The position numbers and the translations under genes were made by a program. This document shows positions 1-64,000 of a stretch of DNA of 64,000 bases, piece by piece. The DNA comes from Thermomonas aquatica (GTDB taxonomy: Bacteria > Pseudomonadota > Gammaproteobacteria > Xanthomonadales > Xanthomonadaceae). The notes under the pieces are model-generated. The model had not been told where the DNA came from, searched no databases, and saw only the letters and a program-made list of their open reading frames with translations. The stretch is from positions 744,001-808,000 of the forward strand of contig NZ_CP040871.1 in NCBI RefSeq assembly GCF_006337105.1. The letters are read 5' to 3'. How positions within the stretch are numbered: position 1 is the stretch's first letter; each line of letters opens with the position of its first letter.

Positions 1-947
1 CAGGAGTCCATGTGCGCGCCCAGCATCACCACTTCGTCGCGGTGCGGACCCGTGCCCGGGATCTCTGCGATGGTGTTGTAGGCGGGCTGGTCGGCGGCGT
101 CGGTGAAGCGCGCGGCGACATTGACCCGCAGGCGCACCGTGCCGTCCTTGCCGAGGGTGCGCGCCAGCATGTTGTACTGCTCGGCGCCCATCACCAGCGC
201 CGGCACGCCGACCGATTCGCCGGCCTTGCGCGAACCGCCGCCCTGCACCGCCAGGATGCCGTTGTCGCGGCCGCTGATGCCGATCGTCGCCAACACGCCT
301 TCGTCGACCAGGAACTGGTTGAGCAGCGGGCCGAATTCGCTGCGGTCCTTGAAGCGCTTGATCATGGCGGCGCGATCGCCGCCCTCGCGGTCCGCCGGCA
401 CCTCGACCCCGATCAGGTCATGGAGTTCCTGGTCGGTGTAGCGCTCCATGTCGGGCTTGTCGCCGAACTTGTAGGCGCGCGGGTCGGAGGACAGCACGAT
501 CTTGCCGCGCAGCTTGCCCTTGAATTTGTCGAGATCGGCCTTGGATTCCAGCTTGGCGAGGATCGCGTCGCCATCGACCGCGCCGTTGGTGCCCGGCGTC
601 CACGCCTTCGGCAGCACGTGCAGCGGGAACGCGCGCGGCGACAGCATGGCGACGCTGGCGTCGCTGAACTCCCAGCCGCGGCCGAAGCTGCCCATGCTCT
701 CGTCGCGCACGTTGGCCAGGCCCCAGCCGTCGAACTTGCCGCGCGCCCAGGCGTTCGCCCTGGTCATGCCCGGCGAACCGGTCAGGCGCGGACCGACGTC
801 CTCGGTCAGCTCGCCCAGCGTCTTCATCACCTGCGAGCGGTTGAAGGCCTCGGCGCGGATGCGCCCGGTCATCTCGAGATCGATTTTCTCCTGCGCATTC
901 GCCGCACAGGCCGCCAACAGCGCCGCCGCCAACAACACTCGCTTCAT
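1..947 (-). CDS. M28-family metallopeptidase, 3' end outside window
   Basis: The reading frame opens at ATG 947 and runs off the left edge after 315 codons. The first 19 residues form a signal peptide ending in ANAQ, so the product is secreted or periplasmic. The middle (about residues 110-280) looks like the protease-associated domain inserted in M28 aminopeptidases of the carboxypeptidase Q type. The last visible residues, VVMLGAHMDSW, carry the His and Asp that begin the di-zinc site. The remaining catalytic residues lie outside the window. Family assignment is from the recognised motif and overall pattern. Confidence 0.82.
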   Translation of the reverse strand, partial: MKRVLLAAALLAACAANAQEKIDLEMTGRIRAEAFNRSQVMKTLGELTEDVGPRLTGSPGMTRANAWARGKFDGWGLANVRDESMGSFGRGWEFSDASVAMLSPRAFPLHVLPKAWTPGTNGAVDGDAILAKLESKADLDKFKGKLRGKIVLSSDPRAYKFGDKPDMERYTDQELHDLIGVEVPADREGGDRAAMIKRFKDRSEFGPLLNQFLVDEGVLATIGISGRDNGILAVQGGGSRKAGESVGVPALVMGAEQYNMLARTLGKDGTVRLRVNVAARFTDAADQPAYNTIAEIPGTGPHRDEVVMLGAHMDS

Positions 948-1017
948 CGCATTCCCCGGGTCAGGCATCAACATCCGAGTCTAGGGGCGCAGCCGCCATC
1001 GCCGCCTAGCCCATCGG

Positions 1018-1935
1018 TCATGCCCGGGCGGCCGCGCCGCCCTGCGTGTGATCCACCGCACGTTCCAGCCGCGCGCGCAGCACGGTGGGGAAATACTGCG
1101 CCGTCCAGTCGCGGTCGTTGGCCACCTGCGCCTGCGCGCGGCTCGCATCCAGCGCCTCGAAATCCAGCTCGGCCACCGCCCAGGCCTCGTCGCCATGGGT
1201 CTGGGCGAGGATGCCGTCGTGCGGCAGACCCACGTCCATCGGCGCGATCAGCGCGGCCTCGCCGGTATTGACGTCCAGCGCCGGGCTCCACGGCGCCACG
1301 CCTGCGGTCACCGCCTGCGCCACGAACATGCGGTTCTCCAGCGCCCGTGCCAGGCAGCCGACGCGCACGCGGGTGGCGCCGGCCTCGGTATCGGTGCAGC
1401 TGGGCACCAGCAGCAGGCGTGCGCCGGCCTCGCATTGCGCGCGCACCGGCAGCGGGAACTCGCTGTCGTAGCAGACCGAAATCCCGGCACGAACGCCATC
1501 GACCTCGAACACCTTCAACGCGTCGCCGGATGCGATCACGCCGGTCTTCATCTCGAAGCCGGTCAGCCGCAGCTTGTCCTGCCACAGGCGGCCGCCATCC
1601 GGTGCGAACAGGTCGCTGCGGTTGCGATAGCGGCCATGGCCACCATCGAGGAGGAAACTGCCGGCATTGATGTGCAGGTCGAGTTCGCGCGCAAGGTCCG
1701 CGAACAACGCGAGCCAGACCCCGCGCAGGGGCTGGATCGCCGCCAGCGAGGCATGCAGGTCGCCGCGTGTCGCCGGTTCGAACATCGCCGCCAGTTCCAG
1801 CGAGAGGTATTCGGGCAACACCGCCAGTTGCGCGCCGCGCCGTTTCGCCTCGCGCAGGAAGGCGTCCTGTTTCGATGCGAATGCATCGAAATCGCCAGGT
1901 TCGCCGATCGGATATTTCGCCACTGCGACTTTCAT
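1018..1935 (-). CDS. Carbon-nitrogen hydrolase (nitrilase superfamily)
   Basis: 305 aa, cytosolic amidase/nitrilase-fold enzyme. The catalytic triad is visible: E42 in VLPEY, K121 in WQDKLRL and C155 in SVCYDSEF. Substrate unknown; it is probably an amide or a carbamoyl compound. The ATG at 1935 has a strong GGAGAGGAG ribosome site inside the preceding gene and overlaps its stop (ATGA), so it is translationally coupled to the upstream GNAT acetyltransferase. This fusion-like pairing of GNAT and C-N hydrolase is common in bacteria. Confidence 0.88.
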   Translation of the reverse strand: MKVAVAKYPIGEPGDFDAFASKQDAFLREAKRRGAQLAVLPEYLSLELAAMFEPATRGDLHASLAAIQPLRGVWLALFADLARELDLHINAGSFLLDGGHGRYRNRSDLFAPDGGRLWQDKLRLTGFEMKTGVIASGDALKVFEVDGVRAGISVCYDSEFPLPVRAQCEAGARLLLVPSCTDTEAGATRVRVGCLARALENRMFVAQAVTAGVAPWSPALDVNTGEAALIAPMDVGLPHDGILAQTHGDEAWAVAELDFEALDASRAQAQVANDRDWTAQYFPTVLRARLERAVDHTQGGAAARA

Positions 1936-2537
1936 GCGCTCCTCTCCAATGGCCGCAGCCAGAAGGTCAGCGGATGTTCGACTTCGCCGATGCCGACCTC
2001 GTTCCAGTGCAGCTTCATGGTCATGCCGGGCTGGCGCACGTAGCCGCGCTTGGCCCAGAACGCCTCGTTGCCGCGATGCCCGGCCGGCTTGCGCGGATCG
2101 CCGTCGTCGCGATCCACCGCGGCGAACGCGGTGTGGGCGAAGCCGCCCAGCGCACGCGCATGCGCCTCGCGCGCGTCGAAGAACGCATGGCCAAGGCCGC
2201 GCCCGCGGTACAGCGGCAACAGCACCGATTCGCCGCAATAGAACACCGTGGCCACCTCCATCCCGCGTTCGGCGAAAGGCGCCTGGAACTCGGCACTGTC
2301 CTCCGCCAGCGGGATGCCGGTGCTGGCGCCGACCACGGCTTCGCCGTCGCGGGCCAGGACCACCACGCTGCTCGGCGATTCGGCGTAGGCGGCGAGGTAT
2401 TCGCGTTCGTAGCCGACATCGCCGTCGTAGAGATAAGGCCAGTCGCGGAACACCGCGATGCGCAGCGCGGCCACCTTGTCCAGGTGCGGCAGCAAGGCCG
2501 CACCGGACAGGGTTTCGAGGGTGATCGTGTCGTCCAT
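1932..2537 (-). CDS. GNAT-family N-acetyltransferase
   Basis: 201 aa. The acetyl-CoA binding signature (YRGRGLGHAFF, about residues 109-119) and the following beta strand with HTAFAAVDRDD identify the GNAT fold. Its stop overlaps the start of the C-N hydrolase by four bases, so the two are one transcription and translation unit and probably act on a shared metabolite. The acetyl acceptor cannot be deduced from sequence. Confidence 0.85.
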   Translation of the reverse strand: MDDTITLETLSGAALLPHLDKVAALRIAVFRDWPYLYDGDVGYEREYLAAYAESPSSVVVLARDGEAVVGASTGIPLAEDSAEFQAPFAERGMEVATVFYCGESVLLPLYRGRGLGHAFFDAREAHARALGGFAHTAFAAVDRDDGDPRKPAGHRGNEAFWAKRGYVRQPGMTMKLHWNEVGIGEVEHPLTFWLRPLERSA

Positions 2538-2546
2538 CCGGCGATT

Positions 2547-3878
2547 CTAGGGCGACCCGGGCGGCACGCCGACCTTGGCCGACAACTGGTACCAGTCCAC
2601 CTTGCGGGTCGCCACCATGATCGCGGCCAGGATCGCGAACAGCAGGCCGGCCCCCATCACCAGGGCGTTGTCCTCCGACAGCAGCAGCCCGTACAGGGCG
2701 GCGTACAGCGCGCCCAGCATGGCGGCGAAGCCCAGCCCGCGCGGCGTGCTGCGCAGCACCGACGACAGGTAGAAACCGATCAGGCCGATGCAGGCCAGCG
2801 CCGCCAGCAGGTAGGACAGGCCGAAGTCGATGCGCTCGCTCAGGCTGACCAGCAGCAGGAAGAAGATCGCGATCGCCAGCCCCACCAGCAGATACTGGAT
2901 GGGGTGCACGCGCACCTGCTTGACCAGCTCGAACATGAAGAAGCCGACGAAGGTCAGCAGCACGAACAGCAGGCCGTACTTGGTGGCGCGGTCGGCCAGC
3001 GTGTAGGGATTGACCGGGTCGAACAGCGAGACGCTGACGGCATCGGGCGGCGTGCCCTTGTCCGCCAGCAGCGACGGCTGCTGCAGGTAGTGCCGTTGCG
3101 CGTTGGTCGCCACCGCGGCGATCTGCCAGTTCGCACGGAAACCCTTGCCGCCGATGTCCTGCTGCGGCGACTTGCCGTCGAATTTCGGATGCGGCCAGGA
3201 CGAGCTCACCCGCAAGTCGTTGCTGGCGGCATGCGGCATCATCGCGAAGGTCTCGGTCCCCTGCAGCCGCAGCCCGACGCGGGCGTCCAGGCGCAGCCGG
3301 CTGCCTGCCTGCGGCACCGGCAGGCGCGCATGGATGCCGGGACCATCGGCATGGCCGATGCCCTGGGCCACCTTCACCGCCGCGCCATCGACCGTGAACC
3401 GGGTGGTGCCGCGCAGGCCGATCACGTCGGCGATGCCGACGCTCAGCCAGGGCTGGCCGATCCTGCGCTGGGCGATGCCGTCGTCCGCCGGGATCTGCGC
3501 ATCGAAACGCGCATCGACCTGCCCGCTCCATTCGAAGACGTTCACGACGAACAGCCCGCTCTTGCGCGAATCCGGCTTCAGCACGCCGTCGATCGCCAGC
3601 GTCTCGGGGAAGAAGGTCCATTGCGAATGCTTCCTGCGCAGCACCTTGCGCGCGACGCCGTCGTCACCGGTGACGTTTTCCTCCACGGTTTCCTCGAACG
3701 GCACCACCAGCACCGGCCCGCCGAGAACCTGCCGGCCGCCGATGCCGGCGCTGACCTTTCGCACCGCCTCGGCGCGGTATTGCTGCCGTTCGCCGATCAC
3801 CCCGCGGATCATCGACAGCGGAATCAGGATGGCCAGCGTCAACACCGCCACCATCGCAACCTTGAAACCCAAGCGCAT
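2547..3878 (-). CDS. creD: Cell-envelope integrity inner-membrane protein CreD
   Basis: 443 aa from ATG 3878. One N-terminal membrane anchor, then a large periplasmic region (about residues 30-300), then a cluster of five or six C-terminal transmembrane segments beginning at YGLLFVLLTFVGFF. This is the CreD architecture. It follows creC and creB on the same strand, with about 100 bases between creC and creD, matching the creBCD regulon arrangement in which CreD is the main CreBC target and links to beta-lactam and colicin tolerance. A further 72 codons upstream are open but have no better start. Confidence 0.88.
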   Translation of the reverse strand: MRLGFKVAMVAVLTLAILIPLSMIRGVIGERQQYRAEAVRKVSAGIGGRQVLGGPVLVVPFEETVEENVTGDDGVARKVLRRKHSQWTFFPETLAIDGVLKPDSRKSGLFVVNVFEWSGQVDARFDAQIPADDGIAQRRIGQPWLSVGIADVIGLRGTTRFTVDGAAVKVAQGIGHADGPGIHARLPVPQAGSRLRLDARVGLRLQGTETFAMMPHAASNDLRVSSSWPHPKFDGKSPQQDIGGKGFRANWQIAAVATNAQRHYLQQPSLLADKGTPPDAVSVSLFDPVNPYTLADRATKYGLLFVLLTFVGFFMFELVKQVRVHPIQYLLVGLAIAIFFLLLVSLSERIDFGLSYLLAALACIGLIGFYLSSVLRSTPRGLGFAAMLGALYAALYGLLLSEDNALVMGAGLLFAILAAIMVATRKVDWYQLSAKVGVPPGSP

Positions 3879-3981
3879 GACGCCTCTCCCGTCCTGTGGT
3901 GGGACGATGCTGGCGGGCCTGGGTGAAACGCCGCGGGCGCGGCGATGAAGCGTGGGTGAAGTCGCCGGTCCGTGCGCGCGC

Positions 3982-5406
3982 TCAGCCCGGCAGCGACAGC
4001 AGCGCGACCGTTCCGCCGCCTTCGCGTTCGCGAAGCTCGGCGCGCCCACCATGCAATTCGGCCACCTGCGCCACGAACGGCAGGCCCAACCCACTGCTGC
4101 GGCTGCCGCCGCCCGGGCGCGGCAGCGAGTAGAAGCGCTCGAACACGCGTTCGCGCGCGTAGTCCGGCACGCCGGGGCCGCGATCGGCCACCTCGAAACG
4201 CAGCGCGTCGCCGTCGCGCGATGCGCGCACCTCCACCGTCGATCCGCGCGGCGCGAAATCCAGCGCGTTGTCGAGCAGGTTCACCAACGCCTGCCGAATC
4301 AGGAAGGCATCGCCGGCGAGCGCCAGGCCATCCGCAGCATCGACCCGCATGTCGATCCCCACGCCCTCCGCATGCGCGCGCACCGCATCGACGGCCTCGT
4401 GCAGCAACACCGCCGCGTCCAGCGCCTGCGGCTGTTCGATCCGCTGCCGATGCTCGACCGCCGCCAGCGCGAGCAGCTTGTCCACCATCTGCGCCATCCG
4501 CTCGCCCTGCGCGGCGATGCTGGCGACGAAGCGCCGGCGATCGGCCTCCGGCAGCGGCTGCTCCAGCAATTCCGTGGCGCCGCGGATCGCCGCCAGCGGG
4601 CTCTTCAGTTCGTGGGTCAGCGCATGCACGTACTGTTCGACGTACTGCTTGCCTTCCAGTTTCTCGCGCATGTCGTGCAACGCGCGGCCGAGGTCGCCGA
4701 ATTCGCCGGCGGCGGCGGGTGCCGGTGCGCGTTCGCCGGCCGCCACCGCATCCGCATAACGCCGCAGCGCGCCGAGCTGGCGCGACAGCCACCACGCCGC
4801 CAGCACGCCGACCAGCAGCGCCGTGCCCATCAGCACGAAGCCCCAGCGCGCGACGATCTTCTGGCTGCGGGCGATGAACGGCGCCATCGCCCGGTTCGGC
4901 TTGGCCACGCTCAGCACGCCGATGATGCGGCCCAGCGCATCGCGGATCGGCGCGGCCACGTGCATCACCGTGCTGTCGGGATCATTCGCATCACTGCGGG
5001 TGGAACGCGCGCCGTACTGCCCGCGCAGGGTGCGATACACGTCGTTCCAGCGCGAGTTGTCGCGGCCCAGGTCCTTGCCCTCGGAATCGAACACCACGAT
5101 CCCGCGCACGTCGGTCACCGTGATGCGGAAACCGCTGCGGTCCTTGGAAAAGCCCCAGATGTCGGCGCCGACCTTGCGCGCATACACCGCATGCATCCGC
5201 TTCGCGAACGGACCATCGGCGATGCGCCCGGCCAGCATGTCGTCGGTCGCCAGCTCCGCCAGTGTGTTGGCGGTGTCGATCAGGGTGCCTTCCATCGCCT
5301 GGCGCACGCCAGGCTTGACCTGTTCGACGAACACCTTGCCGACCAGCAGCGCCGCCAGCGCGACAATCAGGAAGTAACCCAGCAGCACGCGCAGGCCGAT
5401 CTTCAT
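3982..5406 (-). CDS. creC: Sensor histidine kinase CreC
   Basis: 474 aa membrane sensor kinase. TM1 at residues 5-25, a periplasmic sensor domain to about 185, TM2 at 186-208, HAMP-like linker, then the HisKA box with phospho-acceptor H265 (THELKSP), the N box (NLLDNALDFA) and G boxes (DRGPGVP, SSGLGLP). Four bases separate it from creB upstream and creD lies downstream, so the creBCD assignment rests on both domain content and order. Confidence 0.9.
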   Translation of the reverse strand: MKIGLRVLLGYFLIVALAALLVGKVFVEQVKPGVRQAMEGTLIDTANTLAELATDDMLAGRIADGPFAKRMHAVYARKVGADIWGFSKDRSGFRITVTDVRGIVVFDSEGKDLGRDNSRWNDVYRTLRGQYGARSTRSDANDPDSTVMHVAAPIRDALGRIIGVLSVAKPNRAMAPFIARSQKIVARWGFVLMGTALLVGVLAAWWLSRQLGALRRYADAVAAGERAPAPAAAGEFGDLGRALHDMREKLEGKQYVEQYVHALTHELKSPLAAIRGATELLEQPLPEADRRRFVASIAAQGERMAQMVDKLLALAAVEHRQRIEQPQALDAAVLLHEAVDAVRAHAEGVGIDMRVDAADGLALAGDAFLIRQALVNLLDNALDFAPRGSTVEVRASRDGDALRFEVADRGPGVPDYARERVFERFYSLPRPGGGSRSSGLGLPFVAQVAELHGGRAELREREGGGTVALLSLPG

Positions 5407-5409
5407 GCG

Positions 5410-6099
5410 TCAGCCATCGATATGGACCGAATAGCCAAGCCCGCGCACCGTGCGGATCGGGTCGGCCTCGGGCGCGATGACGCGCAACTTCGCGCGGACC
5501 GTCTTCACGTGGGTATCGACGGTGCGTTCGCCGGATTCCAGTGCGTCGCCCCACACCCGGTCCATCAGCCGCGCGCGGTCCAGCACCGCGCCGGGCCGCG
5601 CCAGCAGGGCTTCCAGCAGGCCGAATTCGTAGCGGGTCAGGTCCAGCAGCACGCCGTCGAAGCGGACCCGGTGCCCGGCCGCGTCCAGCTCGAAACGCCC
5701 CAGCCGGCGCCAGCCACCATCGTCCGCGGCCACCTGCCGGCGCAGCCGCGCACGCACCCGCGCCACCAGCTCGCGCGGCGAGAACGGCTTGGCCATGTAG
5801 TCGTCGCCGCCCAGTTCCAGCCCCAGCACGCGGTCGAGTTCGGCATCGCGCGCGGTCAGGAACAGCACCGGCACCTCGCTTTCCTTGCGCAGCGCGCGGC
5901 AGACATCGAAGCCGCTGGCGTCCGGCAAACCGACGTCGAGGATCACCAGGTCGATCCCGCCGCGCCGCAGCCGCGGCAGCACCTGGCCGCCCAGCAGCAG
6001 GTGTTCGGCGGCATAGCCTTCGGCACGCAGCGCGTAGAGCACGGTCTCGGCGATGGCGTGCTCGTCTTCGGCCAGCAGGATAGTCGTTGTCGTCGGCAT
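5410..6099 (-). CDS. creB: Response regulator CreB (OmpR/PhoB type)
   Basis: 229 aa with a receiver domain (acidic ED at 11-12, phospho-acceptor D55 in ILDVGLPD, K104 in MAKPFSP) and a C-terminal winged helix (about 135-225, ending TVRGLGYSVHIDG). ATG 6099 is chosen because the receiver fold begins directly after it; ATG 6108 is an alternative. First gene of the creBCD set, transcribed divergently from rlmJ. It binds DNA and activates creD when phosphorylated by CreC. Confidence 0.9.
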   Translation of the reverse strand: MPTTTTILLAEDEHAIAETVLYALRAEGYAAEHLLLGGQVLPRLRRGGIDLVILDVGLPDASGFDVCRALRKESEVPVLFLTARDAELDRVLGLELGGDDYMAKPFSPRELVARVRARLRRQVAADDGGWRRLGRFELDAAGHRVRFDGVLLDLTRYEFGLLEALLARPGAVLDRARLMDRVWGDALESGERTVDTHVKTVRAKLRVIAPEADPIRTVRGLGYSVHIDG

Positions 6100-6175
6100 G
6101 CGCGGCATCCTAGCCGAGGACGCCATGGCGTTTGCGTGGCGGGTGTGAAGTGGCGGTCGATGCGACAATCGCGGC

Positions 6176-7033
6176 ATGAACTACCGCCACGCCTTCCATG
6201 CCGGCAACCACGCCGACGTGCTCAAGCATGTCGTGCTGCTCGCCCTGTGCGACGCCCTGACCGCCAAGCCCGCCGCCTGCTTCGCCCTGGATACCCACGG
6301 CAGCCGCGGCCTGTACAAGCTGGACGGCGAGGCCGCGCAGAAGACCGGCGAGGCGCAGGACGGCATCGCCCGCCTGCTGGCCGAGGCGCCGCGCAATCCC
6401 GCGATCCAGCGCTACCTGGCCGCGATCAAGGCCTGCCGCCAGCAGCACGGCGCGCATGCCTATCCCGGCTCGCCGTGGCTGCTCGCCCATGCGCTGCGCG
6501 AGCAGGACCGGATCGCCGCCTGCGAGCTGCACCCCGAGGAAGCCAATGTGCTGCGCGACAACTTCGCCGGCGATCCACGCATCGCGGTGCATGCGCGCGA
6601 CGGCTATGCCGCGGTCAAGGCCCTGCTGCCGCCGAAGCACGGGACGGTGAAATTCGCCCGCGGCCTGGTCCTCATCGACCCGCCCTACGAGGCGCAACTG
6701 GACGAATTCGACGCCGCCCTCGCCGCCATCCGCGAAGCGCTGGCGCGCTGGCCGCAGGGGATGCTCGCGCTGTGGTACCCGATCAAGCTGCGCCGCGCCC
6801 TGCAGCCGTTCTACCGCAAGGCCGCCGCGCTCGATGCCAAATCCGCGCTGGTACTGGAACTGCTGGTGCGGCCGGACGATTCGCCGCTGCGCATGAACGG
6901 CAGCGGGATGTTGCTGCTCAACGCGCCCTGGCAGTTCGATGCGGCGATGGCGCCGGCGCTGGACGCCATGCGCGCCGCATTGGGCGAAGCCGGGGCGGCA
7001 TCGCGGAGCGAGTGGCTGCGCAGCCCGGCCTGA
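6176..7033 (+). CDS. rlmJ: 23S rRNA (adenine-N6)-methyltransferase RlmJ
   Basis: 285 aa, close to the usual length of about 280. It begins MNYRHAFHAGNHADVLKH, the diagnostic RlmJ start, and has the methyltransferase catalytic motif LIDPPYE at about residues 163-169. It methylates A2030 of 23S rRNA using S-adenosylmethionine. Divergent from creB with about 75 bases between starts. Confidence 0.95.
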   Translation: MNYRHAFHAGNHADVLKHVVLLALCDALTAKPAACFALDTHGSRGLYKLDGEAAQKTGEAQDGIARLLAEAPRNPAIQRYLAAIKACRQQHGAHAYPGSPWLLAHALREQDRIAACELHPEEANVLRDNFAGDPRIAVHARDGYAAVKALLPPKHGTVKFARGLVLIDPPYEAQLDEFDAALAAIREALARWPQGMLALWYPIKLRRALQPFYRKAAALDAKSALVLELLVRPDDSPLRMNGSGMLLLNAPWQFDAAMAPALDAMRAALGEAGAASRSEWLRSPA

Positions 7034-7036
7034 TGC

Positions 7037-7948
7037 TCAGGCCTCGCCGTCGTCCTTCTCTTCCGGCTCGAAGAAGCTCCACTGCACTTCCGGGAACGCG
7101 GCCTTGAAGTCGCGCTCGATCGCGTCGATCCGGCGCGCGATGCCCGCGTCGTCGCGCATCCGCGCCTGCACCGAGACCATCGCCCGGGTGCCCAGCTGCA
7201 GCGTGATCAGGCTGTAGAGCGCGGCGATTTCCGGGCGCGCCTCGAGGAAACGGCGCATTTCCTCCTGCCGGCGCGGATCGATGCTCTGCCCCACCAGCAT
7301 CGCCTTGACCTCGATCGCCACGAACACCGCCACCACCACCAGCAGCACGCCGATCGCCAGGGTGCCGACCGCATCCCACAGCGGGTTGCCGGTGGCGATG
7401 CTGAGCGCGATGAAGGCCAGCGCGACGGTCAGTCCCAGCAAGGCGGCGATGTTCTCGCCGACCACCACGATCAACTCCGCGCTGCGGCTTTCGCGGAACC
7501 AGCGCCACAGGCTGCGGCCCTGCCGCTCCGCCGCGGCTTCCTGCAGGCAGGCATGGGTGGAGTACGCCTCCATCGCGATCGAGAACAGCAGCACGCCCAC
7601 CGCCCATTGCCAGTTTTCCAGCGGTTCCGGGTGGGCCAGCTTGTGCAGGCCCTCGTACAGCGAATACATGCCGCCGATGGTGAACAGCATCACCGCGACC
7701 AGGAACGACCAGAAATAGACTTCCTTGCCGCGCCCCAGCGGATGCTCCGGCGACGGCGGGCGCTTCGCCTGCTTCATCCCGACCAGCAGCAGCACCTGGT
7801 TGCCGCAGTCGGCCAGCGAATGCACGGTTTCGGCCAGCATCGCGCCGGAGCGGGTGAACCAGGCCGCCAGCCCCTTGGCCACGGCGATCGCCAGGTTGGC
7901 GCCCAGCGCCACCAGCACCGCCTTGGTGGAATCGCCATGTCCGGACAT
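7037..7948 (-). CDS. Cation diffusion facilitator family transporter
   Basis: 303 aa from ATG 7948. Six predicted membrane segments and the CDF metal-site motif HSLADCGNQ at about residues 43-51, followed by HPLGRGKEVYFW. The C-terminal cytoplasmic domain (from about 215) is the usual metal-sensing ferredoxin-like fold. Probably exports Zn(II), Fe(II) or another divalent ion. Convergent with rlmJ, only three bases between stops. Confidence 0.88.
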   Translation of the reverse strand: MSGHGDSTKAVLVALGANLAIAVAKGLAAWFTRSGAMLAETVHSLADCGNQVLLLVGMKQAKRPPSPEHPLGRGKEVYFWSFLVAVMLFTIGGMYSLYEGLHKLAHPEPLENWQWAVGVLLFSIAMEAYSTHACLQEAAAERQGRSLWRWFRESRSAELIVVVGENIAALLGLTVALAFIALSIATGNPLWDAVGTLAIGVLLVVVAVFVAIEVKAMLVGQSIDPRRQEEMRRFLEARPEIAALYSLITLQLGTRAMVSVQARMRDDAGIARRIDAIERDFKAAFPEVQWSFFEPEEKDDGEA

Positions 7949-7967
7949 CGTGCGCGCTCGTCCTGCC

Positions 7968-8021
7968 GAAGTGGGGTCAGAGTGGAGTTTCGCATGCGAA
8001 ACTCCACTCTGACCCCACTTC
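7968..8021. repeat. Perfect 54-nt palindrome with GGGGTCAGAGT core
   Basis: Two 27-base arms centred at 7994/7995 are perfectly complementary. It sits between the divergent CDF transporter and the DUF808 gene. The same GTGGGGTCAGAGT core recurs at 13228. Such intergenic palindromes resemble REP-type elements of Xanthomonadaceae, but no transposase is in the window. Confidence 0.85.
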
Positions 8022-8030
8022 CCCCCGATC

Positions 8031-8969
8031 ATGCCCTCTTCCAGCTTCTTCGCCCTGTTCGACGACATCGCCACCCTGCTCGACGACGTCTCGGTGATGA
8101 CCAAGGTCGCCACCAAGAAGACCGCCGGCGTGCTCGGCGACGACCTCGCCCTCAATGCGCAACAGGTCAGCGGCATCAAGGCCGACCGCGAACTGCCGGT
8201 GGTGTGGGCGGTGGCCAGGGGCTCGATGGTCAACAAGGCGATCCTGGTGCCGGCGGCGCTCGGCATCGCCGCCCTAGAAGCCTGGCTGCGCGGCAAGGGT
8301 TACGACGTGCCGCTGATCACCCCGCTGCTGATGCTCGGCGGCGCCTTCCTCTGCTACGAGGGCGTGGAGAAGCTGGCGCACAAGTTCCTGCACAGCCGGA
8401 TCGACGATGCCCACCACCACGCCGAACTGGTGCATGCGGTCAGCGACGCGTCGGTGGACATGCTCGCGTTCGAGAAGGACAAGATCCAGGGCGCGGTGCG
8501 CACCGACTTCATCCTGTCCGCGGAGATCATCGTGATCTCGCTGGGAACGGTGGCCAGCCAGCCTTTCCTCAACCAGCTCGGCGTGCTGGTCGCGATCGCC
8601 CTGATCATGACCGTGGGCGTGTACGGCCTGGTCGGCGCCATCGTCAAGCTGGACGACCTCGGCCTGCGCCTGGCCCGCGAGGGCGCCGGCAAGCTGCGCA
8701 CCGCGCTGGGCAACGCCATCCTCGCCTTCGCCCCCCGCCTGATGAAGTTCCTCTCGGTCGCTGGCACCGCGGCGATGTTCCTGGTCGGCGGCGGGATCCT
8801 GGTGCACGGCGTGCCCAGCCTGCACCACCTGGCCGAAGCCGCCCGCGGCCTTCCGCCGGGCTGGCTGTGGGAAAACCTGTTCAATGCCGCGGTCGGCATC
8901 GCCGCCGGTGCGCTCGTCGTCGCTGCAGTGATGCTGGTGCGCCGCCTGCGCGGCAAGCCGGCGCACTGA
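8031..8969 (+). CDS. DUF808 (YedI-like) inner-membrane protein
   Basis: 312 aa. It starts with the family signature FFALFDDIATLLDDV and continues KVATKKTAGVLGDDLALNAQQV; several hydrophobic segments follow (about residues 75-110, 160-200, 240-265, 283-305). Function unknown in the family. The start lies ten bases after the palindrome arm. Confidence 0.9.
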   Translation: MPSSSFFALFDDIATLLDDVSVMTKVATKKTAGVLGDDLALNAQQVSGIKADRELPVVWAVARGSMVNKAILVPAALGIAALEAWLRGKGYDVPLITPLLMLGGAFLCYEGVEKLAHKFLHSRIDDAHHHAELVHAVSDASVDMLAFEKDKIQGAVRTDFILSAEIIVISLGTVASQPFLNQLGVLVAIALIMTVGVYGLVGAIVKLDDLGLRLAREGAGKLRTALGNAILAFAPRLMKFLSVAGTAAMFLVGGGILVHGVPSLHHLAEAARGLPPGWLWENLFNAAVGIAAGALVVAAVMLVRRLRGKPAH

Positions 8970-9064
8970 GCCGCCATACCATCCCCACCGGTATGGAGCG
9001 GCGGCCGCCAGGGCCAGCCATGTTCCATTCATATTTTTAACCTCGATGCAGCGATGATCCCCGG

Positions 9065-9649
9065 ATGACCGCCCGCAACCGCATGCCCCCGTGGCACGAG
9101 AACGTCCGCCTCAACAACGGACGCGAGGTCCTGATCCGCCCGATCCGCCCCGAAGACGCGGTGACCCTGCGCGCCGGCTTCCCCCTGCTGCAGCCGGACG
9201 AGGTGCGCCAGCGCTTCCTGCATCCGATGAAGGAACTCAGCGTCGAGCAGGCCGAACGCCTGACCCGGCCCAATACCCGCCGCGAGTTCGCCCTGGTCGC
9301 CGCCGAACCGCTGCCGCCGGGCGAAGCCCTGGTCGGCGCGGTGGCGCGGATCGTGGTGGACGACGACGGCCAGGCCGGCGAATTCGCCATCCTGGTCAGC
9401 CACTACATCAACGGCATGGGCCTGGGCCGCCACCTGATGCGCCGGCTGGTGCGCTGGGCCAAGGGCCGCAAGCTGGAACGCGTGTACGGCGACGTGCTGG
9501 AGTCCAACCTGCCGATGCAGGCGCTGGCCGCTTCGCTGGATTTCCGCCGCGAGGCCGGAGAATCGCCCGGCCTGGTGCGGATGGTGCTGGACCTGCCGAA
9601 GCCGAAACCGCGCACCCCGCCGATCCCGCCCGCATTGATCGCCGGCTGA
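9065..9649 (+). CDS. GNAT-family acetyltransferase, protein-acetylase-like
   Basis: 194 aa. The opening NGREVLIRPIRPEDA and the acetyl-CoA motif NGMGLGRHLMRRL resemble the GNAT domain found at the C terminus of Pat/AcuA-type protein acetyltransferases, here standing alone. Target unknown. It precedes mfd by about 90 bases on the same strand. Confidence 0.85.
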   Translation: MTARNRMPPWHENVRLNNGREVLIRPIRPEDAVTLRAGFPLLQPDEVRQRFLHPMKELSVEQAERLTRPNTRREFALVAAEPLPPGEALVGAVARIVVDDDGQAGEFAILVSHYINGMGLGRHLMRRLVRWAKGRKLERVYGDVLESNLPMQALAASLDFRREAGESPGLVRMVLDLPKPKPRTPPIPPALIAG

Positions 9650-9740
9650 GCGCACCCGCCGCGCTAAAATCGCGGTTTCGCTCCATCCAATCCGACCACC
9701 CAAGCGCTGGCGCACCGCGTCCGGCGCGGATGCCTATTGC

Positions 9741-12700
9741 ATGTCGCCCAGCAGCAACCCGTTGTCGATGCCGGCTCTCCCGTTGAACGTCCCGCTGCCG
9801 CGCAGCGGCCAATCGCGCGCGTACTGGCGTGCGCCGGCTTCGACCAGCGCGCTGGCCGCCGCCATCGCCAGCGCCGCCGCGCAACACGCCGCCCCGCTGC
9901 TGGTCGTCGCCCGCGACAACCATGCCGCGCACCAGCTGGAAGCCGACCTGCACACCCTGCTCGGCGCGGATGCCGCGCTGCCGGTGCTGACCTTCCCCGA
10001 CTGGGAAACCCTGCCCTACGACCGCTTCAGCCCGCACCCGGACATCGTCAGCCAGCGCCTGGCCACGCTGGCGCGGCTGCCGGACCTCAAGCGCGGCATC
10101 GTCGTCGTCCCGGTGGCGACCCTGATGCAACGGGTCGCCCCGCGCGGCCACGTGATCGGCAACCGCTTCGATTTCCGGCTCGGCCAGCGGCTCGACCTCG
10201 ACAACGAGAAACGCCGGCTCGAATCCGCCGGCTACCGCCACGCGCAACAGGTGTTCGATCCCGGCGACTTCGCCGTGCGCGGCGGCCTGCTCGACGTGTA
10301 TCCGATGGGCGCCGACGCGCCGTTCCGGATCGAACTGCTGGACGACGAGATCGAATCGATCCGCGCCTTCGATCCGGAATCGCAGCGTTCGCTTGAGAAG
10401 ATCGACCGCATCGAACTGCTGCCCGGCCGCGAGGTGCCGCTCGACGATGCACCGGTCAAGCGCGCACTGGATGCGCTGACCGAGCGCTTCGACATCGACA
10501 CCCGCCGCAGCGCCCTGGTGCAGGACCTGAAGGCCGGCCTCGCGCCCGCCGGCATCGAGTACTACCTGCCGCTGTTCCATGCCGGCACCGCGACCCTGTT
10601 CGACTACCTCGCCCCCGACACCCTGCCGGTGCTGGGCGATGGCGTGTCCGAAGCCGCCGACCACGCCTGGGCGCAGATCGGCCAGCGTTACGACCAGCTG
10701 CGCCACGACATCGAACGCCCGCTGCTGGCGCCTGCCGAACTGTGGTTGTCGCCGGACGCGCTGCGCGAAACCCTCAACCGCGGCGAACGCATCGAGGTCT
10801 GCGACGCGCAGCATGCACGCCATGCCGAAGCCCACGCCCTGCCGCTGCAACCGGCGCCGAACCTGCCGTTGGCGGCAAAGGACCACGCACCGGCGCAGGC
10901 GTTGCGCGACTTCCTGGCGCACTACCCGGGCCGCGTGCTGGTCGCCACCGATTCCCCCGGCCGTCGCGAAGCGATGCTGGAAGTCTTGCAGGCTGCCGAA
11001 CTGAAACCGGCGGTGCTCGCCGACTGGCCGGCCTTCGCATCGAACGATGCACGCTTTGCCATCGCGGTGGCGCCGTTCGACGACGGCTTCGCGCTGGATG
11101 CGCCGCCGCTCGCCGTCCTCACCGAACGCCAGCTGTTCCCGGAGCGCGCCTCGCAACCGCGTCGCCGCAAGCGCGCCGGCCGCGAACCCGAAGCGATCAT
11201 CCGCGACCTCGGCGAACTCTCGCTGGGCGCGCCCATCGTCCACGAAGACCACGGCGTCGGCCGCTACCGCGGCCTGCTGTCGATGGACATCGGCGGCATG
11301 CCCGGCGAATTCCTCGACATCGAATACGCCAAGGGCGATCGCCTGTACGTGCCGGTGGCGCAGCTCGACCGCATCAGTCGCTATTCCGGCGCCAATCCCG
11401 ATACCGCGCCGCTGCACAACCTCGGCGGCGAGCAATGGGCGAAGGCGAAGAAGAAGGCCGCCGAGAAAGTCCGCGACGTCGCCGCCGAACTGCTGGAAAT
11501 CCAGGCGAAACGGCAAGCGCGCAAGGGCTTGGCGATCGACGTCGACCGCGCGATGTACGAGCCGTTCGCCGCCAGCTTCCCGTTCGAGGAAACCCCGGAC
11601 CAGCACGCCGCCATCGAAGCCGTCATCCGCGATCTCGCCTCCTCGCAACCGATGGACCGCGTGGTCTGCGGCGACGTCGGCTTCGGCAAGACCGAGGTCG
11701 CGGTGCGCGCGGCATTCGTCGCCGCAGCCGCCGGCAAGCAGGTCGCGGTGCTGGTCCCGACCACCCTGCTGGCCGAGCAGCATTACCGCAATTTCCGCGA
11801 CCGCTTCGCCGACTGGCCGCTCAAGGTCGAGGTGCTGTCGCGCTTCAAGAGCAAGAAGGAAATCGAAGCCGAACTGCAGAAACTCGCCGAGGGCAAGCTC
11901 GACGTGATCGTCGGCACCCACCGCCTGCTGCAGCCGGACGTGAAGTTCGCCGACCTCGGCCTCGTCATCGTCGACGAGGAACAGCGTTTCGGCGTGCGCC
12001 AGAAGGAAGCGCTGAAGAAGCTGCGCGCCAACGTGCACCTGCTCACCCTGACCGCGACGCCGATTCCGCGCACGCTGAACATGGCGATGAGCGGCCTGCG
12101 CGACCTCTCCATCATCGCCACCCCACCGGCGAACCGCCTCGCCGTGCAGACCTTTGTCCACGCCTGGGACGAAGCCCTGCTGCGCGAAGCCTTCCAGCGC
12201 GAACTCGCGCGCGGCGGCCAGGTGTACTTCCTGCACAACGACGTCGAAAGCATCGGCCGCATGCACGACGAACTGCAGGCGCTGGTGCCCGACGCACGCA
12301 TCGGCATCGCCCACGGGCAGATGCCGGAACGCGAACTCGAGCGGGTGATGCTCGACTTCCACAAGCAGCGTACCAACGTGCTGCTGTGCTCGACCATCAT
12401 CGAATCCGGCATCGACATCCCCAACGCCAACACCATCCTGATCAACCGCGCCGACAAGTTCGGCCTAGCGCAGTTGCACCAGCTGCGCGGCCGCGTCGGC
12501 CGTTCCCACCATCGCGCCTACGCCTACCTGCTGGTGCCCGACGGCCGCAGCATCACGCCCGACGCGCGCAAGCGCCTGGACGCGATCAGCTCGATGGACG
12601 AACTCGGCGCCGGCTTCACCTTGGCCACGCACGACCTGGAGATCCGCGGCGCCGGCGAACTGCTCGGCGAGGATCAATCCGGGCAGATGGCCGAAGTCGG

Positions 12701-13229
12701 CTTCAGCCTCTACACCGAGCTGCTGGAACGCGCGGTCGCCTCGATCAAGCAAGGCAAGCTGCCCGATGTCGATGATGCGGATCGCCATGGCGCCGACGTG
12801 GACCTGCATGTGCCGGCGCTGATCCCCGACGACTACCTGCCCGATCCGCACGCGCGGCTCACCCTGTACAAGCGCATCAGCGCCGCCCGCAACGCCGATG
12901 CCCTGCGCGAACTGCAGGTGGAGATGATCGACCGCTTCGGCCTGCTGCCGGATGCGGCCAAACACCTGTTCGCCACCGCCGAGCTCAAGCTGGACGCAAC
13001 CCGCCTCGGCATCCGCAAGCTCGACCTCGGCGACAAGGGCGGGCGCATCCAGTTCGTGGAGAAACCCAACGTCGACCCGATGGCGGTGATCCGCCTGATC
13101 CAGGGCCAGCCGAAGCACTACAGGATGGATGGCCCGGACAAGCTGCGCATCAGCCTCGACATGGCCGACGCCGCCACTCGCTTCAACGCCGCACGCGGCT
13201 TGCTGGCGGCCCTGCAACCGGGAGGGTAA
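9741..13229 (+). CDS. mfd: Transcription-repair coupling factor Mfd
   Basis: 1162 aa, full length for Mfd. N-terminal UvrB-homology region, RNA polymerase interaction domain (about 495-560, HEDHGVGRYRGL), then the RecG-like translocase with Walker A GDVGFGKTE near residue 645, DEEQRFG near 744, and TRG motif region, and the C-terminal UvrA-binding inhibition domain. It removes stalled RNA polymerase and recruits UvrAB. ATG 9741 or 9768 may be used. Confidence 0.97.
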   Translation: MSPSSNPLSMPALPLNVPLPRSGQSRAYWRAPASTSALAAAIASAAAQHAAPLLVVARDNHAAHQLEADLHTLLGADAALPVLTFPDWETLPYDRFSPHPDIVSQRLATLARLPDLKRGIVVVPVATLMQRVAPRGHVIGNRFDFRLGQRLDLDNEKRRLESAGYRHAQQVFDPGDFAVRGGLLDVYPMGADAPFRIELLDDEIESIRAFDPESQRSLEKIDRIELLPGREVPLDDAPVKRALDALTERFDIDTRRSALVQDLKAGLAPAGIEYYLPLFHAGTATLFDYLAPDTLPVLGDGVSEAADHAWAQIGQRYDQLRHDIERPLLAPAELWLSPDALRETLNRGERIEVCDAQHARHAEAHALPLQPAPNLPLAAKDHAPAQALRDFLAHYPGRVLVATDSPGRREAMLEVLQAAELKPAVLADWPAFASNDARFAIAVAPFDDGFALDAPPLAVLTERQLFPERASQPRRRKRAGREPEAIIRDLGELSLGAPIVHEDHGVGRYRGLLSMDIGGMPGEFLDIEYAKGDRLYVPVAQLDRISRYSGANPDTAPLHNLGGEQWAKAKKKAAEKVRDVAAELLEIQAKRQARKGLAIDVDRAMYEPFAASFPFEETPDQHAAIEAVIRDLASSQPMDRVVCGDVGFGKTEVAVRAAFVAAAAGKQVAVLVPTTLLAEQHYRNFRDRFADWPLKVEVLSRFKSKKEIEAELQKLAEGKLDVIVGTHRLLQPDVKFADLGLVIVDEEQRFGVRQKEALKKLRANVHLLTLTATPIPRTLNMAMSGLRDLSIIATPPANRLAVQTFVHAWDEALLREAFQRELARGGQVYFLHNDVESIGRMHDELQALVPDARIGIAHGQMPERELERVMLDFHKQRTNVLLCSTIIESGIDIPNANTILINRADKFGLAQLHQLRGRVGRSHHRAYAYLLVPDGRSITPDARKRLDAISSMDELGAGFTLATHDLEIRGAGELLGEDQSGQMAEVGFSLYTELLERAVASIKQGKLPDVDDADRHGADVDLHVPALIPDDYLPDPHARLTLYKRISAARNADALRELQVEMIDRFGLLPDAAKHLFATAELKLDATRLGIRKLDLGDKGGRIQFVEKPNVDPMAVIRLIQGQPKHYRMDGPDKLRISLDMADAATRFNAARGLLAALQPGG

Positions 13230-13311
13230 AAGCGGGGTCAGAGTCGACTTTTCCGCTGAATTTCCTGACCAGCCCCACCATTGAATAAAAGTCGACTCTG
13301 ACCCCACTTTT
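13228..13311. repeat. Inverted repeat with GGGGTCAGAGT core
   Basis: Arms 13228-13252 and 13287-13311 (25 bases, one mismatch) enclose a 34-base loop. The core matches the palindrome at 7968. It overlaps the end of mfd and lies before the phosphatase gene, so it may also act as a transcription stop or mRNA hairpin. Confidence 0.8.
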
Positions 13312-13330
13312 CCTCGCTATCCTTCGCCCC

Positions 13331-13852
13331 ATGCGCATCGCCCTCCTGTTCGCCTGTACGCTGCTTGCCGGTTGCGCCATGCCCGTGCGCGATGCCGGCC
13401 AGGCCGCGACCTTCTTCATCGTCCGCCACGCCGAAAAGGTCGACGCCAGCCGCGATCCCGACCTGAGCGAATCCGGCCGCATGCGCGCGCAAGCCTTGGC
13501 CACCCGCCTCGCCGATCGCGATCTCGCCGCGATCTACGCCACCGAATTCAAGCGCACCGGCCAGACCGCGGCGCCGACAGCGACCGAACACGGCATCGCG
13601 ATCACGCCCTATCCCGCCGCACGACCCGCCGCCGAGTTCGCCACGCAACTCAAAGCCGCGCATCCGCACGGCAACGCGTTGATCGCGGGCCACAGCAATA
13701 CCGTGCCCGCCATCGTCGCCGCCCTCTGCGCCTGCGACGTCGCGCCGATGCCCGACCACGAATACGACCGCCTCAGCATCGTCACCATCGATGCCGACGG
13801 CCACGCACGGCTGACCGTCGAACGCTACGGCGCCGCCTCGCCCGCGCCATGA
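13331..13852 (+). CDS. SixA-like histidine phosphatase lipoprotein
   Basis: 173 aa. A lipobox (LLAGC, Cys 15) predicts membrane anchoring. The phosphatase signature VRHAEK is at about residue 36 and the second catalytic His is in AGHSNT near 120. Substrate unknown; it is a periplasmic or surface phosphoesterase of the branch-2/SixA-like group. The stop overlaps the nfi start by ATGA. Confidence 0.85.
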
Positions 13853-14550
13853 GCCACGCGCTTCCGCAATGGCAGGGCGATACCGCCGCCCTGCGCGCCC
13901 TGCAAAGCGAACGCGCCACGCAAGTGATATTGCGCGACGCGTTCGCCAAACCGCTGCGCACCATCGCCGGTTTCGACGTCGGCTTCGAGGACGATGGCGC
14001 CACCACCCGCGCCGCCGCGATCCTGCTGGATGCCGACACGCTCGCCATCATCGACCAGCAAGTCGCGCGCCTGCCCACGCGCATGCCCTACATCCCCGGC
14101 CTGCTCAGCTTCCGCGAACTGCCGGCGCTGCTCGATGCGCTGGCGATGCTGAAACACGCGCCCGACCTCGCCTTCATCGACGGCCACGGCATCGCCCATC
14201 CGCGCCGGCTCGGCATCGCCGCGCATTTCGGCGTGGAAACCGGCATCCCCAGCATCGGCGTCGGCAAGACGATCCTGGTCGGCGAAGCGCGCATGGCCCT
14301 GCACGAGATGCGCGGCGCGTTCACCCCGCTGCGCGACGGCCGCGAACAGATCGGCTGGCTGCTGCGCAGCAAGCCCGGCTGCCTGCCGCTGATCGTTTCC
14401 CCGGGCCACAGGGTGGCGATGCCGTCCGCGCCGGAACTGGTGATGCGCTACGTGACCAAATACCGCCTGCCCGAGCCCACCCGCCTGGCCGACCGGCTCG
14501 CCTCGCGCCGCGACCGCGGCGATGGAACCACCGATGAACGCGACGATTGA
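13849..14550 (+). CDS. nfi: Endonuclease V (deoxyinosine 3' endonuclease)
   Basis: 233 aa. The catalytic acidic residue in AGFDVGFE (about residue 43), the [11 protein letters not shown] strand and the second acidic motif [14 protein letters not shown] (about 110) define endonuclease V, which nicks DNA beside deaminated adenine. Translationally coupled to the preceding phosphatase by an ATGA overlap. Confidence 0.94.
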
Positions 14551-14613
14551 ACCTCGCACCGCGTTCATGCCGATGCCCCTAGGCTTCGGCTTCCTTCCAT
14601 CGCGAGCCACGCC

Positions 14614-15000
14614 ATGATCCGCATCGCCCGCCTCCTCGCCCTCGCCCTGCTCAGCGGCTGCGCAGCACTGCCCAATGGCGCGGCGCCCGCCGCCGACGGC
14701 AGCACCGTGGCCCTCGGCCTCGGCCAGAGCACCCTGCTCGCCGACGACAGCCTGCTCACCTACACCCGCCTGGTGAACGACTCGCGCTGCGCCCCCGACG
14801 TGCAATGCGTCTGGGAAGGCGATGCCGAGATCGCCCTGCAATGGCGCGCCGCCGGCGGCGGCAGCCAGGAGCTGCGCCTGCATACCAGCGGCAAGGCCGG
14901 CGCGGCCTCCGCCCGCGCCGGCCACCGCACCATCACCCTGACCGCGCTCGAACGCGGCATCGCCCCCAGGGCCAGCCTGCGCATCGACCGCGTCGACTGA
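14614..15000 (+). CDS. Small lipoprotein with CAPDVQCVWEGDA motif
   Basis: 128 aa. Lipobox LLSGC at about residues 12-16. The core RCAPDVQCVWEGDAEI motif recurs in uncharacterised proteobacterial lipoproteins that form a beta sandwich. No function known. Last core-chromosome gene before the integron; its stop is nine bases from the stop of the distal integrase. Confidence 0.75.
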   Translation: MIRIARLLALALLSGCAALPNGAAPAADGSTVALGLGQSTLLADDSLLTYTRLVNDSRCAPDVQCVWEGDAEIALQWRAAGGGSQELRLHTSGKAGAASARAGHRTITLTALERGIAPRASLRIDRVD

Positions 15001-15009
15001 CGCCACGGC

Positions 15010-15945
15010 TCAGAAGCAGTCCAGCGGACTGGTCGCCGCCCGCGCCGCATCGCGGACGTGGGTGTAGACCATGGTGGTATCGAGATGCCGATGCCCCAGC
15101 AATTGCTGGATCGTGCGGATGTCCGTGCCCTGCGCCAGCAGATGGGTCGCAAACGAATGCCGCAAGGTATGCAGCGAGGCATGCCGATGGATACCGCAGG
15201 CCTGCAGCGCGGCCTTGAACGGCGCCTGCACCGTCGACGGCGACACATGCCAGCGCAACCACTGCCCGGTCTCCGGGTTGTGGCGCACCACGCTCGATGC
15301 GAACAGGAACTGCCAGCCGAACGCCCGCGACGCGCCGGGATACTTGCGCGCCAGCCGGCCGGGCAACGGCGCATGCCCGCGCCCCTGCAGCAGATCCTGG
15401 CGATGCAAGGCCAACCGCCGCAGCGCCAGCTTCTGCAACGGCGCCGCCAACCGCTTCGGCAATACCGTGATCCGATCCTTCGCGCCCTTCCCGGAACGCA
15501 CGGCGATCGCGCCGCCGCGGAAATCGATATCCTGGATGCGCAAGGCGATTCCCTCGCCGACCCGCATCCCGGTGCCGTACAGCAAGGCCGCGACCAGCCG
15601 CGGCATGCCGCGCATCGCGTTCAATGCTGCGCGCACCTCCGCTGCCGACAACACCTCCGGCAGCCGCTCCGGCCGTCGCACCTGCCGGCGCCGCGCCTCC
15701 AGCGCCGCCGCCTCCACTTGCATCACGTGCCGGAACAGGAACAACAGCGCGTTCAAGGCCAGCAGGTGCGAACTCGCGGCGGCTTCGCCCCTCTGCACCA
15801 GGTGGTCGAGGAAGCGGATCGCTCCCGCGTCCGTCGACAAGCCGGATCGACCCGCCCCATGGAAGCGCAGGTAGCGCATCGCCCAGTGCGCATAGGCGGC
15901 CTCCGTGCGGCGGCTCAGGTGCCGCGCGCGGCATGCTTCCCGCAA
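15010..15945 (-). CDS. Distal integron-type tyrosine recombinase, TTG or missing start
   Basis: 311 aa from TTG 15945. The catalytic set is present: Arg in [25 protein letters not shown] and the nucleophile Tyr in MVYTHV. The IntI-specific insert is present too ([17 protein letters not shown]). The frame is open about 18 codons further upstream, to a TGA, and the extra residues [16 protein letters not shown] resemble a normal IntI N terminus, but no ATG or GTG exists there. So either TTG/CTG is used or the 5' end was lost when the second integrase arrived. It diverges markedly from its neighbour, so it is not a recent duplicate. Confidence 0.82.
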
Positions 15946-16012
15946 TCCCGCCAGCAGATCCTGCCCGTCGCCCCGCCCCGCTTCGTCCCTACCCGTTCAT
16001 CGTCGCAGCCCT

Positions 16013-16033
16013 CTCGTGGTGGAAAACCACGAG
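16013..16033 (-). terminator. Hairpin after the proximal integrase
   Basis: Arms CTCGTGGT (16013-16020) and ACCACGAG (16026-16033) form a perfect 8-bp stem with a GGAAA loop, 25 bases beyond the stop of the proximal integrase. There is no clear U-tract on the minus strand, so terminator function is uncertain. Confidence 0.35.
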
Positions 16034-16057
16034 CCTAGTCCCGCGCACGCAACCGCA

Positions 16058-17095
16058 CTAGCGATCCAGCGGACTCAACACCGCATGCGGCCCGCGATTC
16101 AGCACATGCGTGTAGATCTGGGTCGTCGCCACGTCCTTGTGCCCGAGCAATTCCTGGATCGTGCGAATGTCGTAGCCCGCCTCCAGCAAATGCGTCGCGA
16201 ACGAATGCCGCAAGGTATGCGCGGTGACGTGCTTGACGATGCCGGCCCGATCCCGCGCCCGCTTCAATGCCCTCGACACGAACTCCGCATCGACATGGTG
16301 CCGGCGTTCGCGGTCGTCGCGCGGGTCCTGCGAACGCCGCAACGCCGGGAACACGTATTGCCAACCGAAGTCGCTCGGACCGTTCGGGTACTTCCGCGCC
16401 AGCGCGTTCGGCAACCACACTTCGCCGAAGCCCGCCCGCAAATCCGCCCCATGCAGCACCCGCGCCCGCTCCACCTCCGCCTGCAATGGCTCCACCAGGC
16501 TGCGCGGCAGGATCGTGCGCCGGTCCTTGCCGCCCTTGCCGTCGCGGATGGTGATCTCCCCGCGCGCGAAATCGACATCCTTGACCCGCAGGCGCAGGCA
16601 TTCCATCAAGCGCATCCCGGTGCCGTACAACACCGCCGCCAGCAGCCACGACCGGCCTTCCAGCTGCGCCAGCAGGATCCGGATCTCCTCCTGCGCCAAC
16701 ACCACTGGCAGCTTGCGGGCACGCTTGGCCCGCGTGACCTCCTCCATCCAGTCCAGCCGCACCCGCAACACGTCCCGATAGAGGAACAGCAATGCCGACA
16801 ACGCCTGGTTCTGCGTCGAAGGCGAGACCTTGCCCTCCACCGCCAACCGGGTCAGGAACGCCTCGACCTCGCGATGCCCCATCTCCGCCGGATGCCGCAA
16901 GCGATTCTGCAAGATGAACCGCTTGATCCACCCCAGATACACGGTTTCGGTACGAAGACTGTAGTGCCGAGTCCGCAACCTGAGCCGAACATCGGCCACA
17001 AGCGCCGAAATCCGCGCCAACTGCGCCTCCCCGACCGGCGGATCGAACCCCGCCACTACCGCCGGATATCCCGCACTTTCCACCATATAAAACAT
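16058..17095 (-). CDS. intI: Integron integrase IntI, proximal to attI
   Basis: 345 aa from ATG 17095 (ATG 17086 is also possible). Core-binding domain about residues 30-125 ([21 protein letters not shown]). Catalytic residues: Arg in [42 protein letters not shown] and Tyr in IYTHV. The IntI-only insert [20 protein letters not shown] is intact. It recombines folded single-stranded attC with attI or attC. Transcribed away from the array, the classic layout, with attI about 140 bases upstream of its start. Confidence 0.96.
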
Positions 17096-17233
17096 AGAAC
17101 CGCATCCACGCCGGATTTGCAGACAAGCATGCCGCCGCCCGTCGCCTCCATCGTTCGGCAAGCCACTGATCCTGGGGTAGGATTTCAGCCAGCGTCGATC
17201 ACCCCATCATGAATCGAATGGGCCTATCCCGAC
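17096..17233. promoter_or_regulatory. intI-attI intergenic region
   Basis: This 138-base stretch has no gene and must hold the integrase promoter and any cassette promoter Pc. The only Pc-like arrangement I see toward the array is a weak TTCGGC with TAGGAT about 18 bases on (near 17154-17182). No convincing -35/-10 pair was found for intI. Confidence 0.4.
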
Positions 17234-17259
17234 CATTCATTTACTACTAGGCGTTAGGC
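17234..17259 (+). other. attI recombination site
   Basis: The sequence TTTACTACTAG followed by GCGTTAGGC is the boundary between platform and first cassette. Crossover lies between G17253 and T17254 in GTTAGGC. 21 of the 24 bases 17234-17257 recur at three places inside the array (ending 35304, 46887, 54469). Confidence 0.85.
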
Positions 17260-17263
17260 ATTG

Positions 17264-17602
17264 ATGACAGTGTTCAGTGCGATCGGCATTTCTTTCGTGG
17301 TACTGCTGGCTGCGCTCGGGTGTTGCCCTTCGCTTTTCTCGCTTCCTTTTCTGCTGTACGTCAGGAAGCAGCGCCAGCCGCATCACACCGATTATTTCCG
17401 CAGCGCCATTGTTCTTCACCTCATTGCACTTAGTTTTCTTGCGTCATTGGTGGCTCTGTTTGTTGTTGCGCCAGAACCGGGTGGCATAGGCTCTATGGGA
17501 TTGCCGCTCTACGTGGCCTGCGCCGCTGCATGTTGGTGGTTGCACGGCCTCGCCAAGTCTCGGGAAGGGCTTGCCTTTCAAAAGCGACGGCTCAATGCCT
17601 AA
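17264..17602 (+). CDS. C1: small membrane protein
   Basis: 112 aa, first cassette after attI and thus the most recently captured. Three hydrophobic segments (about residues 4-30, 44-66, 74-92) and a basic tail. No family recognised. ATG 17264 preferred over the in-frame TTG three bases earlier. Its stop TAA is formed by the attC R'' box. Confidence 0.65.
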   Translation: MTVFSAIGISFVVLLAALGCCPSLFSLPFLLYVRKQRQPHHTDYFRSAIVLHLIALSFLASLVALFVVAPEPGGIGSMGLPLYVACAAACWWLHGLAKSREGLAFQKRRLNA

Positions 17603-17706
17603 CAATTCGTTCAAGCCGAGTCCGCTTCGCGGCCTCGGACCATGGCAGCTATGATTAGGCCATTGCCTCGGCCGCTCCGCTGCCCGGCTTAACTCAGGCG
17701 TTAGGC
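17597..17706 (+). repeat. attC of C1 (110 nt)
   Basis: R'' gcctaac, R' gttaggc; crossover after G17700. Long class. Confidence 0.9.
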
Positions 17707-17942
17707 GGCGCCAGACAAAGATCTTGTAATCGTGAGTAGTGGCATCACACGGCATCGCAACCTGCGGTTCTCGTCGGCCACAGACTCCGTGCAGCCTGAG
17801 AGCGGCTGCACTCCGTCTGCGGTCGCAAGTCCTGGTGAACAGCATTGCAGGCGCACAGAACCAGTTCTGTGCAGCTGGCCGGGGTTCGATCGCCGTCTTG
17901 TGAAAAATTCATAGTGCCCAGCAACAGCATCGCTGGTCAGCC
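17701..17942 (+). ncRNA. C2: ORF-less cassette family A
   Basis: Divergent copy of family A. It keeps the GTGCAGCC/GGCTGCAC hairpin, the GCACAGAA/TTCTGTGC hairpin and the CAGC/GCTG 3' stem, while the first 60 bases differ from most A copies and match those of C32 and C91. No credible ORF or ribosome site. Candidate structured RNA. Confidence 0.5.
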
Positions 17943-18052
17943 GCCTAACAATTCGTTGGAGCCGACACCGCTTCGCGGCGTCGTCAAAGTCCCGATAAGA
18001 TTGTGACTCTGCCGCCGCCGCAAAGCGGCGCGTCTCAACTCAGGCGTTAGGC
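17943..18052 (+). repeat. attC of C2 (110 nt)
   Basis: R'' gcctaac, R' gttaggc; its arm reads ttcgttggagccgac, unlike other A copies. Confidence 0.88.
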
Positions 18053-18288
18053 AGCACCAGACCAAAGTTCTCAGAACTTGCTGGGTGGAACCAATCTCTT
18101 CCCCGCCTTGCCGCACCTGATCCTCGCCACATACTCCGTGCAGCCTGAGAGCGGCTGCACTCCGTCTGTGGTTGTGGCGTCTCGCGAACAGCATTCGGGC
18201 ACACAGAACTCAGTTCTGTGTAGCCAGCACGGTTCGCTTGCAGACTTGTGAAATTTTTACGGCCGCAGCAAGAGCATCGCTGGCTGCT
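18047..18288 (+). ncRNA. C3: ORF-less cassette family B
   Basis: Hairpin 1 GTGCAGCC/GGCTGCAC is identical to family A. Hairpin 2 is ACACAGAAC (18201-18209) with GTTCTGTGT (18213-18221): the basal pair is A-T where family A has G-C, a compensatory change. Ends with the AAGAGCATCGCTGG motif shared with A. Nearly identical to C52 and C70. Confidence 0.55.
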
Positions 18289-18399
18289 GCCTAACAATTC
18301 GTTCAAGCCGAGTCCGCTTCGCGGCCTCGGCAAATGGCCGCTATGATTCAGCCACTTGCCGTGGCCGCTACGCTGCCCGGCTTAACTCAGGCGTTAGGC
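18289..18399 (+). repeat. attC of C3 (111 nt)
   Basis: R'' gcctaac, R' gttaggc; long class, same type as attC of C11, C52 and C70. Confidence 0.9.
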
Positions 18400-18401
18400 C
18401 C

Positions 18402-18758
18402 ATGTACAAATTTCCTAGCGACCTTGATTTATCGCCTTTAATCGGTGCCTTCACCACGCAAGTTCTAGTCGGTCAGTACGACCTCCAGTTCTATTTCGGT
18501 GACTCATGGCTTGCAACACAGAGCACCGTCGAACTGACCAAAGATCAATCTGTCGTAGGCCGCTGGGAGCCAGGTCGCTGGCCTGACCCCGCATTTCATG
18601 ACGTCATGAATGTAGCCGTCACTCAAGCAATCGTGAAGGACGATCGCAATCTCGTAATCACGTTGGACAACGGACTCTCCATCAACTTCACGGACAACTC
18701 CGATCAGTTTGAGTCCATGCAGATCCGCATCGCAGGTGGGGACATGATCATTGTGTAA
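18402..18758 (+). CDS. C4: hypothetical protein, DUF6188-like
   Basis: 118 aa, soluble. The segment VGQYDLQFYFGDSWLATQSTVEL resembles DUF6188-type proteins that begin with an amphipathic beta pair; the assignment is tentative. Start ATG 18402 is two bases after the attC R' box, so no normal leader exists. Confidence 0.65.
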   Translation: MYKFPSDLDLSPLIGAFTTQVLVGQYDLQFYFGDSWLATQSTVELTKDQSVVGRWEPGRWPDPAFHDVMNVAVTQAIVKDDRNLVITLDNGLSINFTDNSDQFESMQIRIAGGDMIIV

Positions 18759-18764
18759 CCATGG

Positions 18765-18854
18765 GCCTAACAATTCGTTCAAGCCGAGCCCGCTTCGCGG
18801 TCTCGGACCGACCGGATCCGCATCGGGCGGGCCGGCTTAACTCAGGCGTTAGGC
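18765..18854 (+). repeat. attC of C4 (90 nt)
   Basis: R'' gcctaac, R' gttaggc; medium class. Confidence 0.9.
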
Positions 18855-19092
18855 GGCGCCAGGCCAAGATCTTTTCAACGTAAAGACGGCCTTCTCATGC
18901 TGCAGCGCACATCGCAGTTCTCGTCGGCCACATACTCCGTGCAGCCTGAGAGCGGCTGCACTCCGTCTGCGGTTGTGGCTTCTCGGGAACAGCATTGCAG
19001 GCGCACAGAACCAGTTCTGTGCAGCTGGCCGAGATTCGATCGCAGTCTTGTGAAAAATTCACAGTGCCCAGCAAAAGCATCGCTGGTCAGCC
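18849..19092 (+). ncRNA. C5: ORF-less cassette family A
   Basis: Typical family A copy. Hairpin 1: 18939-18946 with 18954-18961. Hairpin 2: GCACAGAAC 19003-19011 with GTTCTGTGC 19014-19022. Then TGTGAA/TTCACA and CCAGC/GCTGG stems. Short frames on both strands are not preceded by ribosome sites and run into attC. Confidence 0.55.
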
Positions 19093-19204
19093 GCCTAACA
19101 ATTCGCTCAAGCCGACTCCGCTTCGTTCCGGCCACGCCGTGGCAGAAAAAGCTTGCCACGGCGTGGCCTCCACTACACTACGCGTCTTAGCTCAGGCGTT
19201 AGGT
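19093..19204 (+). repeat. attC of C5 (112 nt)
   Basis: R'' gcctaac, R' gttaggt; A-type attC with an inner CCACGCCGTGGC / GCCACGGCGTGG palindrome. Confidence 0.9.
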
Positions 19205-19217
19205 TGCAGACAAACAG

Positions 19218-19640
19218 ATGCGCATTCCCACCTTGATTCTGACGCTTCTCGTTGCAGCTTCTGCCGCCGCTGCAGAACGTGACTTTTCTGGTCAATGGAC
19301 TATTGATATCCGATCTCCAGAGGCAGTCAAACAAAACAAAGATTGCGGCTTTGCTTCATTTGACTTGAAGCAGGTCGGAGACAGAATTACCGGCACGCAT
19401 ACATTTGCGACAAGTGGTTGCGGCCGTATCAACGACAGCGGGCCAGTCACAGGAATCCTCGTCAGCCCAAAGAAAGCCGTACTTATCGTAACTAGCGCAA
19501 GAAACGGCGACATCGCTTATGGCATTGCAATTCTTTTGCCTGACCATGATCTCGACTGGAAAACGATTGAATATGTGCGTGAATCAGGCGGAGACTCGCC
19601 ATTGATTCTTGGGAAAGGGCGCTTGCATCCCGGCAAATAA
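19218..19640 (+). CDS. C6: secreted hypothetical protein (copy 1)
   Basis: 140 aa with a signal peptide (about residues 1-19, ending SAAAA). The rest, DFSGQWTIDIRS through GDRITGTHTF, resembles a small lipocalin-like beta barrel found in many secreted unknowns. An identical protein is encoded at 49521 (C67), but the two copies carry different attC sites. Confidence 0.72.
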   Translation: MRIPTLILTLLVAASAAAAERDFSGQWTIDIRSPEAVKQNKDCGFASFDLKQVGDRITGTHTFATSGCGRINDSGPVTGILVSPKKAVLIVTSARNGDIAYGIAILLPDHDLDWKTIEYVRESGGDSPLILGKGRLHPGK

Positions 19641-19647
19641 GGCAGCA

Positions 19648-19737
19648 ACCTAACAATTCGTTCAAGCCGAGCCCGCTTCGCGGTCTCGGGCCAGCCGAGT
19701 CGCCTTCGGGCGGGCCGGCTTAACTCAGGCGTTAGGC
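19648..19737 (+). repeat. attC of C6 (90 nt)
   Basis: R'' acctaac, complementary to the TTAGGT that begins C6; R' gttaggc. Confidence 0.9.
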
Positions 19738-19975
19738 GGCGCCAGGCCAAGATCTTTTCAACGTGAAGATGGCCTTCTCATGCAGCAGCGCACATCGCAG
19801 TTCTCGTCGGCCACATACTCCGTGCAGCCTGAAAGCGGCTGCACTCCGTCTGTGGTCGAAGGTTCAGATGAACAACATTGCTGGCGCACAGAACCAGTTC
19901 TGTGCAGCTGGCCTGGGTTCGATCGCCGTCTTGTGAAAAATTCACAGTGCCCAGCAAAAGCATCGCTGGTCAGCC
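19732..19975 (+). ncRNA. C7: ORF-less cassette family A
   Basis: Typical A copy with both conserved hairpins; the stretch between them reads gtggtcgaaggttcagatgaac, different from C5, showing that the linker drifts while the stems do not. Confidence 0.55.
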
Positions 19976-20087
19976 GCCTAACAATTCGCTCAAGCCGACT
20001 CCGCTTCGTTCCGGCCACGCCGTGGCAGAAAAAGCTTGCCACGGCGTGGCCTCCACTACACTACGCGTCTTAGCTCAGGCGTTAGGC
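19976..20087 (+). repeat. attC of C7 (112 nt)
   Basis: A-type attC; R'' gcctaac, R' gttaggc. Confidence 0.9.
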
Positions 20088-20091
20088 ATCA

Positions 20092-20583
20092 ATGGCAATT
20101 TCTCGTGAGATGCAGGAGCACTTAGAGTCCAGACCTCCTGGCCAAGCAATCGCGACTGCACTAGATCGACTTTTGACAGACGACGCTTACTTGTTTCATG
20201 TAGATGCAAATGAGCGATCAATGTCGTACCGCTTTGCTATGTACCTCCAACAAGAACTCCCGAACTACCACGTTGACTGCGAATACAACCGCACGGGCAT
20301 AAATCCAAAGCGCCTAGATCCTGTCTATCTCCCAACGGAAGCTGATGACACTGAGGGCAAAACCGTATTCCCAGATGTGATCGCCCACATTCGGGGAACT
20401 GATAGAAATCATCTCGTCGTCGAGTTTAAGAAGAGCAGTAGCACAGTGAACCGTGAAATCGACTTCAGGAAACTACGCGGATACAAAGGAGATGTTCGTC
20501 TCCGGTACGAGCATGCATTGTTCATAGAGCTGACAGTCGGAGATCATCCCGGAGTCGCTCGGGCTGAATGGGTTGATGCCTAA
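20092..20583 (+). CDS. C8: PD-(D/E)XK nuclease-like protein
   Basis: 163 aa, soluble. The motif VFPDVIAHIRG followed 13 residues later by LVVEFKKSS (about residues 102-128) matches the PD-(D/E)XK core, and the N-terminal helices precede it as in small restriction-like proteins. Possible anti-phage or DNA-processing role; no partner gene in the cassette. Stop TAA is supplied by R''. Confidence 0.65.
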   Translation: MAISREMQEHLESRPPGQAIATALDRLLTDDAYLFHVDANERSMSYRFAMYLQQELPNYHVDCEYNRTGINPKRLDPVYLPTEADDTEGKTVFPDVIAHIRGTDRNHLVVEFKKSSSTVNREIDFRKLRGYKGDVRLRYEHALFIELTVGDHPGVARAEWVDA

Positions 20584-20667
20584 CAATTCGTTCAAGCCGA
20601 GCCCGCTTCGCGGCCTCGGCACCAACCGATTCGCCTCGGGCGGGCCGGCTTAACTCAGGCGTTAGGC
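20578..20667 (+). repeat. attC of C8 (90 nt)
   Basis: R'' gcctaac, R' gttaggc; overlaps the C8 stop. Confidence 0.9.
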
Positions 20668-20672
20668 CTTCA

Positions 20673-21020
20673 ATGAGCAATCTTCATTTGATGAACTTTC
20701 TTGAGCTCATTGGAAACACGCTTTTCATTGTCGGCTTCTTGGCGCTGCCGGTCGCGCTATTGCTAGCGCACCGTCGGGAGCGTAGTCGCCTGTCTCTCTG
20801 GTTAGTGATCGTGTCATTTGCGTGTTCCCTGAGCGTAATCGCGTCTATCGCTGGCGGCATGGTGATGCATACCGATTGGTTCAGGGACAACGCCGAGGTC
20901 CGGTACAACAGTGTCGTTCACGGCGTTGTATTGGCCAATGGCCTGCTCACCCTCTACTCCGCATCGTTAGCCCTCATCCTGCTCGCAGTGTCCTTCTGGC
21001 GTACCGGCAGGAAGGCCTAA
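20673..21020 (+). CDS. C9: small membrane protein
   Basis: 115 aa with three hydrophobic segments (about 11-32, 39-63, 83-108). No family recognised. The start is six bases from R', and the stop lies in R''. ATG 20688 is an alternative start. Confidence 0.65.
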   Translation: MSNLHLMNFLELIGNTLFIVGFLALPVALLLAHRRERSRLSLWLVIVSFACSLSVIASIAGGMVMHTDWFRDNAEVRYNSVVHGVVLANGLLTLYSASLALILLAVSFWRTGRKA

Positions 21021-21123
21021 CAATTCGTTCAAGCCGAGTCCGCTACGCGGCCTCGGCAGAGCAACGTAAGATTGTCACTCTGCCGTGGCCGCTCCGCTGC
21101 CCGGCTTAACTCAGGCGTTAGGC
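21015..21123 (+). repeat. attC of C9 (109 nt)
   Basis: R'' gcctaac, R' gttaggc. Confidence 0.9.
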
Positions 21124-21126
21124 CCC

Positions 21127-21570
21127 ATGAAAAGAAGTCGCCTACTCAGTGTTTCCATCTGCGCACTTCTGCTAGTTGGGTGCAACACGATTCATTCGAT
21201 TTCGGAACAAGATCAATTTCGCGGAATCGTCGGCGAAGATGTAAAGACTGTTCGACCAGTTTTGCTATGGCGCCTGTCAGAACCGTGGCGATTCGAGCCT
21301 GACATTGCTTTCCAACTTTACGACGAAAATAGTGGCAACTCTCGGGGAGAATGGCTTCCTATCGGTACGACGATCAAAATTCTTGAGATCAACCGGTATC
21401 TGACCAGTGAGGCCGGGCCGTGGGTCGGAGTCGTCGGCACAATCAACTCTCCAAAAAGTGGACTAGTAAAATTCATATACACGTGGCCATCGCATGGATA
21501 CGCTCTTGAACGTGCAGTATGGGAAGGAGATCAAACTCCTAGCAGCCGTCCTTCACGGGCTCTGCGTTAG
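21127..21570 (+). CDS. C10: lipoprotein (copy 1)
   Basis: 147 aa. MKRSRLL start and lipobox LLVGC (Cys 19) predict an outer-membrane or periplasmic lipoprotein. Conserved feature: EWLPIGTTIKILEI. Identical protein at 53379 (C74), with the same attC. The start is three bases from R'. No known family. Confidence 0.75.
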   Translation: MKRSRLLSVSICALLLVGCNTIHSISEQDQFRGIVGEDVKTVRPVLLWRLSEPWRFEPDIAFQLYDENSGNSRGEWLPIGTTIKILEINRYLTSEAGPWVGVVGTINSPKSGLVKFIYTWPSHGYALERAVWEGDQTPSSRPSRALR

Positions 21571-21577
21571 CGCTGGG

Positions 21578-21666
21578 GCCTAACAATTCGTTCAAGCCGA
21601 GCCCGCTTCGCGGTCTCGGACCAGCCGAGTCGCATCGGGCGGGCCGGCTTAACTCAGGCGTTAGGC
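21578..21666 (+). repeat. attC of C10 (89 nt)
   Basis: R'' gcctaac, R' gttaggc. Confidence 0.9.
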
Positions 21667-21902
21667 AGCACCAGACCAAAGTTCTCAGAACTTTCTGAGT
21701 GGAACCAATCTCTCCCGCGCCTTGTCGCACCTGATCCTCGCCACATACTCCGTGCAGCCTGAGAGCGGCTGCACTCCGTCTGTGGTTGTGGCCTTTCGCT
21801 ACCAGCATTCGGGCACACAGAACTCAGTTCTGTGTAGCCAGCACGGCTCGCTTGCAGGCTTGTGAAATTTTTACGGCCGCAGCAAGAGCATCGCTGGCTG
21901 CT
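21661..21902 (+). ncRNA. C11: ORF-less cassette family B
   Basis: Family B copy with small differences from C3 in linkers only; hairpins GTGCAGCC/GGCTGCAC and ACACAGAAC/GTTCTGTGT are unchanged. Confidence 0.55.
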
Positions 21903-22013
21903 GCCTAACAATTCGTTCAAGCCGAGTCCGCTTCGCGGCCTCGGCAAATGGCCGCTATGATTCAGCCACTTGCCGTGGCCGCTACGCTGCCCGGCTTAAC
22001 TCAGGCGTTAGGC
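21903..22013 (+). repeat. attC of C11 (111 nt)
   Basis: R'' gcctaac, R' gttaggc. Confidence 0.9.
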
Positions 22014-22049
22014 ATCAGCATTGAAATCTCCGGCGACTCGAGGGCAACC

Positions 22050-22841
22050 ATGAAAGCCATATTGACAACAAGCGTTTTGTTATTTGCACTCGTTACAAGT
22101 CCGAATGCTACAGCGACTGATCCGTTCCTTTCGATCAAGAAGCGGGAGTTTGGCGTCCTGGTTACACGCACCCGAAATGTGAAGGACTACGCAGGTGTAA
22201 ATGCACTACAGAACGCACCCTCTGCCGATCTTCGTGTTCTCGTGACAACCGAGCAACTCGCCCCTGACGCCACCGAATATGGCGTGGCTGAAGGCTTCTT
22301 TGAGGGGCTCAAACAAGAATATGCGCAGGCGGAGTTCAAAGTTTTCGGAAAAGTCGACAATAGCGACCTTGCAAAACATATCCGCGAGAACTACGACTAC
22401 GTGTTCCTAATCGGAACAAATCAATGGTCCCGCGACTATGAGCGTGATGAAACAGTCTATGGCTCACGCACCTCAGACGTTAAATGCACGAAATCACTAC
22501 TAGGCGACGGCGTAGACTGCAAAGAAACTGGAGCCAGAAGAATTCCAGTCGGGACTCGAACAACGTCCGGAACTGTTGGCACAGATCTCTTCTTCGTGAA
22601 CTATGCGCGCGCGCAACAAGTCGTGGCTGCATTCCAAGGCGAGAACTACACTCCAAAAATATCTATAAGCAATGCCGTTGGTCATATATCGGTCGCAATG
22701 ATCTCTAGCCTAGGCGAATGCGAAAACACCAACAATGCGTTAGCTACGCTCGCACGTATGGCAGGCACCACCGCCATATCTAGCCGCCCCGACGAGACGA
22801 AATTGACAGCAAGGCCAAAAGACATCGGATGTAAGGAATGA
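22050..22841 (+). CDS. C12: secreted hypothetical protein
   Basis: 263 aa from ATG 22050, with a signal peptide of about 22 residues (ending ATA). No family recognised. Three Cys residues and a region YDYVFLIGTNQWSRDY suggest an extracytoplasmic alpha/beta domain. First of two genes in this cassette; there is no attC between it and the next gene. Confidence 0.7.
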   Translation: MKAILTTSVLLFALVTSPNATATDPFLSIKKREFGVLVTRTRNVKDYAGVNALQNAPSADLRVLVTTEQLAPDATEYGVAEGFFEGLKQEYAQAEFKVFGKVDNSDLAKHIRENYDYVFLIGTNQWSRDYERDETVYGSRTSDVKCTKSLLGDGVDCKETGARRIPVGTRTTSGTVGTDLFFVNYARAQQVVAAFQGENYTPKISISNAVGHISVAMISSLGECENTNNALATLARMAGTTAISSRPDETKLTARPKDIGCKE

Positions 22842-22884
22842 GAACCTAGGCACCAAATCTGAGTTACGCATCTGGACAATCTTT

Positions 22885-23109
22885 ATGACTAATCCGAGCA
22901 CAATGAAGTTCAGCGGCAGTCACACTCATACATGCACTTGTCCAGTGTGCGGGCATTTCGGGGGTGCCCATGCAAATTCATGTGAGTGCCCGCACTGCGG
23001 TCATTTTGGCGGGAATCACTCCAATGTCTGTACATGTCCAATTTGCGGTCATTTCGGCGGCAGCCACACGAATGTCTGTGAGTGCCCAGAATGCGGACAA
23101 TTTGGCTGA
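22885..23109 (+). CDS. C12: Cys/His tandem-repeat protein
   Basis: 74 aa made of four 16-residue repeats of the form H-x-N/H-x-C-x-C-P-x-C-G-H-F-G-G, the last ending CGQFG. Three Cys and two His per repeat suggest one zinc site per repeat. 43 bases after the preceding stop, in the same cassette. No known family with exactly this repeat comes to mind; the two genes may form a pair. Confidence 0.65.
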   Translation: MTNPSTMKFSGSHTHTCTCPVCGHFGGAHANSCECPHCGHFGGNHSNVCTCPICGHFGGSHTNVCECPECGQFG

Positions 23110-23110
23110 T

Positions 23111-23218
23111 GCCTAACAATTCGTTCAAGCCGAGACCGCTTCGCGGCTCGGCTTAGTGCGGTAGCGTGTACCACACCGCCGTGCCGCGCAGCGGTCCGGC
23201 TTAACTCAGGCGTTAGGC
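23111..23218 (+). repeat. attC of C12 (108 nt)
   Basis: R'' gcctaac, R' gttaggc. Confidence 0.9.
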
Positions 23219-23238
23219 GCGGCTACAGGGAGTCGTTT

Positions 23239-23643
23239 ATGCGAGCAAGAGCAATAGCAGCCGGGATCGCGGCCTGCCTTTGCGCATGCGCAGCCCCACC
23301 CTCTCCGGCAGCGGCAGACGTATATTTCAGGCCCTTTGAAGCAACCTCCTTCGTTAGGCTCACTGAAAGCATCATGGTCACCTCCGCCGGCAGCGAGTTC
23401 CACATCACCGACAAGGCCAGGCTCAACCGCATTCGTCAACTTGTTGATGTGCCCTGTCAACCGTCGAAGCACCAAGAAAAGGAAATGGACCTCCGGGTCT
23501 TGATCTACTTCCACCAGGCTTCTGGTCGTACCACATGGAAGGCCTCTCGATTTGACTTCTACGACAGCGCCAGTGGAAGAATGTGCTCAATGACGGACAG
23601 CTTAAGGTCTGCTCTATCAACAGAGTTTGGCGCTGGTGGCTAG
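23239..23643 (+). CDS. C13: exported hypothetical protein
   Basis: 134 aa with an N-terminal signal (lipobox-like CLCAC at about 13-17). The remainder (FRPFEATSFVRLTESIMVTSAG) is unassigned. Ribosome site GGGAG eleven bases before the ATG. Confidence 0.65.
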   Translation: MRARAIAAGIAACLCACAAPPSPAAADVYFRPFEATSFVRLTESIMVTSAGSEFHITDKARLNRIRQLVDVPCQPSKHQEKEMDLRVLIYFHQASGRTTWKASRFDFYDSASGRMCSMTDSLRSALSTEFGAGG

Positions 23644-23652
23644 CGGAGCCGC

Positions 23653-23742
23653 GCCTAACAATTCGTTCAAGCCGAGACCGCTTCGCGGTCTCGCGCGTGA
23701 TTCACTCGCCGGCTGCGGTCCGGCTTAACTCAGGCGTTAGCT
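23653..23742 (+). repeat. attC of C13 (90 nt)
   Basis: R'' gcctaac, R' gttagct. Confidence 0.9.
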
Positions 23743-23746
23743 GCGG

Positions 23747-24001
23747 TCAGTAGTGGTATCGCAGTTGTGCAATAAAAACTTCGTCACCCGCCATTTTGTA
23801 GACGATTCTGTGCTCGTCATTGATTCGCCTCGACCAATAGCCGGATAACGCATGCTTAAGCGGCTCCGGCTTTCCCGTCCCTGTATGCGGCGTTCTCGTG
23901 ATCTCTTTGATCAGGTCGTTAATCCGCCGCACCAGCTTCTTATCGGTCTTCTGCCAATACAGGTAGTCTTCCCAAGCTTGCTCGGAAAAGATGAGCTTCA
24001 C
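23747..24001 (-). CDS. yoeB: C14: YoeB-type mRNA interferase toxin
   Basis: 84 aa, full length for YoeB. Family signatures AWEDYLYWQ, GKPEPLKHALSGYWSRRINDEHRIVY and the C-terminal HY tail are all present, including the catalytic Glu/Arg/His set. It cleaves ribosome-bound mRNA. Overlaps the antitoxin by four bases and is transcribed against the array. Confidence 0.93.
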   Translation of the reverse strand: MKLIFSEQAWEDYLYWQKTDKKLVRRINDLIKEITRTPHTGTGKPEPLKHALSGYWSRRINDEHRIVYKMAGDEVFIAQLRYHY

Positions 24002-24249
24002 TCGGCAAGACTCCTCGCCCGACCATTGCCCGATTCAAGCGAGGCAATGCTCTCTAGCAAACGCCTGGCATTCTTCGGGCTCCTGAGAAGGTAGGAAGTC
24101 TCCTCGAGCGCCTTGAAGTCTTCGAGCGACATCATCACCACCGCCTGCTCACCATTTCGGGTAATGATGATCGGCTCGTGGTCTTCACAGACACGATCCA
24201 TAGTATCGGCCAGATTGGCGCGAGCGGTGCTGTAGGTGATTGCGTCCAT
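23998..24249 (-). CDS. yefM: C14: YefM antitoxin
   Basis: 83 aa Phd/YefM protein: N-terminal DNA-binding half (MDAITYSTARANLADTM, ITRNGEQAVVMMSLEDF) and a C-terminal tail that neutralises YoeB. ATG 24249 has an AAGGAG ribosome site. Own promoter and operator lie directly upstream, so this module does not depend on the array promoter. Confidence 0.93.
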   Translation of the reverse strand: MDAITYSTARANLADTMDRVCEDHEPIIITRNGEQAVVMMSLEDFKALEETSYLLRSPKNARRLLESIASLESGNGRARSLAE

Positions 24250-24263
24250 CGGGAGACTCCTTA

Positions 24264-24302
24264 TGTACAGATATTTGTACAACTGAAGAGTTGCCATGTC
24301 AA
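24264..24302 (-). promoter_or_regulatory. yefM-yoeB promoter and operator
   Basis: On the minus strand TTGACA (24302-24297) is followed 17 bases later by TACAAA (24279-24274). Two TGTACA boxes (24264-24269, 24276-24281) spaced 12 bases centre to centre overlap the -10, exactly the layout known for YefM repressor binding in E. coli. Confidence 0.8.
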
Positions 24303-24309
24303 GCCCCGC

Positions 24310-24398
24310 AGCTAACAATTCGTTCAAGCCGAGCCCGCTTCGCGGTCTCGGACCAGCCGAGTCGCATCGGGCGGGCCGGCTTAACTCAGGCGTTAGGC
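24310..24398 (+). repeat. attC of C14 (89 nt)
   Basis: R'' agctaac, R' gttaggc. Confidence 0.9.
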
Positions 24399-24432
24399 CG
24401 CCAAGGGCAAAGATCGCAAGATCGGAGGTTAC

Positions 24433-24837
24433 GTGGCACATCCGCTGATACTCCCAATGGCTATCCACGTCGCCTTCACCGCCCTGCTCTACGCACTTCT
24501 CACTGTTGCTCGTGCTCCAAAAATTTGGGGCATCGGCCAGCGCCAAGATGGCTCAAATCCTTGGGCCACAGTTGAACCGCGCATCAGCGCCAATCTCTCC
24601 AACCAGTTCGAGTGGCCGCTGTTCTTTTACGCGGCCTGCCTCCTGCTTATTCAAGTTCGGGCTGAAAGCCCCGCCGCAGTGCTCCTCGCCTGGGTGTTTA
24701 TTGCTGGGCGTGTGGCACACAGCTGCGCTCAAATCTGCACTACAAACATTCGTATTCGTGGCTTGGTGTTCACGGTCAACTTCCTCGCTACACTTGGTCT
24801 GTGGGCTGTTGTTGTGCAGGCAAGAGCCGCGGCCTAA
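24433..24837 (+). CDS. C15: MAPEG-family membrane protein
   Basis: 134 aa, four hydrophobic segments. NLSNQFEWPLFFYAACLLL and the later R-x-x-HS in GRVAHSCAQI are typical of the MAPEG family (glutathione- or eicosanoid-linked membrane enzymes). GTG 24433 chosen because GGAGG lies five bases upstream; ATG 24457 is the alternative. Stop in R''. Confidence 0.82.
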   Translation: MAHPLILPMAIHVAFTALLYALLTVARAPKIWGIGQRQDGSNPWATVEPRISANLSNQFEWPLFFYAACLLLIQVRAESPAAVLLAWVFIAGRVAHSCAQICTTNIRIRGLVFTVNFLATLGLWAVVVQARAAA

Positions 24838-24921
24838 CAATTCGTTCAAGCCGAGCCCGCTTCGCGGTCTCGGACCGACCGGAACCGCATCGGGCGGGCC
24901 GGCTTAACTCAGGCGTTAGGC
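24832..24921 (+). repeat. attC of C15 (90 nt)
   Basis: R'' gcctaac, R' gttaggc. Confidence 0.9.
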
Positions 24922-25321
24922 CGCACAAGCCAGGCTCGACAGCCTCGCAAGCGGAGCTATGAGCTCCGCTCATCAGGCTCAGAGCCTCTGCTCTGCACCA
25001 ATTTGGCTCACGCTTGAGCCTCTGAGCACTTCTCGCCGAGCTCCGAGCCTCAACTTTTCAGGCTTTTTTGCCTCGTTCGGTAGGCTCAAAGCCTCGCGTG
25101 CCAAGCTCTGGAGCTCCGCTCATGAGGCTTTTTGCCCCGGCATCGAGGCTCTGAGCCTCGTCAATTCGGCACGTTTTTCGGCAAATCAAGGCTCAGAGCT
25201 CCGCTCACGCACCTATTAGGTGCACGCACTGGGCTCAAGAGCCTCGTGATGTAGGCTTGGGAGCCTCGCAAGTTAGGCTTTTTGGCTCGTTGACGGGGCT
25301 CTGAGGCTTACCGTAGGTGCG
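24916..25321 (+). repeat. C16: cassette made of AGGCT/AGCCT hairpins
   Basis: 406 bases with no credible gene. Short inverted repeats follow one another: 24932-24936 with 24941-24945, 24953-24958 with 24962-24967, 24975-24980 with 24982-24987, 25060-25063 with 25070-25073, 25082-25086 with 25090-25094, 25104-25108 with 25111-25115, GAGGCTC 25145-25151 with GAGCCTC 25153-25159, 25211-25214 with 25218-25221, 25232-25236 with 25239-25243, 25253-25257 with 25262-25266. Most use AGGCT/AGCCT with two to five bases between. The 86-codon frame at 24959 is low-complexity and rejected as a gene. Confidence 0.75.
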
Positions 25322-25430
25322 GCCTAACAATTCGTTCAAGCCGAGCCCGCTTCGCGGCCTCGGCGCCGGCATCTATGATTGAGCCATCGCCGTGGCCGCG
25401 CAGCGGCCCGGCTTAACTCAGGCGTTAGGC
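25322..25430 (+). repeat. attC of C16 (109 nt)
   Basis: R'' gcctaac, R' gttaggc. Confidence 0.9.
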
Positions 25431-25490
25431 GTGAAGTCGAGCCCACAGGCCTCACGTAAACAATCAACTGTGGGGAGAGCGGAGAGTGAT

Positions 25491-25700
25491 ATGGGGTTCT
25501 GGAGCACTGTGGGAAAAGTAGCAAGGGCTGGCGTTGAACATGCAAACAAAATGAATCAAGACGCCAAGAACAACGTTCAAAAGTACGAACAAGAAGACGA
25601 CGGCTACGTAAAAGAAAAATTCAAGTCAGGTACAACCACAGAGAAAATGGCGGCAGCGCGAGTTCTTAAGAGTCGTGGATACACCAAAGACACCCTTTAA
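25491..25700 (+). CDS. C17: small soluble hypothetical protein
   Basis: 69 aa, charged. Begins MGFWSTVGKVARAG, an amphipathic helix, and ends in a Lys-rich helical region with YEQEDDGYVKEKF. GGAGAG ribosome site five bases before ATG. Resembles small phage or stress proteins that target membranes, but no family is assigned. First gene of a two-gene cassette. Confidence 0.65.
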   Translation: MGFWSTVGKVARAGVEHANKMNQDAKNNVQKYEQEDDGYVKEKFKSGTTTEKMAAARVLKSRGYTKDTL

Positions 25701-25755
25701 ACATCGGGCGCTGTCTTCAAGCAGCACAATTCAACACTACAAATAGGACAAGCTC

Positions 25756-25893
25756 ATGTCTAATGGATTCAAAGGAAGCCCGGAGTGGGAGGACTGGATT
25801 CAGTCGGGCGGAAAAGATGAGGACTACTCTCATTACTACAACAAATGGCATAAGCGGGTTATGAGCCAGTTGCCTCCACCAAAGATGAAGTAG
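25756..25893 (+). CDS. C17: 45-aa hypothetical protein
   Basis: 45 codons from ATG 25756 to TAG 25893: MSNGFKGSPEWEDWI, then KDEDYSHYYNKWHKR and a Pro/Met tail. Regular small-protein composition, AGGAC upstream. 55 bases after the preceding gene in the same cassette, so probably co-transcribed. Confidence 0.5.
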   Translation: MSNGFKGSPEWEDWIQSGGKDEDYSHYYNKWHKRVMSQLPPPKMK

Positions 25894-25899
25894 GCACAC

Positions 25900-26008
25900 G
25901 CCTAACAATTCGTTCAAGCCGAGCCCGCTTCGCGGCCTCGGCAACGGCGTCAATGATTGAACCGTTGCCGCGGCCGCAAAGCGGCCCGGCTTAACTCAGG
26001 CGTTAGGG
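25900..26008 (+). repeat. attC of C17 (109 nt)
   Basis: R'' gcctaac, R' gttaggg. Confidence 0.9.
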
Positions 26009-26013
26009 CGCAA

Positions 26014-26400
26014 ATGTTAGAAATTCGCCATTGCGGAGAATGCAACATCGAGCTCTCGGAGGATCCGTCAGCCGAACGGCTCCCTTGCCCGGAGTGTGGA
26101 GCGCTCAATAGAAAATTTCTTGAGGTTCTCCAGGACTCACTAGTCGCCCACACTGGCTATCGTGTCAAACACAAACGCCCCGGCGTCAAACGGCCGCTAG
26201 CTGAAGAACGGGATCAGCTCAGCTACTTCGTTCGTGACAACGAATGGCACCGGCGCTACATGCTCGTTGATCGCATTAATGATCTATACGTAGAAAAAAT
26301 TACTCGAGTTCGTACAGGTGAAGTCGTCCGCCACGTGGAAGAGAAGTTGTCGGACCACCTCGGCCATGGTGACGACAAGAGGAATCGCGGCGCGCCCTAA
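26014..26400 (+). CDS. C18: zinc-ribbon hypothetical protein
   Basis: 128 aa. CGEC and CPEC (about residues 7-10 and 25-28) form a zinc ribbon; the rest is charged with NEWHRRYMLVDRINDLYVEKI. Function unknown, possibly nucleic-acid binding. Start five bases from R'; stop in R''. Confidence 0.65.
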   Translation: MLEIRHCGECNIELSEDPSAERLPCPECGALNRKFLEVLQDSLVAHTGYRVKHKRPGVKRPLAEERDQLSYFVRDNEWHRRYMLVDRINDLYVEKITRVRTGEVVRHVEEKLSDHLGHGDDKRNRGAP

Positions 26401-26484
26401 CAATTCGTTCAAGCCGAGCCCGCTTCGCGGTCTCGTCGCGGTCTCACTCGCCGGACGCGGGCCGGCTTAACTCAGGCGTTAGGC
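26395..26484 (+). repeat. attC of C18 (90 nt)
   Basis: R'' ccctaac, complementary to the TTAGGG at the start of C18; R' gttaggc. Confidence 0.9.
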
Positions 26485-26722
26485 GGCGCCAGGCCAAGAT
26501 CTTTTCAACGTGAAGATGGCCTTCTCATGCAGCAGCGCACTTCGCATGTCTCGTCGGCCACATACTCCGTGCAGCCTGAAAGCGGCTGCACTCCGTCTGC
26601 GGTCGTGGCTTCCGGTGAACAGCATTGCAGGCGCACAGAACCAGTTCTGTGCAGCTGGCCGGGATTCGATCGCTGTCTTGTGAAAAATTCACAGTGCCCA
26701 GCAAAAGCATCGCTGGTCAGCC
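26479..26722 (+). ncRNA. C19: ORF-less cassette family A
   Basis: Typical A copy with both hairpins intact; AGCAGCGCACTTCGCATGTC variant of the 5' part, shared with C25 and C82. Confidence 0.55.
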
Positions 26723-26834
26723 GCCTAACAATTCGCTCAAGCCGACTCCGCTTCGTTCCGGCCACGCCGTGGCAGAAAAAGCTTGCCACGGCATGGCCTC
26801 CACTACACTACGCGTCTTAGCTCAGGCGTTAGGC
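26723..26834 (+). repeat. attC of C19 (112 nt)
   Basis: A-type attC; R'' gcctaac, R' gttaggc. Confidence 0.9.
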
Positions 26835-26835
26835 A

Positions 26836-27237
26836 ATGATTTGCAGATTGCTGCTAGCCACAAGCCTTCTTTGCACCGCATGTACTCAGCGCGCTGTTCT
26901 TGAAGACAGCAAACTAAGCCTGCCTGGACCACGCGAGGTCCCTGAGCCTGAAATCACTAAGTACGCCACGCCAACCGATACCGAGAAGGCCGAGTGCCTG
27001 ACACGCGGAGGCTACATCGATCTTGTGTCGTTCAACACGGAAGGTTGCGTAATTCGTACTAAGGACTCGGGGAAAGTATGCTCAGATTCAAGTGATTGTG
27101 AGGGGACCTGCCTCGCACCTCTTGACGTTGCAGAAGGAGCATCGACAAAAGGAACATGTTCCCAAGAGATTGGCATGTTCTTTGGCTGCAGCAACGTGGT
27201 CTCAAGTGGCAAAGCTGGCGGCCAGATTTGTCACTGA
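26836..27237 (+). CDS. C20: Cys-rich lipoprotein
   Basis: 133 aa. Lipobox LLCTAC (Cys 16) and eight further Cys including CSDSSDCEGTC, implying disulfides in the periplasm. Start is a single base from the attC R' box, so there is no leader with a ribosome site. No family recognised. Confidence 0.7.
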   Translation: MICRLLLATSLLCTACTQRAVLEDSKLSLPGPREVPEPEITKYATPTDTEKAECLTRGGYIDLVSFNTEGCVIRTKDSGKVCSDSSDCEGTCLAPLDVAEGASTKGTCSQEIGMFFGCSNVVSSGKAGGQICH

Positions 27238-27242
27238 TCATT

Positions 27243-27351
27243 GCCTAACAATTCGTTCAAGCCGAGACCGCTGCGCGGCCTCGGCAGAGTCCCGTAAGAT
27301 TGTGCCTCTGCCGAGGCCGCGCAGCGGTCCGGCTTAACTCAGGCGTTAGAC
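27243..27351 (+). repeat. attC of C20 (109 nt)
   Basis: R'' gcctaac, R' gttagac. Confidence 0.9.
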
Positions 27352-27369
27352 ATTGCCAAAAGGGTTCTC

Positions 27370-27714
27370 GTGAAAGTGATCAACCTACTCGGCATCATTG
27401 TCGCCGGCGGTGCGGCGCTAGTCGCTTACGACATCTACAGTTCAAAATCCGCGGAAACGAGCTCGCCGCCGCCACAGGCTGCTCCACGGCGGGTTGTCGT
27501 GACCCCCACAGTGGATGACCGCTCTTGGATTAAGCCAAAAGACAACCAGGCGGTCACTTCATCGGCACCACAAACAGCATGTGACGGTCGTACCACCTGC
27601 CCTCAAATGAGATCCTGTGAGGAAGCGAAGTACTTCATCCAACACTGCCCAAACACCTCAATGGACGGCGATCGTGACGGCATACCCTGTGAAGAACAGT
27701 GGTGCGGCCACTAA
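27370..27714 (+). CDS. C21: Excalibur-domain protein
   Basis: 114 aa from GTG 27370. One N-terminal membrane anchor (LLGIIVAGGAALVAYDIY), a linker, then an Excalibur calcium-binding domain: CPQMRSCEEAKYFIQHC followed by DGDRDGIPCEEQWC. Probably anchored with the domain outside the cytoplasm. Confidence 0.88.
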   Translation: MKVINLLGIIVAGGAALVAYDIYSSKSAETSSPPPQAAPRRVVVTPTVDDRSWIKPKDNQAVTSSAPQTACDGRTTCPQMRSCEEAKYFIQHCPNTSMDGDRDGIPCEEQWCGH

Positions 27715-27725
27715 GAGCAGGCAAT

Positions 27726-27815
27726 GTCTAACAATTCGTTCAAGCCGAGCCCGCTTCGCGGTCTCGGACCGACCGGAACCGCCTCGGGCGGGCCAGCTTA
27801 ACTCAGGCGTTAGAG
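27726..27815 (+). repeat. attC of C21 (90 nt)
   Basis: R'' gtctaac, matching TTAGAC at the start of C21; R' gttagag. Confidence 0.9.
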
Positions 27816-27837
27816 CGCGCTCAGGACCATCGCTACG

Positions 27838-28695
27838 ATGATTAAGATCACATCGACCAACGACGAGTTTCGGATTAGCCTGCCTTTTGATCAGCGATTT
27901 AGAGCAAAAAGAATCGTCGGTTATCGATGGGATCCAGTCCTCAAGCTTTGGCGCTTCCCGAAAACTGCCGCATCAAAACAAGCGATCCTAAGTGAATTTG
28001 GTCCAGAGGAAATTGGGGACTTCAAAGATGCGCAAGGTAGCTCGACCAACACCAAATTAGTCGAGACCAACCATGCACTAATGAAGGCCTATCAGGATCT
28101 CATCGAGAGTCACGAGAGAATCGTAGACCTCTGGGAAGTTGCGGAAAAATTTGGACTCCCCGAAGAAAGCAATCTTGGCGAATTCTTGACATTCACTAAG
28201 GCTTCTTATTTAGGGAATAGCGAGCAGGCATCTCTTGCCACAAGACTGGCAGTTACTGAGGCAAAGCTAGCCATAGCCCTCTCGGAACTTGCAAAATCCA
28301 ACAAATTTCCGACAAACGATCTGGACGGTAACACATTCACCAGCGTTTTAGCTAAGCGCATTTGGGGAGAGTCCGGAGCACCGTCAGCCGTTGCTGATTT
28401 CTCCTTTGATGCTAGCGGCGTAATTGACCTGCAAAACTATCTAATCAAGACTTTGTCGCTTAGGCTTGGTCGGACTGGGGAGCGCATAGCTTTTGCCGAC
28501 CTCATACGAGAAGCGGAGGAAAGCAAAATTCTGAGCAGCTCTGCGGCACGAACCTGTCACTCTCTCCGGATCCAAAGAAATCATTTCGCTCATGAATCCG
28601 TGATTCCAGCTGAAGTATTCCCAAGAGCAATGCTGTGCTTGAGCTCCTTCGCTGTTGTTTATCAAGACATCCTAAGAAACCAGAGCAACGATTAA
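27838..28695 (+). CDS. C22: HEPN-like protein with HARP-like N terminus
   Basis: 285 aa. The first 60 residues (KRIVGYRWDPVLKLWRFPKT) resemble the HARP/SNF2-associated fold; the middle is helical; the C terminus has RNHFAHE (R-x4-H), the HEPN ribonuclease motif. A possible RNA-targeting toxin or defence protein. AT-richer than the core. Followed by a second gene in the same cassette. Confidence 0.62.
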   Translation: MIKITSTNDEFRISLPFDQRFRAKRIVGYRWDPVLKLWRFPKTAASKQAILSEFGPEEIGDFKDAQGSSTNTKLVETNHALMKAYQDLIESHERIVDLWEVAEKFGLPEESNLGEFLTFTKASYLGNSEQASLATRLAVTEAKLAIALSELAKSNKFPTNDLDGNTFTSVLAKRIWGESGAPSAVADFSFDASGVIDLQNYLIKTLSLRLGRTGERIAFADLIREAEESKILSSSAARTCHSLRIQRNHFAHESVIPAEVFPRAMLCLSSFAVVYQDILRNQSND

Positions 28696-28768
28696 GCAAC
28701 TCAATCCTCTACGGCATCACAGCATGACGCTCCCCGAGCACAAGAGTATTCAGCGCAAGGAACTCGAG

Positions 28769-29122
28769 ATGCCTAAGAACTCAAAAAGCGAAACAGAAAA
28801 GGCGGCCGATAAGATTCTTGTTGAACTCACAAAGCACAATGAAAAATTAGCTCAGCACCTAACAAAAGAAATCAATTCCAAAAAACAACTGTCACTCGAC
28901 AATTTCGGCAGGAAGCTCAAAAAGCTCCAAATCTTAGCCGCGATTGATCGCCCCCTACTAGAAAAAATCGTCAGCCAACTTGCTTCCCAACAAGGCAGCT
29001 CCGGAAAGACAACATTACTGCCTAAATCCATGGTCTCTTTCATCGAGCACATGCCAAATCTTAAGAACGACGAGATTTCGCACTACAAGGAAGTCTTCGG
29101 TGGAAACTATACAAAACTCTAG
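28769..29122 (+). CDS. C22: Lys-rich partner protein
   Basis: 117 aa from ATG 28769, chosen for the AAGGAA ribosome site; ATG 28724 is in frame but lacks one. Highly basic and helical, no family recognised. Its position behind a HEPN-like gene in one cassette is compatible with an antitoxin or accessory role, which is inference only. Confidence 0.6.
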   Translation: MPKNSKSETEKAADKILVELTKHNEKLAQHLTKEINSKKQLSLDNFGRKLKKLQILAAIDRPLLEKIVSQLASQQGSSGKTTLLPKSMVSFIEHMPNLKNDEISHYKEVFGGNYTKL

Positions 29123-29127
29123 GCGCG

Positions 29128-29239
29128 CTCTAACAATTCGTTCAAGCCGAAACTGCTTCGCTCCGGCAACGGCGTGGCAGGTTAAGCTTGCCACGCCGCT
29201 CCCTGCGCTACGCAGTTCGGCTTAACTCAGGCGTTAGGT
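29128..29239 (+). repeat. attC of C22 (112 nt)
   Basis: R'' ctctaac, matching TTAGAG; R' gttaggt. Confidence 0.9.
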
Positions 29240-29275
29240 CTTGCCAAAGTCATACCGCGGTGTTACCGTCTTCGT

Positions 29276-29512
29276 ATGAAAGTCGCCATCTCTCTGCCAG
29301 ACCCCGTCTTCTCCGCCGCCGAGAAGCTTGCTCATCGGATGCGCGTGTCCCGTAGCCAGCTCTATGCGCAAGCCATCGAGGAGTATCTCGGAAAGCGCCA
29401 AGACACACTGATCACTGAGCGCCTGAACGCCCTGTACGCTTCGGAGCAGAACTCGATTGATCCTGCCATGGCCGCGGCCCAGCTCGGAGCGATCGGCCAT
29501 GAAGCGTGGTGA
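29276..29512 (+). CDS. C23: ribbon-helix-helix antitoxin (MazE/ChpI-like)
   Basis: 78 aa. MKVAISLPDPVFSAAEKLA and RMRVSRSQLYAQAIEEYL form a ribbon-helix-helix DNA-binding domain; the C-terminal tail binds the toxin. Overlaps the toxin gene by 14 bases. The upstream 36 bases include a TACCGCGGTGTTACCG element that may be its operator. Confidence 0.85.
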   Translation: MKVAISLPDPVFSAAEKLAHRMRVSRSQLYAQAIEEYLGKRQDTLITERLNALYASEQNSIDPAMAAAQLGAIGHEAW

Positions 29513-29840
29513 AATTTGGTGGGCCGACATTCCAAACCCTGTTGGTTCTGGCCCTGGCTACAAGCGGCCTGTTCTAGTCGTACAGGCCAATCCGTTCAAT
29601 GCGAGTCGCATTTCTACTGTCATTGTTGCGACCGTCACCTCAAACCTCGCTTTAGCCGAGGCTCCAGGCAATGTTCGGATAGGGAAATCTGACTCAGGCT
29701 TGCCTCAACCATCGGTTGTGAACGTTTCGCAACTGATCACGCTTGATCGTGCAATTCTCTCCAAGAAGGTCAAAGCGCTGCCGGGCGCAACCATGGACAA
29801 GGTAGACGCCGGGTTAAAGCTGGTTCTTTCCCTTCCATGA
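29499..29840 (+). CDS. C23: MazF/PemK-type mRNA interferase
   Basis: 113 aa from ATG 29499. MKRGEIWWADIPNP, GYKRPVLVVQ and SVVNVSQLITLDR are the conserved MazF/PemK blocks, including the catalytic Arg and Thr/Ser region. Sequence-specific endoribonuclease; partner of the preceding antitoxin. Read in the array direction. Confidence 0.9.
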   Translation: MKRGEIWWADIPNPVGSGPGYKRPVLVVQANPFNASRISTVIVATVTSNLALAEAPGNVRIGKSDSGLPQPSVVNVSQLITLDRAILSKKVKALPGATMDKVDAGLKLVLSLP

Positions 29841-29845
29841 GCAAG

Positions 29846-29905
29846 ACCTAACAATTCAATCAAGCCGACTCCGCTTCGCTGCGCGGCTTATTTCAGGCGT
29901 TAGGC
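29846..29905 (+). repeat. attC of C23 (60 nt, short class)
   Basis: R'' acctaac, R' gttaggc; arms ttcaatcaagccgac / gcggcttatttcaggc with almost no terminal extension. Confidence 0.9.
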
Positions 29906-30196
29906 CTTGCCAGTGAGACTTCAGTAGCAACGGCAACTCAACGCAGCCTTCTCGCTTGTTCCGCGCCGCTGCGCTCGCGCTCCACTCGCCACAGCTCACC
30001 TTCGGATCGTATGCGGCTAGGCACGCCAGATTTCATCAGGCGGTGCCGGTGCGGTCTCTCGCTTCGTTCCTTGGCTCCTGGCGGTTCGCCCTTCGGCCGC
30101 ACGCGGCAACAAGCCCTGCCGCGCGCACCTACGGGCGAGTGTGAGATTTTTACGGGCGTAAGACTGGTTTGCAGTAAGAGCAAAGGCTGGTCTACG
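29900..30196 (+). ncRNA. C24: ORF-less cassette family D
   Basis: No credible gene. A stem is formed by 30087-30096 (CGCCC at the base) and 30128-30137 (GGGCG); the second D copy keeps it with different bases. Ends with TGTGAGATTTTTACGGG and AAGAGCAAAGGCTGG, resembling the 3' part of family B. Confidence 0.5.
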
Positions 30197-30306
30197 GCCT
30201 AACAATTCGTTCAAGCCGAGTCCGCTTCGCGGCCTCGACGGCGGCCCGCTATGATTGAACCACCGTCGTGGCCGCTACGCTGCCCGGCTTAACTCAGGCG
30301 TTAGGC
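30197..30306 (+). repeat. attC of C24 (110 nt)
   Basis: R'' gcctaac, R' gttaggc. Confidence 0.9.
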
Positions 30307-30543
30307 GGCGCTAGGCCAAAATCTTTTCAACGTGAAGATGGCCTTCTCATGCAACAGCGCACTTCGCATGTCTCGTCGGCCACATACTCCGTGCAGCCTG
30401 AGAGCGGCTGCACTCCGTCTGCGGTCGCGTGTTCTGGCAAACAGCATTGCGGCGCACAGAACCAGTTCTGTGCAGCTGGCCGAGATTCGATCGCAGTCTT
30501 GTGAAAAATTCACAGTGCCCAGCAAAAGCATCGCTGGTCAGCC
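30301..30543 (+). ncRNA. C25: ORF-less cassette family A
   Basis: Typical A copy; linker between hairpins differs (cgcgtgttctggcaaacag) and one base is missing before GGCGCACAGAA, while both stems remain perfect. Confidence 0.55.
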
Positions 30544-30655
30544 GCCTAACAATTCGCTCAAGCCGACTCCGCTTCGTTCCGGCCACGCCGTGGCAGGAAG
30601 AGCTTGCCACGGCGTGGCCTCCACTACACTACGCGTCTTAGCTCAGGCGTTAGGC
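30544..30655 (+). repeat. attC of C25 (112 nt)
   Basis: A-type attC; R'' gcctaac, R' gttaggc. Confidence 0.9.
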
Positions 30656-30663
30656 TGCAACAG

Positions 30664-31143
30664 ATGATCTGTCGCAATCCAAGAGTTCTGCTCATTCTTC
30701 TGCTCTTCGTGGCCTTCCCGGCCATCGCGAAGGATGCAGCAATCACCGGCCGTGTCGTACTAGAGAATGGCTCTCCAGCAGTCGGCGCTGAAGTTGTCGT
30801 AAAAGACAGCTGGGCTGGCCTCTTTGTTATGCGGGAGCGTGTATTGCTCCGCACTACGACAAATGAAAAGGGTGAATTTGTTACACCTAAGCTCAAGTAC
30901 CGTCACACAATAGACATCCTGGTCATGGGCAAACCATGTGGCTGGCTAGCCGCGAACGGCTCAATACTGCCAACCGATCAAGTCGAGCCAGGCGTGTACA
31001 ACCTCACAATCACGCTCCTCCATACGACAAGATGCATCAGTGGGCAGCAGCCTAACAATTCGTTCAAGCCGAGCCCGCTTCGCGGTCTCGGCGCTGGCGC
31101 TATGATTGAACCATCGCCGCGCCCGCTCAGCGGGCCGGCTTAA
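30664..31143 (+). CDS. C26: exported carboxypeptidase-regulatory-like protein running into attC
   Basis: 159 aa. Signal peptide (about 1-23), then AAITGRVVLENGSPAVGAEVVVKD, a CarboxypepD-regulatory/transthyretin-like beta sandwich. The frame does not stop at R'': the last 36 codons are attC sequence (starting NNSFKPSPLRG), so the native C terminus is partly attC-encoded. Confidence 0.72.
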   Translation: MICRNPRVLLILLLFVAFPAIAKDAAITGRVVLENGSPAVGAEVVVKDSWAGLFVMRERVLLRTTTNEKGEFVTPKLKYRHTIDILVMGKPCGWLAANGSILPTDQVEPGVYNLTITLLHTTRCISGQQPNNSFKPSPLRGLGAGAMIEPSPRPLSGPA

Positions 31144-31157
31144 CTCAAGCGTTAGGT
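31050..31157 (+). repeat. attC of C26 (108 nt)
   Basis: R'' gcctaac, R' gttaggt; wholly read as coding by the C26 gene up to base 31143. Confidence 0.88.
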
Positions 31158-31231
31158 GCGCAAGAAGTGGCTTCATCGTCGCCACACATTGCTAGCGCAC
31201 GGTTCCTCAACGCTCGCCCAGGGGACTCGCC

Positions 31232-31447
31232 ATGTTCAAGGAATTCGGACTGCTGTATCGCCCAACGTCAATCGCTGGCTGGGTAATCACAACCCTCGCC
31301 TTCGCTTTCTGTGTGCACATCTTTCTGTTCATCGACAGTCGATCGCACTCGAATACAGACACGTTGTACGGCATCTTTCCATACGTGGTTCCCACCCTGC
31401 TTGGGCTCTACGTCCTTGCCATGCGTACCAGTCAGCCAAGTCGCTGA
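31232..31447 (+). CDS. C27: small membrane protein
   Basis: 71 aa with two hydrophobic segments (about 14-34, 48-64). No family recognised. Weak ribosome site; 75 bases of leader after R'. Confidence 0.6.
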   Translation: MFKEFGLLYRPTSIAGWVITTLAFAFCVHIFLFIDSRSHSNTDTLYGIFPYVVPTLLGLYVLAMRTSQPSR

Positions 31448-31454
31448 GCGGCGC

Positions 31455-31563
31455 ACCTAACAATTCGTTCAAGCCGAGCCCGCTTCGCGGCCTCGGCAGA
31501 GCGTCGTAAGATTGTCACTCTGCCGTGGCCGCAAAGCGGGCCGGCTTAACTCAGGCGTTAGGC
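31455..31563 (+). repeat. attC of C27 (109 nt)
   Basis: R'' acctaac, R' gttaggc. Confidence 0.9.
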
Positions 31564-31801
31564 GGCGCCAGGCCAAGATCTTTTCAACGTGAAGATGGCC
31601 TTCTCATGCTGCAGCGCACATCGCAGTTCTCGTCGGCCACATACTCCGTGCAGCCTGAAAGCGGCTGCACTCCGTCTGTGGTTGAAGGTTCAGGTGAACA
31701 GAATTGCTGGCGCACAGAACCAGTTCTGTGCAGCTGGCCGGGATTCGATCGCTGTCTTGTGAAAAATTCACGGTGCCCAGAAAAAGCATCGCTGGTCAGC
31801 C
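31558..31801 (+). ncRNA. C28: ORF-less cassette family A (tandem copy 1)
   Basis: Nearly identical to the next cassette C29, including attC; one base is missing in the attC A-run and one base differs in the linker. Confidence 0.55.
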
Positions 31802-31912
31802 GCCTAACAATTCGCTCAAGCCGACTCCGCTTCGTTCCGGCCACGCCGTGGCAGAAAAGCTTGCCACGGCGTGGCCTCCACTACACTACGCGTCTTAGCT
31901 CAGGCGTTAGGC
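31802..31912 (+). repeat. attC of C28 (111 nt)
   Basis: A-type attC one base shorter in the loop; R' gttaggc. Confidence 0.9.
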
Positions 31913-32150
31913 GGCGCCAGGCCAAGATCTTTTCAACGTGAAGATGGCCTTCTCATGCTGCAGCGCACATCGCAGTTCTCGTCGGCCACATACTCCGTGC
32001 AGCCTGAAAGCGGCTGCACTCCGTCTGTGGTCGAAGGTTCAGGTGAACAGAATTGCTGGCGCACAGAACCAGTTCTGTGCAGCTGGCCGGGATTCGATCG
32101 CTGTCTTGTGAAAAATTCACGGTGCCCAGAAAAAGCATCGCTGGTCAGCC
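31907..32150 (+). ncRNA. C29: ORF-less cassette family A (tandem copy 2)
   Basis: Direct neighbour and near-copy of C28. Both carry CGGTGCCCAGAAAAAGC in the 3' part, a variant not seen in other A copies, showing a local duplication. Confidence 0.55.
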
Positions 32151-32262
32151 GCCTAACAATTCGCTCAAGCCGACTCCGCTTCGTTCCGGCCACGCCGTGG
32201 CAGAAAAAGCTTGCCACGGCGTGGCCTCCACTACACTACGCGTCTTAGCTCAGGCGTTAGCT
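32151..32262 (+). repeat. attC of C29 (112 nt)
   Basis: A-type attC; R' gttagct. Confidence 0.9.
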
Positions 32263-32452
32263 GGGTGCAGACAGGCGTTCAGTAGGTCAAGGCTAAGAGC
32301 CCGTAGTTCGCACGGTTGCTCTTCAAAAATTTTGGCCTGTTTTCACCATCAGATTCGCAAGAGCGGCTTGCCGGCCTGGACCAAAGGCAATGCCGGACTC
32401 TTTACGTGACTTGGAGTAGAGCCAGCAGGCGTGGCTCCTCGGCTGCCAACCC
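32257..32452 (+). ncRNA. C30: ORF-less cassette family C
   Basis: 196 bases, no credible gene. GCTCTTCAAAAATTTT pairs through GCTCTT with AAGAGC in TTCGCAAGAGCGG; near the 3' end GAGCCA and TGGCTC form a second stem. Same core as C44, C51, C80 and C95. Confidence 0.45.
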
Positions 32453-32562
32453 AGCTAACAATTCGTCCAAGCCGACACCGCTTCGCGGCGTCGGCAGACT
32501 CCCGCTAAGATTGTGACTCTGCCGCCGCCGCAAATCGGCGCGGCTTAACTCAGGCGTTAGGC
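32453..32562 (+). repeat. attC of C30 (110 nt)
   Basis: R'' agctaac, R' gttaggc; identical type in C80. Confidence 0.9.
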
Positions 32563-32614
32563 CGCACTCAAAACTCAGCTTGCCCCTCGCTAGAACACTC
32601 AGATGTGATAGTCC

Positions 32615-32815
32615 ATGAGCTCACGCAGGGAATCGTTCCGAGTCGCCTTCGTTCTCGCTGCTTTTGGCCTTCTAAGCCTATGCAGCATGCTCGCTCGCCC
32701 GACCATCGCTACAATTCGGGCAGTGGATATCGTGCATCTTGTCGGCACAGGCATGTGTTTTGGCGCCGCCATCGTTGCATTTGCTTGGGCACGTTCTCAG
32801 TCGTCAGCGGCCTAA
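32615..32815 (+). CDS. C31: small membrane protein (copy 1)
   Basis: 66 aa, two hydrophobic segments (about 9-28, 38-58). Identical gene, leader and attC at 42581 (C54). No family recognised. Confidence 0.65.
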   Translation: MSSRRESFRVAFVLAAFGLLSLCSMLARPTIATIRAVDIVHLVGTGMCFGAAIVAFAWARSQSSAA

Positions 32816-32898
32816 CAATTCGTTCAAGCCGAGCCCGCTTCGCGGTCTCGGACCAGCCGAGTCGCATCGGGCGGGCCGGCTTAACTCAGGCGTTAGGC
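32810..32898 (+). repeat. attC of C31 (89 nt)
   Basis: R'' gcctaac, R' gttaggc. Confidence 0.9.
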
Positions 32899-33136
32899 GG
32901 CGCCAGACAAAAAGATCTGGTAGTCGTGAGTAGACACCTCACACGCCATCGTGGTTTGCGGTTCTCGTCGGCCACATACTCCGTGCAGCCTGAAAGCGGC
33001 TGCACTCCGTCTGCGGTCGTGGCTTCCGGTGAACAGCATTGCAGGCGCACAGAACCAGTTCTGTGCAGCTGGCCGGGATTCGATCGCTGTCTTGTGAAAA
33101 ATTCACAGTGCCCAGCAAAAGCATCGCTGGTCAGCC
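32893..33136 (+). ncRNA. C32: ORF-less cassette family A
   Basis: A copy with the alternative 5' part (caaaaagatctggtagtcgt) shared with C91 and, partly, C2. Both hairpins intact. Confidence 0.55.
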
Positions 33137-33248
33137 GCCTAACAATTCGCTCAAGCCGACTCCGCTTCGTTCCGGCCACGCCGTGGCAGAAAAAGCTTGC
33201 CACGGCGTGGCCTCCACTACACTACGCGTCTTAGCTCAGGCGTTAGCG
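33137..33248 (+). repeat. attC of C32 (112 nt)
   Basis: A-type attC; R' gttagcg. Confidence 0.9.
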
Positions 33249-33257
33249 CCTTATTCC

Positions 33258-33626
33258 ATGAAGAAAGCATTCATCGCAGCCGCACTACTGATCGCAAGCG
33301 CAGCTTCTGCGCAGGCGCCGTCGTCCGCGACAAAACAGGAAGTCGCCCAGCTGTTCGCAGCACTGCGACAGTCAAATTGTGAGTTCTCGCGCAATGGCTC
33401 TTGGTACAACGCCCAGAAAGCCAGCGACCACCTGCAACGGAAGTACGATTACCTGCTAAAGAAGGGCTTGGTCACATCCACGGAATCATTCATCGAGCTA
33501 GCGGCCACCAAGAGCAGCATGTCGGGGAAGCCTTACCAAGTACGCTGCGGCAAGACACCTCCGGTATCCAGCCAATATTGGTTCACTAGCAAGCTCAATG
33601 CACTTCGTAGTTCTGGCCGGCGCTAA
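33258..33626 (+). CDS. C33: DUF5329-family secreted protein (copy 1)
   Basis: 122 aa with a signal peptide ending SAQA. The block CEFSRNGSWYNAQKASDHLQRKYDYL and SFIELAATKSSMSGKPYQVRC is the DUF5329 signature. Function unknown; probably periplasmic. Identical gene at 59715 (C88) with the same attC. Stop in R''. Confidence 0.85.
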   Translation: MKKAFIAAALLIASAASAQAPSSATKQEVAQLFAALRQSNCEFSRNGSWYNAQKASDHLQRKYDYLLKKGLVTSTESFIELAATKSSMSGKPYQVRCGKTPPVSSQYWFTSKLNALRSSGRR

Positions 33627-33710
33627 CAATTCGTTCAAGCCGAGCCCGCTTCGCGGTCTCGGACCGACCGGAACCGCATCGGGCGGGCCGGCTTAACTCA
33701 GGCGTTAGCC
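33621..33710 (+). repeat. attC of C33 (90 nt)
   Basis: R'' cgctaac, matching TTAGCG; R' gttagcc. Confidence 0.9.
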
Positions 33711-33714
33711 CCCA

Positions 33715-34107
33715 ATGAGACATTCTCGGAGATTGGCTTTCGCAACCTTGATCGCAGCATGCGGTTGCTCGCATCCGCCGCAATCTTTGCTTTGCAATGT
33801 GATCGCCAACCCTGCCAGTTTCACCAACCAACGGATCACGCTGATAGGAACTGCGCAGATGTATCAGCATGGAAGCACGCTGATGGATCAAAGCTGTCCA
33901 GATCATGTTCTAGCCTTAGACATGGTTTCTCGTCCTTGGCATGAGGGCGAGAAACTATTGCCAGACGCAGAATTCTTCACAAAACTGGCAACGAGGCCTG
34001 AGTCTCAAGTTTCGGTCACAGGCCGCATCATTCGTACACCAGATCAACCAAACCCGTATGTGTTCCGGGTTGAGTCTGGGGTTTACGGGAACACGCCAGG
34101 GGGCTAA
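33715..34107 (+). CDS. C34: lipoprotein with OB-like core
   Basis: 130 aa, lipobox ACGC at about 15-18. NPASFTNQRITLIGTAQMY is the start of a small beta-barrel domain seen in many bacterial lipoproteins of unknown role. Four bases from R' to ATG. Confidence 0.7.
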   Translation: MRHSRRLAFATLIAACGCSHPPQSLLCNVIANPASFTNQRITLIGTAQMYQHGSTLMDQSCPDHVLALDMVSRPWHEGEKLLPDAEFFTKLATRPESQVSVTGRIIRTPDQPNPYVFRVESGVYGNTPGG

Positions 34108-34190
34108 CAATTCGTTCAAGCCGAGCCCGCTTCGCGGTCTCGGACCAGCCGAGTCGCATCGGGCGGGCCGGCTTAACTCAGGCGTTAGGC
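34102..34190 (+). repeat. attC of C34 (89 nt)
   Basis: R'' ggctaac, R' gttaggc. Confidence 0.9.
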
Positions 34191-34193
34191 CCT

Positions 34194-34553
34194 ATGCAGA
34201 GAAGTCGACTCCTGCTTTTCCTCTGCCTTTCGGCATTAGCATCTTGCGCATCCATGCTCAAGCCCATTGGGCACTCAGCATCGGAAAATTACGCGTCATT
34301 AGAGTTCATACCTCTACCACTCAGTGAGGAATCAAGGCGTCCTGGCCTTATTTCAGTTGGAGAAGAGGCAATTCCTGAAAATCAGCGACTCAAAGCTTAT
34401 GTCGCAAGAGGGAAAAGGAGCATTAGCTATTTCTGCTCAGGACCGTTTGTGTTCGACTACCTCCCTAGCATCACATTCGATTTCAAGCCAAACACAAGCT
34501 ACGAACTTATTTGCAGCAGATCGGCACCGTTCATTCGTGAAAAATCCCAATAG
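34194..34553 (+). CDS. C35: lipoprotein
   Basis: 119 aa. Lipobox ALASC (Cys 18), then a beta-rich domain with ITFDFKPNTSYELIC. Unknown family; three bases from R' to ATG. Confidence 0.68.
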   Translation: MQRSRLLLFLCLSALASCASMLKPIGHSASENYASLEFIPLPLSEESRRPGLISVGEEAIPENQRLKAYVARGKRSISYFCSGPFVFDYLPSITFDFKPNTSYELICSRSAPFIREKSQ

Positions 34554-34554
34554 G

Positions 34555-34644
34555 GCCTAACAATTCGTTCAAGCCGAGACCGCTTCGCGGTCTCGCGCGT
34601 GATTCACTCGCCGGCTGCGGTCCGGCTTAACTCAGGCGTTAGGC
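34555..34644 (+). repeat. attC of C35 (90 nt)
   Basis: R'' gcctaac, R' gttaggc. Confidence 0.9.
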
Positions 34645-34657
34645 AGCGAGGGAAAGA

Positions 34658-35035
34658 ATGTCGCAAATGAAAGCATGGTCCCTCGCTCTTCTTGCGGTTG
34701 TTGGCGCATTCTTCATCGCGGGTTTAACGGGTTCGTTCATCACAGACTATTTTGGCTTGTGGCATCTGCCAGGTGCCGGCTTCGCTGCCGCGCTAGCGGT
34801 TGTCGTAACGACCCACTTTGCCTCACCAAGTCACAAGTTCAGATCTTCATGCATAGCGCTGCTAGTAGGCGCCGTTGTCGCATGGATTCTCATTGAACCG
34901 TACTGGTACCCAGAGTCAGAGAGGTACGGTGACCTCGCCTACCAAACAACGCATCTTCCATTTGTCGCAACACTAGCTGGCGGTATTCTTGGATTGCTGG
35001 TTGCGTTCTTGCTCAAATCAAAGACCGCTGCCTAA
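34658..35035 (+). CDS. C36: four-TM membrane protein
   Basis: 125 aa with four hydrophobic segments (about 8-30, 39-54, 64-80, 100-119). GGGAAAG ribosome site. No family recognised. Stop in R''. Confidence 0.65.
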   Translation: MSQMKAWSLALLAVVGAFFIAGLTGSFITDYFGLWHLPGAGFAAALAVVVTTHFASPSHKFRSSCIALLVGAVVAWILIEPYWYPESERYGDLAYQTTHLPFVATLAGGILGLLVAFLLKSKTAA

Positions 35036-35118
35036 CAATTCGTTCAAGCCGAGCCCGCTTCGCGGTCTCGGACCAGCCGAGTCGCATCGGGCGGGCCGGC
35101 TTAACTCAGGCGTTAGGC
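35030..35118 (+). repeat. attC of C36 (89 nt)
   Basis: R'' gcctaac, R' gttaggc. Confidence 0.9.
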
Positions 35119-35300
35119 CGCCCAGATCATCGCCAAAAGCACGGCCATATGATTTATCACCGCAAATGTGCGGAATTTCGCTTGCGGGATAACTCGTTAA
35201 TTGCGCTAAGCTCTTGATACGCAACGGGCTTCGGCTGTCGCTATCCCGTTCAAACCTGAACATGCAGGCGATATCCTACAAATTCACTGACTACTAGGCG
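35113..35300 (+). other. C37: family E element ending in an attI-like site (copy 1)
   Basis: 188 bases without gene or normal attC. The 3' end 35281-35304 matches attI at 21 of 24 bases (ACTACTAGGCGTTAG shared exactly). Internal sequence is shared with C62 and C76. A possible promoter, TTGCGG with GCTAAG 17 bases on, points toward the next cassette; weak. Confidence 0.75.
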
Positions 35301-35543
35301 TTAGGCAGCACCAGACCAAAGTTCTCAGGACTTTCAGGTCGGAACGAGTCTCTGCCGCATCTTGCCGTTCTCGGTCATCGCCACAGACTCCGTGCAGCCT
35401 GAGAGCGGCTGCACTCCGCCTGTGGTCATGGCCTATCGCCAACAGCATCGAGCACACAGAACGCAGTTCTGTGTCGCCTGGGTGGTGCATTGGCAAACGT
35501 GTGAATTCTTTACGTCGGCAATCAACAAGCATCGCTGGCTGCT
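35301..35543 (+). ncRNA. C38: ORF-less cassette family B, divergent
   Basis: Sits directly behind an attI-like site. Hairpin 1 unchanged; hairpin 2 is ACACAGAAC / GTTCTGTGT with loop GCA instead of TCA. The rest differs at many bases from other B copies, giving independent support for the stems. Confidence 0.55.
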
Positions 35544-35653
35544 GCCTAACAATTCGCTCAAGCCGAGTCCGCTTCGCGGCCTCGGCGCGGTGTGGCAAGC
35601 TTGTACACCTCGCCGGGGCCGCTGCGCTGCCCGGCTTAGCTCAGGCGTTAGGT
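35544..35653 (+). repeat. attC of C38 (110 nt)
   Basis: R'' gcctaac, R' gttaggt. Confidence 0.9.
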
Positions 35654-35658
35654 CTGCA

Positions 35659-36042
35659 ATGAAGATAACCGCATTCGTCATATACGTCGTTTCACTCGCG
35701 CTCTTCTTCCCATTGACCTTCCGCCTCAAATTGCTTGAGAAGCCCAAGCAATTGAACTTTGGCGCGCTTGGAACTCTTAAACCAACACCGCGCGACTTCT
35801 ATTTTTTAGGCGTCGTTGTAGTACTGGTCGCAGTTGGCTCTACTTTTATATTGGTGCACGACGTGAGCGTTGGAGTGATCGGCCGCTGGTTTGACGGTCC
35901 AGGCATCTCGTATCTTTCGGTCAAAGACGATCCTGCGCAATTCAGGCTACAGCTATACCTTAAGTCCGCAGCCATACCGTTTGTCTTGGCTCTTGGAGCG
36001 CGGATTCTGGTCTATGGTCGTCGCCTCAAAGTGCAGACCTAA
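35659..36042 (+). CDS. C39: membrane protein
   Basis: 127 aa with three hydrophobic segments (about 4-22, 49-70, 104-120). No family recognised. Five bases from R' to ATG; stop in R''. Confidence 0.65.
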   Translation: MKITAFVIYVVSLALFFPLTFRLKLLEKPKQLNFGALGTLKPTPRDFYFLGVVVVLVAVGSTFILVHDVSVGVIGRWFDGPGISYLSVKDDPAQFRLQLYLKSAAIPFVLALGARILVYGRRLKVQT

Positions 36043-36125
36043 CAATTCGTTCAAGCCGAGCCCGCTTCGCGGTCTCGGACATGCCGAGTCGCATCGCGCG
36101 GGCCGGCTTAACTCAGGCGTTAGCG
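36037..36125 (+). repeat. attC of C39 (89 nt)
   Basis: R'' acctaac, R' gttagcg. Confidence 0.9.
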
Positions 36126-36128
36126 CCC

Positions 36129-36536
36129 ATGAAGATTCTCGCGATTGCTTTCACGCTCACCGCCATCACCACAGGCTGCTCGAAGCAACCTACTCCACAA
36201 GAAGAATCTAGCCAGTTCTTTGTTGGCGTCGACACTTCAAAGTTGCCAGAGCCGGCCAAATCTGCCGTCTCGGCAGCAGAAAAGGACATTGAACTCGTTC
36301 TGAAAGGTCGTGCTCCCGCTTGCAAAAGTGAGGCGGACAGCGCTTTCTCGGACGGAGGATCTGCGCTGTACAAGTGCAAGTACTACGACCTCACAGTAAT
36401 GCAAAGCATCTACCAAATCGGGAACGCCTACGGTGTTATGTACGGTCCAATCGTCACGTTCCCAAACGATTACTCTGTCTCATATGTACGCTTCTACAGT
36501 ACTGAGGCGCTCCGAGAGCTCAAGGGTGGGCGCTAA
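36129..36536 (+). CDS. C40: lipoprotein
   Basis: 135 aa, lipobox ITTGC (Cys 17), four Cys in total. Region KYYDLTVMQSIYQIGNAYG is unassigned. Stop in R''. Confidence 0.68.
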   Translation: MKILAIAFTLTAITTGCSKQPTPQEESSQFFVGVDTSKLPEPAKSAVSAAEKDIELVLKGRAPACKSEADSAFSDGGSALYKCKYYDLTVMQSIYQIGNAYGVMYGPIVTFPNDYSVSYVRFYSTEALRELKGGR

Positions 36537-36620
36537 CAATTCGTTCAAGCCGAGACCGCTTCGCGGTCTCGCGCCTGTCTCACTCGCCGGCTGCGGTCCG
36601 GCTTAACTCAGGCGTTAGAT
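36531..36620 (+). repeat. attC of C40 (90 nt)
   Basis: R'' cgctaac, R' gttagat. Confidence 0.9.
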
Positions 36621-37128
36621 GGCAAAGCAGACAACATCGCGGCCGACAAGGCGCCAACTAAGCCTCCTGGTTCCGGAGGCGCGGCGCTCTGTTATCGAGC
36701 CAATCAGGCAAAGGCTTGACCCGATACAGCACTCCCTGATTCCGGCCCACGTCACACTTTGCAGGGACGGTGAGTTGCCTGACCTCCGCATTCTCAAAAA
36801 ACGGCTCGAACACCTAACGGACTTTTCCTTCACCATGACATTTGGCGAACCATCAGAGCTTCCTGATGGTTGCGTATTGCTTCGTCCAACAAACGGTGAA
36901 GATCAGTACCAGGAATTACGTCAATCAATTCTTGGGCCGGAGGCTTCAAGGCATGGCGCTCACATCACACTTTTGCACCCGCGCAATGCAACCGGAGCGA
37001 TTCCAAACCTTGCGTCTATCGGGCGCGAGCTTTCGGGCCTATCAATCACGTTCAATACAATTGCTCTCATTGAGCAGCGCGGTTGCGACCCGTGGCAGGT
37101 AAAAAATGAGTACCAGTCTGCCATCTAA
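36619..37128 (+). CDS. C41: 2H phosphoesterase / 2'-5' RNA ligase-like
   Basis: 169 aa. Two H-x-T motifs, AHVTLCRD (about residue 44) and AHITLLHP (about 114), define the 2H superfamily, which hydrolyses or ligates 2',3'-cyclic or 2'-5' phosphodiesters. The ATG at 36619 uses the last bases of the R' box itself, and the stop TAA is in R'', so the gene fills the cassette completely. Confidence 0.82.
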   Translation: MAKQTTSRPTRRQLSLLVPEARRSVIEPIRQRLDPIQHSLIPAHVTLCRDGELPDLRILKKRLEHLTDFSFTMTFGEPSELPDGCVLLRPTNGEDQYQELRQSILGPEASRHGAHITLLHPRNATGAIPNLASIGRELSGLSITFNTIALIEQRGCDPWQVKNEYQSAI

Positions 37129-37211
37129 CAATTCGTTCAAGCCGAGCCCGCTTCGCGGTCTCGGACCAGCCGAGTCGCATCGCGCGGGCCGGCTTAACTC
37201 AGGCGTTAGCC
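37123..37211 (+). repeat. attC of C41 (89 nt)
   Basis: R'' atctaac, R' gttagcc. Confidence 0.9.
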
Positions 37212-37225
37212 ACTAGAGGATCGCT

Positions 37226-37702
37226 ATGACGAAAATCGATGAGCTATTGGTGCGTGAGCTTGGAAAAGTCGGAGCTTCTAGCGGCGACATTGCCGAATCG
37301 CTAGGAGAAAAGATTGGCATTCCAACCTCTGGCGCAATCACTTCCATGGGCGGCTCTTTTGGAGCAAAAATCGCTGCAAAATTCCTTCCCACAGAACAGC
37401 ATCAGGTTGAACTAACTATCCGTTCAGATCCACGCTTCATCCTAACTAAAGCGCATGCGTTTATGTCCAGTAATGGCCGCGTGACTGAGTCAGAAGAGAT
37501 AGAAAAATCGCCATTTCCCGCGATATCAGGCGTTGTTGGTTCTGGCTTCCTCAACATGAACCCCACGATCTTATCCTGCGAAATATCTGCAATAACCGAC
37601 GATTCATGCACGGTCGTTGTTTCCGGCGCTGCCAAAGAAGGCTTAATCAAACAACGATCAGCTGCGAAGGCCGTAGATCGACTTGCAGCTGCACTTAGTT
37701 AG
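37226..37702 (+). CDS. C42: soluble hypothetical protein
   Basis: 158 aa. N-terminal Gly-rich amphipathic stretch (SGAITSMGGSFGAKIAAKF), then a beta-rich domain. No family recognised. Ribosome site AGAGGA. Confidence 0.65.
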   Translation: MTKIDELLVRELGKVGASSGDIAESLGEKIGIPTSGAITSMGGSFGAKIAAKFLPTEQHQVELTIRSDPRFILTKAHAFMSSNGRVTESEEIEKSPFPAISGVVGSGFLNMNPTILSCEISAITDDSCTVVVSGAAKEGLIKQRSAAKAVDRLAAALS

Positions 37703-37718
37703 CGCGTGAATCTGCGGT

Positions 37719-37832
37719 GGCTAACAATTCGTTCAAGCCGACTCCGCTTCGTTCCGGCGTCAGGCATGGCAGAAAAAGCTTGCCATGCCTGCCACCTCCA
37801 CTACGCTACGCGGCTTAACTCAGGCGTTAGGC
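37719..37832 (+). repeat. attC of C42 (114 nt)
   Basis: R'' ggctaac, R' gttaggc; relative of the A-type attC with a different inner palindrome (CAGGCATGGC / GCCATGCCTG). Confidence 0.9.
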
Positions 37833-38070
37833 GGCGCCAGGCCAAGATCTTTTCAACGTGAAGACGGCCTTCTCATGCTGCAGCGCACATCGCAGTTCTC
37901 GTCGGCCACATACTCCGTGCAGCCTGAAAGCGGCTGCACTCCGTCTGTGGTCGAAGGTTCGGGTGAACAGCATTGCAGGCGCACAGAACCAGTTCTGTGC
38001 AGCTGGCCGAGATTCGATCGCAGTCTTGTGAAAAATTCACAGTGCCCAGCAAAAGCATCGCTGGTCAGCC
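37827..38070 (+). ncRNA. C43: ORF-less cassette family A
   Basis: Typical A copy, both hairpins intact. Confidence 0.55.
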
Positions 38071-38182
38071 GCCCAACAATTCGCTCAAGCCGACTCCGCT
38101 TCGTTCCGGCCACGCCGTGGCAGAAAAAGCTTGCCACGGCGTGACCTCCACTACACTACGCGTCTTAGCTCAGGCGTTAGCT
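38071..38182 (+). repeat. attC of C43 (112 nt), mutated R''
   Basis: R'' reads gcccaac instead of gcctaac, weakening pairing with R'; R' gttagct. Confidence 0.85.
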
Positions 38183-38372
38183 GAGTGCAGACAAGCTTTC
38201 AGTAGGTCAAGGCTAGGAGCCTGTACATCGCGCCGTTGCTCTTCAAATTTTTTGGCGCTCTATTGCCATCAACTCCGCAAGAGCGGCTTGCCGGCGCTAG
38301 ACGTCAATCGGTTCCGGACTCGTTACGTGATTTTTGGTAGAGCTGCAGGCGCGGTTCCAAGGCTGCATACTC
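38177..38372 (+). ncRNA. C44: ORF-less cassette family C, divergent
   Basis: Keeps GCTCTTCAAA and CGCAAGAGCGGCTTGCCGG, so the GCTCTT/AAGAGC pairing is preserved while about a quarter of other bases differ from C30. Confidence 0.45.
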
Positions 38373-38461
38373 AGCTAACAATTCATTCAAGCCGAGCCCG
38401 CTTCGCGGTCTCGGTCACACCGGGCCGCATCGGGCGGGCCGGCTTAATTCAGGCGTTAGGC
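38373..38461 (+). repeat. attC of C44 (89 nt)
   Basis: R'' agctaac, R' gttaggc; ttcattcaagccgag / ggcttaattcaggc arm variant with compensating change. Confidence 0.9.
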
Positions 38462-38491
38462 CAATCCCATGCTTCCTGCCAGGTGCACGAT

Positions 38492-39100
38492 ATGCAACAT
38501 CTTCCGCTAAGACTATTCACCTCACTACTACTGGTCCTGATAGCGGCATCGTGTTCAAAGACGGAATCATGGAGCGACATCGTCAAAATCGATGACGGAT
38601 CCACGACAACCGTTGAGCGATCTGTAAAACTCACATTTACAGGCGGAGAACTATCTCAAGCAGCTGCTCGCCACCCGGCGTATTACCAGCTGAGAGCAAA
38701 GAACCCAAAGAATGGCCAAGCCGTTAGCTGGACAGGCACATTCGGAATCATTCCAATAGCAATAGCCTTCACTCCGCAGAAAACATATCTCGTCACTTTG
38801 GCATTTCATTGCGATGCGGAAATCAAAAAGTTCAGCATCCGTGATTTCCCGTACGTGTTCCAAGAGAGCACCAACGGCATGGCATGGAAAATCGTCCACC
38901 CAAGCGAGGTTCCCACAGAAATCCGGAGTGCCAACTTGAGTAGCGACTCACGCCCCAATGGAGAAACTCTACAACCTGATCGCATCGATAGAACAAATCG
39001 CGCCATGGAGTTCAGTTCCGACATGTACTATTCCCGTGAAATTCCAAGGTCGCCCAGTGAATGGAAATACGCGTACAAGAACAAGCCATTGTGCGGCTAG
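38492..39100 (+). CDS. C45: lipoprotein
   Basis: 202 aa from ATG 38492, lipobox IAASC (Cys 21). Beta-rich body with WSDIVKIDDGSTTTVERSVKLTFTGGE and a hydrophobic strand FGIIPIAIAFTP. Unknown family. 44 bases to attC. Confidence 0.68.
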   Translation: MQHLPLRLFTSLLLVLIAASCSKTESWSDIVKIDDGSTTTVERSVKLTFTGGELSQAAARHPAYYQLRAKNPKNGQAVSWTGTFGIIPIAIAFTPQKTYLVTLAFHCDAEIKKFSIRDFPYVFQESTNGMAWKIVHPSEVPTEIRSANLSSDSRPNGETLQPDRIDRTNRAMEFSSDMYYSREIPRSPSEWKYAYKNKPLCG

Positions 39101-39144
39101 CTCCTTCCGCTATCGCAGCAGCAATTGAACTTTTTCAAAGATTG

Positions 39145-39234
39145 GCCTAACAATTCGTTCAAGCCGAGCCCGCTTCGCGGTCTCGTCGCGGTCTCACTCG
39201 CCGGACGCGGGCCGGCTTAACTCAGGCGTTAGGC
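39145..39234 (+). repeat. attC of C45 (90 nt)
   Basis: R'' gcctaac, R' gttaggc. Confidence 0.9.
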
Positions 39235-39242
39235 GGCCCGCC

Positions 39243-39596
39243 ATGATTTCCGCAGACCGAAACTTTATTCTTACCGGGTTGCACAAGACTCTCGCCGCCT
39301 TAGCTGTGCCGGGAGAAGAAGCACTTCTGTACGCCCCCGCTGGCTCAGCTCGAGCCGATGAACTCGCATTAGATTTCGAGAACTTCGCCACTGCGTTTCT
39401 TTCTAACTACAGCGCCGATCTATCTGAAGAACAGCGATCAGCTATTGAAACAGTAGATCGACTGCTTGGGTCAATGAGTGGTACAACAAACGAAGCTCTC
39501 TGGACCGATGCAGCAGTAATAGATCACCCTCGTTGGAAAGAGGTCAGGCAGGCGGCTGCGGTTGCTATCCAACTACTATCGGAAATGGCCGCCTAA
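39243..39596 (+). CDS. C46: soluble hypothetical protein
   Basis: 117 aa, acidic and mainly helical (ALDFENFATAFLSNYSADLSEEQ). No family recognised. Stop in R''. Confidence 0.65.
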   Translation: MISADRNFILTGLHKTLAALAVPGEEALLYAPAGSARADELALDFENFATAFLSNYSADLSEEQRSAIETVDRLLGSMSGTTNEALWTDAAVIDHPRWKEVRQAAAVAIQLLSEMAA

Positions 39597-39650
39597 CAAT
39601 TCAATCAAGTCGAGACCGCTTCGCGGTCCGACTTATTTCAGGCGTTAGGC
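39591..39650 (+). repeat. attC of C46 (60 nt, short class)
   Basis: R'' gcctaac, R' gttaggc. Confidence 0.9.
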
Positions 39651-39775
39651 CGCGAGATCATCCGTCGCCATACACGCGCCTTCGTCATGCTCTACGCTTG
39701 GTTCGTCGCCGGCAGATTGCAGCCACGGCTCCAGCAGCGGAAGGTAGGGTCCCAACAGAAACCAAGGGACTCTCA

Positions 39776-40000
39776 ATGAAGAAACGTTCTGCTGGTCTAT
39801 TGATCTTCTGCGGCACTGCGGTAGCGGCCGCCATCTCGTATGACGCCTCTGCAGTCACCGAACTGTTCGGATTAAGTAACTACGGCGGTGAGGGCCTGGT
39901 TGCGCTGACCGGCTTAGTATTTTCCACCCTACTGATTGCCGCGGGCACTCATGGGTTGCTCAGGCAGTGGACTCGGGGCGCGTCGCGGGCAGCGGCCTAA
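39776..40000 (+). CDS. C47: small membrane protein
   Basis: 74 aa from ATG 39776; two hydrophobic segments (about 6-26, 39-62). 125 bases of untranslated leader precede it, longer than usual here. Stop in R''. Confidence 0.6.
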   Translation: MKKRSAGLLIFCGTAVAAAISYDASAVTELFGLSNYGGEGLVALTGLVFSTLLIAAGTHGLLRQWTRGASRAAA

Positions 40001-40103
40001 CAATTCGTTCAAGCCGAGTCCGCTACGCGGCCTCGGCAGAGCATCGTATGATCATTGCTCTGCCGTGGCCGCTCCGCTGCCCGGCTTAACTCAGGCGTTA
40101 GGC
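39995..40103 (+). repeat. attC of C47 (109 nt)
   Basis: R'' gcctaac, R' gttaggc. Confidence 0.9.
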
Positions 40104-40108
40104 CGCAC

Positions 40109-40405
40109 ATGAGCAGATGGCTCGCAATTGCTGCGTATCAGTGCCAAATCGACGGATTGCCGACCGGCTCCATCGATTTCCAAGTCCGCTATTTCAACGT
40201 CGATCAGCCGGAGGACGTTGAGCTGGCGCTGAGAAGCGAGCCCACCCATGAGTACCAAAACCACTTGGGTCAGACAGTGTCATGGCCGCTACAGGCAATT
40301 CCTAACATCCAAGGAATCTTGCCCATCGAGCAAGGCAGTGAAATCATCGGCTTCATTGCGGACAGGGATGATTTCGAGCGTTGGGCTGGCGGTAGTGCGG
40401 CCTAA
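40109..40405 (+). CDS. C48: soluble hypothetical protein
   Basis: 98 aa, acidic, beta-rich (GSIDFQVRYFNVDQPEDVEL). No family recognised. Stop in R''. Confidence 0.62.
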   Translation: MSRWLAIAAYQCQIDGLPTGSIDFQVRYFNVDQPEDVELALRSEPTHEYQNHLGQTVSWPLQAIPNIQGILPIEQGSEIIGFIADRDDFERWAGGSAA

Positions 40406-40488
40406 CAATTCGTTCAAGCCGAGCCCGCTTCGCGGTCTCGGACCAGCCGAGTCGCATCGGGCGGGCCGGCTTAACTCAGGCGTTAGGC
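40400..40488 (+). repeat. attC of C48 (89 nt)
   Basis: R'' gcctaac, R' gttaggc. Confidence 0.9.
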
Positions 40489-40491
40489 CGC

Positions 40492-40914
40492 ATGAAATCT
40501 AATCGCGTCTATGGTGCGGACTTTGGAAGCTATGCGCTCTGGCTTGGCGTGCTTAGCTTCCCATTACTTGCCCTAGCATTCGCTTTTGCCAAGCTCGGCT
40601 GGCTGCAGTTCCAAGACAAAGGCATGATTCTGCCACTCGTTTTTTGCCTGGCAGCAATGCTGCTTCTTATGCTTTGGCTCTCACGCTACCGGCTTGTCTT
40701 CACCGACAAGGACCTTTCATATCGATCATGGCGCCGTTCTTGGACATGTCCGTACACTGACATTGCTGGTGTTTCGGCGTCACGAGTTCAGCCAATATCG
40801 CAGATACCTATAGGCGCCTACGTCAACTTCAAGAACGGGCAAAGTGAGTTGATCTACACAAAAGCGTTCTCTCGCGCCGCAATAAAGGATTTGTTCTCCC
40901 TACCAGCGGCCTAA
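40492..40914 (+). CDS. C49: membrane protein with PH-like domain
   Basis: 140 aa. Two hydrophobic segments (about 14-37, 45-63), then RYRLVFTDKDLSYRSWRRSWTCPYTDIAGV, the pattern of bacterial PH-like domains. Three bases from R' to ATG; stop in R''. Confidence 0.68.
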   Translation: MKSNRVYGADFGSYALWLGVLSFPLLALAFAFAKLGWLQFQDKGMILPLVFCLAAMLLLMLWLSRYRLVFTDKDLSYRSWRRSWTCPYTDIAGVSASRVQPISQIPIGAYVNFKNGQSELIYTKAFSRAAIKDLFSLPAA

Positions 40915-41017
40915 CAATTCGTTCAAGCCGAGCCCGCTTCGCGGCCTCGGCGCCGGTTTGTATGATTGAACCATCGCCGTGGCCGCAAAGCGGCCCGGCT
41001 TAACTCAGGCGTTAGCC
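40909..41017 (+). repeat. attC of C49 (109 nt)
   Basis: R'' gcctaac, R' gttagcc. Confidence 0.9.
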
Positions 41018-41036
41018 GCCAAAAGAGATGATCGAT

Positions 41037-41420
41037 ATGCGCATAATTTTCGCTGCAATGATCATTTCATCTTGCGTATCGCTTTCGGCCTGCTCCTCCG
41101 CGGACGCCCGTGCAAAAAAATTACTCGCGGCAAACAGCATCATTCAACGCCAAGTCGCTTCGGACATCGCGGTCAAGATCGATTGGAATCAGGCCCGGGT
41201 CACTTCAAGCTATGGCGGCTTTTTCTATGTTTGCGGTGAAGCAACACTCAATCGCCCTGACGCAGGACAATTGACACTGAACAATGCAAACCAACGTTTC
41301 ATCGTCACCGTTAACTCAAGTACAAAAGCCGGATCCGCGTTATTTGACGGGTCGAACGAGTACGGACCAAAGTACGTGTTCGACGCAACTTGGCGGGACA
41401 AATGCGCGAGCGCCAGGTAG
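41037..41420 (+). CDS. C50: lipoprotein
   Basis: 127 aa from ATG 41037 (ATG 41028 is in frame). Lipobox SLSAC (about Cys 19), then a domain VASDIAVKIDWNQARVTSSYGGFFYVCGEATLN, likely a small beta sandwich. Unknown role. Confidence 0.66.
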   Translation: MRIIFAAMIISSCVSLSACSSADARAKKLLAANSIIQRQVASDIAVKIDWNQARVTSSYGGFFYVCGEATLNRPDAGQLTLNNANQRFIVTVNSSTKAGSALFDGSNEYGPKYVFDATWRDKCASAR

Positions 41421-41433
41421 AACAACGCATGGC

Positions 41434-41523
41434 GGCTAACAATTCGTTCAAGCCGAGCCCGCTTCGCGGTCTCGGACCGATCGGTACCGCAATGGGCGGG
41501 CCGGCTTAACTCAGGCGTTAGCT
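41434..41523 (+). repeat. attC of C50 (90 nt)
   Basis: R'' ggctaac, R' gttagct. Confidence 0.9.
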
Positions 41524-41712
41524 GGGTGCAGACAGGCGTTCAGTAGGTCAAGGCTAAGAGCCCGTAGTTCGCGCGGTTGCTCTTCAAAAATTTTGGCCTG
41601 TTTCAACCATCAGATTCGCAAGAGCGGCTTGCCGGCCTGGACAAAAGGCAATACCGGACGCTTTACGTTGTTCACGGTAGAGCCGCAGGCAAAGTTCCGC
41701 AGCTGCTTACCC
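41518..41712 (+). ncRNA. C51: ORF-less cassette family C
   Basis: Family C copy; 3' third differs from C30 (GTTGTTCACGGTAGAGCCGC) but the GCTCTT/AAGAGC pairing is kept. Confidence 0.45.
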
Positions 41713-41820
41713 AGCTAACAATTCGTCCAAGCCGACACCGCTTCGCGGCGCCGGCAAAGGCCGCTAAGATCGTGCCTTACCGGCGCCGCAAAGCGGTGCG
41801 TCTTAACTCAGGCGTTAGGC
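41713..41820 (+). repeat. attC of C51 (108 nt)
   Basis: R'' agctaac, R' gttaggc. Confidence 0.9.
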
Positions 41821-42056
41821 AGCACCAGACCAAAGTTCTCAGAACTTGCTGGGTGGAACCAATCTCTTCCCCGCCTTGCCGCACCTGATCCTCGCCACAT
41901 ACTCCGTGCAGCCTGAGAGCGGCTGCACTCCGTCTGTGGTTGTGGCGTCTCGCGAACAGCATTCGGGCACACAGAACTCAGTTCTGTGTAGCCAGCACGG
42001 TTCGCTTGCAGACTTGTGAAATTTTTACGGCCGCAGCAAGAGCATCGCTGGCTGCT
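41815..42056 (+). ncRNA. C52: ORF-less cassette family B
   Basis: Family B copy that appears identical to C3 and C70 by eye. Confidence 0.55.
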
Positions 42057-42167
42057 GCCTAACAATTCGTTCAAGCCGAGTCCGCTTCGCGGCCTCGGCA
42101 AATGGCCGCTATGATTCAGCCACTTGCCGTGGCCGCTACGCTGCCCGGCTTAACTCAGGCGTTAGGT
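42057..42167 (+). repeat. attC of C52 (111 nt)
   Basis: R'' gcctaac, R' gttaggt. Confidence 0.9.
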
Positions 42168-42186
42168 CTTGCAAGGAGGGTTTTCG

Positions 42187-42444
42187 GTGAACCGGGAAGA
42201 TGCGAACTCTGTCGCTGCCACGCTCTTGATCCAAGAACAGGCCAAGTCAGAACCACTGCGCAAGGCGGGAACTGCAGCGGCCTCAGTTGCCCAAAGAATG
42301 CGAACCAGCCTAATAACGCTCATGGCGGCATATGTAGGTTGGCGCATTGCCACTGTGTTTCCTGGCGCCGGGGTTCCGCCTGTACTTGCAGGTGTCCTTC
42401 TCGGATTGGTTGCGGGCACCCTAGTTCCGGCACGCAAGACCTAA
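42187..42444 (+). CDS. C53: small membrane protein
   Basis: 85 aa from GTG 42187, chosen for the AAGGAGG site eight bases upstream. Helical N terminus and a hydrophobic C-terminal half (about 44-80). Stop in R''. Confidence 0.62.
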   Translation: MNREDANSVAATLLIQEQAKSEPLRKAGTAAASVAQRMRTSLITLMAAYVGWRIATVFPGAGVPPVLAGVLLGLVAGTLVPARKT

Positions 42445-42528
42445 CAATTCGTTCAAGCCGAGCCCGCTTCGCGGTCTCGGACCGACCGGAACCGCATCGG
42501 GCGGGCCGGCTTAACTCAGGCGTTAGGC
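42439..42528 (+). repeat. attC of C53 (90 nt)
   Basis: R'' acctaac, R' gttaggc. Confidence 0.9.
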
Positions 42529-42580
42529 CGCACTCAAAACTCAGCTTGCCCCTCGCTAGAACACTCAGATGTGATAGTCC

Positions 42581-42781
42581 ATGAGCTCACGCAGGGAATC
42601 GTTCCGAGTCGCCTTCGTTCTCGCTGCTTTTGGCCTTCTAAGCCTATGCAGCATGCTCGCTCGCCCGACCATCGCTACAATTCGGGCAGTGGATATCGTG
42701 CATCTTGTCGGCACAGGCATGTGTTTTGGCGCCGCCATCGTTGCATTTGCTTGGGCACGTTCTCAGTCGTCAGCGGCCTAA
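42581..42781 (+). CDS. C54: small membrane protein (copy 2)
   Basis: 66 aa, identical to the product at 32615 (C31), with identical leader and attC. Whole-cassette duplicate about 10 kb away. Confidence 0.65.
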   Translation: MSSRRESFRVAFVLAAFGLLSLCSMLARPTIATIRAVDIVHLVGTGMCFGAAIVAFAWARSQSSAA

Positions 42782-42864
42782 CAATTCGTTCAAGCCGAGC
42801 CCGCTTCGCGGTCTCGGACCAGCCGAGTCGCATCGGGCGGGCCGGCTTAACTCAGGCGTTAGGC
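42776..42864 (+). repeat. attC of C54 (89 nt)
   Basis: R'' gcctaac, R' gttaggc; same as attC of C31. Confidence 0.9.
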
Positions 42865-42897
42865 ATACACCAATCAACAAAGTCGTGATGGAGTCAA

Positions 42898-43194
42898 ATG
42901 CGCTACTTCTACGGATTCATCTGGTTCATTGTCATTTCTTTCGCCACCTCGCTGATCTTGAACATGGGGATCATGGCTTATTTGCATTTCAGCGGTGCTA
43001 TCGACATTGCGAATCCCCCTCCAGGCGCTGATGGATTCGCATTCGGTCAATCGCTCGGAAAACTGACAAATCCAATCAGCTTTCTTGTTGGCTTGATTTC
43101 CGCGATTGTCGGCACCTCCAAAGAAAAACTTCCAGGCACCAAAAGAAAGATCGAAGTGAAACGAGCGCCCATCAAGTATGACCACCCGAATTGA
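42898..43194 (+). CDS. C55: membrane protein
   Basis: 98 aa, hydrophobic segments about 4-30 and 59-74, basic tail. No family recognised. Confidence 0.62.
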   Translation: MRYFYGFIWFIVISFATSLILNMGIMAYLHFSGAIDIANPPPGADGFAFGQSLGKLTNPISFLVGLISAIVGTSKEKLPGTKRKIEVKRAPIKYDHPN

Positions 43195-43203
43195 CGAGCG
43201 TAT

Positions 43204-43293
43204 GCCTAACAATTCGTTCAAGCCGAGCCCGCTTCGCGGTCTCGGACGTGACCGGACCGCATCGGGCGGGCCGGCTTAACTCAGGCGTTAGGT
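43204..43293 (+). repeat. attC of C55 (90 nt)
   Basis: R'' gcctaac, R' gttaggt. Confidence 0.9.
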
Positions 43294-43297
43294 GCCA

Positions 43298-43705
43298 ATG
43301 GACAAATCATCGCGATTCATTTCCTTGGTTGCCTTGCAGCTCTGCATTCCTGCGGTTGTGTACTTCCTAGTCGGGCTCTACAGCGGGGGCACGATAGGCA
43401 TCGCGGATCTGTTTGCAAACTACTTGTTCATGGCTGCTCCGCACCTGCTACTTAGTCTGCTAGCTATTCGACCAAACGCTCGTCGCCCGACACTGATCTG
43501 GGGACTTTCGTTTCTTAACGCGCTGCTAGTTGCGTTTCAGCTCTGGGTTCTGCACGCAGTTCCCTCACGAGAGTCCGGGCTCGCCTGGATTTTTTACCTT
43601 CCACTCTGGAGCCTGGCTCTTGCAGCCCTTGCGATTGCCTGGGTCGTGGTCAAGTACAGTGGGCCCACGCGCAAAAGCTCTGCCGGAGAATCGCGTGGCA
43701 CCTAA
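43298..43705 (+). CDS. C56: four-TM membrane protein
   Basis: 135 aa from ATG 43298, four hydrophobic segments (about 8-28, 36-57, 65-85, 95-118). No family recognised. Stop in R''. Confidence 0.65.
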   Translation: MDKSSRFISLVALQLCIPAVVYFLVGLYSGGTIGIADLFANYLFMAAPHLLLSLLAIRPNARRPTLIWGLSFLNALLVAFQLWVLHAVPSRESGLAWIFYLPLWSLALAALAIAWVVVKYSGPTRKSSAGESRGT

Positions 43706-43808
43706 CAATTCGTTCAAGCCGAGCCCGCTTCGCGGCCTCGGCAGAGCGCCGTAAGATGGTCACTCAGCCGTGGCCGCGCAGCGGGCCGGCTTAACTCAGG
43801 CGTTAGGT
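43700..43808 (+). repeat. attC of C56 (109 nt)
   Basis: R'' acctaac, R' gttaggt. Confidence 0.9.
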
Positions 43809-43811
43809 TTT

Positions 43812-44267
43812 GTGACCAACAATCTCGCCACTTCACCCTTGACTCGGATCCTTGCAATCCCTTTCGGCCTTTTCTTTGCTGCACTGGGAACCATCGCACT
43901 GCTCTCGGTCTTGGGCGTACTTAAAAGCAGCGTACCTACTACTTACACCTACCAAGTGTTCGGAGTCTGCGCCTCGGCAGTATTTATCGCTTCAGGCATC
44001 GGTGTCGCACTCTATGGTCTCGGACTGCATCGGGTAGCTGCCCAATTGGCCGGTCTCGCTCTGCTATTTTTCCTGATCACCTTCAACTGGATTGCCTTTG
44101 GCCCTGGTGATCGGAAGTTCACAACCAAGACATCCTCCAGCTTTTCAAAAGTAGTGGTGCGCCCCGCGTCAGAGCTGGAAGGGCGGCTCGTTTTTGGTCT
44201 TGTAGCCCTCCTGATGGACTCGATCCTGATCTATGGGCTCGTGAAAGGTCGTCGCAACAAAACCTAA
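43812..44267 (+). CDS. C57: four-TM membrane protein
   Basis: 151 aa from GTG 43812, three bases from R'. Hydrophobic segments about 10-34, 41-63, 70-92, 124-143. Stop in R''. Unknown family. Confidence 0.64.
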   Translation: MTNNLATSPLTRILAIPFGLFFAALGTIALLSVLGVLKSSVPTTYTYQVFGVCASAVFIASGIGVALYGLGLHRVAAQLAGLALLFFLITFNWIAFGPGDRKFTTKTSSSFSKVVVRPASELEGRLVFGLVALLMDSILIYGLVKGRRNKT

Positions 44268-44370
44268 CAATTCGTTCAAGCCGACACCGCTTCGCGGCGT
44301 CGGCAAAGTCCCGTAGGATTGTGACTCTGCCGCCGCCGCAAAGCGGTGCGGCTTAACTCAGGCGTTAGCG
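44262..44370 (+). repeat. attC of C57 (109 nt)
   Basis: R'' acctaac, R' gttagcg. Confidence 0.9.
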
Positions 44371-44373
44371 CCC

Positions 44374-44676
44374 ATGAAGCAGATCACTGGACTGACCATT
44401 TCTTTTATTGTTCTGGGCCTGACAGGCTGCATGAACGATCAGACCAAAGCGATGGCCGAGGTTTGCCAACAGATACTGGAGCAGACTGACCAGACCGCTC
44501 CTGTTACCTTCATCGAGGATGCGGAGTCTCGCATTGCTTCACTTAGCAAGCCTCAGAACAAGCTTTTGACCTATGCGCGGGACCTGCAGGATCCAGAGGC
44601 CATGACGTACAAGCCTTTGCTTGAACAATGCCTTTCACAAGTCAAACAGCGCCAGGCATCATCGTCCGGGCGCTAA
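44374..44676 (+). CDS. C58: small lipoprotein (copy 1)
   Basis: 100 aa. Lipobox GLTGC (Cys 19), then a helical domain (EVCQQILEQTDQTAPVTF). Identical gene and attC at 48421 (C65). Three bases from R' to ATG; stop in R''. Confidence 0.7.
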   Translation: MKQITGLTISFIVLGLTGCMNDQTKAMAEVCQQILEQTDQTAPVTFIEDAESRIASLSKPQNKLLTYARDLQDPEAMTYKPLLEQCLSQVKQRQASSSGR

Positions 44677-44760
44677 CAATTCGTTCAAGCCGAGCCCGCT
44701 TCGCGGTCTCGGACCGACCGGAACCGCATCGGGCGGGCCGGCTTAACTCAGGCGTTAGCC
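44671..44760 (+). repeat. attC of C58 (90 nt)
   Basis: R'' cgctaac, R' gttagcc. Confidence 0.9.
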
Positions 44761-44773
44761 CTCAGCAGCAGAC

Positions 44774-45538
44774 ATGACCGCGACCCCAGACTGGTTCGGT
44801 AGAGCCGAAGAAGCAACCCCGGTTGTGATGTCACGCATTGCCAATGTCGTGATGAACACTGCCATGGCGCCGCAGGTCAACTTCCTACCAAGGATGGCCC
44901 ACTGGTTTCTTCTTGACTCACTACTTCTCGCGAACCAAGCCAATCGAGAAGGGATGCACGCGAACGCTCTCTCGCTGACCAGGCAATGCATTGAGTCAAT
45001 CAGCGTGATAGAGCTTGGTCTTTGCGGGCACGCGCAAGCTGAGGCAATGCTCCACAAGTGGGAGAGCGACGATCTAAGCCCCGGCAAGCTGAGAGCTTGG
45101 CTTGAGGCGAACGTATGGTCATCGTATGGCTCTGGCTTGTGGCATGAGCCATGGCCACAGTTTATGAGGCAGTTCGCTGCAGCACTGCAACCATACGCTC
45201 ACTACTCCGCGCCGCTTTCGCAGTGGCAAGTGAAGCTACTAGATGGACCCGCAAATGATCCAACTGAAACGGGCAGCATTATCAAGCTGATCCAAGTTGG
45301 ACCTCGCGCCTATGACGCGCAGAAAGCTACACGAATTACTCTGTTCCATGCCATCGTCACATACGTTTTAGGGCGCATCCTGCTTGCCGCAGGAGCGGAT
45401 GAAGAGCTGTCCGTTACCGTCAATCGTCTCGGCAAGTCGTTGAGCGAATCTAAGTATCTCGACGGGCACCAGACAGATTGGAGCCAACAGTTCTGGGCAA
45501 TGGTTTGGCGGCAAGATGGCCGCACCATACTTGAGTAA
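44774..45538 (+). CDS. C59: helical hypothetical protein
   Basis: 254 aa, soluble, mostly alpha-helical. NALSLTRQCIESISVIELGL resembles the helical core of DUF5677-like proteins, tentative. No catalytic motif seen. Confidence 0.66.
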   Translation: MTATPDWFGRAEEATPVVMSRIANVVMNTAMAPQVNFLPRMAHWFLLDSLLLANQANREGMHANALSLTRQCIESISVIELGLCGHAQAEAMLHKWESDDLSPGKLRAWLEANVWSSYGSGLWHEPWPQFMRQFAAALQPYAHYSAPLSQWQVKLLDGPANDPTETGSIIKLIQVGPRAYDAQKATRITLFHAIVTYVLGRILLAAGADEELSVTVNRLGKSLSESKYLDGHQTDWSQQFWAMVWRQDGRTILE

Positions 45539-45544
45539 GCTGAG

Positions 45545-45653
45545 GGCTAACAATTCGTTCAAGCCGAGACCGCTTCGCGGCCTCGGCGTCGGTTGCTAGG
45601 ATTGAACCACCGCCGTGGCCGCAAAGCGGCCCGGCTTAACTCAGGCGTTAGCC
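45545..45653 (+). repeat. attC of C59 (109 nt)
   Basis: R'' ggctaac, R' gttagcc. Confidence 0.9.
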
Positions 45654-45671
45654 CACAATTGCAGGTTCAGT

Positions 45672-46160
45672 ATGGCTCGCCGAAAAGTCCTCAAGTCCGT
45701 CGCTCACAATACAGCCGCGTCGTTCACAAGCTTGATGAACTACGCGGCTGACGACTATGTTTTAGGGTCATTGCTGACAAATGCCAGATCGACTGGTCAG
45801 ACCCACTACTTCATTGACTTCGTTACACGAGAAGCATCCAAGATATTTGAGCAGCCACCTTTCACATTCGTGTTTGATGGCTATATGAAGATGTTCTGGG
45901 ACAATGTGACCCTGCAGGGCTCTGATCCATCACTTGTTTCGACGGCTCGCCTAGAGTTGGATTTTGATCTTTCTCAGACGCGCCCATCACGGTATGCAAA
46001 TGTTCTAGAAAGCCCGTATGTATGCACGCTTGAGCTTCGTGATGACCGCGGCGTTGATTACAGCCACTCCGTGCGGGACTGGTGGTTTCCTGAGCCACTC
46101 CCGCACCAAGTTGGGTTTCGCGGATTCATTCACCGGATCTGGTCACGGCTTGTGGGCTAA
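45672..46160 (+). CDS. C60: soluble hypothetical protein
   Basis: 162 aa from ATG 45672. A basic helical N terminus, then a beta-rich segment (RLELDFDLSQTRPSRYANV). No family recognised. Stop in R''. Confidence 0.64.
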   Translation: MARRKVLKSVAHNTAASFTSLMNYAADDYVLGSLLTNARSTGQTHYFIDFVTREASKIFEQPPFTFVFDGYMKMFWDNVTLQGSDPSLVSTARLELDFDLSQTRPSRYANVLESPYVCTLELRDDRGVDYSHSVRDWWFPEPLPHQVGFRGFIHRIWSRLVG

Positions 46161-46244
46161 CAATTCGTTCAAGCCGAGCCCGCTTCGCGGTCTCGGCGCC
46201 AACCGGTTCGCATCGGGCGGGCCGGCTTAACTCAGGCGTTAGGC
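46155..46244 (+). repeat. attC of C60 (90 nt)
   Basis: R'' ggctaac, R' gttaggc. Confidence 0.9.
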
Positions 46245-46247
46245 CGC

Positions 46248-46586
46248 ATGAAAGAATCGTTCTCGCAAGCGGAAATTTGTGAGAAGTACGGGTCACTGCT
46301 TGACCCTCCCGGAGCGGATCAACGTCTTGGCATCGCGCTTTCAACGCTAGGTCTCTTGCCTCTCAATGCGTTGCGACACCAAGCTGAGAATGGCACGTGC
46401 GGCTGGTACATCTGGGGTGGTGAACTCTTGGACGCACCGGACTTCTTCGCACCCTTGCACTTCAATCACTTGGCCGAATACGCGCCCGCGCTTATTCCAT
46501 TCATGGGACTTTCGCCAGGCTGGCGCGTACTCCTGGCTCCAGGCCAAACAGACGTCTGGTACGACCCAGCATTACTTTCTGTGTAG
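46248..46586 (+). CDS. C61: immunity-protein-like (Imm33-type) protein
   Basis: 112 aa. GTCGWYIWGGELLDAPDFFAPLH and LSPGWRVLLAPGQTDVWYD resemble small SUKH/Imm33-like proteins that neutralise polymorphic toxins; orphan immunity genes are typical integron cargo. Recognition is from pattern memory only. Confidence 0.62.
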   Translation: MKESFSQAEICEKYGSLLDPPGADQRLGIALSTLGLLPLNALRHQAENGTCGWYIWGGELLDAPDFFAPLHFNHLAEYAPALIPFMGLSPGWRVLLAPGQTDVWYDPALLSV

Positions 46587-46592
46587 CCTGCG

Positions 46593-46701
46593 GCCTAACA
46601 ATTCGTTCAAGCCGAGCCCGCTTCGCGGCCTCGGCGCCGGTTTGTATGATTGAACCCACGCCGTGGCCGCAAAGCGGCCCGGCTTAACTCAGGCGTTAGG
46701 C
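46593..46701 (+). repeat. attC of C61 (109 nt)
   Basis: R'' gcctaac, R' gttaggc. Confidence 0.9.
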
Positions 46702-46883
46702 CGCCCAGATCATCGCCAAAAGCACGGCCATATGATTTATCACCGCAAATGTGCGGAATTTCGCTTGCGGGATAACTCGTTAATTGCGCTAAGCTCTTGA
46801 TACGCAACGGGCTTCGGCTGTCGCTATCCCGTTCAAACCTGAACATGCAGGCGATATCCTACAAATTCACTGACTACTAGGCG
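46696..46883 (+). other. C62: family E element ending in an attI-like site (copy 2)
   Basis: Essentially identical to C37 over its whole length; attI-like end 46864-46887. The following cassette (C63) starts directly at this site with TTAGAT. Confidence 0.75.
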
Positions 46884-46895
46884 TTAGATTTCACC

Positions 46896-47789
46896 ATGCA
46901 GCTACCCGGACGCCGACCGTTCTACAAGTACATGACCCCAGACGCGGCATTGGCGACGCTAGAGCATAAGAGTGTCCGGTATAGCTCGCCGCTTCGCTTC
47001 AACGATCCTTTCGATCATCAGACGTGCCTGCATCTCGACTTTGATCTCAAAGATTTCCCGCGCAAGCTCTTGGGAAAAATTGAGTACTTGGTACGGAATC
47101 CTCAGATTCCTATTCTCGAAGAGTCAGGACCTGTCTTTGAACTCATAGCTCTCATGCGAGCAAAGCTTCCTACGCATGGATTTCCAGGTGAAGCCTTCGC
47201 TAAGGAATCTCTTTCAATCTTCTCAGAGGGAGCGAACGAGATTGAACGAACCAGGGCTATGTTTCAGTCTCACTGGGAAGAATCACTGAAGGCCAACCGC
47301 ACCTTCTGCGTTACTGAAGAACACACAAACCTACTCATGTGGGCTCACTACGCAAAAGACCATACAGGAGCTGTTCTAGAGCTCTGGTCACTCCCGGAAG
47401 AAGATAACGCCCTGTCAGTTTCACGCCCAGTTGAATATACAAAGACTCCGCCGTCATTCTTCACAGAGAACGAGTTTCTTGATTATTTCTGCGGAGTATC
47501 AGCACTAGACCTCCCAGCCCTCACTAGACGGGCTGTCCATACAAAGAGTGACCACTGGAACTATGAAAAGGAGTGGCGCGTGTATTACCCACTCTCTGAC
47601 AAACCCGGACTCTATGAAGACGTGTCTCTTAGACCATCAGAATTCAGGGGTATCTATTTCGGCTGCAGGGCCGAGCCGGATTTCATAGAAAAAGCAAGCA
47701 AGCTTGTGAGCTCACACTTCCCGCATGTTAAGACTTATCGCTCTCACCGGCTAACTTCAGCTTACGAGCTCTCTTTCAGTGAAATCTAA
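46896..47789 (+). CDS. C63: DUF2971 protein
   Basis: 297 aa. FYKYMTPDAALATLEHKSVRYSS, RFNDPFDHQ and TNLLMWAHYAKDHTGAVLELW are the DUF2971 blocks; the C terminus EKEWRVYYPL fits too. Members are frequent in accessory DNA and some defence contexts; activity unknown. Stop in R''. Confidence 0.88.
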   Translation: MQLPGRRPFYKYMTPDAALATLEHKSVRYSSPLRFNDPFDHQTCLHLDFDLKDFPRKLLGKIEYLVRNPQIPILEESGPVFELIALMRAKLPTHGFPGEAFAKESLSIFSEGANEIERTRAMFQSHWEESLKANRTFCVTEEHTNLLMWAHYAKDHTGAVLELWSLPEEDNALSVSRPVEYTKTPPSFFTENEFLDYFCGVSALDLPALTRRAVHTKSDHWNYEKEWRVYYPLSDKPGLYEDVSLRPSEFRGIYFGCRAEPDFIEKASKLVSSHFPHVKTYRSHRLTSAYELSFSEI

Positions 47790-47891
47790 CAATTCGTTCA
47801 AGCCGAGACCGCTGCGCGGCCTCGGCGTCGTGCCGTAAATTGTCACACCGCCGTGGCCGCGCAGCGGTCCGGCTTAACTCAGGCGTTAGCA
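47784..47891 (+). repeat. attC of C63 (108 nt)
   Basis: R'' atctaac, R' gttagca. Confidence 0.9.
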
Positions 47892-48334
47892 TGCAGAGCA
47901 ACACCTACCTCTCCATAGAAAATAAGATAGCCCACAACCTTGGGGTTATCGTTCTTGCCTCTCAGGAGATTGAATCGACACTAAAATTTCTTACCTCTGT
48001 GCTCGGAGAGGACGAGAATTATTCTGTCATGCAACGCTACAACCGCATCAAGAAAAAGCCGCTTGGCGAGATGACCACTCTTTTCGCCTCCAAGGCAGAG
48101 AGGGGTGGCCGAGAAGTTAAGAAGCTTCTGAAGAAGTACGTGAATATTCGAAATGAAGTAGTTCACCACTTCGTCGAAACGTACTCAAAAGAGCTGACTA
48201 GCGGTGATAAGCAAGCGATCGTTTTTGATCTAGCTTCACGTGCTTTGAAGCTTCAATCGATCGCAGGTCAGCTGAAAGTGTTCGCGGCTCAAGTCGCCGA
48301 CACCATACTCAATGAAGACCGGCCTGCATGCTAA
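47891..48334 (+). CDS. C64: HEPN-like helical protein
   Basis: 147 aa, all-helical, Lys-rich. NIRNEVVHHF near residue 100 has the R-N-x3-H pattern of HEPN domains. The ATG uses the last base of R', and the stop is in R''. Possible RNase or nucleotide-binding role. Confidence 0.62.
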   Translation: MQSNTYLSIENKIAHNLGVIVLASQEIESTLKFLTSVLGEDENYSVMQRYNRIKKKPLGEMTTLFASKAERGGREVKKLLKKYVNIRNEVVHHFVETYSKELTSGDKQAIVFDLASRALKLQSIAGQLKVFAAQVADTILNEDRPAC

Positions 48335-48417
48335 CAATTCGTTCAAGCCGAGCCCGCTTCGCGGTCTCGGACCAGCCGAGTCGCATCGGGCGGGCCGGCT
48401 TAACTCAGGCGTTAGCG
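48329..48417 (+). repeat. attC of C64 (89 nt)
   Basis: R'' tgctaac, matching TTAGCA; R' gttagcg. Confidence 0.9.
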
Positions 48418-48420
48418 CCC

Positions 48421-48723
48421 ATGAAGCAGATCACTGGACTGACCATTTCTTTTATTGTTCTGGGCCTGACAGGCTGCATGAACGATCAGACCAAAGCGAT
48501 GGCCGAGGTTTGCCAACAGATACTGGAGCAGACTGACCAGACCGCTCCTGTTACCTTCATCGAGGATGCGGAGTCTCGCATTGCTTCACTTAGCAAGCCT
48601 CAGAACAAGCTTTTGACCTATGCGCGGGACCTGCAGGATCCAGAGGCCATGACGTACAAGCCTTTGCTTGAACAATGCCTTTCACAAGTCAAACAGCGCC
48701 AGGCATCATCGTCCGGGCGCTAA
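48421..48723 (+). CDS. C65: small lipoprotein (copy 2)
   Basis: 100 aa, identical to the product at 44374 (C58), same attC. Whole-cassette duplicate about 4 kb away. Confidence 0.7.
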   Translation: MKQITGLTISFIVLGLTGCMNDQTKAMAEVCQQILEQTDQTAPVTFIEDAESRIASLSKPQNKLLTYARDLQDPEAMTYKPLLEQCLSQVKQRQASSSGR

Positions 48724-48807
48724 CAATTCGTTCAAGCCGAGCCCGCTTCGCGGTCTCGGACCGACCGGAACCGCATCGGGCGGGCCGGCTTAACTCAGGC
48801 GTTAGGC
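48718..48807 (+). repeat. attC of C65 (90 nt)
   Basis: R'' cgctaac, R' gttaggc. Confidence 0.9.
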
Positions 48808-49101
48808 GCTTATGTTGGAGTCTACGTCCATCGTCATGTGAAGAATTCGCACGATCAGCAACTCGTCTTCACTCAGATGTTTGTAATAGATGACGTGCCC
48901 GCCATGCGGGAACTTCCGGTAGCCCTCACGGATGTCATCGCACGCACGTCCCATCAATGGGTTCTTCGCCAGAGCATGGAACACCTGATCCACTTCTTTC
49001 AGGTAGGTATTTCGCTGGCGGACACCCCAGCGCTCCTGCGTGTATCTCGCGATCGACTTTAGATCCGCCTGGGCGGACCTAGTGAGATCGAACTTTCTCA
49101 T
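48802..49101 (-). CDS. parE: C66: ParE toxin
   Basis: 99 aa, full length. DLTRSAQADLKSIARYTQERWG, NPLMGRACDDIREGYRKFPHGGHVIYY are ParE blocks (DNA gyrase inhibitor fold). Transcribed against the array. Its TAA stop is the complement of the TTA at the attC crossover, so integration itself completes the gene. Confidence 0.9.
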   Translation of the reverse strand: MRKFDLTRSAQADLKSIARYTQERWGVRQRNTYLKEVDQVFHALAKNPLMGRACDDIREGYRKFPHGGHVIYYKHLSEDELLIVRILHMTMDVDSNISA

Positions 49102-49337
49102 TTCTGCTCAGAGTCCAGCTCAGAAATAAGCGAGTCATAGCTGTACTTGGCCCGACCGCTACGCTCACCGGCAATCAGGGCATTTCGCAGAACTTCGAGT
49201 TTGCTCTCGGTTGTCTCAAGCAAACGCAAGCCCGCCCGCACGACCTCGCTAGCAGAGCCGTATCGGCCGCTATCAACTTGACCCGCAATGAATTGCTCAA
49301 AGTGGTCACCCAAGCTGACACTGGTATTTCTGGCCAT
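49098..49337 (-). CDS. parD: C66: ParD antitoxin
   Basis: 79 aa ribbon-helix-helix protein (NTSVSLGDHFEQFIAGQVDSGRY, SEVVRAGLRLLE). ATG 49337 has an AGGAGG site. Overlaps parE by four bases. Confidence 0.9.
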   Translation of the reverse strand: MARNTSVSLGDHFEQFIAGQVDSGRYGSASEVVRAGLRLLETTESKLEVLRNALIAGERSGRAKYSYDSLISELDSEQK

Positions 49338-49352
49338 TGCGTCCTCCTAACT

Positions 49353-49389
49353 TGTACCAATTATTGGTACAGCAAGAACCGACTGTCAA
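49353..49389 (-). promoter_or_regulatory. parDE promoter and operator
   Basis: Minus strand TTGACA (49389-49384) and AATAAT (49365-49360) with 18 bases between. A perfect palindrome TGTACCAAT/ATTGGTACA (49353-49371) covers the -10 and is the likely ParD operator. Confidence 0.78.
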
Positions 49390-49396
49390 GCGACGC

Positions 49397-49507
49397 GCCT
49401 AACAATTCGTTCAAGCCGAGTCCGCTTCGCGGCCTCGGCAAATGGCCGCTATGATTCAGCCACTTGCCGTGGCCGCTACGCTGCCCGGCTTAACTCAGGC
49501 GTTAGGT
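49397..49507 (+). repeat. attC of C66 (111 nt)
   Basis: R'' gcctaac, R' gttaggt. Confidence 0.9.
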
Positions 49508-49520
49508 TGCAGACAAACAG

Positions 49521-49943
49521 ATGCGCATTCCCACCTTGATTCTGACGCTTCTCGTTGCAGCTTCTGCCGCCGCTGCAGAACGTGACTTTTCTGGTCAATG
49601 GACTATTGATATCCGATCTCCAGAGGCAGTCAAACAAAACAAAGATTGCGGCTTTGCTTCATTTGACTTGAAGCAGGTCGGAGACAGAATTACCGGCACG
49701 CATACATTTGCGACAAGTGGTTGCGGCCGTATCAACGACAGCGGGCCAGTCACAGGAATCCTCGTCAGCCCAAAGAAAGCCGTACTTATCGTAACTAGCG
49801 CAAGAAACGGCGACATCGCTTATGGCATTGCAATTCTTTTGCCTGACCATGATCTCGACTGGAAAACGATTGAATATGTGCGTGAATCAGGCGGAGACTC
49901 GCCATTGATTCTTGGGAAAGGGCGCTTGCATCCCGGCAAATAA
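49521..49943 (+). CDS. C67: secreted hypothetical protein (copy 2)
   Basis: 140 aa, identical to C6 at 19218, with the same 13-base leader and the same bases after the stop up to R''. From the L'' arm onward its attC is the A-type instead of the 90-nt type of C6. Confidence 0.72.
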   Translation: MRIPTLILTLLVAASAAAAERDFSGQWTIDIRSPEAVKQNKDCGFASFDLKQVGDRITGTHTFATSGCGRINDSGPVTGILVSPKKAVLIVTSARNGDIAYGIAILLPDHDLDWKTIEYVRESGGDSPLILGKGRLHPGK

Positions 49944-49950
49944 GGCAGCA

Positions 49951-50062
49951 ACCTAACAATTCGCTCAAGCCGACTCCGCTTCGTTCCGGCCACGCCGTGG
50001 CAGAAAAAGCTTGCCACGGCGTGGCCTCCACTACACTACGCGTCTTAGCTCAGGCGTTAGGG
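49951..50062 (+). repeat. attC of C67 (112 nt)
   Basis: A-type attC behind a gene whose other copy has a 90-nt attC; R'' acctaac, R' gttaggg. Confidence 0.9.
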
Positions 50063-50065
50063 CCC

Positions 50066-50404
50066 ATGAAAGAGTTGTTCGCAAGCGCTCCGCCCTACTT
50101 CCTGGCAGTCGCAATCGTCTCGATCACCGTTGCCTATGTTCTATCAGAACGGTTTTTCAAGGCGCTAACCCGAGCTCATCCTGAGTTGTCCGACTCATTT
50201 AAGACAAGGCATTTGCTCGTCATTTACGGTGGAACAACGCCTGCCAAGTTTCGCTACTTGAATTCCAAAACGTTCAACTCTCTGCAAGATGCCAACCTTC
50301 GCCGCATGGGAAATCATGCCTACATCGCACTTGCCGTTTACGCTGTATCGTTCTTGGCATTTCTTCTGTCAGTACTCGCTTGGGCCTCAGCGCGTGGGCC
50401 CTAA
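50066..50404 (+). CDS. C68: membrane protein
   Basis: 112 aa from ATG 50066; hydrophobic segments about 8-26 and 86-108 flank a soluble middle. Stop in R''. Unknown family. Confidence 0.64.
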   Translation: MKELFASAPPYFLAVAIVSITVAYVLSERFFKALTRAHPELSDSFKTRHLLVIYGGTTPAKFRYLNSKTFNSLQDANLRRMGNHAYIALAVYAVSFLAFLLSVLAWASARGP

Positions 50405-50488
50405 CAATTCGTTCAAGCCGAGCCCGCTTCGCGGTCTCGGACGTGACCGGTTCGCATCGGGCGGGCCGGCTTAACTCAGGCGTTAGGC
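50399..50488 (+). repeat. attC of C68 (90 nt)
   Basis: R'' ccctaac, matching TTAGGG; R' gttaggc. Confidence 0.9.
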
Positions 50489-50493
50489 ACAGC

Positions 50494-51126
50494 ATGAAAA
50501 CAAGCTCGGTTGTTGGAAAACTGCTCGCATTTGTCCTTGCGATCTTTGGTTCTTCCTCATGCGCTAATACGGCAACGCCGACTCAAGGATCGCCGCAAGA
50601 ACTTCTCGCAGCCGTCACAAAGTCGAATGTCCGCGACTTCTGGACAAACGACTTTGGTAGAGAAAAGCGGAGTGGTGGCTATTCGGTGATCGTCCCCACC
50701 GAGAGAGCCGAGGCGTTCCTTAAATCGATCCGGGAGCAATTGCCCGCTGGATATGTCGCTTTTGTTGGGACCACCAACAACCTTGATGACCCTAAGATCA
50801 AAGGCGCTGAAATTGTCTTGGCTCCAGGCCAAGATCAGTTTGACATCATCCGACTTGCAACCACGGACGCTGTCAACTATGACAAAACTACTGATCAGAT
50901 CATTGAGGAGCTCAAGCAGTGGGACTCTCAGTTCGGGATTGATATCTGGCAAGCCGAGACCGACACCGTTCAACTGAAGCTGAAGTCCCTTCCAAAGGAT
51001 CTTCCAAACTTCTCGCAGAAGGTCTACGACTTCTGCCCAGACATCGTTGACCAAGGCGTCGGTGACATTGAGTCCCTTCAGGCCGCCATCAAACAGGAAC
51101 GAGCGATCTTTCTCTGGTGGGACTAG
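50494..51126 (+). CDS. C69: exported DUF4253-domain protein
   Basis: 210 aa from ATG 50494. Signal with lipobox-like SSSC (Cys 22-23). The C-terminal half ends CPDIVDQGVGDIESL then ERAIFLWWD, the DUF4253 signature. Usually cytosolic, so an exported form is unusual. Confidence 0.78.
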   Translation: MKTSSVVGKLLAFVLAIFGSSSCANTATPTQGSPQELLAAVTKSNVRDFWTNDFGREKRSGGYSVIVPTERAEAFLKSIREQLPAGYVAFVGTTNNLDDPKIKGAEIVLAPGQDQFDIIRLATTDAVNYDKTTDQIIEELKQWDSQFGIDIWQAETDTVQLKLKSLPKDLPNFSQKVYDFCPDIVDQGVGDIESLQAAIKQERAIFLWWD

Positions 51127-51135
51127 TCGCCCTGT

Positions 51136-51225
51136 GCCTAACAATTCGTTCAAGCCGAGCCCGCTTCGCGGTCTCGGACCGACCGGAACCGCATCGGGCG
51201 GGCCGGCTTAACTCAGGCGTTAGGC
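51136..51225 (+). repeat. attC of C69 (90 nt)
   Basis: R'' gcctaac, R' gttaggc. Confidence 0.9.
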
Positions 51226-51461
51226 AGCACCAGACCAAAGTTCTCAGAACTTGCTGGGTGGAACCAATCTCTTCCCCGCCTTGCCGCACCTGATCCTCGC
51301 CACATACTCCGTGCAGCCTGAGAGCGGCTGCACTCCGTCTGTGGTTGTGGCGTCTCGCGAACAGCATTCGGGCACACAGAACTCAGTTCTGTGTAGCCAG
51401 CACGGTTCGCTTGCAGACTTGTGAAATTTTTACGGCCGCAGCAAGAGCATCGCTGGCTGCT
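51220..51461 (+). ncRNA. C70: ORF-less cassette family B
   Basis: Family B copy that appears identical to C3 and C52. Confidence 0.55.
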
Positions 51462-51572
51462 GCCTAACAATTCGTTCAAGCCGAGTCCGCTTCGCGGCCT
51501 CGGCAAATGGCCGCTATGATTCAGCCACTTGCCGTGGCCGCTACGCTGCCCGGCTTAACTCAGGCGTTAGAC
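51462..51572 (+). repeat. attC of C70 (111 nt)
   Basis: R'' gcctaac, R' gttagac. Confidence 0.9.
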
Positions 51573-51574
51573 CT

Positions 51575-52054
51575 TTGACTACAGAGTCTGGCAAACCGGG
51601 AAAGCTGGAAAAGCTCATCGCCGTCTACGAGCATTTCGGCCAAGAGATCGCGGCAATTCCCGATCCATGGGCCTCAAAGCTTGCCAAGCAGTCCAATGCA
51701 GTTCGAACCACTGTGGACAGGACACTCGGCAAGGAACCCGGCGCCACAAAGAGCCAGTTTGCTGCCGGTCTTGAGCAAGGGCTTCGGGACACACCGGATT
51801 TCATTGCAATGGCCTCTCCAGAGTGGCGAGCTCACGTTGCAAAAGCATTGAATAATGCGGTGCAGACCGCTTACCCCGAGTTCCTCGCTAAAGACGCAGA
51901 ACGCCTGGAGAAGATCCGGGACCGCGGAAAGATCAAGACGGATTCTGAGTACTACCTCATCAGGCACAAGATCGACGTTCTCGAAGGCAGCGGCGACACT
52001 AAGCTCCTGATGGATTTCTACGCTCTTGTGGATTCCTTTGGGTCAAAGGTCTAA
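51575..52054 (+). CDS. C71: soluble hypothetical protein, TTG start
   Basis: 159 aa, helical, acting from TTG 51575, two bases after R'; no ATG lies in the first 75 codons. Body KLEKLIAVYEHFGQEI through DSEYYLIRHKIDVLEG is unassigned. Stop in R''. Confidence 0.6.
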   Translation: MTTESGKPGKLEKLIAVYEHFGQEIAAIPDPWASKLAKQSNAVRTTVDRTLGKEPGATKSQFAAGLEQGLRDTPDFIAMASPEWRAHVAKALNNAVQTAYPEFLAKDAERLEKIRDRGKIKTDSEYYLIRHKIDVLEGSGDTKLLMDFYALVDSFGSKV

Positions 52055-52157
52055 CAATTCGTTCAAGCCGAGCCCGCTTCGCGGCCTCGGCGCCGGCTCG
52101 TATGATTGAACCACCGCCGTGGCCGCGCAGCGGCCCGGCTTAACTCAGGCGTTAGGC
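52049..52157 (+). repeat. attC of C71 (109 nt)
   Basis: R'' gtctaac, R' gttaggc. Confidence 0.9.
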
Positions 52158-52174
52158 CGCAGAATCCAATCTAC

Positions 52175-52204
52175 TTGACAGTCCATATTTAGACTAGTTA
52201 CAAT
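52175..52204 (+). promoter_or_regulatory. C72 toxin-antitoxin promoter
   Basis: TTGACA 52175-52180 and TACAAT 52199-52204 with 18 bases between. Only five bases separate the -10 from the toxin ATG, so the transcript should start at or within a base or two of the start codon. Confidence 0.8.
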
Positions 52205-52209
52205 AGGCT

Positions 52210-52497
52210 ATGTGGCGAATCGAAGAACATCGGCAAGCGGACAAAGAACTCTCCTCTGGCCGGATTCCCGTCGAGATCCTGAAGCGCTACGAGAAATGGA
52301 AAGACATTGCCATGCTGTCGGGGCCTCACGGGCTTCGCGCCATCAAAGGATTTCGTGATGAAGCCCTCTCCGGTGATTGGAAAGGCTACCGTTCATCCAG
52401 ACTCAACGAGCAATGGCGGGTCATCTACCAGGTTGTTGCGGACGCCCTACTGGTCCAGGTTGTTCGCGTGACACCCCATGACTATCGGAGAAATTGA
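52210..52497 (+). CDS. C72: HigB/RelE-type mRNA interferase
   Basis: 95 aa. LSGPHGLRAIKGFRDEAL, GDWKGYRSSRLNEQWRVIYQV and a C-terminal DYRRN fit the RelE/HigB (YafQ-like) toxins. Toxin precedes antitoxin, as in higBA. No ribosome site because the promoter abuts the ATG. Confidence 0.88.
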   Translation: MWRIEEHRQADKELSSGRIPVEILKRYEKWKDIAMLSGPHGLRAIKGFRDEALSGDWKGYRSSRLNEQWRVIYQVVADALLVQVVRVTPHDYRRN

Positions 52498-52498
52498 T

Positions 52499-52753
52499 AT
52501 GCGTAAATTCATCCCGGCAAAAAAGCGTGTTGATGTAACCCCGGGTGAGTCTGTGCGCATCATTCGTGAGTTGCAGGGCCTTACTCAGACTCAGCTCTCT
52601 GAGGAGTGCGGCATTCCCCAGACGACCATTTCCGGCATTGAGACCGGCCGAGTCAATCTCGGTGTTGAGCGCGCCAAGACGCTGGCAACTGCCCTGCATG
52701 TCCACCCGGCTGTTCTTGTGTTCCCGGGCTGGCAACTTGAGTCTGCGGCCTAA
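52499..52753 (+). CDS. C72: HigA-type XRE antitoxin
   Basis: 84 aa from ATG 52499 (GGAG site); ATG 52478 is in frame. Helix-turn-helix QGLTQTQLSEECGIPQTTISG then a C-terminal dimer helix. Represses its own promoter and neutralises the toxin. Stop in R''. Confidence 0.88.
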   Translation: MRKFIPAKKRVDVTPGESVRIIRELQGLTQTQLSEECGIPQTTISGIETGRVNLGVERAKTLATALHVHPAVLVFPGWQLESAA

Positions 52754-52807
52754 CAATTCCTTCAAGTCGACGCCGCTTCGCGGCGCGACTTAAGTCAGGC
52801 GTTAGGC
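52748..52807 (+). repeat. attC of C72 (60 nt, short class)
   Basis: R'' gcctaac, R' gttaggc. Confidence 0.9.
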
Positions 52808-52813
52808 CTCCAC

Positions 52814-53292
52814 ATGAAAGTCCATCCGCCACTCACACCCTGCATGCGCTACGCGTTCAAGCTATTCGCCTTTCTCTATGTCTTCCTCTTTGGCGCGATG
52901 GCTGTCACCCGCCTCGTCAAAGGCCTGCCCGTAGTCGAGTCGATACCTTCGGACCTGTGGATACTTGTTGTCGCACTCCTTGCTATTCCTACTGTTCTGG
53001 CTCTTTTGTATACGTCGGCGCTCGTGTTTGGGCTTGGAGCTTCGACCAGTATGGCTTGAAGGGCAGAAGCTATTGGGGGCGCCGAGTCGAGATTCGCTGG
53101 CCAGATGTTCGTGATGTTCGAGCCACATCAGTTGAGGGAATTCCTGCGTTGCTGATAGGGTCACGATCGAGCAAGTCGGAGATTTTCGCCTACACACTAG
53201 GCGTGGACCTCCGCGAAATTCACACCGAACTAGTACGTCGCGCAGGCCAGGAGCATATTCTCACGCAATGCTTTGAGCCAGTTCCGGCCTAA
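52814..53292 (+). pseudogene. C73: PH-like membrane protein, frameshifted
   Basis: The first frame (52814-53059) gives two hydrophobic segments; the -1 frame continues GARVWAWSFDQYGLKGRSYWGRRVEI, a PH-like domain, to a stop in R'' at 53292. Together they would make one protein of about 160 aa. The shift lies near 53020-53045 in CTCGTGTTTGGGC. It may be a true mutation, a sequencing error or a frameshift site. Confidence 0.6.
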
Positions 53293-53375
53293 CAATTCGT
53301 TCAAGCCGAGCCCGCTTCGCGGTCTCGGATCAGCCGAGTCGCATCGGGCGGGCCGGCTTAACTCAGGCGTTAGGC
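53287..53375 (+). repeat. attC of C73 (89 nt)
   Basis: R'' gcctaac, R' gttaggc. Confidence 0.9.
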
Positions 53376-53378
53376 CCC

Positions 53379-53822
53379 ATGAAAAGAAGTCGCCTACTCA
53401 GTGTTTCCATCTGCGCACTTCTGCTAGTTGGGTGCAACACGATTCATTCGATTTCGGAACAAGATCAATTTCGCGGAATCGTCGGCGAAGATGTAAAGAC
53501 TGTTCGACCAGTTTTGCTATGGCGCCTGTCAGAACCGTGGCGATTCGAGCCTGACATTGCTTTCCAACTTTACGACGAAAATAGTGGCAACTCTCGGGGA
53601 GAATGGCTTCCTATCGGTACGACGATCAAAATTCTTGAGATCAACCGGTATCTGACCAGTGAGGCCGGGCCGTGGGTCGGAGTCGTCGGCACAATCAACT
53701 CTCCAAAAAGTGGACTAGTAAAATTCATATACACGTGGCCATCGCATGGATACGCTCTTGAACGTGCAGTATGGGAAGGAGATCAAACTCCTAGCAGCCG
53801 TCCTTCACGGGCTCTGCGTTAG
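53379..53822 (+). CDS. C74: lipoprotein (copy 2)
   Basis: 147 aa, identical to the product at 21127 (C10), with the same attC. Whole-cassette duplicate about 32 kb away. Confidence 0.75.
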   Translation: MKRSRLLSVSICALLLVGCNTIHSISEQDQFRGIVGEDVKTVRPVLLWRLSEPWRFEPDIAFQLYDENSGNSRGEWLPIGTTIKILEINRYLTSEAGPWVGVVGTINSPKSGLVKFIYTWPSHGYALERAVWEGDQTPSSRPSRALR

Positions 53823-53829
53823 CGCTGGG

Positions 53830-53918
53830 GCCTAACAATTCGTTCAAGCCGAGCCCGCTTCGCGGTCTCGGACCAGCCGAGTCGCATCGGGCGGGCCGGC
53901 TTAACTCAGGCGTTAGGT
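53830..53918 (+). repeat. attC of C74 (89 nt)
   Basis: R'' gcctaac, R' gttaggt. Confidence 0.9.
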
Positions 53919-53930
53919 TGCACAAAGACC

Positions 53931-54185
53931 ATGTCGCAAATTGCGTTCAGCAAAGACGAGAAAGAGATCATCGTCCGCAAGATCCAACTGTACTTCTCTG
54001 AAGAACTGAAGCAGAAGATTGGGCAATTTGACGCAGAGTTCCTCCTGGACTTCTTTTCCCAGGAAGTCGGCGCCTACTTCTACAACCGAGGACTTTATGA
54101 CGCGCAAGCTGCTGTCAGCGCTAAGCTTGACGACATACAAGACGCCATCTATCAGCTTGAGCAGCACACAGATTTCAAGCGCTAA
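53931..54185 (+). CDS. C75: DUF2164 protein
   Basis: 84 aa. FSKDEKEIIVRKIQLYFSEEL, GQFDAEFLLDFF and YFYNRGLYDAQ are the DUF2164 signature. Function unknown; family is widespread in proteobacteria. Confidence 0.9.
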   Translation: MSQIAFSKDEKEIIVRKIQLYFSEELKQKIGQFDAEFLLDFFSQEVGAYFYNRGLYDAQAAVSAKLDDIQDAIYQLEQHTDFKR

Positions 54186-54194
54186 AAGCGTGCA

Positions 54195-54284
54195 ACCTAA
54201 CAATTCGTTCAAGCCGAGCCCGCTTCGCGGTCTCGGACGCAGCCGGTTCGCATCGGGCGGGCCGGCTTAACTCAGGCGTTAGGT
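54195..54284 (+). repeat. attC of C75 (90 nt)
   Basis: R'' acctaac, R' gttaggt. Confidence 0.9.
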
Positions 54285-54465
54285 CGCCCAGATCATCGCC
54301 AAGAGCAGGCAATACGATTTATCGCCGCAAATATGCGGAATTTCGCTTGCGGGATAACTCGTTAATTGCGCTAAGCTCTTGATGCACAACGGGCTTCAGC
54401 TGTCGCTATCCCGTTCAAACCTGAACAAGCAGGCGATATCCTGCAAGTTCACTGACTACTAGGCG
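54279..54465 (+). other. C76: family E element ending in an attI-like site (copy 3)
   Basis: A few differences from C37 and C62 (for example ATACGATTTATCGCC), but the attI-like end 54446-54469 keeps TTCACTGACTACTAG followed by GCGTTAG. C77 starts directly at it. Confidence 0.75.
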
Positions 54466-54489
54466 TTAGCGCGCCAACAAAGGAGTGCT

Positions 54490-55005
54490 ATGAGCCGGGA
54501 AGACTACGTAGCAATCGGTGCACGACTCTTCGCAATCTATGTTGGCGTTCACACCATTCTGCAAATCCCATCTTCAATTCAAATGCTTAAAAGCCCAGAC
54601 GGAATGTCTTGGGCCTGGCTTTACGCCTTGGCGCTAGTTCTGTCCTTAGCCATATGCGCGTTCCTTTGGAAGTTCCCGCTCACAGTCGCTCGCAAGCTCC
54701 TTCCTGTAATGAAGGAAGCACGATCCGAGCAAACTGTTGACTCGTCTGTCGGCCTTTCGATCGGGATCACACTGATCGGTGTCTGGCTAATAGGCCAAGG
54801 CCTCTTGGATTCAATCTATTGGCTCGCCATGATCATTCGTACAACCAGTTTGGTCAGCTCAAAGAACTATGGATTTGAGTGGCAACCCGACGACATCGCA
54901 TCCATGGTCTTAGCTGGCTTTGAGCTTCTGATCGGAGGCTGGTTAGTACTCGGCAGCTCTGGCGTTAAGAGACTCATCTACAAATTCCGTTACGGTTCTC
55001 AATAG
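54490..55005 (+). CDS. C77: four-TM membrane protein
   Basis: 171 aa, AAGGAG ribosome site six bases upstream. Hydrophobic segments about 9-30, 42-63, 92-116, 136-156. Unknown family. Lies directly behind an attI-like site. Confidence 0.66.
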   Translation: MSREDYVAIGARLFAIYVGVHTILQIPSSIQMLKSPDGMSWAWLYALALVLSLAICAFLWKFPLTVARKLLPVMKEARSEQTVDSSVGLSIGITLIGVWLIGQGLLDSIYWLAMIIRTTSLVSSKNYGFEWQPDDIASMVLAGFELLIGGWLVLGSSGVKRLIYKFRYGSQ

Positions 55006-55007
55006 CG

Positions 55008-55097
55008 CGCTAACAATTCGTTCAAGCCGAGCCCGCTTCGCGGTCTCGGACCGACCGGATCCGCATCGGGCGGGCCGGCTTAACTCAGGCGTTAGGT
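55008..55097 (+). repeat. attC of C77 (90 nt)
   Basis: R'' cgctaac, R' gttaggt. Confidence 0.9.
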
Positions 55098-55102
55098 CTC
55101 AC

Positions 55103-55597
55103 ATGAGATATCTCGTTCTCTTGATCGTTCTTCTGCCAAGCCTTGCATGGGCCGATACATTTCGCACAGGCGTCAAGGTTGCCTGCAACACGGCAGATGA
55201 CAGTCTAAGAATTAGCTATGTAGGTGCCTACAACGAGGCCGGCGAAGCGCTCATCAATTCTCTAGACCAGACTGGTGTTGCTACCGACGACTTGGTGAGA
55301 ACGGATGGTGACAGCCTAATCACCCAGATTCTAACCAAAGCGTGGGAGTGCAAACTCTCAGACGGGATCTACAACATTGTTGTTGGTGGCGCTCCTGGAA
55401 ACATGAAGATCGGTGGCAGATGTGGCGCGCATTTGTCGGCTTGGGTGGAGATTTCGCACGACGGAGTAACGTTTCCTCACACCGTTTTCCATGATGATTG
55501 CCACCTAAGCAAAACCGTCATTACAGAGATCCTCGTTCGTGCCGGCAGCAAGTCAATGCAATTGACAGAGATTCCAGTTGATAGATGGTGGCAGTGA
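55103..55597 (+). CDS. C78: secreted hypothetical protein
   Basis: 164 aa with a signal peptide ending LAWA. Four Cys residues, beta-rich body (VACNTADDSLRISYVGAYN). Unknown family. Confidence 0.68.
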   Translation: MRYLVLLIVLLPSLAWADTFRTGVKVACNTADDSLRISYVGAYNEAGEALINSLDQTGVATDDLVRTDGDSLITQILTKAWECKLSDGIYNIVVGGAPGNMKIGGRCGAHLSAWVEISHDGVTFPHTVFHDDCHLSKTVITEILVRAGSKSMQLTEIPVDRWWQ

Positions 55598-55598
55598 G

Positions 55599-55707
55599 AC
55601 CTAACAATTCGTTCAAGCCGAGTCCGCTTCGCGGCCTCGGCAGAGCGCCGTAAGATTGTCACTCTGCCGCGGCCGCTACGCTCCCCGGCTTAACTCAGGC
55701 GTTAGGT
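55599..55707 (+). repeat. attC of C78 (109 nt)
   Basis: R'' acctaac, R' gttaggt. Confidence 0.9.
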
Positions 55708-55710
55708 GCC

Positions 55711-56043
55711 ATGAAGATTACGGTCGCGCTTCTCATGGCAATAGCCCTGACCGGCTGCGGGGCCTCCCGCGCAGAAAAGCAGCAGCAAGACTTTTTTGAA
55801 GTCCAGGCCTACTCGTACTTGAAGCGCGACATGAAAGAACAGGAAATCCTGTCATGGGCCGAGCAGCATAAGCTCAGTAGAGTCTCAGACGGATCCAAAG
55901 ACATCATTCTCTTTGCGCCCGGCATCACCACACGTTGGCCACACTTCCCTTGCGCCAAAACGTTTACGCAGATCCGCATCAAGCTCACAGATAGCAACGG
56001 CTTGGCGTCGTATCAGCTTGGGCGTGGCGGCATCTGCTTGTAG
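55711..56043 (+). CDS. C79: small lipoprotein
   Basis: 110 aa, lipobox ALTGC (Cys 16). Region YLKRDMKEQEILSWAEQHKL is helical; unassigned. Three bases from R' to ATG. Confidence 0.68.
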   Translation: MKITVALLMAIALTGCGASRAEKQQQDFFEVQAYSYLKRDMKEQEILSWAEQHKLSRVSDGSKDIILFAPGITTRWPHFPCAKTFTQIRIKLTDSNGLASYQLGRGGICL

Positions 56044-56056
56044 CCGTGTGGCCGGC

Positions 56057-56116
56057 ACCTAACAATTCATTCAAGCCGACGCCGCTTCGCGGCGCGGCTT
56101 AATTCAGGCGTTAGCT
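56057..56116 (+). repeat. attC of C79 (60 nt, short class)
   Basis: R'' acctaac, R' gttagct. Confidence 0.9.
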
Positions 56117-56305
56117 GGGTGCAGACAGGCGTTCAGTAGGTCAAGGCTAAGAGCCCGTAGTTCGCGCGGTTGCTCTTCGAAAATTTTGGCCTGTTTTCTC
56201 CATTAGATTCGCAAGAGCGGCTTGCCGGCCTGGACCAAAGGCAGTGCCGGGCGCTTTACGTTGTTCAAGGTAGAGCCGCAGGCAAGGTTCCGCAGCTGCT
56301 TACCC
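56111..56305 (+). ncRNA. C80: ORF-less cassette family C
   Basis: Family C copy, closest to C51; GCTCTTCGAAAATTTT with AAGAGC kept. Confidence 0.45.
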
Positions 56306-56415
56306 ATCTAACAATTCGTCCAAGCCGACACCGCTTCGCGGCGTCGGCAGACTCCCGCTAAGATTGTGACTCTGCCGCCGCCGCAAATCGGCGCGGCTTA
56401 ACTCAGGCGTTAGGC
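56306..56415 (+). repeat. attC of C80 (110 nt), mismatched R''
   Basis: R'' atctaac does not fully match the cassette start TTAGCT; R' gttaggc. Confidence 0.85.
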
Positions 56416-56426
56416 AGCGAACAGCA

Positions 56427-56822
56427 GTGATTCGTGACCTTCCACAGTTGCTCGCAAGCATGGAGCCTTCACTCAATCCAGGCACCTATGCGTTTGTCGT
56501 TGCGCCCGTTGATTACCAAATTCCACCGGATCAGATCATCGCTTCTGTTCGCGAGCCGGAAGGCCAGTCCCTCGTCATTCCAGAGCAACTCGCACATGAG
56601 TGTGGTTTGCCGGTCACCTACTCCGCAGCTTGGATCACGCTCACAGTCCACTCGGACCTTGCCGCTGTTGGCTTGACCGCCGCATTTGCTGGCGCGCTCG
56701 GCCAAGCTGGCATCAGCTGCAATGTCATCGCTGGCGTCCATCACGATCATTTGTTCGTGCCCGCTCACCAAGCGCAGCAGGCCATGGCTGTGCTGTTTGA
56801 TCTGCAAAGAGCCGCTGCCTAA
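56427..56822 (+). CDS. C81: ACT-domain protein (DUF2241-like)
   Basis: 131 aa from GTG 56427. The C-terminal half TVHSDLAAVGLTAAFAGALG followed by GISCNVIAG is an ACT fold, a small-molecule sensing module; whole-length stand-alone members are known. Ligand unknown. Stop in R''. Confidence 0.85.
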   Translation: MIRDLPQLLASMEPSLNPGTYAFVVAPVDYQIPPDQIIASVREPEGQSLVIPEQLAHECGLPVTYSAAWITLTVHSDLAAVGLTAAFAGALGQAGISCNVIAGVHHDHLFVPAHQAQQAMAVLFDLQRAAA

Positions 56823-56925
56823 CAATTCGTTCAAGCCGAGACCGCTGCGCGGCCTCGGCAAAGTCCCGTAGGATTGTGACTCTGCCGTGGCCGCGCAGCG
56901 GTCCGGCTTAACTCAGGCGTTAGGC
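56817..56925 (+). repeat. attC of C81 (109 nt)
   Basis: R'' gcctaac, R' gttaggc. Confidence 0.9.
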
Positions 56926-57163
56926 GGCGCCAGGCCAAAATCTTTTCAACGTGAAGATGGCCTTCTCATGCAACAGCGCACTTCGCATGTCTCGTCGGCC
57001 ACATACTCCGTGCAGCCTGAAAGCGGCTGCACTCCGTCTGCGGTCGGAGGTTCGGGTCAACAGCATTGCAGGCGCACAGAACCAGTTCTGTGCAGCTGGC
57101 CGGGATTCGATCGCTGTCTTGTGAAAAATTCACAGTGCCCAGCAAAAGCATCGCTGGTCAGCC
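56920..57163 (+). ncRNA. C82: ORF-less cassette family A
   Basis: Typical A copy, 5' part as in C19 and C25; both hairpins intact. Confidence 0.55.
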
Positions 57164-57275
57164 GCCTAACAATTCGCTCAAGCCGACTCCGCTTCGTTCC
57201 GGCCACGCCGTGGCAGAAAAAGCTTGCCACGGCGTGACCTCCACTACACTACGCGTCTTAGCTCAGGCGTTATGC
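57164..57275 (+). repeat. attC of C82 (112 nt) with odd R'
   Basis: A-type attC whose downstream bases give R' gttatgc, contributed by C83; R'' gcctaac. Confidence 0.85.
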
Positions 57276-57521
57276 GCGGCCGGAGAAGAGTCTTTGGCTG
57301 GGCCAAGACCTTCGGCATGAGCAGGTCGCCGCGCGGGACCGCGTGGAAGAGACTCCCTACGTTCGGCAGTCGCTTCGGCCACACTCTCGCCTAAGCTCGC
57401 CAGAGCCAAGGCAGGCAACGCAGCCGCCATTTGCCTTCGCCCGTCCAGGCGGATTCCCGCATCCCAAGCCCGATCGCCTTAAGATCACTCGCGTCAATCG
57501 GCTTCGTTGCGCAGCCCCACT
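57270..57521 (+). other. C83: gene-less cassette with atypical ends
   Basis: 252 bases, no credible gene on either strand (longest tight frame 25 codons at 57317). Begins TTATGC and ends GCATAAC, which are complementary to each other but differ from the TTAG ends of all other cassettes. GC-rich, no family partner in the window. Confidence 0.6.
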
Positions 57522-57639
57522 GCATAACGAGTCATTCAAGCCGACGCCGCTTCGCGACGTCGTGGTAACGTCCTTGCATCCGTCCGCTCCTGCTTCGGCC
57601 ACACTTCCGCAGCGGCGCGGCTTAACTCAGGCGTTAGCC
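57522..57639 (+). repeat. attC of C83 (118 nt)
   Basis: R'' gcataac, R' gttagcc; spacer cgagtcattcaagccgac differs from the usual aattcg. Confidence 0.85.
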
Positions 57640-57659
57640 GTCAGATTTGGAGATCCTCT

Positions 57660-58250
57660 ATGTTTTGGGAGAAAACGGTTGAGTACGCTTTCTTATGGAG
57701 AGCGGCGCAAGCTGAGATCGTGGATTTTGCCTCACCTATGTCAGGCAAACAGGAGAGGGGCGCAGGCGACGCAATATTTGGCAAAGACGCAAAACTACTT
57801 CTAATCGAGTTCAAAGCGTCAATTGATGATTTGAAAACTGAAAGAGATAAGTTCGATGACTATCCAACTGCAAAGGAGCTGCTAGGAAATTCGGATGACC
57901 ATCATTTCTTCGTATATGGCAGAAAAGATGAATCAAGATTGGCTTTAGGCCTGCAAAATTTCTTTAGTGAAAAAACGATCAATTTTACCGATATTCATAA
58001 ATATTCAGCAGGCCAGATTTTTTTCAAAAAGTACTTGCTTCAATTTCTTGCATTAAGAAAGCGCGACGAGCGCGGCGCTGGAAAAATTCAACTTTCAGAC
58101 TACACGAGCATCATCGGATTCAATCTAGACAATAAAATTGTTCAAGCCTGCACCCTTTCTGAGTATGCTCAGCACATTTTCCCAAGCATTATGAATGAGT
58201 TCGAGATTACCGAGAATTCCGACTCACCTGGCATGAAGCCAAGAATGTGA
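57660..58250 (+). CDS. C84: PD-(D/E)XK-like protein
   Basis: 196 aa. GAGDAIFGKDAKLLLIEFKAS (about residues 35-55) has the spaced D and E-x-K of a PD-(D/E)XK nuclease. Clearly AT-rich compared with its neighbours, so probably from another lineage. Possible defence nuclease; no partner gene. GGAG site upstream. Confidence 0.65.
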   Translation: MFWEKTVEYAFLWRAAQAEIVDFASPMSGKQERGAGDAIFGKDAKLLLIEFKASIDDLKTERDKFDDYPTAKELLGNSDDHHFFVYGRKDESRLALGLQNFFSEKTINFTDIHKYSAGQIFFKKYLLQFLALRKRDERGAGKIQLSDYTSIIGFNLDNKIVQACTLSEYAQHIFPSIMNEFEITENSDSPGMKPRM

Positions 58251-58251
58251 C

Positions 58252-58360
58252 GGCTAACAATTCGTTCAAGCCGAGCCCGCTTCGCGGCCTCGGCAGGGCA
58301 TCGTAAGATTGTGCCTCTGCCGCGGCCGCAAATCGGCCCGGCTTAACTCAGGCGTTAGGC
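58252..58360 (+). repeat. attC of C84 (109 nt)
   Basis: R'' ggctaac, R' gttaggc. Confidence 0.9.
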
Positions 58361-58650
58361 CTTGCCAGTGAGACTTCAGTAGCAACGGCAGCTCAACGTA
58401 GTTTTCTCGCAATGTTCCGCGCCGCTACGCTCGCGCTCCACCCACCACAGCTCACCTTCGTTTCGTTCAAGGCTGGGCACGCCAGATTTCATCAGGCGTT
58501 GCCGGTGCGGTCTCTCGCTTCGTTCCTTGACCCCTGGCGGTTCGCACGCAGGCGTACGCGGCAACAAGCCCTGCCGCGCGTACCTGCGTGCGAGTGTGAG
58601 ATTTTTACGGGTGAACAGTCGTTTGCAGGAAGAGCAAAGGCTGGTCTACG
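58355..58650 (+). ncRNA. C85: ORF-less cassette family D (copy 2)
   Basis: Stem CGCACGCAGG (58543-58552) with CCTGCGTGCG (58583-58592) is a perfect 10-bp helix at the place where C24 has CGCCC and GGGCG; both arms changed together. Confidence 0.5.
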
Positions 58651-58760
58651 GCCTAACAATTCGTTCAAGCCGAGTCCGCTTCGCGGCCTCGACGGCGGCC
58701 CGCTATGATTGAGCCACCGTCGTGGCCGCTACGCTGCCCGGCTTAACTCAGGCGTTAGGC
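58651..58760 (+). repeat. attC of C85 (110 nt)
   Basis: R'' gcctaac, R' gttaggc; same type as attC of C24. Confidence 0.9.
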
Positions 58761-58772
58761 GGCGCACGACCC

Positions 58773-59216
58773 ATGTCGCGACTGATTTTTTCCTTCGCCC
58801 TACTCTCACTTACGCTGGCAGGCTGCTTTGGAAGTGATCCAAAGTACACCGAGTACTTTCCCGAGGCGAACGGCGACAAACCAGACATCTTTGAGTTGAG
58901 CTTCGTGCAGGTATGCGAGAGCCGTCGGGAAGCGTTTAATGGGGCTGCACGCTTTGCTCGTCGATATCATTTCCTGCAGGAGCGCATCGCAGAACCGGAC
59001 AGTCGAATTGGCTCTGTGTACACTTCCGGCGCTCCAATGCGTGCGCACCTCATGGTGGAACAACTCCATGAACAGCTTTATCGTATCAGCCTTTCTACGT
59101 TTCATGGCTTTCCAACGGATTTAGTTCTGGCGGCGCGCACCTTTAACTTCTGTAGCGCAGAAGGGCCGCCGCCTAACAATTCATTCAAGCCGAACCCGCT
59201 TCGCGGGTCGGCTTAA
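58773..59216 (+). CDS. C86: lipoprotein running into attC
   Basis: 147 aa from ATG 58773, lipobox TLAGC (Cys 18). The frame reads through R'' and ends inside the short attC (tail NNSFKPNPLRGSA), like C26. Unknown family. Confidence 0.68.
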   Translation: MSRLIFSFALLSLTLAGCFGSDPKYTEYFPEANGDKPDIFELSFVQVCESRREAFNGAARFARRYHFLQERIAEPDSRIGSVYTSGAPMRAHLMVEQLHEQLYRISLSTFHGFPTDLVLAARTFNFCSAEGPPPNNSFKPNPLRGSA

Positions 59217-59230
59217 TTCAGGCGTTAGGC
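59171..59230 (+). repeat. attC of C86 (60 nt, short class)
   Basis: R'' gcctaac, R' gttaggc. Confidence 0.9.
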
Positions 59231-59234
59231 GCTA

Positions 59235-59597
59235 ATGTTCAAATTGCTCGCACTATTCATCGCACTGTTTGCAGCCCAGTTGGCGCCCAGAGCTTCCAGT
59301 CAGGATTTGTCTGCGGAACAGAGAGAAGAACTCCGTTCTTTGTTAACCGGCTATTCCGTTGCAATCAGGGATCTAATCGTCGACCGACTGACCCCAGTTC
59401 CATGGCAGGGCAAGGGTGCTTGTACTGTTGAGCTCACCCAGCTACCTGGCGGCCAAGTGATTCGTGCAAGTTTGTCTGATTGTGAATTTCCGGAAGATAT
59501 TCAGAATCAGGTAATCGCGCGACTAGAAACGATGAACACTCCATACCAAGGCTTTGAACGTGTGTTCCGGAGAACTTTTACTATCCGTCTCCGATAG
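59235..59597 (+). CDS. C87: secreted TolA/TonB C-terminal-like protein
   Basis: 120 aa with a signal peptide (about 1-22). CTVELTQLPGGQVIRASLSDC and the following helix-strand (QVIARLETMN, FRRTFTIRL) match the TolA/TonB C-terminal fold without the long helical stalk. Could compete with or mimic TolA in the periplasm (inference). Confidence 0.74.
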   Translation: MFKLLALFIALFAAQLAPRASSQDLSAEQREELRSLLTGYSVAIRDLIVDRLTPVPWQGKGACTVELTQLPGGQVIRASLSDCEFPEDIQNQVIARLETMNTPYQGFERVFRRTFTIRLR

Positions 59598-59616
59598 TAT
59601 CCAATGTGCATCACGC

Positions 59617-59705
59617 GCCTAACAATTCGTTCAAGCCGAGCCCGCTTCGCGGTCTCGGACCAGCCGAATCGCATCGGGCGGGCCGGCTTAACTCAGGCGT
59701 TAGCG
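59617..59705 (+). repeat. attC of C87 (89 nt)
   Basis: R'' gcctaac, R' gttagcg. Confidence 0.9.
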
Positions 59706-59714
59706 CCTTATTCC

Positions 59715-60083
59715 ATGAAGAAAGCATTCATCGCAGCCGCACTACTGATCGCAAGCGCAGCTTCTGCGCAGGCGCCGTCGTCCGCGACAAAACAGGAAGT
59801 CGCCCAGCTGTTCGCAGCACTGCGACAGTCAAATTGTGAGTTCTCGCGCAATGGCTCTTGGTACAACGCCCAGAAAGCCAGCGACCACCTGCAACGGAAG
59901 TACGATTACCTGCTAAAGAAGGGCTTGGTCACATCCACGGAATCATTCATCGAGCTAGCGGCCACCAAGAGCAGCATGTCGGGGAAGCCTTACCAAGTAC
60001 GCTGCGGCAAGACACCTCCGGTATCCAGCCAATATTGGTTCACTAGCAAGCTCAATGCACTTCGTAGTTCTGGCCGGCGCTAA
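59715..60083 (+). CDS. C88: DUF5329-family secreted protein (copy 2)
   Basis: 122 aa, identical to the product at 33258 (C33) with the same attC. Confidence 0.85.
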   Translation: MKKAFIAAALLIASAASAQAPSSATKQEVAQLFAALRQSNCEFSRNGSWYNAQKASDHLQRKYDYLLKKGLVTSTESFIELAATKSSMSGKPYQVRCGKTPPVSSQYWFTSKLNALRSSGRR

Positions 60084-60167
60084 CAATTCGTTCAAGCCGA
60101 GCCCGCTTCGCGGTCTCGGACCGACCGGAACCGCATCGGGCGGGCCGGCTTAACTCAGGCGTTAGGC
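60078..60167 (+). repeat. attC of C88 (90 nt)
   Basis: R'' cgctaac, R' gttaggc. Confidence 0.9.
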
Positions 60168-60452
60168 GGCTACCAAATCCACTCGCACCCTGAAGCCAAG
60201 AGCAGTTGCTGCTCTGGTCATAGTTTCAAGTGTCAATCCGGTATCAGTCGCATCGAGCATTCGATCCACAACCGTCCGACTCGTGTGCATACGCTTGGCC
60301 AATGCGCTTTTGTTCACGCCAGTTGTTTGCATCGCTTGCTCAATTTGCCATGCAATCACGCGCTTAACGGCAATCGCAGTCGCCTCTTCAAGCTCGCCCT
60401 GCTCTGCCAAGAAAACGTCAAAGTCGCTGCCAATGTGCTTGTTCTTGCTCAT
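60162..60452 (-). CDS. C89: HigA-type XRE antitoxin
   Basis: 96 aa helix-turn-helix protein (TGVNKSALAKRMHTSRTVVD). Strong GAGGTGAGG ribosome site within the toxin gene, four-base overlap with it. The TAA stop is the complement of the crossover TTA at 60162. Confidence 0.88.
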   Translation of the reverse strand: MSKNKHIGSDFDVFLAEQGELEEATAIAVKRVIAWQIEQAMQTTGVNKSALAKRMHTSRTVVDRMLDATDTGLTLETMTRAATALGFRVRVDLVAA

Positions 60453-60790
60453 GCCCTCACCTCTTTCATGCGGAGTACTGCCAAAGCGAGATCCGCCTTT
60501 GGTGTCGCTTGCGTCTTCTTTACAAAGCCGTGCAACAACACCATGTCTGCGCCAACCACTGTGAAAAGCACGCGGGCAATTCCCTCAGGGATACTGCTGC
60601 GCACTTCCCACAGGCCAGGTTCCATCTTGCGTACAACCGGCATTCCGACCGGCCAGCCAAACTGAACTGTCTTGATGTCCGCACCAATCGCTTTCCTCGC
60701 ACCAAGCGAGACTTGCTCTATCAGCCAATCGCGGACAGGCTCTTTGCCTGTTGTCGTAGAGTAGAAACGCACAGACAAGATTGGTGGCAT
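60449..60790 (-). CDS. C89: HigB-type (Gp49-like) toxin
   Basis: 113 aa from ATG 60790. SVRFYSTTTGKEPVRDWLIE, GLWEVRSSIPEGIARVLFTV and LLHGFVKKTQATP are typical of HigB/Gp49 RelE-superfamily toxins. An in-frame ATG at 60817 lies upstream of the predicted transcript start and is rejected. Confidence 0.9.
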   Translation of the reverse strand: MPPILSVRFYSTTTGKEPVRDWLIEQVSLGARKAIGADIKTVQFGWPVGMPVVRKMEPGLWEVRSSIPEGIARVLFTVVGADMVLLHGFVKKTQATPKADLALAVLRMKEVRA

Positions 60791-60796
60791 GCGCGA

Positions 60797-60824
60797 ATCG
60801 TACTTAAATAAGTGCAATTGTCAA
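60797..60824 (-). promoter_or_regulatory. C89 higBA promoter
   Basis: Minus strand TTGACA (60824-60819) and TACGAT (60802-60797), 16 bases apart. ACTTA/TAAGT palindrome within the spacer is a likely HigA operator. Six bases separate the -10 from the toxin ATG, so the message is probably leaderless. Confidence 0.75.
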
Positions 60825-60832
60825 GCGCCGCC

Positions 60833-60922
60833 GCCTAACAATTCGTTCAAGCCGAGCCCGCTTCGCGGTCTCGGACCGACCGGAACCGCATCGGGCGGGC
60901 CGGCTTAACTCAGGCGTTAGGT
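60833..60922 (+). repeat. attC of C89 (90 nt)
   Basis: R'' gcctaac, R' gttaggt. Confidence 0.9.
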
Positions 60923-60948
60923 CTTTGCCCCGGTCACTTGCGCACTCC

Positions 60949-60972
60949 AAAGTGATACTGTAGTGTCACTTT
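60949..60972 (+). promoter_or_regulatory. C90 operator
   Basis: Inverted repeat AAAGTGATAC / GTGTCACTTT (one mismatch, 4-base centre) ending one base before the antitoxin ATG. Probably bound by the antitoxin; TTGCGC and TGTAGT are a weak promoter pair around it. Confidence 0.6.
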
Positions 60973-60973
60973 C

Positions 60974-61231
60974 ATGCGCACTGAACTCGTCACAACTCTG
61001 AAGCGGCAGGCCACTGAACTCCTCTCAGATATTGAGCGGGATAAAGAGCCAATTCTCATTACCCAGCATGGCCTGCCAAGCGCCTATCTCCTGGATGTTG
61101 AGACTTATCAGCTCATGCAACAGCGCATGGCCATCCTTGAAGGCATTGCCCGCGGAGAGCAAGCCCTAGCAGAAGGCCGTGTGGCAACTCATACGCAAGC
61201 AAAGAAGCGTCTCGCCAGATGGCTGAAATAG
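60974..61231 (+). CDS. C90: Phd/YefM-family antitoxin
   Basis: 85 aa. LVTTLKRQATELLSDIERDKEPILITQHGLP and SAYLLDVETYQ are Phd-fold blocks. Overlaps the toxin by 13 bases. Confidence 0.88.
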   Translation: MRTELVTTLKRQATELLSDIERDKEPILITQHGLPSAYLLDVETYQLMQQRMAILEGIARGEQALAEGRVATHTQAKKRLARWLK

Positions 61232-61539
61232 TCTGGTCAGAGCCCGCTCTCGCGGATCTTGACGCAATTGCCGACTACATCGCACTGGAGAACCCAGTTG
61301 CGGCGTCTGAGCTAGTCAAGCGCATCTTTGGCCACATCGAACAGCTCGTGAATCACCCTGAGAGCGGGAGTCGCCCGCAAGAGCTTGGGAAATCGCGCTA
61401 CCGTCAGATCGTGGAGCCGCCCTGCCACGTCTTCTACCGTTATGACGGGCACAAGGTTTTCATCCTGCACGTCATGCGTTCGGAACGATTGCTCCGCAAG
61501 GGCCAGCTTGCCAAGCGCTCCAAGCAAGCAAAGACCTAA
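61219..61539 (+). CDS. C90: ParE/RelE-family toxin
   Basis: 106 aa. IVWSEPALADLDAIADYIALEN, SGSRPQELGKSRYRQIVEPPCHVFYR and VMRSERLLRK fit ParE-like RelE-superfamily toxins. Pairing Phd antitoxin with ParE-type toxin is common. Stop in R''. Confidence 0.9.
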   Translation: MAEIVWSEPALADLDAIADYIALENPVAASELVKRIFGHIEQLVNHPESGSRPQELGKSRYRQIVEPPCHVFYRYDGHKVFILHVMRSERLLRKGQLAKRSKQAKT

Positions 61540-61641
61540 CAATTCGTTCAAGCCGAGACCGCTTCGCGGCCTCGGCGTGGCGTCGTAGACTGTGCCATCG
61601 CCGCGGCCGCAAATCGGCCCGGCTTAACTCAGGCGTTAGGC
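61534..61641 (+). repeat. attC of C90 (108 nt)
   Basis: R'' acctaac, R' gttaggc. Confidence 0.9.
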
Positions 61642-61879
61642 GGCGCCAGACAAAAAGATCTGGTAGTCGTGAGTAGACACATCACACGCCATCGTGGTTT
61701 GTGGTTCTCGTCGGCCACATACTCCGTGCAGCCTCAAAGCGGCTGCACTCCGTCTGCGGTCGAAGGTTCGGGTCAACAGCATTGCAGGCGCACAGAACCA
61801 GTTCTGTGCAGCTGGCCGGGATTCGATCGCAGTCTTGTGAAAAATTCACAGTGCCCAGCAAAAGCATCGCTGGTCAGCC
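61636..61879 (+). ncRNA. C91: ORF-less cassette family A
   Basis: A copy with the C32-type 5' part. The hairpin 1 loop changes to TCAAAGC while both arms stay perfect. Confidence 0.55.
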
Positions 61880-61991
61880 GCCTAACAATTCGCTCAAGCC
61901 GACTCCGCTTCGTTCCGGTCACGCCGTGGCAGAAAAAGCTTGCCACGGCGTGACCTCCACTACACTACGCGTCTTAGCTCAGGCGTTAGCG
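61880..61991 (+). repeat. attC of C91 (112 nt)
   Basis: A-type attC with GGTCACGCCGTGGC / GCCACGGCGTGACC: both arms changed relative to other copies, preserving the stem. R' gttagcg. Confidence 0.9.
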
Positions 61992-62191
61992 CGCAGGTTG
62001 TCGTAGGCCTGGTTCAAGAATTGATTGAGTCATCGGTCGCAGCCAACTGATTCTGTAAATTTTTCACAGAATCCGCTCTTCGAAAATTTTTTCTCGCAAG
62101 AGCGGTTCTCGGTGCGGAGGCTTTGGCGGTTCCAGACGCCCCGCTCGTCCGCAGATCACGTCGCATGTCGATTGCCAATAGCAACACAGCG
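61986..62191 (+). ncRNA. C92: ORF-less cassette with two strong hairpins
   Basis: GATTCTGT / ACAGAATC and CCGCTCTT / AAGAGCGG are perfect stems separated by A/T-rich loops. The second matches the GCTCTT/AAGAGC element of family C with a fully paired extension. No gene seen. Confidence 0.48.
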
Positions 62192-62280
62192 CGCTAACAA
62201 TTCGTTCAAGCCGAGCCCGCTTCGCGGTCTCGGTCACACCGGGTCGCATCGGGCGGGCCGGCTTAACTCAGGCGTTAGGT
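62192..62280 (+). repeat. attC of C92 (89 nt)
   Basis: R'' cgctaac, R' gttaggt. Confidence 0.9.
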
Positions 62281-62363
62281 GGCTGCCAACCAACTTCGCA
62301 ATCACGCCATTCGGAGCACACAAGACACGGCCACGCTAGGGAAACACCCTAGGAGAACGCCTG

Positions 62364-62663
62364 ATGCACAACGTGCTCTTTGTTTTGATTTGGCCGCTCA
62401 CACTTATCTGCCCGTTCCTTCCAAGACGAAGTATCGCAACCGGCCTATTTATCTTCGTAGCATGCCAAGTAGTTCTTTGGTTCTCTACGATTTCAGCAAT
62501 GAGCAGTCCAGCGTGGGATGACAGTGCAGGAGATATGCTAATCCCTTTTGTGATCTTGCTTCCATCTGCAGTATTCGCGTTCCTGCTCATAGTGCGCGGT
62601 CTCTTCATATCCGCTAGCTACGCAATAGACAAGCTGGCGGAGTCGAGCGAAGACGCCACCTAA
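62364..62663 (+). CDS. C93: membrane protein
   Basis: 99 aa, AGGAGA ribosome site. Hydrophobic segments about 4-18, 26-45, 58-84. Unknown family. Stop in R''. Confidence 0.65.
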   Translation: MHNVLFVLIWPLTLICPFLPRRSIATGLFIFVACQVVLWFSTISAMSSPAWDDSAGDMLIPFVILLPSAVFAFLLIVRGLFISASYAIDKLAESSEDAT

Positions 62664-62765
62664 CAATTCATTCAAGCCGACACCGCTTCGCGGCGTCGGC
62701 AAAGGCCGCTAAGATCGTGCCTTACCGGCGCCGCAAAGCGGTGCGTCTTAATTCAGGCGTTAGAA
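62658..62765 (+). repeat. attC of C93 (108 nt)
   Basis: R'' acctaac, R' gttagaa. Confidence 0.9.
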
Positions 62766-62781
62766 CGAGCTGGGGGAGCTC

Positions 62782-63663
62782 ATGGCAATCGTAGAAATCC
62801 CACGCGAGACTGATCGCTTCGTACTGCACTTTGATACTGATCGCAAAGAGATCAATGCATATGCATTGGCCACATCACTTGTCGGCTTGGCAAATGCGAT
62901 CAAAGAAGCCAACTCAATCGTTAATCCTGGACACTCGATTGAGGTCGTAGTTGAACGACTGGACGACGGTAGCTTTCGAGCCACGATCAAGACGATCGTA
63001 AAGAAAGCCAAGAACATCTTTTCCCATGAAGCGTCTAAAGCGATCATCTATGGGCTAATCGCCACGTGGATCTACGATCAGACGCTGGGTGCTGACAAGC
63101 AACCAACCATCATCGTCAATGATGGCTCCGTAGAGATCCGATCAGGCGACACGATCATCATCGTTCCGCGCGAGGTCTATGAAGCCAAGAAGGCCGTGGA
63201 AAGGTCGCAGCGCTTCGAGAACTCAATGGGTCAGGTTTTTAGCGGCGCAATGCTGGACCGCGACGTTTCGGGGCTCAAGATTACACCGACTGGCAACTGG
63301 CCAACGCTTCCGGCAATTCCAAGAAGTCAGTTCAAGGCGCTAATTGAGCGTCACTCACCAGACGATGCAAACACCATCATTGAGGACGCTCATTTGGAGA
63401 TCTCAAGGGCAATTCTCGCCCGTGGTCGACGTAAGTGGGAGTTCTACTGGCGTGGCATCCGCATTGCAGCGCCCGTTCTAGACGAGTCATTCTTCGACGA
63501 CTTCTTTGCACACTCAATCACAATCGCCCCGGGTGACGTGTTACATGCCGCTCTGAAGATTCATCGGCGGCCAGACCCCGATAGCGGCATCATGATCAAC
63601 GTCAAGTATGAAGTTGTGCAGGTCTACAACCATGAGCCCAGACAAACGCAGAGCTCGTTCTAA
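62782..63663 (+). CDS. C94: large hypothetical protein
   Basis: 293 aa, GGGGGAG ribosome site. N-terminal alpha/beta region (RFVLHFDTDRKEINAYALAT), an amphipathic or membrane-proximal stretch near 85-100 (AIIYGLIATWIYD), then IIVNDGSVEIRSGDTIIIVP and a C-terminal beta domain. No family recognised; its size is unusual for this array. Stop in R''. Confidence 0.7.
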   Translation: MAIVEIPRETDRFVLHFDTDRKEINAYALATSLVGLANAIKEANSIVNPGHSIEVVVERLDDGSFRATIKTIVKKAKNIFSHEASKAIIYGLIATWIYDQTLGADKQPTIIVNDGSVEIRSGDTIIIVPREVYEAKKAVERSQRFENSMGQVFSGAMLDRDVSGLKITPTGNWPTLPAIPRSQFKALIERHSPDDANTIIEDAHLEISRAILARGRRKWEFYWRGIRIAAPVLDESFFDDFFAHSITIAPGDVLHAALKIHRRPDPDSGIMINVKYEVVQVYNHEPRQTQSSF

Positions 63664-63765
63664 CAATTCGTTCAAGCCGACACCGCTTCGCGGCGTCGTG
63701 ATAGGTTCTCGTTATTGAACCAACACGCCGCCGCAAAGCGGTGCGTCTTAACTCAGGCGTTAGCT
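63658..63765 (+). repeat. attC of C94 (108 nt)
   Basis: R'' ttctaac, matching TTAGAA; R' gttagct. Confidence 0.9.
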
Positions 63766-63955
63766 GGGTGCAGACAGGCGTTCAGTAGGTCAAGGCTAAG
63801 AGCCCGCAGTTCGCACGGTTGCTCTTCAAAAGTTTTGGCTTGTTTTAACCATCAGATTCGCAAGAGCGGCTTGCCGGCCTGGACCAAAGGCAATGCCGGA
63901 CTCTTTACGTGACTTGGAGTAGAGCCAGCAGGCGTGGCTCCTCGGCTGCCAACCC
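63760..63955 (+). ncRNA. C95: ORF-less cassette family C
   Basis: Close copy of C30, including the GAGCCA/TGGCTC 3' stem. Confidence 0.45.
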
Positions 63956-64000
63956 AACTAACAATTCGTCCAAGCCGACACCGCTTCGCGGCGTCGGCAG
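63956..64000 (+). repeat. attC of C95, cut by window edge
   Basis: R'' aactaac and the first arm are present; the rest lies outside. Confidence 0.85.

What the first reader, a model, noticed from the sequence alone, without database searches (positions are those of the whole stretch)
17701..61879. Families A and B: 16 copies of gene-less cassettes with conserved, covarying hairpins
Eleven A and five B copies share GTGCAGCC/GGCTGCAC and a second hairpin. That second stem is GCACAGAAC with GTTCTGTGC in every A copy and ACACAGAAC with GTTCTGTGT in every B copy: the basal pair changes on both sides together. Loops and linkers drift while stems do not. Both end in a common AGCAAGAGCATCGCTGG-like motif. 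This argues for selection on structure (RNA, or folded single-stranded DNA) rather than on protein. A cassette-encoded sRNA (sRNA-Xcc1) is known in Xanthomonas, so the first question is whether A/B is related.
Basis: partly seen in the sequence, partly recalled or inferred. Interest (0 to 1): 0.86.

Follow-up and report, generated by a model that had tools for sequence, protein, structure and literature searches.

The report
Bottom-strand hairpin in gene-less integron cassettes
Gene-capture arrays of some Thermomonas-like bacteria hold many small cassettes without a gene that share a covarying hairpin selected to fold on one particular strand; it matched no RNA family searched and looks like a structured RNA or single-stranded DNA element of unknown job.

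Summary
Eleven A and five B gene-less cassettes lie in a chromosomal integron array of a Thermomonas-like genome; three more A copies follow beyond the window. Relatives (families C-F, K, M) occur in short cassettes of four further genomes of the genus and one of another genus. Inner stems differ in sequence but keep pairing: 7 of 8 inner pairs have at least two Watson-Crick types among 54 distinct elements. Perfect-stem hits fall on the array's bottom strand 69 times and on the top strand 0 times in 817 kb. In 26 aligned elements wobbles are bottom-strand G-U in 19 cells and top-strand G-U in 0; attC stems show the same asymmetry (162:10), neutral sites do not (62:52). A, B, C and F are non-coding (48 of 48 gaps out of frame). 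Rfam has no match at gathering score in the window. Whether the folded molecule is leftward RNA (narrow preference) or single-stranded DNA is unresolved. A relation to sRNA-Xcc1 is neither supported nor excluded. New variant of a known kind.

The parts
17701..17949 (-). Gene-less cassette body, family A; clasp (outer stem, GGA/GGA loop, inner stem) at 17775-17825
18047..18295 (-). Gene-less cassette body, family B; clasp 18124-18174
18849..19099 (-). Family A; clasp 18925-18975
19732..19982 (-). Family A; clasp 19808-19858
21661..21909 (-). Family B; clasp 21738-21788
26479..26729 (-). Family A; clasp 26555-26605
30301..30550 (-). Family A with a 1-nt deletion in the linker; clasp 30377-30427
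31558..31808 (-). Family A, tandem with the next copy; clasp 31634-31684
31907..32157 (-). Family A; clasp 31983-32033
32893..33143 (-). Family A; clasp 32969-33019
35301..35550 (-). Family B, the most diverged of the three distinct B bodies, with a bottom-strand G-U in the outer stem; clasp 35378-35428
37827..38077 (-). Family A; clasp 37903-37953
41815..42063 (-). Family B, identical to the copies at 18047 and 51220; clasp 41892-41942
51220..51468 (-). Family B; clasp 51297-51347
56920..57170 (-). Family A; clasp 56996-57046
61636..61886 (-). Family A; clasp 61712-61762
16058..17161 (-). Integron integrase, 93% identical over 94% of its length to that of Thermomonas sp. HDW16; the array starts beside it
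15010..15945 (-). Second integrase in tandem, over the integron-integrase cut-off

Best explanation
A and B belong to an old superfamily of gene-less integron cassettes whose conserved core is a 'clasp' hairpin on the strand opposite to the array: outer stem of 6-8 bp (not seen in family E), a 3x3 internal loop (GGA facing GGA, or GGA facing GTA), inner stem of 8 bp, loop of 6-8 nt. SHOWN: the inner structure, its covariation, its bottom-strand specificity, that A, B, C and F are non-coding, and that in this genome the element is confined to the array. INFERRED: the cassette is transcribed leftwards from within itself into a small RNA of roughly 150-250 nt, the clasp being its protein-binding or folding core, and IntI spreads the cassette to 22-25 copies in the three best-covered arrays. 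About 0.95 for bottom-strand structural selection, about 0.5 for the molecule being RNA.
For: Alignment A4 (28 of the 43 elements found with model R1 in four genomes, leaving out mostly identical copies; 26 distinct): 93.8% of cells paired, 6 pairs with both-sided changes in 33 cells, covariation score 0.247 against 0.113+/-0.011, 0 of 500 shuffles as high; further pair types 12, reached by 4 of 500. Wobble cells: 19 bottom G-U, 0 top G-U, 26 other mismatches. Descriptor scan: 69 bottom and 0 top perfect stems in 817,418 bases. F (sequence-structure model) and E (repeated cassette) were found without the descriptor. Non-coding: 48 of 48 gaps out of frame. For RNA: the families seem to share primary-sequence motifs on the bottom strand, a GCTYTTG-like box (chosen after seeing the sequences; in the first 40 nt of 39 of 66 distinct bodies; 67 bottom and 9 top occurrences), and by eye GGCGAG after the clasp and AAGATCT near the end. 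Another cassette RNA, sRNA-Xcc1, is also oriented against Pc (passage of PMC12444791).
Against: No sigma-70 promoter or terminator above chance in 17600-22100, the only stretch scanned (promoters 1 found, 1.8 expected; terminators 6 found, 5.5 expected). No transcript data. The folding strand is the one attC uses as single-stranded DNA, and attC shows the same wobble asymmetry, so ssDNA fits equally well. Over twenty copies per genome is unusual for a regulatory RNA (my judgement). Outer-stem pairing is imperfect (7-46 G-G in F, 9-44 G-A, 10-43 A-A); in E those positions pair in only 21 of 84 cells, with 15 A.C cells that would be top-strand G-U if paired. Consensus energies of whole cassettes do not always favour the bottom strand: A+B is better on top (-72.3 against -66.8), A is level, B, C and all families together are better on the bottom, F and E likewise. 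On the + strand a whole C cassette folds no better than shuffles (z 0.36), A and B do (z -3.18, -1.97).
Confidence: 0.5

Rival explanations
1. The clasp works as folded single-stranded DNA of the bottom strand, the strand that IntI recombines: for example as a site that helps extrude, protect or re-prime the single-stranded cassette, making the cassette a selfish passenger of the integron.
For: Perfect-stem elements lie on the attC bottom strand (69:0). Well-flanked attC stem pairs in the same three arrays show the same G-T asymmetry (162 bottom, 10 top; 40 and 7 distinct position classes). Clasp cassettes fill many intervals (22 of 92 in G000, 23 of 68 in G015, 24 of 130 in G022). No promoter or terminator above chance in the stretch scanned. 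GGA/GGA loops are known to pair well in DNA (recalled).
Against: Conserved primary-sequence motifs outside the hairpin are not predicted. If all families share one ancestor, orientation is inherited and the strand coincidence is worth only about a factor of two. The model search found the element in few of the many integron-bearing genomes.
Confidence: 0.32
2. The palindromes are double-stranded DNA sites for a regulator, or part of a promoter, as in Vibrio gene-less cassettes.
For: Vibrionaceae gene-less cassettes carry promoters on the sense and sometimes the antisense strand (PMC11014356, passages seen).
Against: An operator has no reason for G-U on one strand only (19:0) or for stems of different sequence that keep pairing. 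No sigma-70-like promoter above chance in the stretch scanned, though PMC11014356 reports that prediction fails for such cassettes.
Confidence: 0.1
3. Neutral by-product: repeats copied by IntI, with hairpins surviving only because copies are recent.
For: A copies are 62-100% identical to a reference copy and some bodies are exact duplicates.
Against: F bodies drift while the clasp and its 3' flank stay nearly fixed. Both-sided changes across genomes. Neutral sites show no strand bias (62:52) while the stem shows 19:0.
Confidence: 0.04
4. A short protein is encoded.
For: Long open frames exist in A (up to 83 codons without a stop). In B (only 3 distinct rows) one top frame has 22 of 48 variable sites at third positions (single-step synonymous 15, nonsynonymous 18).
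Against: 48 of 48 gaps out of frame in A, B, C and F (counted per row), and 70 of 71 in E. Variable sites are spread nearly evenly over codon positions in all six frames of A and F. No frame is long in every copy of every family.
Confidence: 0.01

Closest known systems
sRNA-Xcc1 (Xanthomonas integron cassette RNA)
   Same: Non-coding RNA in an integron cassette of the same bacterial family, oriented opposite to Pc (passages of PMC12444791); cited elsewhere as an ORF-less-cassette RNA (passage of PMC8876359).
   Different: PMC12444791 describes it with symE; the cassettes here have no gene. No Rfam match at gathering score in the window.
Gene-less / ORF-less cassettes of Vibrionaceae and Treponema
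   Same: Cassettes with an attC and no gene, several per chromosomal integron.
   Different: Those are shown to carry promoters (passages of PMC11014356; passage of PMC8876359). PMC11014356 mentions small RNAs as a proposed content; 'secondary structure', 'srna' and 'non-coding' occur 0 times in it.
attC recombination sites
   Same: Imperfect hairpin functional on the bottom strand, with bottom-strand G-T.
   Different: The clasp lies inside the cassette body, has GGA feet rather than RYYYAAC/GTTRRRY boxes, and the cassette has its own separate attC.
REP / RAYT palindromes
   Same: Hairpin with a GGAG or GTAG tetranucleotide at the foot (REP feature recalled).
   Different: Not dispersed: the 19 copies in this genome are in the array.

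Membership tests
sRNA-Xcc1 / any Rfam family | Match to the covariance model at gathering score | tested here: not met
   0 matches at gathering score in the window. E-value searches of 17200-64000 and of L120, L081 and L117 only list sub-threshold matches: microRNA models, a threonine leader, and the Xanthomonas sRNA asX3 at L120:1559-1736 (28.4 bits, cut-off 40), which is not in the clasp cassette. That sRNA-Xcc1 is itself an Rfam family is recalled, not checked.
sRNA-Xcc1 | Travels with symE in the cassette | tested here: inconclusive
   A/B bodies of 249-251 nt are non-coding, but sources differ on whether symE belongs to the definition
sRNA-Xcc1 | Expressed transcript under HrpG/HrpX control | not testable with these tools
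   No expression data; the feature is read from a reference title in PMC12444791
Gene-less integron cassette | Bounded by attC and devoid of a gene | tested here: met
   A, B, C, F; E, K and M judged by length and sequence only
Promoter-type gene-less cassette | Promoter activity | tested here: inconclusive
   No sigma-70 match above chance in 17600-22100, but PMC11014356 reports that prediction fails for such cassettes
attC site | RYYYAAC / GTTRRRY boxes forming the outer stem at the recombination point | tested here: not met
   Clasp feet are CGGAG; the attC lies elsewhere in the cassette
REP/BIME of a RAYT | Dispersed between genes genome-wide | tested here: not met
   19 of 19 in the array; next model hit in the genome E=0.3
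REP/BIME of a RAYT | RAYT transposase in the genome | not tested
   -
Structured non-coding RNA | Covariation exceeding shuffles, strand-specific wobble | tested here: met
   met equally by folded ssDNA
Structured non-coding RNA | Transcript | not testable with these tools
   -

The most novel reading that the evidence does not exclude
The integron bottom strand carries a second class of selected single-strand structure besides attC: a clasp hairpin with a GGA/GGA core that defines an ancient gene-less cassette superfamily and acts in the single-stranded recombination or replication step of cassettes. Gene-less cassettes would then be selfish passengers of IntI, occupying 18-34% of cassette intervals in the three arrays counted.
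Probability: 0.3. Interest if true: 0.88.

Novelty: new variant of a known kind. Interest (0 to 1): 0.74.

Why it matters
What gene-less cassettes in chromosomal integrons do is largely open; the passages read name promoters and a few regulatory RNAs. Here a whole superfamily of them is tied to one covarying, strand-specific structure, so the question can be tested with a defined element and point mutants. The attC control also gives a simple evolutionary read-out (G-T asymmetry) of which DNA strand of a hairpin is under selection.

Tried and rejected
Extended complementarity of cassette ends looked at first like a closing stem of an RNA. It is general: at least 3 nt beyond the attC box in 68% of 71 ordinary G000 cassettes (8% in shuffled pairs) and 56% of 45 in G015 (5%), so it belongs to attC. 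Top-strand folds of whole cassettes were set aside once the wobble pointed to the bottom strand. A pattern scan of the named genome collection gave 7 stretches (records near the window's genome may be left out there) and viral contigs 1, 0 and 0; by eye none of the 8 looks like a gene-less cassette (no further test). Plasmids, searched with one F element, gave 12 records at E 0.9. Model hits in G278 (E 2e-4), G391, G403 and G543 have no attC-like motif within their 3-kb loci and were rejected. A candidate family N in G112 (3 bottom hits, one mismatch each) is left out: the 20 other-genus regions together give 4 bottom and 4 top one-mismatch hits, no more than chance as a count. Rows dropped before the 54-element count: 1 hit in L183, 3 in L175 and 1 overlapping hit, 5 of 79. 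The inner pairing there (402 Watson-Crick, 27 bottom G-U, 0 top G-U, 3 other) is partly by construction, since the scan accepts G-T on the scanned strand and at most one mismatch; tests that are not are, the bottom/top counts and the outer stem (68.8% paired against 58.1% shuffled, maximum 63.6%; pooled outer cells 207 Watson-Crick, 16 bottom G-U, 15 top G-U, all 15 in E, 86 other). An all-family MAFFT alignment was misregistered by one column in the inner 5' arm and not used for counts.
Full report
WHAT IS THERE. The window is positions 744001-808000 of a single-contig 3.006 Mb genome. An integron integrase at 16058-17161 (minus) is 93% identical to that of Thermomonas sp. HDW16; a second, tandem integrase lies at 15010-15945. 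From about 17.6 kb an attC array runs to the window end and beyond.

THE STRUCTURE. On the minus strand the first hairpin is GGAG-TGCAGCC-loop-GGCTGCA-CGGAG, enclosed by an outer stem (CCRCAGAC with GTMTGTGG) across a GGA/GGA internal loop. In G015, a same-genus genome, six C cassettes and one D cassette match A/B only around this element; one copy has GTGCCGCC with GGCGGCAC, a two-sided change. A covariance model of the minus strand (R1, built from 23 of the 26 G000 and G015 elements) searched in 395 genomes of the family matched at E<=0.01 in 4: G000, G015, G022 (same genus) and G071 (another genus) (stricter filters, weak matches may be lost). In G022, 15 F cassettes have the inner stem TGCCGGC/GCCGGCA; in G071 one cassette without an evident gene has two clasps.

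COVARIATION. On 28 of 43 elements (26 distinct), 93.8% of pair cells are standard, 6 pairs change on both sides in 33 cells, and 0 of 500 shuffles reach the covariation score. Sliding the partners by 1-3 columns leaves 25-44% paired; on the smaller alignment A2 17.5-42.5%. The shuffles do not model relatedness, so this is not a probability.

WHICH STRAND. In those 26 sequences the wobbles are G-U on the bottom strand (19 cells at 7 pair positions, in all four genomes); none is G-U on the top strand. Controls: transitions outside the clasp are balanced (A>G plus C>T 62, G>A plus T>C 52, summed over F, A and C), so mutation bias does not explain it. In attC stems of the same three arrays, known to work as folded bottom strand (recalled), well-flanked pairs have 162 bottom and 10 top G-T (42:9, 7:0, 113:1); many come from related sites, and as distinct position classes they are 40 and 7. 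A looser count over all aligned attC positions gives 802 and 577. The internal loop is purine-rich only on the bottom strand. Against: whole-cassette consensus energies do not always favour the bottom strand (A+B is better on top).

A SUPERFAMILY. Family E in G015 (15 short cassettes aligned) has an analogous element, CGGAG-GCGCGGC-YGCTTTGT-GCTGCGC-CGTAG, without the outer stem in this register. A descriptor with no stem sequence (GGAG or AGAG foot, perfect 8-bp stem, GGA or GTA foot) was scanned over 39 sequences (three arrays, G071 and 35 regions beside integrases of other genomes; 817,418 bases): 69 bottom and 0 top hits; with one mismatch allowed 79 and 5. It found families K (GGCATAAC and variants; 3 in G000, all beyond the window end; 5 in G022; 1 each in the fetched parts of G009 and G017) and M (5 in G022). 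In the window the perfect-stem hits are the 16 A/B clasps. G009 is taken to be HDW16 from its contig length (2,795,589 bases). Of 54 distinct elements, 7 of 8 inner pairs have at least two Watson-Crick types (partly by construction, see Tried and rejected). The families appear to share a GCTYTTG-like box near one end, GGCGAG after the clasp and AAGATCT near the other end (the last two by eye), which suggests one origin. In the whole G000 array GCTYTTG stands at 44 bottom and 27 top, so the bias is strong only inside these cassettes.

DISTRIBUTION. With the broader model R2, convincing matches were only in G000, G015, G022 and G071 among 395 family genomes; no further genome was accepted among 398 of the order (one rejected hit) or 369 of the class. 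Integron integrases are in 22 of 25 genus genomes and 200 of 316 family genomes; G071, a draft, has none over the cut-off. R2 did not report E in G015 or K in G009 and G017, and 9 of 15 genus regions fetched were cut short by contig ends, so absence is not well tested. The 20 other-genus regions (2 of them cut short) gave no perfect-stem hit, and 4 bottom and 4 top one-mismatch hits.

NOT A PROTEIN. 48 of 48 gaps within A, B, C and F alignments (counted per row) are not multiples of three, nor are 70 of 71 in E. Variable sites are spread nearly evenly over codon positions in A and F; B, with 3 distinct rows, has 22 of 48 at third positions in one top frame. D, K and M were not tested.

HOW IT WORKS. 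Shown: bottom-strand structure under selection. Not shown: RNA or ssDNA. I prefer RNA narrowly because of the shared primary-sequence motifs and the sRNA-Xcc1 precedent of a reverse-oriented cassette RNA (passage of PMC12444791). Against it stand the lack of predicted promoters and terminators in the stretch scanned and the coincidence with the strand that attC uses.

LITERATURE. Searches 'sRNA-Xcc1 + integron', 'integron + cassette + ORF-less + non-coding RNA' (0 papers), 'integron + Thermomonas', 'gene-less cassettes', 'integron + gene cassette + small RNA + hairpin + attC' and two more listed no paper whose title or abstract start describes such an element. Passages only were read in PMC12444791, PMC8876359, PMC11014356 and PMC11551772. 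The library holds open-licence papers only.

Noticed in passing
15010-17161: Two integron integrase genes in tandem on the minus strand; G009 also has two in tandem, and G022 has one whole gene beside one split over two frames.
   Followed up: partly
attC sites of the array, e.g. 17943-18046: attC stems show a strong G-T asymmetry (162 bottom, 10 top well-flanked pairs in three arrays), an evolutionary trace of bottom-strand folding.
   Followed up: yes
17701-64000: Complementarity of cassette ends extends at least 3 nt beyond the attC boxes in 68% of 71 ordinary cassettes of the G000 array.
   Followed up: yes
31467-31551 and 58266-58346, minus strand: An Rfam microRNA model (mir-1304) matches attC sites with low E-values but below the gathering score; probably false positives caused by attC folding.
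   Followed up: no
L175 (G112) positions near 10392, 12632, 19618: Weak candidate for a further clasp family in another genus: GCCGT-G-CGC AGC GCG-G-ACGGC with a GCCAT/ATGGC variant.
   Followed up: partly
L123, L124: Hairpin in G403 and G391 with the same inner stem and loop as family F, with no attC-like motif nearby; perhaps a terminator, perhaps chance.
   Followed up: no
21096/53348, 33227/59684, 44343/48390, 32536/42502, 19170/49473: Pairs of 98-99% identical stretches of 300 nt within the array, apparently duplicated cassettes.
   Followed up: no
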